Assembly: GCF_000179555.1 (NCBI RefSeq)
Contig: NZ_AECZ01000017.1
Span: 1-32,768 of the forward strand
Direction: 5' to 3'
Length of the DNA stretch: 32,768 bases
Source of the DNA: Solidesulfovibrio fructosivorans JJ]
Lineage (GTDB): Bacteria; Desulfobacterota; Desulfovibrionia; Desulfovibrionales; Desulfovibrionaceae
The notes under the pieces are model-generated. The model was not told the origin of the DNA, made no database searches, and worked only from the letters and a program-made list of their open reading frames with translations. Position numbers and translations under genes: made by a program. Shown here piece after piece: positions 1 through 32,768 of this stretch. The stretch's first letter is position 1, and each line of letters begins with the position of its first letter.

Positions 1-27
1 ATGTCGCCGCGAGCGGTTCCAGCCGGG

Positions 28-103
28 AAAAGGGGGGGCCGGGGGGCCCGATGGCCTCCCGGCGGGGTCCAGGGGCAGCGCCCCTGGCCGCCGGAGGCCT
101 CCA
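28..103. repeat. Intergenic GC-rich repeat, right-half copy
   Basis: G-rich block followed by a perfect hairpin (CCAGGGGC at 69-76, GCCCCTGG at 80-87) and the conserved end GGCCGCCGGAGGC at 87-99. The same layout occurs at 12439-12515, and a related G-rich/hairpin block lies at 32687-32747. Its end lies just upstream of the start codon of the next gene. Confidence 0.75.
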
Positions 104-120
104 CCGCAAGGGAGAATGAA

Positions 121-612
121 ATGGCTAACTTTTTTAGCGGCAGCGACATCGTCGGCACGGCCATCGAGATCGAGCGCCGGGGCCGCAACGTCTATTCCAA
201 GGCGGCGGCCGCCGCCACCAACCCGGACGTCAAGAACTTCCTGCAGTTCTTTGCCGGCGAGGAAGCCCGCCACCAGGCTATTTTCGAGGCCATGGCCGGC
301 CGCATCGGCAAGATCGAGATCCCGGCCGGCAGCGACGAAGCGGAATACATGGACTACGTCCAGGCCCTGCTCGATTCCCATGCCCTTTTCTGCGGCGGGG
401 CTCCGGAAAAGGACCTGGCCAACGCGGCCGACCCCATCGAGGCCATCGAGCTGGCCAGCCGGTTCGAAAAGGACACCATCCTCTACTTTCGCGAGATGAT
501 GGACCTTCTGCCGCAAAACGAGTCCGATATCGTCAAGCAGTGCCTGAACGAGGAGCGCGGGCACCTGCGCCAGCTGCGCGCCATGCTGGTGAAACTGCGC
601 AACCAGGCCTAA
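121..612 (+). CDS. Rubrerythrin-like ferritin-fold protein
   Basis: 163-residue four-helix protein of the rubrerythrin/ferritin-like family, which usually binds a di-iron centre and acts in peroxide or oxygen defence in anaerobes. Candidate iron ligands are E18, the E48-x-x-H51 pair, E110 and the E145-x-x-H148 pair near the C-terminus. There is no C-terminal rubredoxin domain, so it is an erythrin-only form. The start at 121 is chosen because GGAG at 111-114 sits six bases upstream and the family similarity begins there; an open frame runs back to base 1 through repeat DNA but has no support. A hairpin follows the gene. Family assignment is firm; the exact substrate is unknown. Confidence 0.85.
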   Translation: MANFFSGSDIVGTAIEIERRGRNVYSKAAAAATNPDVKNFLQFFAGEEARHQAIFEAMAGRIGKIEIPAGSDEAEYMDYVQALLDSHALFCGGAPEKDLANAADPIEAIELASRFEKDTILYFREMMDLLPQNESDIVKQCLNEERGHLRQLRAMLVKLRNQA

Positions 613-626
613 ACGCACGATCAACC

Positions 627-660
627 CGGCGGGCCAAAGCCTCTCGGCCAGGGCCCGCCG
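627..660 (+). terminator. Possible terminator hairpin
   Basis: CGGCGGGC at 627-634 pairs with GCCCGCCG at 653-660 just after the rubrerythrin-like gene. The T-tract is weak, so this may be a transcript-stabilising hairpin instead. Confidence 0.4.
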
Positions 661-730
661 TCATGCCTTTCCGCCCGCCCGTCCGCTTCGGACGCGGATC
701 GGGAAAGGACGCGGGGCAAGGGGGACGGCC

Positions 731-1579
731 ATGTACCATGATGATTTCGGCTTTGACGCCATGACCCTGGAAAGCCCCTTGGTTCCCGAAGCCAAGGCCG
801 GTCCCGCCGATGCCTTGGAGCAGGGATTCGCCGGCCGCATGGCCGGGCTCATTCTCTCCTCCGACCTTTTTTCCGCCCGCAATCCCGGCCCCAGGCCCTG
901 GATCGACGGCCTGGCCCTTTCCACCTGCTGGCCGGGAGCCGTGATCCGCTATTCCGGGGAACGCCTCGACCAGGACGACCTGGACGCCTTTCTCGGCTGC
1001 GTGCTGCTGGCCTTCCGGGATACCGGCCGGGCCGGCGCGGCCCGGTTCCATCTGCGCGAACTGACGCGCTGCATCTGGCCCCGGGGCAGGCGCTTCGCCA
1101 CGCGGCGGCTGGAACGGTCGCTGTGGCGACTGGCCAGCGCCCGCATCGAAATCGAGGAAGAGCAAGGCCATGTCCTCATGCAGGCGAAGCTGCTCAACAC
1201 CCTGCTTTGCGACCGCGCCGCCGGCATTTGCGCCGTGGACGTGAGTCCCCGCGTCATGGAAGCCTTTCAAGCCGCGCCGGTCGTGGAGCGGCTGCTGGCC
1301 AGCCGTTCCCCGTTCGGAGCCGGCCGCTTCCACCGCTGGCTGGCCGGCCTGCTTTCCCAGGGCCCGGCCACATCGCGCCTGGACCTGGCCGCCCTGCGCC
1401 GGTTGTCGGGGCTGACGCGCCAGCCCATGCCGGCCTTTCGCGTGCGGGCCATCACCGCGTTGCAGGATTTCCTGGATATGGGCCTTATCGCCGCCATCGA
1501 ACCGGCCGGGCCCGACAGGCTCGTGGCCATGCGTCCTATCGCCCGTGGGGAGGAAGCGGCCTGCCTGTTGCTTTCTTGA
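731..1579 (+). CDS. TrfA-like (plasmid replication initiator-like) protein
   Basis: 282 residues. From memory of RK2 TrfA the layout agrees: a VIRYSGERLDQDDLD segment (about residues 71-85) corresponds to TrfA's ITYTGVELRADD region, then a helix after F106-HLRELTR, an LERSLWRLASARI helix (127-139), an LLNTLL strand/turn, and a second winged-helix-like half ending in FLDMGLIAAIEP (247-258), comparable with TrfA's ELRGSGLVEHAW. The first 60 residues are low-complexity and not TrfA-like. A run AAGGGGGA just upstream of the ATG serves as ribosome site. It ends 12 bases before the kinase gene. No origin-like iterons or partition genes are visible nearby, so a chromosomal DNA-binding role is as likely as replication. 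Assignment rests on remembered motif order only. Confidence 0.5.
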   Translation: MYHDDFGFDAMTLESPLVPEAKAGPADALEQGFAGRMAGLILSSDLFSARNPGPRPWIDGLALSTCWPGAVIRYSGERLDQDDLDAFLGCVLLAFRDTGRAGAARFHLRELTRCIWPRGRRFATRRLERSLWRLASARIEIEEEQGHVLMQAKLLNTLLCDRAAGICAVDVSPRVMEAFQAAPVVERLLASRSPFGAGRFHRWLAGLLSQGPATSRLDLAALRRLSGLTRQPMPAFRVRAITALQDFLDMGLIAAIEPAGPDRLVAMRPIARGEEAACLLLS

Positions 1580-1591
1580 CGGGATTATCCC

Positions 1592-3031
1592 ATGGACGGC
1601 ATCATGTCCTCACAGGCCAAGACGTCCTCCGGTTCCGCCGCCCCCGAGGCGCACAAGCTGCCGCAGCACGTCTTGCGTCTTTCCCCGGGACCGCTTCGGA
1701 CCATGCCTTTCCGCCGCCTGACCCTCGACGTGGCCAGAGATGGCCGTGAATCCTTCATGACGCCCTCGAGACTGCGGTCGTGCCAGGCCGCGCCCGACCC
1801 GGGCCGCCCGGACGACGGCATGGCCCACCCGCCGACGCTGGAAGACCTCATCGGCATCGAGCACAGCAAGCTCGGCTTTTACCAGGAACTGCGCCAGAAA
1901 GTGCAGGAACTCCAGGAAGCCCATGAGGAATCGGAAGTGCGCCGCCAGGAGATCGCGGCCATCCTCGACGGCATCACCGACATCATGATGGTGCTGTCCA
2001 AGGACCTGCGCATCATCTCCGTCAACCACGTCTTCCACGAACTTTTCAACATCCCCCGGCCCGAGGGGCAGCACTGCTACCGCATCTTCCGCGAGGGCGA
2101 ACACCCCTGTCCCGAGTGTCCGGCCCACCGGTCCTTCAAGTCCAACGCCGTGTGCCGCTGCATGGGGACCTTCAAGATCGGGGGGGTGCCCCGCCGCTTC
2201 GAAATGGTGGCCTCGCCCATTCACAACCCCGACAGCCCGGAGTCCCGCATCCTCATCTTCAAACGCGACGTCACCCTGGAGACGGAATACCAGTCCAAGT
2301 ATTACCAGGCCGAAAAGATGGCCACCATCGGCATGCTGGCCGCGGGCGTGGCCCACGAGATCAACAACCCGCTCACCGCCGTCTACGGCCTGGCCGAGGG
2401 CATCCGCCGCCGGCTGCCCGCCATCCAGGAGCGCGTAAGCGAGGCCCTTTACGCCGACGTGGCCGAATACACCGAAACCATCCTCATGGAATGCCGGCGC
2501 TGCCGCGACATCGTGCGTTCCATGCTGTCCTTCTCCCGGCCCCACACCCTGGCTTTTTCGCCGGTGTGCCTAAACGAGGTCGTGACGGACACCTTGAACA
2601 TTCTGCGCGGCCACCTGGAGGCGTGCGGCAAGCAGGGCCTGCGCCTGACCGTCAATCTCTTCGATCCCCTGCCCACCGTGCCCGGCGACGAGGCGCAGCT
2701 CAAGCAGGTGCTTTTAAACATCCTCGTCAACTCCATGGACGCCATTGCCGGCGAAGGCGAAATCACCATCACCACGCATCCGGAAAACGACAACACCGTC
2801 AATTTGTCCGTGGAGGATACCGGCTGCGGCATCCCGCCGGAGAACATGGACAAGCTCTTCAACCCCTTTTTCACCACCAAGCCCGTGGGCAAGGGCATTG
2901 GCATCGGCCTTGCCGCCTGCTACGGCATCGTGCGCGAACACCACGGCTTTATCGAAGTGGCCAGCGAAGTGGGCCTCGGCACCCACGTCACGGTGAAACT
3001 CCCTTTGGACAGCGGCCAACCCAGTGAATAA
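1592..3031 (+). CDS. PAS-domain sensor histidine kinase
   Basis: Soluble two-component kinase of 479 residues as drawn. Order: a low-complexity N-terminus, a short coiled coil (about 95-122), a PAS domain (about 123-230), HisKA with the phospho-acceptor H255 in GVAHEINNPL, and an ATPase domain with N-box N376-N380, DTGCGIP (409-415) and GKGIGIGL (433-440). There is no membrane segment, so it senses inside the cell. The PAS domain carries C162, C173, C176, C188 and C190, including a CPEC motif that could hold a metal or act as a redox switch. The start is uncertain: ATG at 1592 has a weak GACGGG upstream, and ATG at 1757 or 1820 (the latter just before the conserved LEDLIGIEHSKLGF stretch) are alternatives. 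It overlaps the response regulator by eight bases, so the two are almost certainly partners. Confidence 0.9.
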   Translation: MDGIMSSQAKTSSGSAAPEAHKLPQHVLRLSPGPLRTMPFRRLTLDVARDGRESFMTPSRLRSCQAAPDPGRPDDGMAHPPTLEDLIGIEHSKLGFYQELRQKVQELQEAHEESEVRRQEIAAILDGITDIMMVLSKDLRIISVNHVFHELFNIPRPEGQHCYRIFREGEHPCPECPAHRSFKSNAVCRCMGTFKIGGVPRRFEMVASPIHNPDSPESRILIFKRDVTLETEYQSKYYQAEKMATIGMLAAGVAHEINNPLTAVYGLAEGIRRRLPAIQERVSEALYADVAEYTETILMECRRCRDIVRSMLSFSRPHTLAFSPVCLNEVVTDTLNILRGHLEACGKQGLRLTVNLFDPLPTVPGDEAQLKQVLLNILVNSMDAIAGEGEITITTHPENDNTVNLSVEDTGCGIPPENMDKLFNPFFTTKPVGKGIGIGLAACYGIVREHHGFIEVASEVGLGTHVTVKLPLDSGQPSE

Positions 3032-4355
3032 TCCCTACGGTCTTCTCGTCGTGGACGACGAACCTTCCATCGGCAAGCTCCTGCTCAAGGAGTTTACCAC
3101 CCCGGCCCGCACGGTGCATGTCGCGGCCAGCGCCCGCGAGGCCCGGGAGCTCATGGCCAAGCACGAATTCGAAGTGGCCGTGCTCGACATCCGCCTGCCC
3201 GACATCAACGGCATCGACCTGATGGTCGAGCTCAAAAACCGCCAGGAAGACCTGGAGTGCATCCTCGTCACCGGCCACGGCGCCATCGACACGGCCGTCG
3301 AGGCCATGAAGCTCGGGGCGTTCGACTACGTGACCAAGCCGTTCAACCTGGCCGAACTCGAACTGCTCATCGAGCGGGCCTACCAGCGCACATTCCTGCG
3401 CCGGGAGAACAGGCGGCTGCGGCATTTCCAGGGCGAGACCCCGCCGGTCAAGCTGGTGGGCAATTCGTCGCCCATGAAGCAGGTCCGCTACCTGATCGAA
3501 AAGGTGGCCCCGACCGAGGTGCCGGTGCTCATCACCGGCGAATCCGGCGCCGGCAAGGAAGTGGCGGCCCAGCTCATCCAGTCCCTGTCCAAACGGGCGG
3601 ACAAGCCTTTTTTCATCAAAAACTGCGCCACGCTGCAAAAGGAGCTGGCCCGAAGCGAACTGTTCGGACACCTGCGCGGCTCGTTTACCGGGGCGGTGGA
3701 GAACAGCGAGGGCTTCATGGCCTTCGCCAACAAGGGCACGCTGTTTCTCGACGAAATCGGCGAGCTGCCTATCGAGGTCCAGGCGGCGCTGTTGCGCGTG
3801 CTGGAAAACAAGACCTACCGCCGGGTGGGCGAAAAGGAAGAGCGCCGGGCGGACATCCGGCTGCTCTTCGCCACCAACCGCGAACTGGTCAAGGAAGTGG
3901 CCGAAGGACGCTTCCACGAGGCGCTTTTCCACCGCATCAACGTGTTCAACATCGAGATGCCGGCGCTTCGGGAACGCCGCGAGGACATCCCGCTTCTGGT
4001 GGAGTTCTTCCTGTCGCGCCTGACCGCCGGACAGGCCCCGTTCCGCATTTCCGACCGGGCCATGAAGTGCCTGACCGAGTACGACTGGCCGGGCAACGTG
4101 CGCGAACTGCGAAACGTCATGGAGCGCTCCATCATCCTGTCCGAAAACAACCTCATCACCGAGCACGCCCTGCCCCGCGAGTTCCTGGAGCCGGACCGGA
4201 CCGAAGAGGACATTTTGACCCTCGAGGCCAAGGAGAAGGAGCACATCGCCAAGGTGCTCAACTTCTACGACAACAACCGATCCCTGGCCGCCGAGGCGCT
4301 CGGCATCTGCCGCAAGACGCTCTACCGCAAGATCCGGCAATACAACCTGTTCTAG
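3024..4355 (+). CDS. NtrC-family sigma-54 response regulator
   Basis: 443 residues, starting at a GTG that overlaps the end of the kinase gene. The receiver domain has D11/D12, phospho-acceptor D55 and K105. The AAA+ domain has Walker A GESGAGKE (172-179), a sigma-54 contact loop GSFTGA (219-224; usually GAFTGA) and Walker B GTLFLDEIGE (238-247). A Fis-type helix-turn-helix closes the protein (about 403-440, ending YRKIRQYNLF). All catalytic residues are present, so it should activate sigma-54 promoters when phosphorylated by the neighbouring kinase. The A-to-S change in the contact loop is mild. Its targets are unknown; the sigma-54-like promoter at 5692 is the nearest candidate. A strong terminator follows directly. 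Confidence 0.95.
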   Translation: MNNPYGLLVVDDEPSIGKLLLKEFTTPARTVHVAASAREARELMAKHEFEVAVLDIRLPDINGIDLMVELKNRQEDLECILVTGHGAIDTAVEAMKLGAFDYVTKPFNLAELELLIERAYQRTFLRRENRRLRHFQGETPPVKLVGNSSPMKQVRYLIEKVAPTEVPVLITGESGAGKEVAAQLIQSLSKRADKPFFIKNCATLQKELARSELFGHLRGSFTGAVENSEGFMAFANKGTLFLDEIGELPIEVQAALLRVLENKTYRRVGEKEERRADIRLLFATNRELVKEVAEGRFHEALFHRINVFNIEMPALRERREDIPLLVEFFLSRLTAGQAPFRISDRAMKCLTEYDWPGNVRELRNVMERSIILSENNLITEHALPREFLEPDRTEEDILTLEAKEKEHIAKVLNFYDNNRSLAAEALGICRKTLYRKIRQYNLF

Positions 4356-4357
4356 GG

Positions 4358-4388
4358 GCGCGCCGCCGACACCCGGCGGCGCGCGTTT
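4358..4388 (+). terminator. Rho-independent terminator
   Basis: Perfect 11-bp stem (4358-4368 with 4374-4384), five-base loop ACACC, then GTTT. It lies three bases after the response regulator stop codon and ends the kinase/regulator operon. Confidence 0.8.
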
Positions 4389-4485
4389 CCTGCCGGTTCC
4401 CTTCCCTGCCCATTGGTGGTAACGCTTCGCGCGGGCAGCAGTTTTCCTGCCGCTTGAGGGATTACAGCCAACCGCCGGGACGCCC

Positions 4486-5295
4486 ATGCAAAGCTCCGAA
4501 GTCGCCGCCTACTGGGAAGCCAACGCCAGGCAGTGGACGCGCCAAAGCCGGGCCGGGCTCGACGTGTACCGGGACGCGCTCAACACGCCGGCTTTCCTGG
4601 CCATGCTCCCGCCCGTCGCCGGCCGCAGCGGGCTGGACATCGGCTGCGGCGAAGGCACCAACACCCGCCGGCTCGCCAGGCTCGGGGCGAGGATGCGCGC
4701 CATCGACATCGCGCCGACCTTCGTGCGCCATGCCCGCAATGCCGAGGCGGCAGAGCCCCTCGACATCGACGTTCTGCTCGGCAATGCCCTATCCCTGCCC
4801 TTTGCCGATGCCTCCTTCGATTTCGCCACCGCGTTCATGTCGCTGATGGACATGCCGGACCATGAACGCGCCCTCGACGAAGCCTGGCGGGTGCTGCGCC
4901 CGGGCGGCTTCCTCCAATTCTCCATCCTGCACCCCTGCTTCGCGCCGCCGTATCGCAAGGTGCTGCGCGAGCCTGACCAGTCGGTGCGGGCCATCGAGGT
5001 CGGGCGCTATTTCGAGACCGAAGGCGCCCGTCTCGACACATGGTGGTTCTCCAGCCTGCCGCGCGAACGGCGAAGCGAAGTCCCGCCCTTCCAGGTGCCC
5101 TACTTCCACCGCACCATAAGCGATTGGCTCAACGCGATCCGCCGGGCCGGTTTCCTGATCGAGGAGCTTGGCGAACCGTGCGCCACGGCAGCGCTCGCCG
5201 CCGCCGTCCCCCTGGTGGCCGACACCCGGGTCGCCCCGCTTTTCCTGCATATCCGCGCCGGCAAACCGGCCGCCCCCGTCCGTACGCCAGCCTAG
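4486..5295 (+). CDS. Class I SAM-dependent methyltransferase
   Basis: 269 residues with a standard Rossmann methyltransferase core: motif I LDIGCGEG (50-57), an acidic ribose-binding residue in AIDIAP, LPFADASFD, then the WRVLRPGGFLQFS motif typical of the UbiE/Methyltransf_11 group. A C-terminal part with PPFQVPYFHRTISDWLNAI resembles small-molecule methyltransferases whose substrate is not predictable. It stands alone between the terminator at 4358 and the long control region after 5295. Only a weak GGGA lies before the ATG. Family is sure; substrate unknown. Confidence 0.88.
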   Translation: MQSSEVAAYWEANARQWTRQSRAGLDVYRDALNTPAFLAMLPPVAGRSGLDIGCGEGTNTRRLARLGARMRAIDIAPTFVRHARNAEAAEPLDIDVLLGNALSLPFADASFDFATAFMSLMDMPDHERALDEAWRVLRPGGFLQFSILHPCFAPPYRKVLREPDQSVRAIEVGRYFETEGARLDTWWFSSLPRERRSEVPPFQVPYFHRTISDWLNAIRRAGFLIEELGEPCATAALAAAVPLVADTRVAPLFLHIRAGKPAAPVRTPA

Positions 5296-5602
5296 CCCCC
5301 GCCCCTGTCAGGGCATCTTGCGACACGTCCGCCGTCTCGCCCGTCCCCGCGGGGCGCGGGCGCCTTTCGCCCGTCCGACATCCTCCCTCCGGAATCCTGT
5401 TACTGCTTAAATTAGCATATAAAGAAACCGCCCGCATCTGTTATGTTTTCAATAATATAATAGGCTTGACGCAATGAATCTTCGTCCGTATGTTGCCTTT
5501 TGACTCATCAATACCCTCAAACTGGATCAAAATTACTTTTTCTCAATTTAAGCAATAAAATTAATGTGTTTGCTTAGAAACAAGGAGGCCTGTCGCGCCG
5601 GG

Positions 5603-5645
5603 GCCAGTGTCAGCGTGTCACACTGGCAGATGACATCGCGTGACA
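5603..5645. promoter_or_regulatory. Inverted TGTCA/TGACA operator cluster
   Basis: GCCAGTGT (5603-5610) is inverted as ACACTGGC (5620-5627). Within and after it are TGTCA at 5608 and 5616 and TGACA at 5631 and 5641, two direct sites followed by two in the opposite sense. It lies roughly 75-115 bases before the expected start of the sigma-54-like promoter, a typical distance for an activator's upstream site. Confidence 0.5.
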
Positions 5646-5691
5646 GTTTCGCCCAACTCCCTCTAATCCTGTATTTTCGCGCCCCGAATGG

Positions 5692-5708
5692 TTGGCCTGC
5701 TTCTTGCT
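5692..5708 (+). promoter_or_regulatory. Sigma-54 type -24/-12 promoter candidate
   Basis: TTGGC at 5692-5696 and TTGCT at 5704-5708, with the essential GG (5694-5695) and GC (5706-5707) exactly 12 bases apart, as in the consensus TGGCAC-N5-TTGC. Expected start is near 5719, giving a leader of about 310 bases before the gene at 6031. Only the sequence match supports it. Confidence 0.5.
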
Positions 5709-5921
5709 GCCAGATTGGAACCTATGTCGCGCCAATCCATTTATGCAAGCAACACCGGGGCCCAAAATCCCCTTTCCCAGCAATGCGAATCCGCTGGACA
5801 ACGGCTTGCGCGCGACGTCATCGCGGCTCACGCGACCCTGGCCGCACCAAATGTCGCGCCGGCCCCTTCCCGGACCGCAGCAACAATGGTCGCGAATCCC
5901 GCCGCCTCATGGCGACAAGAA

Positions 5922-5944
5922 TCACGCTTCACAAAAAAGCGTGA
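5922..5944 (+). promoter_or_regulatory. Leader stem-loop
   Basis: TCACGCTT (5922-5929) pairs with AAGCGTGA (5937-5944) around a seven-base loop, 86 bases before the MoeA-like gene. No U-tract follows, so it is not a simple terminator. Confidence 0.4.
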
Positions 5945-6030
5945 CACAAGGCTCCTAACCGCCATTCGCCGCAATACAACAAGGCCGGCCACCGCCCGAA
6001 TCGGCCGCGTCTGACCCGGGAGAACAATTC

Positions 6031-7053
6031 ATGCGCAGCATTCCCGTCGAAATGGCCCAGGGCATGGTCCTTTGCCACGACATCACCCGCATCGTGCCCG
6101 GTGAAGGCAAGGGCCCGGCCTTCCGCAAAGGCCACATCATCGCCCCCGAGGACATCCCGGTCCTTTTGCGCCTGGGCAAGGAACACATTTACGTCTGGGA
6201 TCTGGCCGAGGGGCTGGTCCACGAGGACGACGCGGCCGGCCGCATCGCCCGGGCCATCGCCGGCGAGGGCATCACCTTCACCCAACCCTGCGAGGGCCGC
6301 ATCAACCTGCTGGCCGACCGGCGGGGGCTGCTCAAGATCAACGTGGACGCGCTTAGGCGGTGCAATTCCATCGACGAGGTGACCATCGCCACCATGCACG
6401 GCGATGCCGTGGTTTCCGAGGGGCAGATGCTGGCCGGCACCCGGGTGGTGCCGCTGGTCGTGGCCGCCGAGAAGCTCGACGCGGTGGAGAAGGTCACGGC
6501 CGAGACCGGCCCGCTGGTCATGGTGCGGCCGTTTAGGCCCCTTCGCGTGGGCGTGGTCACCACCGGCGGCGAGGTCTACCACGGCCGCATCAAGGACAAG
6601 TTCGGACCGGTTTTGCGCCGCAAGTTCGACGACCTCGGCTGCTCGGTCATCCGGCAGGTCATCGTGCCCGACGACAGGGACATGACCGTGCGCGCCATCC
6701 GCCAGCTCCTGGCCGACGGCGCGGAGATGATCGCGGTCACGGGCGGCATGTCCGTCGACCCCGACGACCTGTCCCCGTCGTCGATCCGGGCCGCCGGCGG
6801 CCAAGTCGTCACCTACGGCTCGCCCACCTTTCCCGGAGCGATGTTCATGCTGGCCTACATCGGCGACGTGCCCGTGGTGGGGTTGCCCGGGTGCGTCATG
6901 TACCACAAGGCCAGCATTTTCGATCTGGCGGTACCGCGGCTGGTGGCCGGCGAAAAGCTGACCAAGGCCGATATCGTGGAATTTGGCCATGGGGGCCTGT
7001 GCGCCATGTGCCCCGAATGCCGCTATCCCCTTTGCGGGTTCGGCAAGAGTTGA
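6031..7053 (+). CDS. MoeA-like molybdopterin-binding protein with cysteine-rich tail
   Basis: 340 residues. The C-terminal half is a MoCF/MogA-type molybdopterin-binding domain: LRVGVVTTGGEVYHG (171-185), VTGGMSVDPDD (236-246), and PVVGLPGCVMYH (281-292). MoeA inserts molybdate into adenylylated molybdopterin; this shorter class accompanies Mo hydroxylase genes. It lacks full MoeA length (about 400 residues) and its N-terminal domains are reduced. A distinctive tail, GHGGLCAMCPECRYPLCGFGK, holds C324, C327, C330 and C335, spaced to bind zinc or an Fe-S cluster. GGGAG eight bases before the ATG fixes the start. It is the first gene downstream of the large control region and precedes mop by 137 bases, so supply or insertion of cofactor into Mop is the likely role. 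Confidence 0.85.
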   Translation: MRSIPVEMAQGMVLCHDITRIVPGEGKGPAFRKGHIIAPEDIPVLLRLGKEHIYVWDLAEGLVHEDDAAGRIARAIAGEGITFTQPCEGRINLLADRRGLLKINVDALRRCNSIDEVTIATMHGDAVVSEGQMLAGTRVVPLVVAAEKLDAVEKVTAETGPLVMVRPFRPLRVGVVTTGGEVYHGRIKDKFGPVLRRKFDDLGCSVIRQVIVPDDRDMTVRAIRQLLADGAEMIAVTGGMSVDPDDLSPSSIRAAGGQVVTYGSPTFPGAMFMLAYIGDVPVVGLPGCVMYHKASIFDLAVPRLVAGEKLTKADIVEFGHGGLCAMCPECRYPLCGFGKS

Positions 7054-7190
7054 CGGAAAAAGCGGCCCAAGCCGTCCCTTCCGGCACAACACGCGCAAGC
7101 GCGGCATTCGGCCTGTGCGGCACGCGCTCCCGCAGACGGCGTGCGTATTGGCGGAAACGGTAATCCTCTAACCCGAGCACGGAGAAACGC

Positions 7191-9941
7191 ATGGAAATTG
7201 CCAAAAAAATGGAAAAGATCTGGGTCGTGAACGGCATTGAGCACAAGCTCATTGTCGATCCCGATGCCTTCCTGTCCGAAGTGCTGCGCGAGCAAATGCA
7301 TCTGGTCGGCACCAAGGTCGGTTGCGCCAAGGGTCAGTGCGGCGCCTGCTCCGTCATCCTCGACGGCAAGGTCGTGCGCGCCTGCATCACCAAAGCCCGC
7401 CGCATCGAGGACTACGCCAACATCACCACCATTGAAGGCCTGGGCACCCCCCAGAACCTGCACCCCCTGCAGGTTGCCTGGGTGGCCAACGGCGCCGCCC
7501 AGTGCGGTTTCTGCTCGCCCGGTTTCATCATGTCCGCCAAGGGCCTGCTGGACCAGAATCCCAAGCCCACCCGCGAGGAAGTGCGCGATTGGTTCCAGAA
7601 GCACAAGAACGTGTGCCGCTGCACCGGCTACATCCCGCTGGTCGACTCCGTCATGGACGCCGCCAAGGTGCTGCGCGGCGAGATGACCCTCGACATCAAC
7701 CACAACTTCCCGGCTGACGGCAACATCTTCAACTCCCGCGCCCCGCGTCCCTCCGGCGTGGCCAAGGTCACCGGCCAGTGGGCCTTCGGCGACGACCAGA
7801 AGCTCCAGCTGCCCGCCGACACCCTGCACCTGGCCATCGTCGAAGCCCGCGTGTCCCACGCCAACATCAAGGGCATCGACGTTTCCGAGGCCTTGAAGGT
7901 CGAAGGCGTCCACAGCGTCATCACCGCCAAGGACATCAAGGGCAAGAACCGCATCACCGGCCTGATCACCTTCCCCACCAACAAGGGTGACGGTTGGGAT
8001 CGTCCCATCCTGTGCGACGAGAAGGTCTTCCAGTACGGCGACGCCATCGCCCTGGTCGCCGCCACCTCCGAAAAGATCGCCCGCGAGGCCGCCGAGCTGG
8101 TCAAGGTCGATCTGGAAGTCCTGCCGGCCTACATGAATGCCCCCGCCGCCATGGCCGAGGACGCCATCGAGATCCACCCCGGCACCCCGAACACCTACTA
8201 CAAGCAGGGCCTGGTCAAGGGCGACGATCCCGAGCCCTTCTTCAACAGCGCGGACTGCGTGGTTGCCGAGGGCAGCTACTACACCCAGCGCCAGCCGCAC
8301 CTGCCCATCGAGCCCGACGTCGGCTTCGCCATGTACGACGAGGACGGCATTCTGCGCATTTACTCCAAGTCCATCGGCCTGTACCTGCACCTGTACATGA
8401 TCGCCCCCGGCCTTGGCGTCGAGCCGGACAAGATCGCGCTCATCCAGCTGCCCACCGGCGGCACCTTCGGCTACAAGTTCAGCCCGACCATGGAAGCCCT
8501 CGTCGGCGCCGCCACCATGGCCACCGGCCGTCCCTGCCACCTGCACTACAACTACGCCCAGCAGCAGTACTACACCGGCAAGCGCTCCCCGTTCTGGACC
8601 ACCGGCAAGGTTGCCGCCGACAAGAAGACCGGCAAGATCAAGGGCACCCAGCACGAGTGGATCGTCGACCACGGTCCCTACTCCGAGTTCGGCGACCTGC
8701 TGACCCTGCGCGGCGCCCAGTACTTCATGGCCGGCTACGGCATCCCGAACATGCGCGCCGTTGGTCACTGCGTGTGCACCAACCACGGTTGGGGTTCGGC
8801 CTTCCGCGGCTACGGTTCGCCGGAAATCATGTTCCCCTCCGAGGTTCTGCTGGACGAGCTGGCCCTCAAGGGCGGCTGGGATCCGCTGGAACTGCGCTAC
8901 GTCAACTGCTACCGCCCCGGCGACACCACCCCGACCGGTCAGGTGCCCGATTCCTTCATGTACCCGGAGATGATCGACATCCTCCGTCCGAAGTACAAGG
9001 AGGCCCTGGCCAACGCGAAGCGGCATTCCTCTGACACCCTGAAAAAGGGCGTCGGCGTGGCCTTCGGCATCTACGGCGCCGGCCTGGACGGCCCGGACAG
9101 CGCCGGTGCCGATGTCGAGCTCAACGCCGACGGCACCATCACCATCTTCAACACCTGGCAGGACCATGGCCAGGGTTCCGACCTCGGCACCCTGTGCTTC
9201 GCCCATGAAGCTCTCAGGCCCCTCGGCATCCCGGCCTCCAAGCTGAAGATCGTCCTGAACGACACGAGCAAGTGCCCGAACTCCGGCCCGGCCGGCGGTT
9301 CCCGCTCCAACGTGCTCGTCGGCAACGCCATCATCAACGGCTGCAAGCAGCTCGTCGAGGCCATGCGCAAGCCCGACGGCACCTTCCGCACCTACGACGA
9401 GATGGTCAAGGACGGCCTCAAGACCAAGTACAACGGCACCTGGACCCAGCCGGCCAACGATTGCGATCCGGACACCGGCCAGGGCAACCCGTTCGCCAAC
9501 TACATGTACGGCCTGTTCATGGCCGAAGTGACCGTGGACACCACCACCGGCAAGACCCAGGTCGACAAGATGACCCTGGTGGAAGACATCGGCACCCTGA
9601 CCAACCGTCAGACCGTCGACGGCCAGAACTGGGGCGGCTTGGCCCAGGGCGTCGGCCTGGCGCTGACCGAGGACTTCGAGGACATCAAGAAGCACTCCTC
9701 CCTGGCCGGAGCCGGCGTGCCCTACATCAAGGACATCCCGGACGTCATGGAGCTGATCTACGTCGACTCGCCGCGTGAGCACGGTCCGTTCGGCGGTTCC
9801 GGCGTCGGCGAAGTGCCGCTGTGCGGACCGCACCCGGCCATCATCAACGCCATCGCCAATGCCACCGGCGGCGCCTTCGTCCGTCACCTTCCGGCCTACC
9901 CCGAAAAGGTCCTGGCCGCCATCAAGGAGCTTGGCAAGTAA
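7191..9941 (+). CDS. mop: Molybdenum aldehyde oxidoreductase (xanthine oxidase family)
   Basis: 916 residues, matching D. gigas Mop (907) along its whole length. It oxidises aldehydes to carboxylic acids at a molybdopterin cytosine dinucleotide site and passes electrons through two [2Fe-2S] clusters. Cluster ligands: C45, C50, C53, C65 (plant-ferredoxin-like domain) and C105, C108, C142, C144 (helical domain). The large domain keeps GGTFGYKFSP, WGSAFRGYG, NSGPAGGSR and the catalytic glutamate in GASGVGE-like FGGSGVGEVPL near the end. No FAD domain is present, as in D. gigas. GGAG six bases before ATG 7191 supports this start; ATG 7209 would match the D. gigas N-terminus but has no ribosome site. 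The codons look optimised (almost only AAG for Lys, frequent GGT/CGT), suggesting high expression. Confidence 0.97.
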   Translation: MEIAKKMEKIWVVNGIEHKLIVDPDAFLSEVLREQMHLVGTKVGCAKGQCGACSVILDGKVVRACITKARRIEDYANITTIEGLGTPQNLHPLQVAWVANGAAQCGFCSPGFIMSAKGLLDQNPKPTREEVRDWFQKHKNVCRCTGYIPLVDSVMDAAKVLRGEMTLDINHNFPADGNIFNSRAPRPSGVAKVTGQWAFGDDQKLQLPADTLHLAIVEARVSHANIKGIDVSEALKVEGVHSVITAKDIKGKNRITGLITFPTNKGDGWDRPILCDEKVFQYGDAIALVAATSEKIAREAAELVKVDLEVLPAYMNAPAAMAEDAIEIHPGTPNTYYKQGLVKGDDPEPFFNSADCVVAEGSYYTQRQPHLPIEPDVGFAMYDEDGILRIYSKSIGLYLHLYMIAPGLGVEPDKIALIQLPTGGTFGYKFSPTMEALVGAATMATGRPCHLHYNYAQQQYYTGKRSPFWTTGKVAADKKTGKIKGTQHEWIVDHGPYSEFGDLLTLRGAQYFMAGYGIPNMRAVGHCVCTNHGWGSAFRGYGSPEIMFPSEVLLDELALKGGWDPLELRYVNCYRPGDTTPTGQVPDSFMYPEMIDILRPKYKEALANAKRHSSDTLKKGVGVAFGIYGAGLDGPDSAGADVELNADGTITIFNTWQDHGQGSDLGTLCFAHEALRPLGIPASKLKIVLNDTSKCPNSGPAGGSRSNVLVGNAIINGCKQLVEAMRKPDGTFRTYDEMVKDGLKTKYNGTWTQPANDCDPDTGQGNPFANYMYGLFMAEVTVDTTTGKTQVDKMTLVEDIGTLTNRQTVDGQNWGGLAQGVGLALTEDFEDIKKHSSLAGAGVPYIKDIPDVMELIYVDSPREHGPFGGSGVGEVPLCGPHPAIINAIANATGGAFVRHLPAYPEKVLAAIKELGK

Positions 9942-9971
9942 CCTTCGGGGTTTTACACTCCGCTCAAAACG

Positions 9972-10009
9972 AACGACGGGGCGGGCGCAATGCGTCCGTC
10001 CCGTCGTTT
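9972..10009 (+). terminator. Terminator or attenuating hairpin after mop
   Basis: AACGACGGG (9972-9980) pairs with CCCGTCGTT (10000-10008); the inner bases continue the stem with G-U pairs around a CAATG loop, then GTTT. Only 30 bases after the mop stop, it could lower expression of the downstream genes relative to mop. Confidence 0.65.
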
Positions 10010-10025
10010 CCCACCGGAAGGCCCC

Positions 10026-12326
10026 ATGAATCAACAGGAACTGCGAGACACCGAGTACCGGTGCATTCAGGAAGAACAGCCGACTTGCCAGGCCGCCTGT
10101 CCCATCAGCGTGGATGTGCGGGGATTTATGGCCAAAATGGCGGCCGGCGATCTCTCGGGCGCACGCAAGATCCTTGATCGGACCATGCCGCTGCCCGGGG
10201 TGCTCGCCCGTCTGTGCGACCACCCGTGCGAGAACGCCTGTCTGCGCGCGACGCTTGGCGGAGCCCTGACCGTAGGCGCTCTGGAGCGGGCCTGCGTCCT
10301 GGCCACATCGGCCGGGGCCAAGCCCATGTGCATGCCCTCCAAGGGCAAGACCGTGGCCGCGCTCGGCGGCGACCTCAGCTCCCTGACCCTGGCCTGGGAC
10401 CTGGCCAAAAAGGGCTTCCGCGTCACCGTTTACGCCGCCGCGGACAAAGCCGGCGGCAAACTCAACGAAATTTCCCCCGACATGCTGCCGTCCGACGTCC
10501 TGGCCGAGGCCCTGGACATGCTCGGCCGCATGGGCGTCGCCGTCAAGACCGGCCAGACGTTGGACGCCGCGCGCCTCGAGGCCCTCGCCGCCGAATGCGA
10601 CGCCGTCTATGTCGAATGCGCCGGCCGCGACCTGTGCGGCATCTCCCGGGCCGACGCCGATGTCGTCACCCTGCAGGGGCCCCGGCCGAACGTCTTTTGC
10701 GGCGGTTGGCCGCGCCCCGACGGCTCCCGGTCCATCATTTCCCTGGTCACCGACGGCCGCCGGGCGGCCATGTCCATCGACCGCTTCATCTCCGGCGCCA
10801 GCCTGACCACCAGCCGGGAAAAAGAAGGCGTCACCACCACCCGGACCTACACCAACCTCAAGGGTGTGCCCGCCGTGGCCCGCGTCGAACCGGCCGATCC
10901 GGTCGCCGGCTTCGCCCCGGAAGACGCCAAGACGGAGGCCGCTCGCTGCATGCAGTGCGACTGCATGGAATGCGTCAAGGTCTGCGAATACCTCAAGCAC
11001 TACAAGGGCTACCCCAAACTCTACGCCCGACAGATCTACAACAACCTTTCCATTGTCCTCGGCAACCACTACCTCAACCGCATGATCGACTCCTGCACCC
11101 TGTGCGGGCTGTGCACCGAGGTCTGTCCCGAGGATTTCTCCATGGCCGAACTGTGCCTCCATTCGCGCCGGGACATGGTCAAACGCGGCAAAATGCCGCC
11201 CTCGGCCCACGAGTTCGCCCTGGAGGACATGGCCTTCTCCAACGGCCCGGACTGCGCCCTCGTCCGCACGGAGCCCGGCCAGGACGCCTGCGCCCACCTG
11301 TTTTTCCCGGGCTGCCAGCTGGCCGGCGAACCCGACGGCCGCATCCCCGAAGCCTATGCCTTCTTGCGGCAAAAGCTCTCCGGCGGCGTGGGACTGGCGC
11401 TTGGCTGCTGCGGCGCTCCGGCGCTTTGGGCCGGACGGGATCCGCTGTTCGAGGAAGTCGTGGTCGCCTTCAAGGCCCAGTGGGAAAAGCTCGGCAAGCC
11501 TCGCCTGATCACCGCCTGCTCCTCCTGCCTGAGCGTTTTCCAACAGGCCGCGCCCGAGATCCCGGCCGTCTCGCTGTGGCAGGTCATGGAAAGCGAGACC
11601 GGACTGCCCGAAACGGCCGGATTTTCCCCGGCCGCGCCGGTGGCCGTCCACGATTCCTGCACCTCGCGCCATAACGAGCCGCTCCAGCGGGCCGTGCGCG
11701 CCCTGCTCGCCAAACGCGGCGTGACCTTCGAGGAATTGCCCCTTTCGGGACGCTATACCGAATGCTGCGGTTTCGGCGGACTGGCCGGCAATGCCCATCC
11801 GCAACTGGCCAAGGCCATCACCGAGCGCCGGGCCGCCGCCTCGGACAAGGACTTCCTCGCCACCTGCGCCATGTGCCGCGACCGGCTGTCCCACGTGGGC
11901 AAACGGGCCTACCACCTCCTCGACGTCCTCTTTCCCGGCCAGGACGCCGGCGACCCGGCCGCGCGGCCCGATCCCGGTTTTTCCATGCGCCACGAGACCC
12001 GGGCCCGCCTGCGCCGCCATATGCTGACCACGGTCTGGAACGAAACCGTCGACGCCAAGGCCCCGATCGGACCGGACTTCGTGGTCAGCCCCGAGGTGCG
12101 CGCCCGCATGGAGGCCCGCCATATCCTCGACGACGACGTGAAACGGACCCTGGCCCATGCCGAAACCACCGGCCGCAAATTCCTCGACCGGGAAACCGGC
12201 CATTTCCTGGCCAGCTTCACGCCGCACCGCGTCACCTACTGGGTGGAATACGTGATGGAAGGCGATACCGCCCGGGTCTTCACCGCCTACAGCCACCGCA
12301 TGAACGTGGATAATGTCGGCAAGTAG
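10026..12326 (+). CDS. Dicluster/CCG-domain protein with decayed pyridine-nucleotide oxidoreductase domain
   Basis: 766 residues in several parts. Residues 10-90: glutamate-synthase-beta/DPYD-type helical Fe-S domain (C21, C25, C64, C68, C72). Residues 108-260: a flavoprotein-like fold that has lost the FAD-binding GxGxxG (here GGDLSS, 114-119), has Gly-Gly-Trp (226-228) where these enzymes have the GD of the second FAD motif, and lacks the NADPH subdomain. Residues 308-367: a ferredoxin region with CxxCxCxxCxxxC (C308-C320) and CxxCxxCxxxCP (C357-C367). Residues 425-635: two HdrD/LldE-type CCG domains (C461-C462-G with C498/C501, and C580-C581-G with C614/C617). A C-terminal domain of about 95 residues is unassigned. 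It follows the NCBI family named pyridine nucleotide-disulfide oxidoreductase/dicluster-binding protein. Likely electron partner of Mop. GGAAGG before ATG 10026 sets the start. Confidence 0.85.
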   Translation: MNQQELRDTEYRCIQEEQPTCQAACPISVDVRGFMAKMAAGDLSGARKILDRTMPLPGVLARLCDHPCENACLRATLGGALTVGALERACVLATSAGAKPMCMPSKGKTVAALGGDLSSLTLAWDLAKKGFRVTVYAAADKAGGKLNEISPDMLPSDVLAEALDMLGRMGVAVKTGQTLDAARLEALAAECDAVYVECAGRDLCGISRADADVVTLQGPRPNVFCGGWPRPDGSRSIISLVTDGRRAAMSIDRFISGASLTTSREKEGVTTTRTYTNLKGVPAVARVEPADPVAGFAPEDAKTEAARCMQCDCMECVKVCEYLKHYKGYPKLYARQIYNNLSIVLGNHYLNRMIDSCTLCGLCTEVCPEDFSMAELCLHSRRDMVKRGKMPPSAHEFALEDMAFSNGPDCALVRTEPGQDACAHLFFPGCQLAGEPDGRIPEAYAFLRQKLSGGVGLALGCCGAPALWAGRDPLFEEVVVAFKAQWEKLGKPRLITACSSCLSVFQQAAPEIPAVSLWQVMESETGLPETAGFSPAAPVAVHDSCTSRHNEPLQRAVRALLAKRGVTFEELPLSGRYTECCGFGGLAGNAHPQLAKAITERRAAASDKDFLATCAMCRDRLSHVGKRAYHLLDVLFPGQDAGDPAARPDPGFSMRHETRARLRRHMLTTVWNETVDAKAPIGPDFVVSPEVRARMEARHILDDDVKRTLAHAETTGRKFLDRETGHFLASFTPHRVTYWVEYVMEGDTARVFTAYSHRMNVDNVGK

Positions 12327-12337
12327 AAGAGAGGGAC

Positions 12338-12515
12338 GCCTCCGGCGGCCAGGGGGAAACTTTTTGAAAAAAGTTTCCCCCTGGACCCCCATCAAAAACT
12401 TTTAAAGGAAATTTGTAGCTCCAACCCATTAACACCGTATGGGGGGTCCGGGGGGCCCTCGGCCCCCCGGTGGGGTGGTCCAGGAGGGGCAACGCCCCTC
12501 CTGGCCGCCGGAGGC
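12338..12515. repeat. 178-base intergenic element bounded by 16-bp inverted repeats
   Basis: GCCTCCGGCGGCCAGG (12338-12353) is perfectly inverted as CCTGGCCGCCGGAGGC (12500-12515). Inside are three further hairpins: 12351-12382 (AAACTTT/AAAGTTT core), 12448-12470 (CCGGGGGGCC / GGCCCCCCGG) and 12480-12504 (CCAGGAGGGGC / GCCCCTCCTGG). Half-copies lie at 28-103 and 31749-31800. It has no coding capacity. Confidence 0.8.
12351..12382 (+). terminator. Terminator-like hairpin inside the repeat
   Basis: A 13-15 bp stem, AGGGGGAAACTTTTT against its exact complement, 25 bases after the dicluster gene. It works in either direction by sequence. If it ends transcription, the genes from 12528 on need their own promoter or rely on read-through. 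Confidence 0.6.
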
Positions 12516-12527
12516 GCTAGACACGCC

Positions 12528-12743
12528 ATGGCAGAATCGCTTGTTTACATGCCGCAGTCCGGCGACTGGACGTGCGCCGGATGCGGCGGTCCCTTGGAGC
12601 CCAAGGAGACCGACGTCACCTACCTTGAGGGCGGCTTCAACATCACGTTGCTCACCTGTCCCAAATGCAAGATGGCGTTGCTCCCGGAGTATGTGGCCGT
12701 GGGCAAGATGCTGGAAGTGGAGCAGTTGCTGGAGGACAAGTAG
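12528..12743 (+). CDS. Small double-CxxC protein (DVU_1557-like redox protein)
   Basis: 71 residues with C16-x-x-C19 and C44-x-x-C47, a zinc-ribbon or rubredoxin-like arrangement. By sequence and position it matches the family NCBI calls DVU_1557 family redox protein; metal and function are not known. The nearest ribosome site is GGAGG at 12510-12514, which belongs to the end of the repeat, 13 bases from the ATG, longer than usual. Its TAG overlaps the GTG of the next gene. It is the first of seven tightly packed genes, so it may be a small electron carrier or a metal-delivery helper for that unit. Confidence 0.8.
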   Translation: MAESLVYMPQSGDWTCAGCGGPLEPKETDVTYLEGGFNITLLTCPKCKMALLPEYVAVGKMLEVEQLLEDK

Positions 12744-13441
12744 TGCCGGGCTGCGTCGCGCCCTATGAGCGAGAGGATTTCCGCGAAGTCGCCGGCGGGA
12801 CGCTGCGCCCCGGCGGACTGGCCCTGACGAAACGGGCCCTTGCGGCCTGCCGGTTTTCCCCGGGGGCCAGGGTGCTGGATGTCGGCTGCGGCCCCGGCGC
12901 GAGCCTGACCCTTCTTGCCGAGGCGAAGCTGACCGCTTACGGCCTCGACGCCTCCTTCCTTTTCACGCATCAAGCCGGCCGCATCGCCCCCGTGGTTCAG
13001 GGACTGGGACAACACCTGCCCTTCCGGGAGAAAAGCCTGGACGGCGCGCTGTGCGAATGCGTGCTCTCGGCTTCGGGCGACGGCCCGGGCTGTCTGGCCG
13101 AGATCGCCCGGGTGCTGCGCCCGGGCGGGCTGCTCGTCGCCACCGACCTCTACCTGCGCCAGGGCAATCCCCTTGGCGAGGCCGGCGCGGGTTGCGCCGC
13201 CGGAGCCGTCACGCGCGAGGCCCTGGCCGTCATGTTCGGCGCGGCCGGATTCGCCCTGCGCCTCTTCGAGGACCACACCAAACTGCTGACCGAGCTGGCC
13301 TGCCGCCTGACCTTCGCCTTGGGCTCGGCGGCAAGCGTCGTTTCCATGCTGACCGGCCGTGATCCGGCCTGTGCCGGCGCCTCGGGGCCACGCCCCAGGT
13401 TCGGCTACTGCCTGTGCATCGCCGCCAAGGAGTCGTTATGA
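12743..13441 (+). CDS. SAM-dependent methyltransferase (DVU_1556/TrsM-like)
   Basis: 232 residues. Motif I is VLDVGCGPG (44-52), followed by YGLDAS, LPFREKSLDGALCECVLS and ARVLRPGGLLVATDLYL, a UbiE-like class I methyltransferase. The start is the GTG at 12743, overlapping the TAG of the previous gene (TAGTG) with GGAGG seven bases upstream; frames opening further upstream at 12665 run inside the neighbour and are rejected. A GAGAGCAAGAV-like stretch and several cysteines (C4, C36, C49) are seen. The gene always-next-to-TrsS arrangement in this family block suggests it methylates the product, substrate or partner of the radical SAM protein; that is inference. Confidence 0.85.
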   Translation: MPGCVAPYEREDFREVAGGTLRPGGLALTKRALAACRFSPGARVLDVGCGPGASLTLLAEAKLTAYGLDASFLFTHQAGRIAPVVQGLGQHLPFREKSLDGALCECVLSASGDGPGCLAEIARVLRPGGLLVATDLYLRQGNPLGEAGAGCAAGAVTREALAVMFGAAGFALRLFEDHTKLLTELACRLTFALGSAASVVSMLTGRDPACAGASGPRPRFGYCLCIAAKESL

Positions 13442-13878
13442 ACCCCACGCTTATGGAGATCATGCCCCTGGCCGCCAAGAACTATTGTTGCAGCCAGATT
13501 CTCGTGCTTTTGGCCCTGCGCGCCCAGGGGGTGGAGAACTGGCCCCTGGTGCGGGCCGCCGCCGGCATCTGCCACGGCATGGAATCGGGACTGACCTGCG
13601 GCATCCTGACCGGCGGCTGCCTGACTCTCGGCCTGTATGCCGGCCGGGGACGCGAGGAGGAGCTGCCCCATGAAAAAGCTGAACTCCTCATCACCGAATT
13701 CGTGGACTGGTTCCGCGAAAAGGCCACCGACATGTACGGCGACATCACCTGCCAGGCCATTCTGAGCGAAGGCAAGCCCGACGCCAGCCGTTGCGGCGGG
13801 CTCATGTCCGAGGCCTGGGACCAGATTATCACCATCCTGTCGGAAGCCGGCATCGATCCGTCCGAACCCAGGGAGTAA
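13438..13878 (+). CDS. C_GCAxxG_C_C family protein (DVU_1555-like)
   Basis: 146 residues, helical and cysteine-rich: C17-C18 (YCCSQ), C45, C54, C61, C105 and C119. The central GLTCGILTGGCLTLGLYAG (51-69) is the family's GCAxxG...C signature in variant form. Members are found beside redox enzymes and are thought to bind Fe-S or pass electrons or thiols; no biochemical role is settled. ATG 13438 overlaps the upstream TGA (ATGA) with AAGGAG just before it; an ATG at 13414 is in frame but lies within the neighbouring gene and lacks a site. Translation is therefore coupled to the methyltransferase. Confidence 0.88.
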   Translation: MNPTLMEIMPLAAKNYCCSQILVLLALRAQGVENWPLVRAAAGICHGMESGLTCGILTGGCLTLGLYAGRGREEELPHEKAELLITEFVDWFREKATDMYGDITCQAILSEGKPDASRCGGLMSEAWDQIITILSEAGIDPSEPRE

Positions 13879-13882
13879 AAAA

Positions 13883-15244
13883 GTGGCCGCGTCTTCCGGT
13901 TCGTATCCCACCATGAGCCTGTGCCCGGTCTGCCTGCGCCGGGTGCCCGCCCGGCGCGAGGTCGACGGCGCGGACGGCTACGTGGTCAAGACCTGTCCCG
14001 AGCACGGCGAATTCCGCACCCGGTTCTGGCATGGCCCGCCGGCCATGGTCGGCTGGAACCGGCCCAAGGTCCCGGGCAACCCACCGCCGATCCTCACCGA
14101 ATCGCGCCTGGGCTGCCCGCATGACTGCGGCCTGTGCCCGGAGCACGGCCAGCACACCTGCACGGCGCTTTTCGAGATCACCGCCCGGTGCAACCTTTCC
14201 TGCCCGGTCTGCTTCGCCAGCGCCGGCAATACGCCGCCGCCCGATCCCGAGGTCCCGGCCCTTTCCGAACGCTTCGCCCGCATCTTCGAGGCCACCGGGC
14301 CGGTCAACGTCCAGCTTTCCGGCGGCGAACCCACGGTGCGCAACGACCTGCCCGAGGTGGTGGCGGCCTGCCGCAAGGCCGGCTTTTCCTTTGTGCAGCT
14401 CAACACCAACGGTCTGGCCCTGGCCGCCGATCCGGGACTGGCCGGACGTCTGGCCGATGCCGGCCTCGTTTCGGTTTTTCTCCAGTTCGACGGCAACGAC
14501 GACGCCTGCCGGGTGCTTCGCGGGGGACCGCTTTACGAAACGAAACTGGCGGCCATCGAGGCCTGCGTGGGGGCGAACATCGGCGTGGTTCTGGTCCCGA
14601 CCGTGGCCCCGGGCGTAAACGACGGCCAGCTCGGCGACATCGTGCGCCTGGCCCGGTCCATGGCCCCGGGCGTGCGCGGCGTCCATTTCCAGCCCGTCAG
14701 CTCCTTTGGCCGCTATCCCTGGGCCGCCGGCCCGGCTGCGCGCGTCACCCTGCCGGACCTCATGCGCGGCCTGGAAGATCAAACGGACGGCATGATCCGG
14801 GCCGAGCACTTCCATCCGCCGGGCTGCGAGCATTCGCTGTGCTCCTTTTCCCAGCCCTATTTCCTCGAGGGAGATGGCGGGCTACGGCCGGCCCCGACGT
14901 CTGGCCAATCCTGCTGCTCCCCGCCGCCCCCCATCGCCGCCGACGAAGGCGCGCGCCGCTCCCGGAATTTCGTGGCCCGCCAATGGGCCGCGCCGACCGA
15001 CGCCCCGAAAAAAGACGGCCCCATGGACGATTTCGACCGCTTCCTGGCCGATGCCGCCACGGCTAGGCGCTTCACCGTCTCGGCCATGGCCTTTCAGGAC
15101 GCCTGGACCCTCGACCTCGAACGCACGCGCGGCTGCTGCATCCACGTGGCCACGACCGACAACCGGCTCATTCCCTTTTGCCTCTACAACCTGACGGCGA
15201 CCGACGGCCGCACGCTCTACCGGGGGCATGACGGATGCGTTTAA
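13883..15244 (+). CDS. Tes-like radical SAM protein (TrsS family)
   Basis: 453 residues. An N-terminal rubredoxin-like knuckle (C14-x-x-C17, C38-PEHG) leads to C78-x3-C82-x-x-C85-PEH-x3-C93, then the radical SAM motif C103-x3-C107-x-x-C110, GGEP (147-150) and a TIM-barrel part. The C-terminal section has HFHPPGCEHSLCSF (C315, C320), a CC pair (344-345), RGCCIH (C418-C419) and IPFCLYN (C433). This order matches the archaeal tetraether synthase Tes (MJ0619) and the NCBI family radical SAM (seleno)protein TrsS, some of whose members carry selenocysteine. Here no in-frame TGA is seen; all positions are Cys. Several Fe-S clusters are expected. GTG 13883 is chosen for AGGGAG seven bases upstream; ATG 13913 is the alternative. 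Reaction unknown. Confidence 0.88.
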   Translation: MAASSGSYPTMSLCPVCLRRVPARREVDGADGYVVKTCPEHGEFRTRFWHGPPAMVGWNRPKVPGNPPPILTESRLGCPHDCGLCPEHGQHTCTALFEITARCNLSCPVCFASAGNTPPPDPEVPALSERFARIFEATGPVNVQLSGGEPTVRNDLPEVVAACRKAGFSFVQLNTNGLALAADPGLAGRLADAGLVSVFLQFDGNDDACRVLRGGPLYETKLAAIEACVGANIGVVLVPTVAPGVNDGQLGDIVRLARSMAPGVRGVHFQPVSSFGRYPWAAGPAARVTLPDLMRGLEDQTDGMIRAEHFHPPGCEHSLCSFSQPYFLEGDGGLRPAPTSGQSCCSPPPPIAADEGARRSRNFVARQWAAPTDAPKKDGPMDDFDRFLADAATARRFTVSAMAFQDAWTLDLERTRGCCIHVATTDNRLIPFCLYNLTATDGRTLYRGHDGCV

Positions 15245-16296
15245 GCCCTGTTGACGGACTTGTCGCCGCCGGGCTCGGCCGGCCGGACCTCCCTCCGACG
15301 CCGCGGGCCCTCGACGCCTGGCGGCTGGCCGCACTTTCCCGGGCCGTGCGCCATGCCGCCGCCGCCCCCTTCTACCGGGAACGGCTGGGCAATCTGCCGC
15401 CGGATTTCCCCCGGACGCTGGCGGAATTCGAGACCCTGCCCTTCACCCTGCCCTCCGATCTGACCGAGGCCCATGCCCGGTTTCTGGCCGTGTCCCAGGA
15501 CGACGTGGCCCGCATGGTCACGCTTTCCACCTCCGGCACCACCGGCGCGCCCAAGCGCGTGGCCTTCACGGCCGGGGACATCGAGGACATCCGCCGCTTC
15601 TTCCACATCGGCATCCGGACCCTGGTCGAACCCGGGGATACGGTGCTCATCCTCATGCCCGGGGTGCGTCCGGACAGCATCGGCGACCTGCTGTGCCAGA
15701 TATTGCCGCGACTGGGCGCGCAAGGGGTCCTCGGCGACCCCACGGGCGATCCGGCCGCGCTTGCCGCCGACCTGCGCCGGCTGCGCCCGCAGTCGCTTGT
15801 GGCCGCGCCGTCCCAGATCCGCCGGGCCATCGACGACCCGGACGTCCGCGCCGCGGCAAAGGACTGCCTGCGCACCATCCTGCTTTCGGCCGAGGCGTTG
15901 CCGGACGGCTGGAAGGCGCTTTTGGCCGAACGCTTCGGGGCCACGGTCTTCGACCACTACGGCGCGACCGAGATGGGCTACGGCGGCGGCGTCGAGTGCG
16001 AGGCGTTTGACGGCTACCATCTGCGCGAAACCGACATCTATTTCGAGGTGGTCCACATGACCACCGGAGAGCCCCTGCCCGAGGGGGAAGTGGGCGAGGT
16101 GGTCTTCACCACGCTGACGACGCGCGGCATGCCCTTCGTGCGCTACCGCACCGGCGACGCCGCCGCCATGCTTCCCGGCCCCTGCCCCTGCGGCAGCAAA
16201 CTGCGTCGCCTGGGGCCCATCCTCGGGCGCATCGTCCACGGGCCAAACGGCCCGCAACTGACCAATCCGGCCAAGGGAGCGGCCAACCGCCCATGA
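15235..16296 (+). CDS. Truncated AMP-dependent ligase, phenylacetate-CoA ligase-like (DVU_1553-like)
   Basis: 353 residues with the adenylation core of the PaaK group: P-loop STSGTTGAPKR (98-108), FDHYGATEMGYGG (239-251), and YRTGD (304-308), then PCPCGS as in PaaK. The usual proteins are about 430 residues; this one stops about 20 residues after the GRI hinge, so the C-terminal lid with the catalytic lysine and the thioester-forming conformation is missing. The family is conserved in this short form, so it is not a recent break. It could make an acyl-adenylate only, or hand it to another protein. ATG 15235 overlaps the radical SAM gene by ten bases. Confidence 0.85.
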   Translation: MRLSPVDGLVAAGLGRPDLPPTPRALDAWRLAALSRAVRHAAAAPFYRERLGNLPPDFPRTLAEFETLPFTLPSDLTEAHARFLAVSQDDVARMVTLSTSGTTGAPKRVAFTAGDIEDIRRFFHIGIRTLVEPGDTVLILMPGVRPDSIGDLLCQILPRLGAQGVLGDPTGDPAALAADLRRLRPQSLVAAPSQIRRAIDDPDVRAAAKDCLRTILLSAEALPDGWKALLAERFGATVFDHYGATEMGYGGGVECEAFDGYHLRETDIYFEVVHMTTGEPLPEGEVGEVVFTTLTTRGMPFVRYRTGDAAAMLPGPCPCGSKLRRLGPILGRIVHGPNGPQLTNPAKGAANRP

Positions 16297-17333
16297 ACGA
16301 ACTCATCGACATCATCAATACCACCCTGGCCGAAGGCCGCTCCGTGGTCGCGGCCACCATCGTCACAAGCGTTGGCTCCACCCCGCGCACCGCCGGCTCC
16401 AAGATGCTCATCTTTCCCGACGACAAGATCGCCGGCACCGTGGGCGGCGGGCTGGCCGAAGGACAGGTCATGGCCGCCGGGGCCGAGGTGCTCGCCTCGG
16501 GCGTCTCCCGGCTCATGGATTTCGACATGACCGGCCAGGCGTCGAAAGGCGCGGACCTCATCTGCGGCGGCAAGATGCGCGTTTTTCTCGAACGCCTGGC
16601 CCCGGACGCGGCCACCAAGCGCCTTTTCGCCGCCCTGGCCGATACCTTGGCCAAAAGCGAACGCGGCCTCGTGGTCACGCCCCTGGAGCCCGCTTCCGGC
16701 GGCGACGCGGGCCGCTGCCTGCTGCTCCCGGAGGGCGACATCGTGGGCAGCGATCCCGGCCCGGCGGTTTTGCAGGCCGCCCGCGAGAGGGCCCGCGACA
16801 TCCTGGCCCCGGTGGTCATGGAAGCCGACGGCCGGCGCTTTTTCCTGGAGCCGGCCCTGGCCCAAAGTCCGCTTGTCATCTGCGGCGGCGGGCACGTCAG
16901 CCGGCCCACGGGGCAGATCGCGGCCATGGTGGGCTTCCGGGTGACGGTGCTGGACGATCGGCCGGAATTCGCCGCGCCCGAGCGTTTTCCCTTTGCCGCC
17001 GAGACCGCCGTGATCGACCCGGCCAAGGGCTGGCTCACCGGACGACGCGTCAGCGAAAACGATTCCATCGTCATCGTCACGCGCGGCCACGCCCACGACT
17101 ACGACGCGCTGGCCGAGGCGCTTGGCACGCCGGCCGGCTACATCGGCATGATCGGCTCGAGCTCCAAGCGCGACGCCATCTACGACCGGCTCCTTGCCGC
17201 CGGATTCACCCGCGACGACATCGCCCGGGTCAAAAGCCCCATCGGCCTTCCCATCGAGGCCGAAACCCCCGAGGAAATCGCGGTGAGCATCGTGGCCGAA
17301 CTGATCGCCTGCCGCGCCGCCAGAAGGCCATGA
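16293..17333 (+). CDS. xdhC: XdhC/CoxI-family molybdoenzyme maturation protein
   Basis: 346 residues. The N-terminal XdhC/CoxI domain has VTSVGSTPRTAGSKML (25-39), GTVGGGLAEGQV (48-59) and the conserved cysteine in LICGGKMRVFLE (C91). A linker leads to the Rossmann domain with ICGGGHVSRPTGQIA (196-210), VLDDRPEFA and YIGMIGSSSKR. XdhC binds molybdenum cofactor and aids its sulfuration and insertion into xanthine-dehydrogenase-family enzymes; Mop is the obvious client. The Rossmann motif begins C-G-G-G rather than the common G-A-G-H. ATG 16293 overlaps the ligase stop (ATGA), and its own stop overlaps the next gene, so expression is coupled. Confidence 0.9.
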   Translation: MNELIDIINTTLAEGRSVVAATIVTSVGSTPRTAGSKMLIFPDDKIAGTVGGGLAEGQVMAAGAEVLASGVSRLMDFDMTGQASKGADLICGGKMRVFLERLAPDAATKRLFAALADTLAKSERGLVVTPLEPASGGDAGRCLLLPEGDIVGSDPGPAVLQAARERARDILAPVVMEADGRRFFLEPALAQSPLVICGGGHVSRPTGQIAAMVGFRVTVLDDRPEFAAPERFPFAAETAVIDPAKGWLTGRRVSENDSIVIVTRGHAHDYDALAEALGTPAGYIGMIGSSSKRDAIYDRLLAAGFTRDDIARVKSPIGLPIEAETPEEIAVSIVAELIACRAARRP

Positions 17334-18553
17334 GCACCGACACCACCTTTCCCGACGCCTGCGCCTGCATCCTGGCCGGAGGGCTCTCCTCGCGCATGGG
17401 CGCGGGGTTCAAGCCCCTGCTGACCTTGGACGGCCAAAGCGCCCTGGCGCTTCTGGCCGACACCTTCCGCCGGGCGGGCATCACGAATATCGTGGTGGCC
17501 ACCGGCCACCGGGGCGTGGAGGTCACGGCCGAGGCGACACGCATCGGCATACGCAGCGCATACAATCCGGAATACGAAACCGGCATGTTTTCCACCGTCA
17601 AAACGGCCCTTGCCGCCGTGCCGCAAACCTGCCGCCGCATCTGCCTGACTCCGGTGGACATCCCCCTTTTCCGGCCGGCCACCGTCGCCCGGCTGGTGGC
17701 GCGCCTTGGCGAGGCCGACGCCCCGCCGGTCCTCTATCCGGTTTTTTCCGGCGAACGCGGCCATCCGCCCTGCCTGGACGCAAGCGTCATCCCCTCGGTC
17801 ATGGCCCATGTCGGCAACGGCGGCCTGCGACAGGCCCTGGCGCCCTTCGCCTTCGAGGAAATCGCGGTTCCCGACGCCAACATCCTGGCCGACATGGACA
17901 CCCCCGAGGATTACGCCATGCTGCGTTCCCTGGCCGAACGCCGGGACATCCCCACTCCGGCCGAGGCCGAAGCGCTTCTCGCTATCGAGAAGGTCCCGCC
18001 CCAAGGCCTGGCCCACGCCCGGGGCGTGGCCGCCGTGGCCGAAGCCCTCGGCCGGGCGCTCAATGCCGCCGGGGCGAACCTCGACATTCCCCTCATCAAG
18101 GCCTCGGCCCTGCTCCACGACGTGGCCAAGGGGCGGCCGCATCACGAAGCCGCCGGCGGCAGGCTGCTCGCCTCCCTCGGCTTCGACGCCGCCGCCGCCA
18201 TCGTCGCCGCCCACCGCGACATCGACCTGCCGCCGGACGCGCCCGTCACCGAGCGCGAAGTCGTCTACATCGCCGACAAGTTCGTCTTCGGCCGCTGGCT
18301 GGTGCCGGTCGCCGGACGGTTCCGGCAAAAGTTCGACCTTTTTGCCGGCGATGCCGCCGCCCAGGCCGCCATCAGCCGCCGCCGCGAACACGCTTTGCGC
18401 GTGCTCGCCCGCATCGAAGCCGCCGTGGGGCAGCGCGCCGAGACGGTCATCGCCGCCGCCGGCTTCCGTCCCGGTCCGCCCCCGGCCCAGGCCTATGCCG
18501 CCGCGGCCGCCCGCCACACGAGCCACAAGTCCCCCGAAGCCCCAAGGCATTGA
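17330..18553 (+). CDS. MocA-like nucleotidyltransferase fused to an HD domain (DVU_1551-like)
   Basis: 407 residues. Residues 10-195 form a MobA/MocA-type NTP transferase: LAGGLSSRMGAGFKPLL (15-31), TPVDIPLF (107-114) and GERGHPPCL (141-149), the last as in MocA, which adds CMP to molybdopterin to make the cytosine dinucleotide that D. gigas Mop uses. Residues about 222-375 form an HD phosphohydrolase domain with H229, H263-D264, H271/H272, H295 and D316. The two activities suggest cofactor formation plus nucleotide or pyrophosphate hydrolysis, or turnover of the cofactor. ATG 17330 overlaps the xdhC stop (ATGA). An Ala-rich tail follows the HD domain. It ends the coupled gene run. Confidence 0.88.
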   Translation: MSTDTTFPDACACILAGGLSSRMGAGFKPLLTLDGQSALALLADTFRRAGITNIVVATGHRGVEVTAEATRIGIRSAYNPEYETGMFSTVKTALAAVPQTCRRICLTPVDIPLFRPATVARLVARLGEADAPPVLYPVFSGERGHPPCLDASVIPSVMAHVGNGGLRQALAPFAFEEIAVPDANILADMDTPEDYAMLRSLAERRDIPTPAEAEALLAIEKVPPQGLAHARGVAAVAEALGRALNAAGANLDIPLIKASALLHDVAKGRPHHEAAGGRLLASLGFDAAAAIVAAHRDIDLPPDAPVTEREVVYIADKFVFGRWLVPVAGRFRQKFDLFAGDAAAQAAISRRREHALRVLARIEAAVGQRAETVIAAAGFRPGPPPAQAYAAAAARHTSHKSPEAPRH

Positions 18554-18630
18554 CGCAAGCGGCCAAAAGCTGAGATTATCCGAAAACCGGCTGCATGAAT
18601 CGCGCGCGGCCTGGAAAGGGGATTATCGCC

Positions 18631-20124
18631 ATGGACGCCGTAGGTTTCGACGTGCTGCGCCGTGCCGTGGCCAGTTGCGGACTGGCTTCGGATACCGGAC
18701 GCGGCTTGGACGTGCTGCTTTCGCGTTTTCTCGACGCCCTGACCGATCTGCCGGGGCTGCGCCATGCCGCCGTGGTGCTGGCCGATGCCGAAGGCCGGCC
18801 GACCATCCGGGCCAGGCTCGGCGTGCCCGATGTGGGCATGGTGCTGACCGCCGCCTTGGAACGGGGGCCGGGAGCCCGCACGGCCCGGGTCCTTCGCGCC
18901 GGGGCCGCGCCGGTCGTGGCCGAAGCCGACGGCAAGGTGGCCGCGACGCGCGAGGAGGCGGCCATGCTGGCCGCGCCCATCCCGGTCGCAGCCGGGCGGG
19001 AGGAAGACGGGCCCCAGGGATGGGTTTTCACCGACGGGCTGCTTGGCCGGGACGCCCCGCTTGGCGACGACCTGCGCCTGTTGACGCTTCTCGCCGGCAT
19101 CCTCGGCCGCATGGCCGACATGGCCGCCATGGCCGCCGGCCGCACCCTGGACATGGCCCGGGAAGTGGCCTTTTTGCGTTCCAAGGTGTCGTTGCGCCAC
19201 CAGCATGTGTTTTCGAGCGGCACGAGCCAGCTCCTGGAGGCTTTGCACGGCGCGGTGGCCCGGGCCGCCGTGTCCAAGGCCCCCATTGTCCTTCGCGGCG
19301 AGCCCGGCTCGGGACGCGGCGTCCTGGCCCGCCTCATTCACGAGCTTTCCCCCCGGGCCGTGCATCCTTTTGCGGTCGTAAGCGCCGCCGGGTCGGACAA
19401 GCTCATGGAACGCCTCTTCGGCTGCGCCAGACCGCTCGGTCCCGCCGTCAAGCCCGCCGCGTCCGGTCCCGGCTTCCTCGAGGAAGCCGACGGCGGCACG
19501 CTGCTGATCCGGGATGCCCACCGCCTGCCGCCGGACGTGTGCGAACGGCTCGCCCGCTTTTGCGCGGCCGGGCGCATGGCCCGCCTGGGCGGGGCCCGCG
19601 AGCGTCGCGTGGACACGCGCCTTTTTTTCGCTGCTCCCCCTGGCGGCCTGAACCAGGAACTGGCCGCCGCCCTGTCCCCGGAAGTCATCGTCGTGCCGAG
19701 CCTGCGGGAACGCCGGGAAGACATCCCCGCCCTGCTCGACGACCTGCTGGCCCGGGAGACCTCCCGGGGCGGACGCCGCCTGACGCTGACGCCCAAGGCC
19801 CTCAAAGCCCTGGAAGCCTACGACTGGCCCGGCAACATCCGGGAAATGGAAGAACTCGTGGCCCGTCTGGCCGTGACCGCGCCCGAAGACCGCATCGACA
19901 TCGCCGACATCCCGCCCGAAATGCTGGCCGAAGGCGACCGGCCGCCAGTGCTGCCCGAGGACGCGGCCGAACTGCGCGACATGGAGCGCCAGCAGGTCCT
20001 AAACGCCCTGACGCGACACGGCTGGGTCCAGTCCCGCGCCGCCCGCGAACTCGGCCTCACCCTGCGCCAGATCGGCTACCGTATCCGCAAATACGGCCTC
20101 ACACGCGAAGAGGCGGATGTATAA
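18631..20124 (+). CDS. NifA-like AAA+ protein lacking sigma-54 activation motifs
   Basis: 497 residues: GAF-like sensor (about 25-165), AAA+ domain (about 195-415) and a C-terminal Fis-type helix-turn-helix nearly identical to NifA's (TRHGWVQSRAARELGLTLRQ, 461-480). The AAA+ domain is decayed: Walker A is GEPGSGRG (223-230) with Arg for the key Lys; Walker B reads GGTLLIRDAH (288-297), with Arg-Asp in place of Asp-Glu; and the GAFTGA loop is absent, replaced by LFGCARPLGPAVKPAAS (262-278). The arginine-rich RERREDIP region survives. It should bind DNA but not open sigma-54 promoters by the usual route. Start 18631 is chosen for AAGGGG upstream; ATG 18595 lacks a site. It may be a repressor, an anti-activator, or a sensor subunit mixed with an active partner. 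Confidence 0.88.
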   Translation: MDAVGFDVLRRAVASCGLASDTGRGLDVLLSRFLDALTDLPGLRHAAVVLADAEGRPTIRARLGVPDVGMVLTAALERGPGARTARVLRAGAAPVVAEADGKVAATREEAAMLAAPIPVAAGREEDGPQGWVFTDGLLGRDAPLGDDLRLLTLLAGILGRMADMAAMAAGRTLDMAREVAFLRSKVSLRHQHVFSSGTSQLLEALHGAVARAAVSKAPIVLRGEPGSGRGVLARLIHELSPRAVHPFAVVSAAGSDKLMERLFGCARPLGPAVKPAASGPGFLEEADGGTLLIRDAHRLPPDVCERLARFCAAGRMARLGGARERRVDTRLFFAAPPGGLNQELAAALSPEVIVVPSLRERREDIPALLDDLLARETSRGGRRLTLTPKALKALEAYDWPGNIREMEELVARLAVTAPEDRIDIADIPPEMLAEGDRPPVLPEDAAELRDMERQQVLNALTRHGWVQSRAARELGLTLRQIGYRIRKYGLTREEADV

Positions 20125-20140
20125 GAGAGGGCAAGAGGAT

Positions 20141-20181
20141 GCGAGAGGGGAAACCCTTTGAAAAGAGTTCTCCCCTCTCGC
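20141..20181. terminator. Terminator hairpin, type A
   Basis: GCGAGAGGGGA (20141-20151) pairs with TCCCCTCTCGC (20171-20181), with imperfect inner pairing. Same family as 24498-24539 and 29161-29203. It follows the NifA-like gene. Confidence 0.7.
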
Positions 20182-20261
20182 GCTCTCCCCTTCCTCAACT
20201 TTTTACCCTTACAACGACTTCGATAGTAACACCTCATCACTATTGAAAGTCTTTGGGAAGG

Positions 20262-20307
20262 GGAACTGGGGGGAACCCTTTCTACAGAAAGGGTTCCCCC
20301 CAGTTCC
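20262..20307. terminator. Terminator hairpin, type B
   Basis: A perfect 22-bp inverted repeat (20262-20283 with 20286-20307) of GGAACTGGGGGGAACC type. Paired with the type A hairpin about 80 bases upstream, as at 29161/29289. It lies just before the next gene, so it may also shape that gene's 5' end. Confidence 0.7.
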
Positions 20308-20331
20308 GTGTTCCCCCCGGGAGGACAGATC

Positions 20332-20592
20332 ATGGCGCAAGGCGTGAAGGATTTCGTGGACGTGCTGTTCAAGCTCGCCGTCGTCGCCGGCGTCGCGGCC
20401 TTCTTGTACATCTACGCCGGCACGCGTTCCGTGGGCCGCTACCAGTACATCGCCAACGGCGAATTGGAATACGTCATGGACACCACCACCGGCATCATCT
20501 ACCAGGGCGGCTCGTCCATGAATCACATCACCGGCCAGGAGACCCTGGGCGGCAAGGCCCGGGAACCCCTGGGCGGCAAGGCGCGTCGATAA
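20332..20592 (+). CDS. Small single-span membrane protein, function unknown
   Basis: 86 residues with one hydrophobic helix (about 12-28, LFKLAVVAGVAAFLYIYAG), and a polar tail containing GRYQYIANGELEYVMDTTTGIIYQ and a repeated LGGKAR motif at the end. GGGAGG seven bases before ATG 20332 fixes the start. The tail resembles a small solvent-exposed strand domain, a pattern of short conserved Desulfovibrio hypotheticals; I do not recognise the family. It stands alone between the double hairpin and an AT-rich operator-like stretch. Confidence 0.75.
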   Translation: MAQGVKDFVDVLFKLAVVAGVAAFLYIYAGTRSVGRYQYIANGELEYVMDTTTGIIYQGGSSMNHITGQETLGGKAREPLGGKARR

Positions 20593-20609
20593 CGCCCGAT
20601 TATGTCATG

Positions 20610-20628
20610 AATAATACAAGTTATTATT
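20610..20628. promoter_or_regulatory. AT-rich inverted repeat
   Basis: AATAATA (20610-20616) inverted as TATTATT (20622-20628) around CAAGT, in an AT-rich patch 138 bases before the TiaS-like gene. Likely an operator or promoter element; no specific regulator can be named. Confidence 0.45.
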
Positions 20629-20765
20629 AACAGTTCTGATTGTCGGGCCAACCACCCGATGCTAGGTTCCCGCAGCCGGGCCGCGACAGCCCGGACCACG
20701 GCCGACGGCATCCCCTCTCCTTACCGGGAGACAAAGACGGGGGCACGGCCGGAAAGGAGCCCCGC

Positions 20766-21509
20766 ATGCACCGCGCCGATCCCGCCCGCCTTTTCTATCT
20801 TGGATTCGACGACACCGACACCAAGGATTCGCCCAAGGGCACGGGCCGCACCATCCGCGATTTCTGCGGCGGACTCGGGTCCGGCTACAAACTGCTGGCC
20901 GTGTTGCGCCACCAGTTGCCGCGATTGCCCGAAATTCCCTTTACCAGCAACAACAGCTCCGCCTGCGCCGTACTGGAAGCGGACGCGCCGGATCTGGCCC
21001 GGCCGCTTTTCGACGCCGCCGCGGACTTCCTGGCCCGGGAAGCGCCGGAAGGCAGCGATCCCGGGGTGTGCCTGGCCAGCCGGGGCCAGGTCGACCAGGG
21101 GCTGGTGGATTTCGCTCTGTCATGCAACGCCGCCAAGGTCGGCCAGGCCCGGGCCATGGCCGCCGCGAGCGGCGTGCTCCTGGCCGGCGTCGGCGGCACC
21201 TGCGACGGCATCATCGGCGCGGCCGCGGCCGTGGGGTTGACGCGCCACGGCTGGTGCGGCCGGTTCATCGAACTTGGGCCCATGCGCGACCTGCCCGACC
21301 CGGTCGGCGTGGCCGCCTTGACGGACCTCGGCATCCAGGTCGTTTCCGTGGACCGCGACCCGCTCGTTCCCCAGCCCGCCGATGTCGTCGTGACGGGCGG
21401 CTGGCTGCGCCCGTCGTTGTGGGCCGGACGGCCCGTGCTCCAGGTGCGCGCTGACGGCCACGGCCGCTGGGCCACGGCCCTGACCAAGCGAAGCAAAACG
21501 ACGGCTTAG
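20766..21509 (+). CDS. TiaS-like domain protein
   Basis: 247 residues. The N-terminus YLGFDDTDTKDSPKGTGR (11-28) resembles the IDDTDS...G start of archaeal TiaS (tRNA-Ile2 agmatinylcytidine synthetase). NNSSACAVLEAD and DPGVCLA continue the fold, and GVGGTCDGIIGAAAAVGLTRHGWCGRFIELG (178-208) is a conserved block. It lacks TiaS's C-terminal OB and zinc domains, so a true tRNA role is doubtful; it is a conserved protein of anaerobes with unknown function. AAGGAG six bases before ATG 20766 sets the start. It ends at a bidirectional hairpin facing the PadR gene. Confidence 0.7.
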   Translation: MHRADPARLFYLGFDDTDTKDSPKGTGRTIRDFCGGLGSGYKLLAVLRHQLPRLPEIPFTSNNSSACAVLEADAPDLARPLFDAAADFLAREAPEGSDPGVCLASRGQVDQGLVDFALSCNAAKVGQARAMAAASGVLLAGVGGTCDGIIGAAAAVGLTRHGWCGRFIELGPMRDLPDPVGVAALTDLGIQVVSVDRDPLVPQPADVVVTGGWLRPSLWAGRPVLQVRADGHGRWATALTKRSKTTA

Positions 21510-21528
21510 AAGCAAACGTCAATGATAT

Positions 21529-21568
21529 GCCAGTGGAGGACGCTTCCCAGGGAGTGTCTTCCACTGGC
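21529..21568. terminator. Bidirectional terminator
   Basis: GCCAGTGGAGGAC (21529-21541) pairs with GTCTTCCACTGGC (21556-21568), 13 pairs with one G-U, between two convergent genes. Confidence 0.7.
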
Positions 21569-21580
21569 CTCCGCATCCGA

Positions 21581-21934
21581 TCAGGACCCGCTTTTCTCGT
21601 TGTAGCGCCCGACAAAGGCCAAAAGCGCCCTGGCCTGCCGCTCCATATACCCCACCCACGCTTCCAGCACCTCACGACCTTCCGGGGTCACGGCATACAC
21701 GCGTTTGGCCGGCCCGGACCCCGTGGCGTCCCATTGGGAGGCCACAAGCCCCTCGTCCTCCATCTGGCGCAGATGCCGATAAATCATGCCCGGCGCGGCG
21801 TCCCCTTTCAGGAAGCCGTACTCGCCGATATGCTGTAGCAGCTCGTAACCATAGGACTTTCCATCGAGAAGGGCCATCAGGATCGACGGCTGCACATAGC
21901 GGTCGGGTTTGTTCGGCCCTATTTTTTCCGACAT
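21581..21934 (-). CDS. PadR-family transcriptional regulator
   Basis: 117 residues. Winged-helix part SILMALLDGKSYGYELLQHI (17-36) and GMIYRHLRQMEDEGLV (49-64), then GPAKRVYAVTPEGREVLEAW and a C-terminal dimer helix (about 93-110). PadR regulators respond to phenolic acids, drugs or redox signals and usually repress themselves and a neighbour. The start at 21934 has AGAGGA upstream. It diverges from the small gene at 22021; the shared region has palindromes that fit a PadR operator. Confidence 0.92.
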   Translation of the reverse strand: MSEKIGPNKPDRYVQPSILMALLDGKSYGYELLQHIGEYGFLKGDAAPGMIYRHLRQMEDEGLVASQWDATGSGPAKRVYAVTPEGREVLEAWVGYMERQARALLAFVGRYNEKSGS

Positions 21935-21947
21935 CGGGAATCCTCTC

Positions 21948-21976
21948 TTGACATAGATGCTTCAAGTACATATGTC
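21948..21976 (+). promoter_or_regulatory. Sigma-70 type promoter overlapping a PadR-like operator
   Basis: TTGACA (21948-21953), a 17-base spacer and TATGTC (21971-21976) read toward the gene at 22021. GACATA (21950-21955) is inverted as TATGTC (21971-21976), and ACATATGT (21968-21975) is a perfect palindrome on the -10. PadR proteins bind ATGT/ACAT half-sites. Confidence 0.6.
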
Positions 21977-22020
21977 CGTATCAACAGCACACCACATCCA
22001 ACGATCCATGGAGGTGACCC

Positions 22021-22230
22021 ATGTCCAAGATCTTCGCACGGCAGCGTCGTAAGGTCGAACAGGGCGAAAAGAGGCCCCGCTACCGCGTTGTGGCCGCCAC
22101 GGGCGACCTCAAGTTCTTTGCCGAACACATCCGGCAGCGCGAACTCGAAGCCATCGCCCAGGCGGTGGGGGCCGAGATCATCTATCTGCCCACGGACGCG
22201 ACAGGCGCCGGCGGCCATAAGCACGTCTAG
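22021..22230 (+). CDS. Small conserved hypothetical protein
   Basis: 69 residues, basic at the N-terminus (MSKIFARQRRKVEQGEKRPRYRV), then VAATGDLKFFAEHIRQRELEAIAQAVGAEIIYL, and a Gly/His tail. No cysteines and no membrane segment. GGAGGTGA just before the ATG is a very strong ribosome site. I do not recognise the family beyond short Desulfovibrio conserved proteins. Its promoter is intertwined with the PadR operator, so PadR control is likely. A large hairpin follows. Confidence 0.75.
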   Translation: MSKIFARQRRKVEQGEKRPRYRVVAATGDLKFFAEHIRQRELEAIAQAVGAEIIYLPTDATGAGGHKHV

Positions 22231-22274
22231 TCCGCCCTTCCCCTCACACACGCAACAACTGAACCGCCTCATAC

Positions 22275-22316
22275 GCCGCGGGTTTCGGGACGCTCCGCCG
22301 TCCCGGAACCCGCGGC
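22275..22316. terminator. Strong bidirectional terminator
   Basis: An 18-pair stem (22275-22292 with 22299-22316, one G-U), loop CTCCGC, between the small gene and the oppositely directed MosB-like gene. Confidence 0.75.
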
Positions 22317-22347
22317 CGCGTTGTGGCCAGGCGAAAAACCCGCCAAC

Positions 22348-23202
22348 CTAGTCTTCCTTGTAGATCACCGTACCGACCTGCTCGCCGTCGAGGGCCGCCA
22401 GGATATGCTCGGGGTGGCGCAGGGCGTCGATAATCTGGAACCGCTTGATGCACTTGGCGTGCTTGAGGAAGCGCAGCACCGGGCGCTCGACGATCAGGTC
22501 GTCGAGATCCAGGGCGATCAGCTCGTCCACGGTCAGCCGGCCGTAGTATTCGAGCTTCTCTCCGTCCTTGGCCTTCTTGGGGTCGCCGCTGTAGAGGCCC
22601 TTTTCGTCCTTGAGATAGAGCAAGGATTTCGCGCCGATGTTTTCCGCCAAAAGAAACGCCCCGCAGTCCGTGCGGTGCGGCGGGATCATTCCCTCCTCGG
22701 CCGGGTGCTCGAAAAACCCGTAGGGCGGAATGCCCGGGGTGATGGGCAGATAGCCGAGCTGGCAGAACATGGTCAGCTGTTCCAGGTGATCGCCGTGGCC
22801 GATGCGCACACCGCCGTACTTGGACAGCAGCACGGACAGGATCTCGGCGTTCTGGGAGGCGACCTTGTCCCCGAGCTTGGAGAGCACGCCCGTGGGCATG
22901 CCGAGCTCCAGCCCGATATTGTAGATGTGCCGCGCCCGGGTGCCGCCCCCGGTCATGAGGATCATCTTGTGCTTTTCCTTGGCCGTCAGCAGCACGTCCA
23001 GGATCGGCAGCAGGGCTTTGGCCCCCCGGTCCATGATGGACTGGCCGCCAATTTTCAGCACGTTGACGTCGGGGTGCATCCGAAACACCTCACCCCGGTT
23101 CTGGCCGGACAGCAGCTTGCGGCTGACCAGCGACTCCCCCATCAGCGGCGAATCGATGTGCAACCGTCCGCCTTCCTGCGCTTCCTTGATGAGCTTGCTC
23201 AT
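22348..23202 (-). CDS. Molybdenum storage protein-like amino acid kinase fold (MosB-like)
   Basis: 284 residues of the UMP-kinase-like fold: VLKIGGQSIMDRG (48-60), ILMTGGGTRARHIYNIGLELGMPTGVLSKLGDKVASQN (81-118), EEGMIPPHRTDCGAFLLAENIG (169-190), LKDEKGLYSGDPKKAKD (197-213), ALDGEQVGTVI at the end. From memory these track Azotobacter vinelandii MosB, one of the two subunits of the ATP-driven molybdenum store, more closely than UMP kinase (PyrH). Only one subunit gene is present, so it would form a homomer or be a relative with another role. Start 23202 (ATG) has GAGGGA six bases upstream; an in-frame TTG further out lacks a site. The link with the molybdoenzyme cluster is by theme and proximity. 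Confidence 0.82.
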   Translation of the reverse strand: MSKLIKEAQEGGRLHIDSPLMGESLVSRKLLSGQNRGEVFRMHPDVNVLKIGGQSIMDRGAKALLPILDVLLTAKEKHKMILMTGGGTRARHIYNIGLELGMPTGVLSKLGDKVASQNAEILSVLLSKYGGVRIGHGDHLEQLTMFCQLGYLPITPGIPPYGFFEHPAEEGMIPPHRTDCGAFLLAENIGAKSLLYLKDEKGLYSGDPKKAKDGEKLEYYGRLTVDELIALDLDDLIVERPVLRFLKHAKCIKRFQIIDALRHPEHILAALDGEQVGTVIYKED

Positions 23203-23230
23203 GGCGTCCCTCGCTTGGTTGTCGACGAAA

Positions 23231-23273
23231 ATAGGTCTACACAACCTATATATCCTTAAACGTCATAGAGCAA
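23231..23273 (-). promoter_or_regulatory. Promoter and inverted-repeat operator of the MosB-like gene
   Basis: On the minus strand TTGCTC (complement of 23268-23273), 17 bases, TATAGG (complement of 23245-23250). ATAGGT (23231-23236) is inverted as ACCTAT (23244-23249) around seven bases and overlaps the -10. A regulator binding here would block transcription; it may be a metal sensor but this is not shown. Confidence 0.5.
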
Positions 23274-23302
23274 GGGAGGGTATATTTTCCGGGAGCCGAC
23301 CG

Positions 23303-24277
23303 TCAGCCGCCGAGAGCCATGGCATAAAGCTTCGCCACCATGCCCCCGGGCAGTTGCGTGCGCCACACGCCGGCCATGTGGGCCGCCGCATAGGCCAGGG
23401 CGAATACGCCGCAAGCCCCAACGGCCGTGAGCCACCACGGCGCGGGCCGCCCCAGGAAGCCGAAGCGCGCCGCCGAGGCCTTTTGGGGGCAGGCGGTCAC
23501 ACACGAGGCGCAGCCGCTGCACTCCATGGGGCGCGGCCCGGCCGTTATGGGCAGATCCATGGGGCAGACCGCGCGGCAACGGCCGCAGCCCGTGCAACGC
23601 CCGGGATCGCGGACCAGGGACGTGGGGCCGATTTTGGCCAAAAGTCCGAGCAGCGCCCCGTACGGGCACAGCCAGCGGCAAAACGAGCCGCGAAAGACGA
23701 TGCCCAGCACGAACAGGCAGCCCAGGACGACCAGGGCGATCATGCCGGGATGCAGGAAAAAGAGCAGCATCCGGGCGTCGGCCGTGAGGTTGTAGGACGA
23801 ACGCACGAACTGTTCGATGGAGGCGGCGTCCATGCCGAAAAAGCTGGTGAAGAGGAAAAAGGCCAACAGCAGGTACTTGGGCGTGCGAAGCGCCGCCTCG
23901 ATCCGTCGCGGCACGGACCGGGCCAGCCCCAGCCGTTGGCCCAGCCGCCCGAGCCGGACGATGACGAAGCCCACCGGGCAGACGTGGCCGCAAAAAGCCT
24001 TGCGAAAGAAAAAGGCCATGGCCAGGGCGGCCAGAAAGATGGTCAGCCCGGCCGGGTGCACCGGGTCCCAGGTTCCGGTCGCCAGGGCATGGCGCGCGCC
24101 CAGAAGCGCGCTTATGGGCAAAAAACCTTCCACCCCGGCCGGACGAGCCGCTTCGGGGCCGGCCCCCACGGCGTAGCGGCAAAAAAGGATGAAGCGCCAG
24201 CCCACGTACAGGCTGGCCAGGAAAAAGAACCACTGGGGAATACGGGACCAAAACGACGGGGAAAAACGCTGTGACAT
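23303..24277 (-). CDS. NapH/YccM-type polyferredoxin membrane protein
   Basis: 324 residues, integral membrane, about five to six helices. Two [4Fe-4S] motifs lie near the C-terminus: CTGCGRCRAVCP and CSGCASCVTACP. Conserved cysteines at helix ends occur in AFCGHVCPVG and SFCRWLCPYG, as in NapH, NosR and related quinol-to-periplasm electron carriers. It begins SFWSRIPQWFFFLASLYVGWRF. No obvious ribosome site precedes the ATG at 24277. No Nap or other reductase gene is adjacent, so its partner is unknown. Confidence 0.88.
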   Translation of the reverse strand: MSQRFSPSFWSRIPQWFFFLASLYVGWRFILFCRYAVGAGPEAARPAGVEGFLPISALLGARHALATGTWDPVHPAGLTIFLAALAMAFFFRKAFCGHVCPVGFVIVRLGRLGQRLGLARSVPRRIEAALRTPKYLLLAFFLFTSFFGMDAASIEQFVRSSYNLTADARMLLFFLHPGMIALVVLGCLFVLGIVFRGSFCRWLCPYGALLGLLAKIGPTSLVRDPGRCTGCGRCRAVCPMDLPITAGPRPMECSGCASCVTACPQKASAARFGFLGRPAPWWLTAVGACGVFALAYAAAHMAGVWRTQLPGGMVAKLYAMALGG

Positions 24278-24497
24278 GAAGAAGGCTTTGGGCGAAACGC
24301 CCGGGACGAGGTTGCAAAAACAACGGGGACACGCGGCTTAGCGACAAACATCCTTTCCATCCCCGAACCGCCCGGAGACTACACCATCCCCCGCTCCCCG
24401 CTGTCAGCTCCCCGACAGTCGCCTCGCATCAAGCGCTTCCCTGCCCCCAAAAACATCTTCCCCAGCCCCCTTGTAAAAGTTTTGGGGAGGGGAGAGC

Positions 24498-24539
24498 GCG
24501 AGAGGGGAACCCTTTTTTCAAAAAGGGTTCCCCTCTCGC
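24498..24539. terminator. Terminator hairpin, type A
   Basis: A perfect 20-bp stem (24498-24517 with 24520-24539) starting GCGAGAGGGG. It lies just past the stop codon of the receiver gene at 24562 on the minus strand, so it should end that transcript. Confidence 0.75.
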
Positions 24540-24561
24540 ACTTTCTCTCTTCCCTCGAATA

Positions 24562-24951
24562 TTACTTCGGCGCGGCACCGGGCAGCACGCCGCGCAGCGT
24601 GCGCCACAATTCCTCGGCGGTGAACGGCTTGGTCAGGTAGGAGCTGACCCTGGCCTCGTCGGCTTCGGCCAGGTTGGAGGCGAGGGATTCGGCCGTGACC
24701 ATGACGAAGGGCGTCTCGGCCAGGACGCCGTCGCCCCGCACCCGGCGCAGCAGGTCGATGCCCTTCATGCCCGGCATGTTCCAGTCGGATATGATGCAGT
24801 CCACAGGACTTTTGGCCAGGACGTCCAGGGCCTGCCGCCCGCCGGCGGCTTCCAGCACCTCGGCGTCGCCTTTCATGCACAGCATCTTGCGGATGATGCC
24901 CCGCATGACCTTGGAATCGTCGACCACAAGAACTTTAAGCTGCCGCTCCAT
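24562..24951 (-). CDS. CheY-like single-domain response regulator
   Basis: 129 residues, one receiver domain: VLVVDDSKVMRGIIRKML (7-24), phospho-acceptor Asp in CIISDWNMPGMKG, VTAESLAS, and the Lys in YLTKPFT. No output domain. The start at 24951 fits the domain edge; an open frame runs 14 residues further upstream without support. CheY-like proteins of this type act in chemotaxis or as partners for a kinase; no chemotaxis gene is in the window. Confidence 0.92.
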   Translation of the reverse strand: MERQLKVLVVDDSKVMRGIIRKMLCMKGDAEVLEAAGGRQALDVLAKSPVDCIISDWNMPGMKGIDLLRRVRGDGVLAETPFVMVTAESLASNLAEADEARVSSYLTKPFTAEELWRTLRGVLPGAAPK

Positions 24952-25017
24952 CTTTCCGCCGCATTTTGCTTCCTGCCGCCAATACGGCGACAACCCTTAT
25001 CCTTGCTGTCTTTTTTT

Positions 25018-25042
25018 AAAAAAGCAAGCCGGGCCGCCCGGC
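25018..25042 (-). terminator. Terminator of the DUF2156/MATE operon
   Basis: On the minus strand GCCGGG-CGG-CCCGGC (25028-25042), then TTGC and six T's (25018-25023), about 80 bases after the DUF2156 gene. Confidence 0.6.
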
Positions 25043-25123
25043 GGGACGGCCACGGCACAGGCATGGGGGAACGCTTCGTTCCGGAACCGACGACGCGTCA
25101 GAACCGGTCGCACGCGGAGGACG

Positions 25124-26008
25124 TCAGGCCTTGGGCGCCACGGACACCGTACATTTCTTCAAAAACAACGAAGGATTGTATGAAAGTTTCGCCTTGCGCA
25201 AGCCTTCGTCGCCGAGATCCTGTTCCCGGTCGACCAAGGCGTAGCCGGCGCCGGCCTCGGCCAGGAACATCTGGCTTATGGCCTGATACACGCCCTTGAA
25301 GCCCGGCTTGCCCTTTTCGAAATGGATGACGAGCATGTCCGGGGTAAGCGCCTCGGCCACGGTGTAGGCGATCATCTCGCCGTCCACGCGCACCGCCCCG
25401 CCCATGAGGCCGGGGATGCGGTCCCAGTGTTGCAGCACGCGGACGATGGCCTGGTTCTCGGCCAGAAGCGCGCCCGACTCCTCGGGGTCGCGCCAGGAAA
25501 ACCACTGGCGTTGCATTTCCAGCGTCTCTTCCACGCAGTCCGGGGTAAGCGGCTTGTATTCATAGTCGTAGGTGCGCAGGAACTGGTTGAGCAGATTCTT
25601 TTTCTTGTGGAACTTGTTGCCCTTGAGCTCGACAAGATCGGACACGTTGTAGACGTAGTCGTAATGGTCGCGCGCCTCCTGGGTGGTCACGCGCTCGGGC
25701 ATGGCCTCGTGCAAAATGGCGCACAGCCGCTCCGGCACACGGATGAAATCGAGCCCCTGGGACAGGCAGGGACATTCGCTCCAGTCCACGTCCGTCCACG
25801 GGCCCACAGGGGCCCAGAACATCTCGCGGGGCTTGGTCTGCAATATCCACACGTGGCTTTCGCCGAAACGCCAGGAAAGACCATACTCCTCGGCCCAGCC
25901 CCACAGGTTGCCGAAACTGTAGTCCGACACCTTTTCGGGACAACGGGCCAGACGGTCCAGGTATTCTTCCCGGCGGTCCAATGATATTTCCTCGAAACCC
26001 TCTCGCAT
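25124..26008 (-). CDS. DUF2156-family (LPG-synthetase C-terminal-like) protein
   Basis: 294 residues. SDYSFGNLWGWAEEYGLSW, DYVYNVSDLVELKGNKFHKKKNLLNQF, and GYALVDREQDLGDEGLRKAKLSYNPS are hallmarks of DUF2156, a GNAT-like fold also found in the C-terminal half of lysyl-phosphatidylglycerol synthases. Likely an acyl- or aminoacyl-transferase. The ATG at 26008 begins one base after the MATE gene's TGA, with GGAAG upstream, so the two are co-expressed; that pairing suggests resistance or envelope modification, but this is inference. Confidence 0.85.
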   Translation of the reverse strand: MREGFEEISLDRREEYLDRLARCPEKVSDYSFGNLWGWAEEYGLSWRFGESHVWILQTKPREMFWAPVGPWTDVDWSECPCLSQGLDFIRVPERLCAILHEAMPERVTTQEARDHYDYVYNVSDLVELKGNKFHKKKNLLNQFLRTYDYEYKPLTPDCVEETLEMQRQWFSWRDPEESGALLAENQAIVRVLQHWDRIPGLMGGAVRVDGEMIAYTVAEALTPDMLVIHFEKGKPGFKGVYQAISQMFLAEAGAGYALVDREQDLGDEGLRKAKLSYNPSLFLKKCTVSVAPKA

Positions 26009-26009
26009 C

Positions 26010-27392
26010 TCACTTCCTTGGTTTGCCGCCGCCCATACCGAAACGCGCCCAGTTCACGAACTGGTACACGTAGAGACAGGCCAACGCCTGCACGGCCTGG
26101 GAAGCAAACATGGACATCCACACGCCCTCGGCACGGCCAAGGAGTCTATGCCCCAAGAACACGGCCAACGGCAACCGCACGAGCCATATCGAGGACCCGG
26201 TCACGAAAAGCGTCAAAAGCGTCGCGCCGGCCCCGGTCATGGCCCCGATGAGAATAAGACCGCTGACCGTAAAGGGAATGGCCGCCACGTTGTAACGCAG
26301 GTAGGAAACCGCCTGGAGGCGCACCTGGGCATCGGGCGACAGGATGGCCGCCGCGTCCGGCAGAAACGGCCACAAGGCGAGGCCCATGAGCGTCACCGCC
26401 AAAACTCCCGTGATGACGATGCGATACCCCACCCGCTTGGCCAGATCGGGACGCCCGGCCCCAAGCAGGTTTCCGACCAGGATGGAGGCCGTGAAGTTAA
26501 ACGCCATGGGCGGCAAAAAAAGCAGCGATTCCACCCGGGCCCCGGCCGCCATGCCGGCCAGGGCGTCGACGCTGCCCGTGGGCAACGAGCCGGTGATGGC
26601 GAAAAGCACCAGATAGCCCGTCTGCCACACGATCTGCATCAGCCCCGACGGCCAAGCCACCTTGAGCAGGTAGCCGATGCCCTGGCGGACCCAGCGGCAG
26701 GTCGGAAACTCGGAAGCCCGAAGCATGCCCACCCGCAACAGCGCCGCGAAATTGAACAGCATCCCGGCCGTGACCGAAATGAACGTCGTCCAGGCCACGC
26801 CGGCATAGCCGAGATTCGGCAGGCCCCAATAGCCGAGCCCCAGCCCGAAATCGCCGACGGCGTTGAGCACGGCCGCCAGCCCCCAGGCGTAAAGCGGCAC
26901 CATGACCAGCTTTTTGGCCCGAAAAAGCGCGTTGGCGATGTTGAAAAAGGACTGGATGGGCAAAAGCCACAAAAAAACCGTCAGGAAATAGCGGGCCGTG
27001 GGCAGCATGGGGGCCGGCACCTGGAGCAGGGACAAAAAAAGCGACCGCCCGGCCAGGCCGATGCCCAGAATGGCGAGCGAAGCGACCACGCCCAAAACCA
27101 GGCACAGCCAGACATAGCGGTTGGCCCGCCGGCCCTTGCCCGCCCCCTCGGACTGGCTGACCGCGGCCACGGCGCCGTTGGCCACGGCCATGGCCACCAC
27201 CTGGAAAAAGAACATGGCCTGGGTGAGCAGGCCAATGGCGGCCTGGGCCTCGCGACCGATGCGGCCGCCGACGTAGACGTCGGCGATCCCGATCAGAAAA
27301 TTAAGAAACATCATAAGGATTTGCGGCCAGGCCAGGGCCCAGATTTCCCGAAATCCGGTGCCTGTGTCCGCAAACCCGCTTGGTCTTGTCAT
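26010..27392 (-). CDS. MATE-family efflux transporter
   Basis: 460 residues, about 12 membrane helices, with IWALAWPQILMMFLNFLIGIADVYVGGRIG near the start, the usual opening of MATE (NorM/DinF) proteins. It exports drugs or organic compounds in exchange for Na+ or H+. The gene's upstream region is shared with the divergent ModE-like gene (144 bases). It is followed by DUF2156 after one base. Substrate not predictable. Confidence 0.93.
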   Translation of the reverse strand: MTRPSGFADTGTGFREIWALAWPQILMMFLNFLIGIADVYVGGRIGREAQAAIGLLTQAMFFFQVVAMAVANGAVAAVSQSEGAGKGRRANRYVWLCLVLGVVASLAILGIGLAGRSLFLSLLQVPAPMLPTARYFLTVFLWLLPIQSFFNIANALFRAKKLVMVPLYAWGLAAVLNAVGDFGLGLGYWGLPNLGYAGVAWTTFISVTAGMLFNFAALLRVGMLRASEFPTCRWVRQGIGYLLKVAWPSGLMQIVWQTGYLVLFAITGSLPTGSVDALAGMAAGARVESLLFLPPMAFNFTASILVGNLLGAGRPDLAKRVGYRIVITGVLAVTLMGLALWPFLPDAAAILSPDAQVRLQAVSYLRYNVAAIPFTVSGLILIGAMTGAGATLLTLFVTGSSIWLVRLPLAVFLGHRLLGRAEGVWMSMFASQAVQALACLYVYQFVNWARFGMGGGKPRK

Positions 27393-27536
27393 GGAACCCT
27401 CGCTTGCGCGCGCGCAGGCGTCTGGCGATACGGGACCGCCGCCCCGTGGTCAACTCCCCCTTGGCAGTCACGCCTGCCTAGGGCTAAGGTGCATCTCGCC
27501 AGCGCTCATGGGCATTTGGCGGGGAAGGGAGGCGTG

Positions 27537-27923
27537 ATGCACAACATCGAGGCCGTGCAGCGGCTGCACCTGTGGCTGGAAACCAGAGACGGCATGCTGC
27601 TTGGCCTGGGGCGTATCCAGCTGTTGGAACTGGTGGAGGAACTGGGTTCGCTCAACAAGGCGGCCGCGGCCATGGGCATGTCCTACCGGGCGGCCTGGGG
27701 CCGCATGAAGCAGACCGAAACGGTCATCGGCGATCCGCTGGTCGAGCGCACGGGGCCCAAAAAAGGCTTCCGTCTCACCCCGCTCGGCCATGAGATTGTC
27801 CGCATGTTCCGCGCCTGGCACAGCGAGGTGGAAGCCTACGCCGTGGAGCGCGCCCGAAGCATCTTTCCCTGGGCCACGGAGCCCTATTCCGAAGACGCCC
27901 CCCGGTCGGGCAAGCGTTCCTGA
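27537..27923 (+). CDS. ModE-like winged-helix protein without ligand domain
   Basis: 128 residues. The winged-helix of ModE/LysR type: LLELVEELGSLNKAAAAMGMSYRAAWGRMKQTE (about 29-61), DPLVERTGPKKGFRLTPLGHEIVRMF (66-91) and a C-terminal helix. ModE binds molybdate through a C-terminal di-MOP domain, which is missing here. The start is uncertain between GTG 27534 and ATG 27537 (GGGAGG just upstream); an open frame back to 26148 overlaps MATE and is a shadow. It lies next to a divergent MATE gene and 8 bases before the permease. It may respond to something else or pair with another protein. Confidence 0.85.
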   Translation: MHNIEAVQRLHLWLETRDGMLLGLGRIQLLELVEELGSLNKAAAAMGMSYRAAWGRMKQTETVIGDPLVERTGPKKGFRLTPLGHEIVRMFRAWHSEVEAYAVERARSIFPWATEPYSEDAPRSGKRS

Positions 27924-27931
27924 GGCCATAC

Positions 27932-29155
27932 GTGTTTCTCAGCCTGCGCATCGCGCTCAAGTCGCTGACCACCCACAAGATGCGCACCATCCTGGCCATG
28001 CTGGGGGTCTTTCTGGGCGCGCTGGCCTTAACCGGCGTGCTCCATATTTCCCTGGCCATGGAGCGCAAGGCCGTGCAGGAAACCGAAAAGCTCGGCCCCA
28101 ACCTGCTTATGGCCATGAGCGGCAACGTCCGCTTCCGACGCGGGGACGTCCGGGCCGACGCCGGCAATACCAAGCTGAAGCTGCCCGACGCCATGGCGCT
28201 CCTGCGCGGCCTGCCCTCGGTCGTCGGCGGCGTGCCCTACCTCGCCTTCACCTCGCCCATCCGGGCCGGGGACAAAAAGACCATGTGCCAGATCGTGGCC
28301 ACCTGGCCGGCCTACCCGAACATTCGCGGCAACCATGCGCAGTACGGCCATTTCTTCGACCAGCAGGACGAGGACGACAAGGCGATGGTCTGCGCCCTCG
28401 GGCAGACCATCGCCACGCGCCTTTTCGGCTCGCCCGAGGCGGCCGTGGGCCGGGAGGTCCATATTTACCGGGCCCGGGTACGGGTGGTCGGGGTGATGGA
28501 GGAAAAAGGCGCGGACGTTTCCGGCACCAACCAGGACGAACAGATTTTCGTGCCCCTTTCCACCTACATGCGCCGCATGTCCAACAAAAACTACATCCAC
28601 GGCGTATACATGCAGCTGGCCGACGGCACCGATTTCGAGGCGGCCAAGGCCACGGCGCAGCACATCCTGCGCCGCCGCCACGGCATCAAGCCGGAAAAGG
28701 GCCAAGCCGACGATTTCCGGGTGCTCACCGCCCGCGACACCATGCGGCTCAAGCAGCAGGCCCTGGATCTGGTCCAGACCCTCGGCTACATCAGCTCGTC
28801 GCTGTCCTTCGCCATCGGCGGGCTCGGCATCCTGTCCATCATGATCCTGCTCGTGCGGGCCAGACGCCTGGAAATCGGCATCCGACGGGCCGTGGGGGCA
28901 CGACGGCGGGACATCATCCGCCAATTCCTCATCGAATCCGGGGCCATGTCGGCTGTCGGCGGCACGGCGGGCACGGCGGCGGCGCTGCTCCTTCTGGCGA
29001 TCATCTACCGGCTCGGCCAATTCCCCAACGTCTACAACGCCTGGCTCATCGGCTCATCGCTCTTCGGCTCGGCGGCCCTGGGACTCGTCGCCGGGGCCTA
29101 CCCGGCCTGGAGCGCGGCCAATGTGGAGGTGCTGCAGGTGTTAAGGGATGAGTAG
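27932..29155 (+). CDS. MacB/FtsX-type ABC permease, orphan
   Basis: 407 residues. MFLSLRIALKSLTTHKMRTILAMLGVFLGALAL (1-33) is the first helix region of MacB/LolC-type permeases, followed by the periplasmic MacB_PCD domain (about 50-280), then three helices with MILLVRARRLEIGIRRAVGARRRDIIRQFLIESG (about 305-340). These work with an ATPase and often a HlyD-type adaptor, neither of which is adjacent. The GTG start at 27932 lies eight bases after the ModE-like stop, so they form an operon. A double hairpin follows. Confidence 0.88.
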   Translation: MFLSLRIALKSLTTHKMRTILAMLGVFLGALALTGVLHISLAMERKAVQETEKLGPNLLMAMSGNVRFRRGDVRADAGNTKLKLPDAMALLRGLPSVVGGVPYLAFTSPIRAGDKKTMCQIVATWPAYPNIRGNHAQYGHFFDQQDEDDKAMVCALGQTIATRLFGSPEAAVGREVHIYRARVRVVGVMEEKGADVSGTNQDEQIFVPLSTYMRRMSNKNYIHGVYMQLADGTDFEAAKATAQHILRRRHGIKPEKGQADDFRVLTARDTMRLKQQALDLVQTLGYISSSLSFAIGGLGILSIMILLVRARRLEIGIRRAVGARRRDIIRQFLIESGAMSAVGGTAGTAAALLLLAIIYRLGQFPNVYNAWLIGSSLFGSAALGLVAGAYPAWSAANVEVLQVLRDE

Positions 29156-29160
29156 AGGAT

Positions 29161-29203
29161 GCGAGAGGGGGACCCTTTTTGGAAAAAAGGGTCCCCCTCT
29201 CGC
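29161..29203. terminator. Terminator hairpin, type A
   Basis: A perfect 20-bp stem (29161-29180 with 29184-29203), just after the permease stop; same family as 20141 and 24498. Confidence 0.75.
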
Positions 29204-29288
29204 GCTCTCCCCTCCCAAAAACTTTCAACAATTACAATGGTATTTTCGGCAACCATTTGTAACCGTTAAAAGTCTTTTGAAAGGGGGC

Positions 29289-29326
29289 CTGGGGGGAAAC
29301 TTTTCTTCAGAAAAGTTTCCCCCCAG
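29289..29326. terminator. Terminator hairpin, type B
   Basis: A perfect 18-bp stem (29289-29306 with 29309-29326) of CTGGGGGG type, downstream of the ChrA gene on the minus strand and facing the type A hairpin of the convergent permease. Confidence 0.75.
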
Positions 29327-29346
29327 TTCACTCTTAAAAAACACTT

Positions 29347-30507
29347 CTACCGCAGCAAATAGAAATCCCCCACAGCGATGGCCACGCCCATGAGGATGAG
29401 CCAGATCACGGACGGCTTTTTCCAGAGCATCAGCAGCGCCGCGAGCCCCAGCGTCACCCCGGTCGGCCAGTTCCAGTGCACTTCCCGGCCCAGAAAAATG
29501 GCTACACTGCCCAGCATGCCGATAAACCCCGCCAGCACGCCGGTCACGCCCTTGCGCACCCAGGGATTGCCGCCCACGGAGCCGAAAACCGGCCCGATGG
29601 CCACGACCAGGATGAACGACGGCCCGAGAATGCACAGCGTGGCCAGACACGCGCCCAAAAGCCCGTGCAGCAAATAGCCGATGAACGTGGCCGTGATGAC
29701 CACCGGCCCGGGCGTCACCTGGCCGAGCATGATGCCGGCCATGAGCTGCGTCTCGGTCAGCCAGTGGCTGGTATGGACGATGTCTTCCAGGAAAATCGGG
29801 ATGGTGGCGAACCCGCCGCCAAAAGCCAGCAGCGACGCCTTGACCATGTACACGGCCAGCTGCCCCATGCGGGGCTCCCACAAAAAGGCACCCACGGTCA
29901 CGCCCGCCATCACCAGGCACAGCACGACGATCTTCACGATCAGATGGGTGGGGAACTTTTCCACATCCTCGCCGGCATCAAGCGCCTTGGGCTCGGGCAG
30001 CACAAAAAGCGCCAGCACGGCGCAGCCGCCAAGCACGATCAGCGAGGAAATCTTGAACATGAAGAGCGCAAACCCAATGGCGGCCAGGGCCGCCGCGCGC
30101 CAGTTCTTGATGGTCGCCGCAAACGACATCCGCGCCGCCTGGAGGATGACCACGATGATCACCGCGTCCATGCAGGCCAGCACCGCCTTGACGATTTCCA
30201 GGCTGTGATAGGCCACGTACAACCAGGTGAGCCCGAGCATCATCAGAAAGCTCGGCATGGCCATGCCGGCGAAAGCCACCACGGCCCCGCTGACGCCCTT
30301 GTACTCCTGGCCGATGAACCCGGAGAGCTGGAGAATGGTGGAGCCGGGCAATATCTCCGTCAGGGCCACGCCCCGGCCGTAGCGCCGCGCGTCGATGATG
30401 CCGCGTTTTAAGACCTCGGCCCGCAGATAGGGAATAATGGCCGGGCCGCCGAAATTGGTCGATCCCACCCGGAAAAAGAGGCCAAAGAGCTTGAGGAACT
30501 CACCCAT
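29347..30507 (-). CDS. chrA: ChrA-family chromate transporter
   Basis: 386 residues. The two-half ChrA layout: FLKLFGLFFRVGSTNFGGPAIIPYL (4-28) with ALTEILPGSTILQLSGFIG, and in the second half MVKASLLAFGGGFATIPIF and GIMLGQVTPGPVVITATFIGYLLHG. About ten membrane helices. ChrA exports chromate and possibly related oxyanions. The name is by family; the substrate here, given the molybdenum theme, could be another oxyanion, but nothing in the sequence shows that. It ends at the type B hairpin. Confidence 0.88.
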   Translation of the reverse strand: MGEFLKLFGLFFRVGSTNFGGPAIIPYLRAEVLKRGIIDARRYGRGVALTEILPGSTILQLSGFIGQEYKGVSGAVVAFAGMAMPSFLMMLGLTWLYVAYHSLEIVKAVLACMDAVIIVVILQAARMSFAATIKNWRAAALAAIGFALFMFKISSLIVLGGCAVLALFVLPEPKALDAGEDVEKFPTHLIVKIVVLCLVMAGVTVGAFLWEPRMGQLAVYMVKASLLAFGGGFATIPIFLEDIVHTSHWLTETQLMAGIMLGQVTPGPVVITATFIGYLLHGLLGACLATLCILGPSFILVVAIGPVFGSVGGNPWVRKGVTGVLAGFIGMLGSVAIFLGREVHWNWPTGVTLGLAALLMLWKKPSVIWLILMGVAIAVGDFYLLR

Positions 30508-30553
30508 GGCAGGCCGGCTCCGCGTTGACGGTTATGGTGTCGGTCGTATCCGC

Positions 30554-31738
30554 TCAGGCGTTCTTGACGAGTTCCGTTTCCCGGGCGGCAATGGCCGACC
30601 ACTCGAAGGCGGCGCCACGCTCGCGGGCGGCCGAAACGGCCGCCTCCCGGCAACCGGGCTCGTTTAACACGCAAAGCACCGCGTCTGCGAACGCCCGGGT
30701 ATCCTCAAGGGGCGTTTTGACCATGCCGGTGGGGAAAATCTCGCGGTAAATCGGCAGATCATAGGCCACCACCGGAAGCCCGCTGGCCATGGCCTCCACC
30801 GCCACCTGGCCGAAGCTCTCGTAATGGCTCGGCATGAGAAAACAGCCGGCGGCTTTAAGGAGCCGCACCTTTTCCGCGCCCTGGCGGAACCCGAGCAGGT
30901 CCACGTTGCCCGAAAGCCCCGCGTCCTTGATCTCCTGGGTCAGCTTGGTGAACCACCAGTCGCTGCCGCCGCCGATGACCCCAAGCCTGCTTCCCGGCCG
31001 GGCGTCGCACACGAGCCGCCAGATGCGCACCAGATCGAACAGCCCTTTTTGCGGATGCAGCCGCCCCAGAAAAATGCCGTCATAGACCGGCGTTTCCTCC
31101 GCAGGCTCCACACTGTCGAAAAACGCCCTGTCCACGCCCATGGTCACCACATGCACCTTTTCCGGGCTGGCGCCCATGGCGAGAAGTGAATCCTTGTCCA
31201 GGGAATTGAGCACGAGCAGCGTCGCGCCGGCCCTTCGCGCCATGGCCACCGACAGCCACTGGGTGACGTAATAGAGCACGCCGCGCACCGTGGGCAGCCG
31301 CTTCTTGCCGCCAAAGACGTTCTCGTAGCCCTTGAAAGGATTGGGCGCGATGAGAAACACGCAGACCACGAGCTTCGCCCCGGGATTGCGCCAGCGGCAC
31401 AAAAGCGCCGGCAACAGGTCGAACAGGAAGTCCGACGGCGCGTACACCGCGTCCACGCCCCTGGGATACCGCGCGAACGGGCAGGTCAGAATACGCCACA
31501 GATAGGTGCGCAGGACGTTCCACAGTCCGTCCGACTCGTCCGAAAACGGCTCCCAGTGCACCTGCCACGAGGCCCGGACCCCCTGGGACTCCAAAACCCC
31601 GATCTCCCGCCTGGGCAGCAGCAACAGCAGCTCCACCCCGGCGGCCAGCCACCGCTTGGCGATCTCGGCAAACCGGACCTCGCTGCCGTCCCGGTTGCTG
31701 GTATTGACCCGGCCCATGGCCGGCACGAATATGCGCAT
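30554..31738 (-). CDS. Glycosyltransferase family 4
   Basis: 394 residues, GT-B fold. C-terminal domain: FLGRLHPQKGLFDLVRIW, GGSDWW, LLGFRQGAEKVRLLKAAGCFLMPSHYESFGQVAVEAMASGLPVVAYD with the E-x7-E donor motif. It likely transfers sugar from a nucleotide sugar to a lipid or polysaccharide. The start at 31738 has GGAGG (complement of 31751-31755) 12 bases upstream, and this site belongs to the end of the GGCCGCCGGAGGC repeat. No other polysaccharide gene is in the window. Confidence 0.9.
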   Translation of the reverse strand: MRIFVPAMGRVNTSNRDGSEVRFAEIAKRWLAAGVELLLLLPRREIGVLESQGVRASWQVHWEPFSDESDGLWNVLRTYLWRILTCPFARYPRGVDAVYAPSDFLFDLLPALLCRWRNPGAKLVVCVFLIAPNPFKGYENVFGGKKRLPTVRGVLYYVTQWLSVAMARRAGATLLVLNSLDKDSLLAMGASPEKVHVVTMGVDRAFFDSVEPAEETPVYDGIFLGRLHPQKGLFDLVRIWRLVCDARPGSRLGVIGGGSDWWFTKLTQEIKDAGLSGNVDLLGFRQGAEKVRLLKAAGCFLMPSHYESFGQVAVEAMASGLPVVAYDLPIYREIFPTGMVKTPLEDTRAFADAVLCVLNEPGCREAAVSAARERGAAFEWSAIAARETELVKNA

Positions 31739-31748
31739 GGTCTGTGTA

Positions 31749-31800
31749 TGCCTCCGGCGGCCGGGGGAAACTTTTTGAAAAAAGTTTCCCCCGGACCCCT
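31749..31800. repeat. Intergenic repeat half-copy with hairpin
   Basis: GCCTCCGGCGGCC, then a 16-bp perfect stem (31761-31776 with 31779-31794) around the AAACTTTTT core. Read on the minus strand it ends in GGCCGCCGGAGGC just before the glycosyltransferase start. Confidence 0.75.
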
Positions 31801-31848
31801 TTCAAAAACTTTCAAAGGGGCAAGGGGTTGGCTCCCTGCCTGAAAAAA

Positions 31849-32619
31849 CTAGTCCATGAAAATCCGCAACGCCCAAAGGACAATCTCCGGCTGTTCCTGA
31901 TGGGCGCAATGCCCGGCAAAGGGGATATTCATCAACTTCGCCCCGGGGACCCGATCCGCCAGTTCGACGGCATGGGCACGCGAAACGAGCATATCGTCGT
32001 CCCCTCTGACGACGAGCACCGGGCAGTCGATATCCCGGATGCTTTCTCCCGGATAGCCCTCCCCACCCGCATCCAGCCACATGCCGCGAACGGCCGGGAC
32101 CAGCTTTTCGAAATCGGGGGCGGGATTGAGCCCCCGGTAGGCGGCCACGCCCTCCGGGAACATCCCGAGCCAGCCTTCGGGGGTGACGCCGGCATAGATG
32201 CCGCGCGTCGGATCGTCGGGGCCAAGCGTCCAATGCGCGCCCAGAGTCACGACCTTCGACGGCCTGACCGCTCCGGCCGCGGCGATGCGCAGGGCCACGA
32301 TGCCCCCGTCGCTGTGCCCGATGAACATCGGGGCGTCGATCCGCAACACCCCGCAAATATGTTCCACATCCCGCTGGAGGCGCGCATAGGTCAGCGCTTC
32401 GGAACCGAGAGTGGATTTGCCTTGCCCCCGGCTATCGATGCCGATGCACCGGTACGTCTTGCCCAACGTAGGGACAAGGGCATTGAAATCCTCGATGCCG
32501 CCCAAGCCGCCGTGCAGAAAGACTATCGGCGCGCCCGACGCGTTTCCCCGCTCCTCGCAGTAGATTGCCGCATCACCGATGGCGATGCTTCGGCCGTCCT
32601 TGTGGTTAAACCGCGACAT
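31849..32619 (-). CDS. Alpha/beta-fold hydrolase
   Basis: 256 residues. Oxyanion region FLHGGLGGIEDF (34-45), nucleophile elbow GHSDGG with S103, a loop cap, the acid in VVRGDDDML and the histidine in FAGHCAHQE. The start at 32619 is chosen as the ATG with GAGGA upstream; a TTG five codons out has no advantage. Likely an esterase or similar; substrate unknown. It is separated from the glycosyltransferase by the repeat. Confidence 0.9.
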   Translation of the reverse strand: MSRFNHKDGRSIAIGDAAIYCEERGNASGAPIVFLHGGLGGIEDFNALVPTLGKTYRCIGIDSRGQGKSTLGSEALTYARLQRDVEHICGVLRIDAPMFIGHSDGGIVALRIAAAGAVRPSKVVTLGAHWTLGPDDPTRGIYAGVTPEGWLGMFPEGVAAYRGLNPAPDFEKLVPAVRGMWLDAGGEGYPGESIRDIDCPVLVVRGDDDMLVSRAHAVELADRVPGAKLMNIPFAGHCAHQEQPEIVLWALRIFMD

Positions 32620-32686
32620 CCCGTCCTCGCCCAATCCTTTTTCCAGCGCTTACTTCTTCGCACGCCCAGCCAAAGCAGACCGGACG

Positions 32687-32747
32687 GGGGGTCCGGGGGG
32701 CGGGTGCAGGGACAGCGTCCCTGCCGGGGCCTGGGGCGGAGCCCCAG
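32687..32747. repeat. Intergenic GC-rich repeat, related copy at the window end
   Basis: G-rich GGGGGGTCCGGGGGG followed by hairpins at 32706-32724 (GCAGGGAC...GTCCCTGC) and 32731-32747 (CTGGGGC...GCCCCAG). Same layout as 12441-12504. It lies upstream of the minus-strand hydrolase, so it may be the end of the next gene's region beyond the window. Confidence 0.65.
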
Positions 32748-32768
32748 CCTTCTCCTCCCCGCCCCCCC

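Follow-up and report, generated by a model that had tools for sequence, protein, structure and literature searches.

A TrsS-centred gene set that travels with the aldehyde oxidoreductase Mop and may form a carrier-protein pathway

The window analysed here (the whole stretch of DNA, 32,768 nucleotides in length) raises the question of why a molybdopterin-dependent aldehyde oxidoreductase, Mop, is encoded beside a Tes-like radical SAM enzyme, a methyltransferase, a ligase and cysteine-rich proteins. A sequence-only reading of this DNA had proposed two alternatives for these proteins: an additional way of maturing Mop, or a pathway that draws on its chemistry. According to the available part of PMC10223205, research on the D. 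gigas Mop spans almost 40 years, yet for the genes that accompany the enzyme we came across no role in the literature. Searches on the DVU names, TrsS and the family names returned no functional study, which agrees with the earlier statement that no published function is known for the block. A search on the regulon of the aldehyde oxidoreductase gave no papers, and one on Tes and its relatives led to the Tes and D. gigas papers. The families of the block (TrsS, DVU_1551-1557 and Mop) are already curated in NCBIfam, where the TrsS neighbourhood is covered by NF045645, NF045646 and NF045663-NF045669; for the associated work (Haft and Tolstoy 2025, doi 10.1128/msystems.01417-24) we rely on a reference and one row of a table in PMC13188914. 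As far as we can tell, the comparison made here is new, and it resolves the locus into two modules. Module A comprises Mop together with the MoeA-like, XdhC and MocA-HD proteins, while module B is a TrsS-centred set of TrsS, a small DVU1557-like protein, the methyltransferase, the ligase, the dicluster/CCG protein and often a C_GCAxxG_C_C protein.

Gene content and layout of the locus

The features of the locus are as follows.

6031..7053, + strand: MoeA-like molybdopterin-binding protein (PF00994, 85 bits); module A
7191..9941, + strand: Mop, molybdopterin-dependent aldehyde oxidoreductase (NF045668, 1565.3 bits, cut-off 1100); module A
9990..12326, + strand: dicluster/CCG electron-transfer protein (NF045663, 1022 bits, cut-off 530)
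12528..12743, + strand: DVU1557-family small CxxC protein, 71 aa, last residues Glu-Asp-Lys, putative carrier (NF045645, 92 bits, cut-off 60; PF24292); module B
12743..13441, + strand: DVU1556-family SAM methyltransferase (NF045667, 211 bits, cut-off 155); module B
13414..13878, + strand: DVU1555-family C_GCAxxG_C_C protein (NF045669, 164 bits, cut-off 103); module B
13883..15244, + strand: TrsS, Tes-like radical SAM enzyme (NF045646, 628.5 bits, cut-off 490); module B
15235..16296, + strand: DVU1553-family AMP-forming ligase, C-terminal domain lacking (NF045666, 400.6 bits, cut-off 300); module B
16293..17333, + strand: XdhC family protein (NF045664, 387 bits, cut-off 350); module A
17330..18553, + strand: MocA-like NTP transferase with HD domain (NF045665, 412 bits, cut-off 315); module A
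18595..20124, + strand: sigma-54 activator; module membership unsupported

All nine proteins from Mop to MocA-HD exceed their curated NCBIfam cut-offs, far above chance, and in this the locus matches the TrsS/DVU_1551-1557 neighbourhood. This bears out the gene block proposed from the sequence, and the names DVU1551-DVU1557, which had been given for it, agree with the families matched. The PDB relatives of the window Mop are 1sij and 1dgj. The CxxC protein had been assigned to an ORF at 12439-12768, which is in the wrong frame; the true small protein is encoded at 12528-12743. The methyltransferase that follows probably starts at the GTG at 12743, where it would overlap the small-protein stop by one base, rather than at 12665; its NF045667 score was obtained with the longer ORF starting at 12665, in which the profile match begins near 12800.

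Other assignments stood in part. The protein described as NifA-like is a sigma-54 activator, but its score against NifA is 187 bits where the cut-off is 529, and as tblastn gave only weak matches to it, in 2 of 18 Desulfo-type loci (L011 and L039), its membership of the module is unsupported. A sigma-54 promoter was rejected, since only 7 weak matches turned up where chance alone would give 15.6. The ligase is short in the window, as had been noted, but this is a trait of the lineage; many homologues are about 70-120 residues longer at the C-terminus, and the comparison of lengths rules out shortness as a general feature. Last, XdhC and MocA-HD do belong to the coupled block in the window, but they adjoin the TrsS genes in only 33/45 and 32/45 flanked loci, respectively.

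TrsS and the small DVU1557-like protein

The description of TrsS as Tes-like holds for its predicted fold and its ligand residues, but not for family membership, as it scores 306.7 bits against the Tes family NF045702 (cut-off 450). The structure closest to the TrsS model is 7tol (TM 0.78 by query length, E 4.9e-41, 32% identity), which is Tes, or GDGT-MAS (PMC9433317), an enzyme that joins lipid chains, and the two appear to share a fold. When positions are mapped by hand, TrsS has the residues corresponding to the metal sites of Tes, that is, the ligands of the rubredoxin, N-terminal and radical SAM clusters and the labile Met of the C-terminal cluster. Across 27 sequences C14, C17, C38 and H41, C78, C82, C85 and H88, C103, C107 and C110, and M402 are invariant, and C320, C418 and C433 are candidate ligands of the C-terminal cluster. 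TrsS differs from Tes in that Tyr459 is replaced by Val in the window protein (a position again mapped by hand), this residue being other than Tyr in the TrsS-clade motifs listed and Tyr in the archaeal relatives listed; in that the His following the labile Met is Ala in the window protein by our own alignment; and in that 39 fewer residues separate the two blocks that could be aligned. Selenocysteine is a trait of some NF045646 members, and the window TrsS has no internal stop; among the TrsS matches listed the sole TGA (G835) is the terminal stop, and a selenocysteine there was rejected. Tes-like genes of four genomes (G026, G028, G030 and G040) group with Tes rather than TrsS in a FastTree tree with local support values only, and these genomes were excluded from the TrsS counts.

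The C-terminus of the small protein is fixed. Lys is the last residue in 95/98 copies and Glu-Asp-Lys (EDK) the end of 82/91, counts that include about 30 close relatives (L040-L069) and so are not of independent sequences, whereas for nine other module proteins no single last residue occurs in more than 42% of copies. Codons, stops and next genes vary, which rules out a ribosome-binding site as the origin of the tail; in L132 and L133 the DNA past the stop resembles a terminator hairpin. Two of seven Mop-free copies (L095 and L096) extend two residues beyond the Lys. Conservation spans the whole domain, and most copies carry two CxxC motifs, the first of which is incomplete in L022, L033 and L086. 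AlphaFold predicts the protein poorly (pLDDT 66), and a PDB profile search returned only weak zinc-finger, LIM, ribosomal and designed-protein matches (best E 0.0067).

The small protein accompanies TrsS in 45/45 flanked Mop-clade loci and in 4/4 flanked Mop-free loci. These counts use a lenient local cut-off of 20 bits, 17 loci had served in training, and presence is partly by construction, since the local profiles were trained on at most 18 named loci and the window. The table of flanked loci excludes L040-L069, four duplicates, loci lacking a TrsS match and 27 loci outside the TrsS clade. The Mop-free loci give weak matches only (22-59 bits with the local profile), and the protein of one of them, L100, reaches 57 bits where the NF045645 cut-off is 60; a search of the available DNA of the tandem TrsS loci L076 and L134 found no small protein. 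The DVU1553-type ligase also tracks TrsS, exceeding its cut-off in 10/12 TrsS-clade genomes and in 0/30 others, nine of which have Mop, in a set of genomes that we selected ourselves. One genome (G628) has TrsS and the small protein and no ligase over the cut-off, and in another (G624) the ligase scores 275 bits, the cut-off being 300.

LysW and ArgW, as described in the available part of PMC10433800, are small Cys-rich proteins with an invariant motif at the extreme C-terminus, and the DVU1557-like protein is likewise small and Cys-rich with a fixed C-terminal motif. The tails differ (EDWGE in LysW, EDK here), the partner of the small protein is, unlike that of LysW, an AMP-forming ligase, and searches of Pfam, NCBIfam and the PDB gave no LysW match. 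As such, the protein may act like LysW, yet is not classed as one. The fixed lysine end hints that the tail bears a group that is assembled or transported there. The presence of the small protein with TrsS in the flanked loci, its lysine end, the retention of this end when the protein is fused to the dicluster protein (five intact loci), the ligase that tracks TrsS and the precedent of LysW all support a carrier. We tentatively read module B as a LysW-like carrier pathway of its own, linked to Mop in the majority of genomes without being a maturase that Mop requires, a reading to which we give somewhat less than an even chance. The ligase would convert a carboxylate to an acyl-adenylate and transfer it to the C-terminal lysine of the DVU1557-like protein, the putative carrier; TrsS would alter the tethered group by means of a 5'-deoxyadenosyl radical and an auxiliary cluster, the one that makes a C-S bond in Tes, and the methyltransferase would modify it as well. 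The dicluster and C_GCAxxG_C_C proteins would carry electrons, and Mop would provide or use the acid/aldehyde partner. The sequences themselves show that the two modules are separable yet co-occur, that the C-terminus is fixed and that the Tes-type ligand residues are conserved; we infer the loading of the lysine, the order of the steps and the product. The comparison reduces the question to one measurement, the mass of this roughly 70-residue protein, taken from D. vulgaris or D. gigas. If it carries an adduct, a new carrier-protein chemistry would enter the aldehyde metabolism of sulfate reducers and anaerobic Bacillota; if it does not, docking or maturation remain.

It is doubtful, though worth serious consideration, that the small protein merely partners the dicluster protein and Mop as a redox or zinc-ribbon protein, with its tail as a docking site, and that TrsS and the ligase make an unrelated metabolite. 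NCBIfam names NF045645 a 'redox protein', two CxxC motifs are usual, and five intact loci encode a fusion of the small protein and the dicluster protein in which the tail stays at the extreme end, an arrangement that suits electron transfer; a fixed tail may also serve for docking. In G867, however, TrsS and the small protein lie on one contig, apart from Mop and the dicluster gene on another (G520 differs, having a copy of the small protein in each of two gene sets), and TrsS is accompanied a little more often by the small protein (45/45 flanked loci) than by Mop or the dicluster protein (43/45). Furthermore, the tail is lost in G120, a single case on a short contig, in which Mop is kept and TrsS was not found.

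Co-occurrence and separability of TrsS and Mop

TrsS and Mop are tightly coupled, 166 of the 172 Mop genomes of the class having TrsS, and the Bacillota sample agrees. The counts, which come from 2x2 tables built from hand-transcribed lists of genomes that are samples and in many cases fragmented, are given below.

Class set: both 166, Mop only 6, TrsS only 4, neither 71
Desulfobacterota sample (296 genomes, partly repeating those of the class set): both 26, Mop only 2, TrsS only 8, neither 260
Bacillota sample: both 21, Mop only 5, TrsS only 2, neither 370

The two phylum labels are inferred from the centre loci (Desulfoluna and Lachnospiraceae), and Fisher's test on such tables assumes independent genomes, which relatives are not. 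A class genome was taken as TrsS-positive at a best E <= 1e-60, which after removal of the four Tes-like genomes gives 170, with 167 over the cut-off. Contig ends account for some of the discordant cases: the Mop-positive, TrsS-negative genomes of the class include three (G009, G053 and G115) in which the contig with Mop breaks off at the module or within it, and the four with TrsS and without a full Mop include G170, where Mop is split over two contigs, G117, whose contig begins in the dicluster gene, and G010, which is fragmented.

The sequence-only reading had asked whether the set occurs without mop and mop without the set, and both arrangements exist. In a sister TrsS clade TrsS is adjoined by the DVU1557-like protein, the methyltransferase and usually the ligase, and Mop, XdhC and MocA-HD are absent; among seven genomes of this clade, selected by us, a search for PF20256 (MoCoBD_2) gave no match in four (G372, G327, G353 and G293) and revealed xanthine-oxidase-family hydroxylases in G528, G366 and G389. 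In the other direction, the draft genome G016 (100% complete) has Mop, and TrsS was not found in it. Three further Mop copies are adjoined, among the tracked genes, by the MoeA-like gene only, one of them also by a sigma-54 regulator match.

These cases bear directly on the proposal that module B is an additional Mop maturation system, in which the radical SAM enzyme, the methyltransferase and the ligase would alter the cofactor or the protein of Mop, and which we regard as unlikely. The tight co-occurrence and common operon favour it, as do the many loci in which XdhC or MocA-HD adjoins the TrsS set and the decay of the module in G107, where Mop is broken and no TrsS or ligase is left at the locus. 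Such a system would be expected to be absent where the genome has no Mo hydroxylase of this family, but the set is present in the four sister-clade genomes that lack a PF20256 match; Mop is kept in G016 and at the three loci with extra copies, although service in trans is possible for the latter. The D. gigas genome carries the set as well, yet the review of its Mop, in the part available, gives a well-resolved MCD cofactor at 1.28 A and describes no extra modification, which weakens the maturation idea even if a labile modification is possible. On the strength of the Mop-free TrsS clade, G016 and the D. gigas enzyme, an obligatory and dedicated Mop maturase is disfavoured, and of the two original proposals it is the coupled pathway that is favoured. 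The Mop-linked TrsS clade alone may have gained a maturation role.

Swinging-arm and precursor models

In lipoyl assembly, a lipoate ligase and LipA act on the lysine of a carrier. By analogy, the locus offers an adenylating ligase, a radical SAM enzyme with an auxiliary cluster and the lysine of the small protein, and one could imagine a lipoamide-like swinging arm in which the ligase would acylate this lysine, TrsS would add sulfur or join carbons, the methyltransferase would finish the group and the dicluster protein would reduce it, the arm then serving Mop and, in Mop-free genomes, other oxidoreductases. The sole direct hint of lipoyl chemistry is a lipoamide dehydrogenase gene that adjoins tandem TrsS in one genome (L134), and we judge this arm to be quite improbable. 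That the small protein is a RiPP-like precursor, with C-terminal residues modified by TrsS and its partners and released as a cofactor or metabolite, is very improbable, for although a small conserved protein with a fixed tail does adjoin a radical SAM enzyme and a methyltransferase, and the pearlins provide a precedent for chemistry at a carrier C-terminus (available part of PMC9303977), the families assigned to the module in the window include no protease, conservation extends over the entire domain, and some genomes encode the protein as a fusion with the dicluster enzyme.

Gene order in the window

From MoeA-like to MocA-HD the genes of the window are co-directional, some adjacent pairs sharing a few bases.

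Genes of the run, named by family searches of the predicted proteins, and the gene that follows it
6031-7053: MoeA-like protein
7191-9941: Mop (molybdopterin-dependent aldehyde oxidoreductase)
9990-12326: dicluster/CCG protein
12528-12743: DVU1557-family protein, 71 residues (the small protein)
end at 13441: DVU1556-family methyltransferase
13414-13878: DVU1555-family C_GCAxxG_C_C protein
13883-15244: TrsS (Tes-like radical SAM enzyme)
15235-16296: DVU1553-family ligase
16293-17333: XdhC
17330-18553: MocA-HD protein
18595-20124: sigma-54 activator, downstream of MocA-HD

The sequence-only reading was right that a CxxC protein exists here, but its open frame, 12439-12768, is rejected as the wrong one in favor of 12528-12743. 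The ligase lacks a C-terminal part present in many relatives, and the sigma-54 activator gave weak tblastn matches in just 2 of 18 Desulfo-type loci. The nearest named locus found was that of Solidesulfovibrio alcoholivorans (TrsS identity 79%). Families of the TrsS/DVU_1551-1557 set were already curated in NCBIfam, and, as excerpted, a 2026 review citing Haft and Tolstoy 2025 includes TrsS (PMC13188914), while two papers name DVU1559 within the data tables excerpted from them. In the paper collection searched, DVU1551-DVU1559, TrsS, DUF7479 and related names led to no functional study of the set; Haft and Tolstoy 2025 may already note the fixed tail, or the loci lacking Mop, that are described below.

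Upstream of the Mop operon, the 1580-4352 region holds a sensor histidine kinase-like frame, as read from the sequence, and an NtrC-type sigma-54 response regulator; a local profile finds similar regulators in three other loci (L009, L011, L039). Between regulator and MoeA-like gene lies a second class I methyltransferase (4423-5292; 64 bits against the DVU1556 model, under its cut-off of 155), and at 20640-21509 a 289-aa frame with a GFDDTDT motif matched nothing in Pfam and NCBIfam searches.

Co-occurrence and separability of Mop and TrsS

Genomes with both genes, Mop only, TrsS only, or neither
Desulfovibrionia, 247 genomes: 166, 6, 4, 71 (Fisher p 2e-49)
Desulfobacterota, 296 genomes, over cut-off, overlapping the former sample in part: 26, 2, 8, 260 (p 4.5e-28)
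Bacillota, 398 genomes, over cut-off: 21, 5, 2, 370 (p 3.6e-28)

In the class sample, where Mop was called at E 1e-250 and TrsS by our own rule, Mop occurs in 172 genomes and TrsS in 170 (167 over cut-off). To the question raised by the sequence-only reading, whether the radical SAM set occurs without mop and mop without the set, the answer is that both cases exist (loci L095-L100 and L102; genome G016), co-occurrence being otherwise tight, at 166 of the 172 Mop genomes of the class. G016, whose 30-contig draft has a completeness rating of 100%, carries Mop alone. As for the other Mop-only genomes of the class, the Mop contigs of G009, G053 and G115 stop at or within the module, that of G120 is 9.5 kb, and in G107 Mop is broken and the module decayed. 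Four of the five Bacillota Mop-only genomes have a sub-cut-off TrsS-like match, inside the TrsS clade for G251, G624 and G867 and outside it for G635; the fifth, G759, has none at E 1e-60, its Mop contigs being short (6.0 and 7.7 kb). Of the Bacillota TrsS-only genomes, G628 shows an incomplete Mop scoring 953 bits, and in G908 the TrsS genes stand in tandem. G117 belongs to the Mop-linked type and its contig begins inside the dicluster gene, so the assembly may simply lack its Mop. Additional Mop copies (L087, L088, L089) have MoeA-like as their sole tracked neighbor, plus a sigma-54 regulator match in L089.

The seven Mop-free loci (from G372, G327, G528, G353, G366, G389 and G293) each hold TrsS and a methyltransferase, together with matches to the DVU1557-like protein, at 22-59 bits, and to the dicluster protein, the latter weak in L098 (42 bits) and L102 (36 bits); none of the seven has Mop, XdhC or MocA-HD. 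Ligase is present in six, the exception being L096, whose genome (G327) has an over-cut-off ligase on a different contig, and C_GCAxxG_C_C in two (L098, L102). A MoCoBD_2 domain search gave no match in G372, G327, G353, G293, G052 and G117, and 9, 5, 8 and 1 in G528, G366, G389 and G458. In a FastTree tree of 106 rows with local support values, the Mop-free loci and the tandem TrsS of G052 and G908 form a group of 11 (support 84), sister to the Mop-linked group, which has 65 members (98); the two groups make up a clade of 76 (99) distinct from Tes and its archaeal relatives. G867 has TrsS and the small protein on one contig and Mop with dicluster on another. The genes of G520 are likewise divided between two contigs: Mop and dicluster lie with a small protein, XdhC and MocA-HD on the first, whereas the second holds TrsS, ligase, methyltransferase and C_GCAxxG_C_C along with another small protein and a weak dicluster match. 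Given the Mop-free sets and these split layouts, the locus is made up of two modules.

Among loci with sufficient flanking DNA, scored at local thresholds (20 bits for the small protein), TrsS is accompanied in 45 Mop-clade loci by the small protein (45), Mop and dicluster (43 each), methyltransferase and ligase (42 each), C_GCAxxG_C_C (39), XdhC (33), MocA-HD (32) and MoeA-like (27), and in four Mop-free loci by small protein, dicluster and methyltransferase (4 each), ligase (3) and none of the others. A DVU1553-type ligase exceeds its cut-off in 10 of 12 TrsS-clade genomes (G628 and G624 fall under it, at 209 and 275 bits) versus none of 30 other genomes examined, nine of which carry Mop without a TrsS-clade gene; the ligase therefore tracks TrsS rather than Mop.

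Neighbor families were assigned by direct search on L100 and L076 proteins and elsewhere through blastp clustering. TRAP transporter and RACo-type activase genes lie near the Mop-free sets of L097, L099 and L100, and L097 and L100 also have a corrinoid protein there; these sets may represent an uncharacterised pathway for uptake and methyl transfer. HGD-D genes lie near TrsS in L096 and L076. Tandem TrsS genes with ligase, Mop being absent, occur in L134 (G908, 250-6253), adjoining lipoamide dehydrogenase and an MbdU-like protein, and in L076 (G052), adjoining the HGD-D gene.

An unlikely maturation role, judged from D. gigas

That the TrsS set serves as an extra maturation route for Mop, one of two options first proposed, appears unlikely. 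D. gigas (G189), whose Mop is identical to 1SIJ across the 206 residues compared, carries in a single run MoeA-like, Mop, dicluster, small protein, methyltransferase, C_GCAxxG_C_C, TrsS, ligase and XdhC, no MocA-HD being found in 20 kb of the locus. Yet PMC10223205, as excerpted, describes its aldehyde oxidoreductase (AOR) with MCD as cofactor, pterin rings and metal centres well defined at 1.28 A and no requirement for a sulfido ligand, and in those excerpts further modification goes unmentioned. A labile or transient modification of Mop may nonetheless occur.

TrsS and a candidate carrier protein

Tes (7tol) is the closest solved structure to TrsS by sequence (273 bits), and a predicted model (pLDDT 83.7, pTM 0.88) best matches 7tol and 7tom at 32-33% identity. 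When mapped by hand onto the Tes sites described in excerpts of PMC9433317, the counterparts of its rubredoxin, N-terminal-cluster and radical-SAM-cluster residues and of its labile Met are invariant in 27 sequences. At the position of Tes Tyr459, the TrsS-clade motifs listed carry a residue other than Tyr, whereas the archaeal relatives listed retain Tyr. Judged from these residues, the radical machinery of TrsS is Tes-like, but its substrate is probably something other than two lipid tails.

Among copies uncut by a locus end, the small protein terminates in Lys in 88 of 91 and in Glu-Asp-Lys in 82; in a larger locus set the final Lys is found in 95 of 98. None of nine other module proteins has so fixed an end by the same count, the nearest being Mop (Lys, 24/57) and MoeA-like (Lys, 13/31). 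Codon usage in the tail is mixed (GAG/GAA 61/32, GAC/GAT 48/40, AAA/AAG 50/45), all three stop codons follow (42, 31, 25), and among the tracked genes methyltransferase comes next in 78 of 98, the remainder having another or none; what is conserved is therefore the protein end, not a DNA signal. The three copies without the final Lys are those of the Mop-free L095 and L096, with two extra residues, and that of L073, a G120 locus with Mop in which no TrsS was found; this last copy has lost its tail.

In LysW/ArgW, as excerpts of PMC10433800 describe, Zn-binding Cys accompany a C-terminal motif whose final residue bears the intermediate. For pearlins, PMC9303977, as excerpted, describes carrier peptides whose C-terminus is the site of both loading and modification, a radical SAM enzyme and a methyltransferase being among the enzymes involved. 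By analogy with both, the terminal Lys of the DVU1557-like protein would carry an acyl group. Lipoyl assembly is a second analogy for such a carrier; the sole pointer to it comes from L134, where a lipoamide dehydrogenase gene, scoring 477 bits against a cut-off of 409, lies immediately upstream of the tandem TrsS. This is one instance, and the locus lacks the small protein. Dicluster protein and small-protein domain are joined in eight open frames, one a duplicate, and Glu-Asp-Lys ends five intact fused frames (L009, L010, L022, L033, L086) as well as that of the decayed locus L071.
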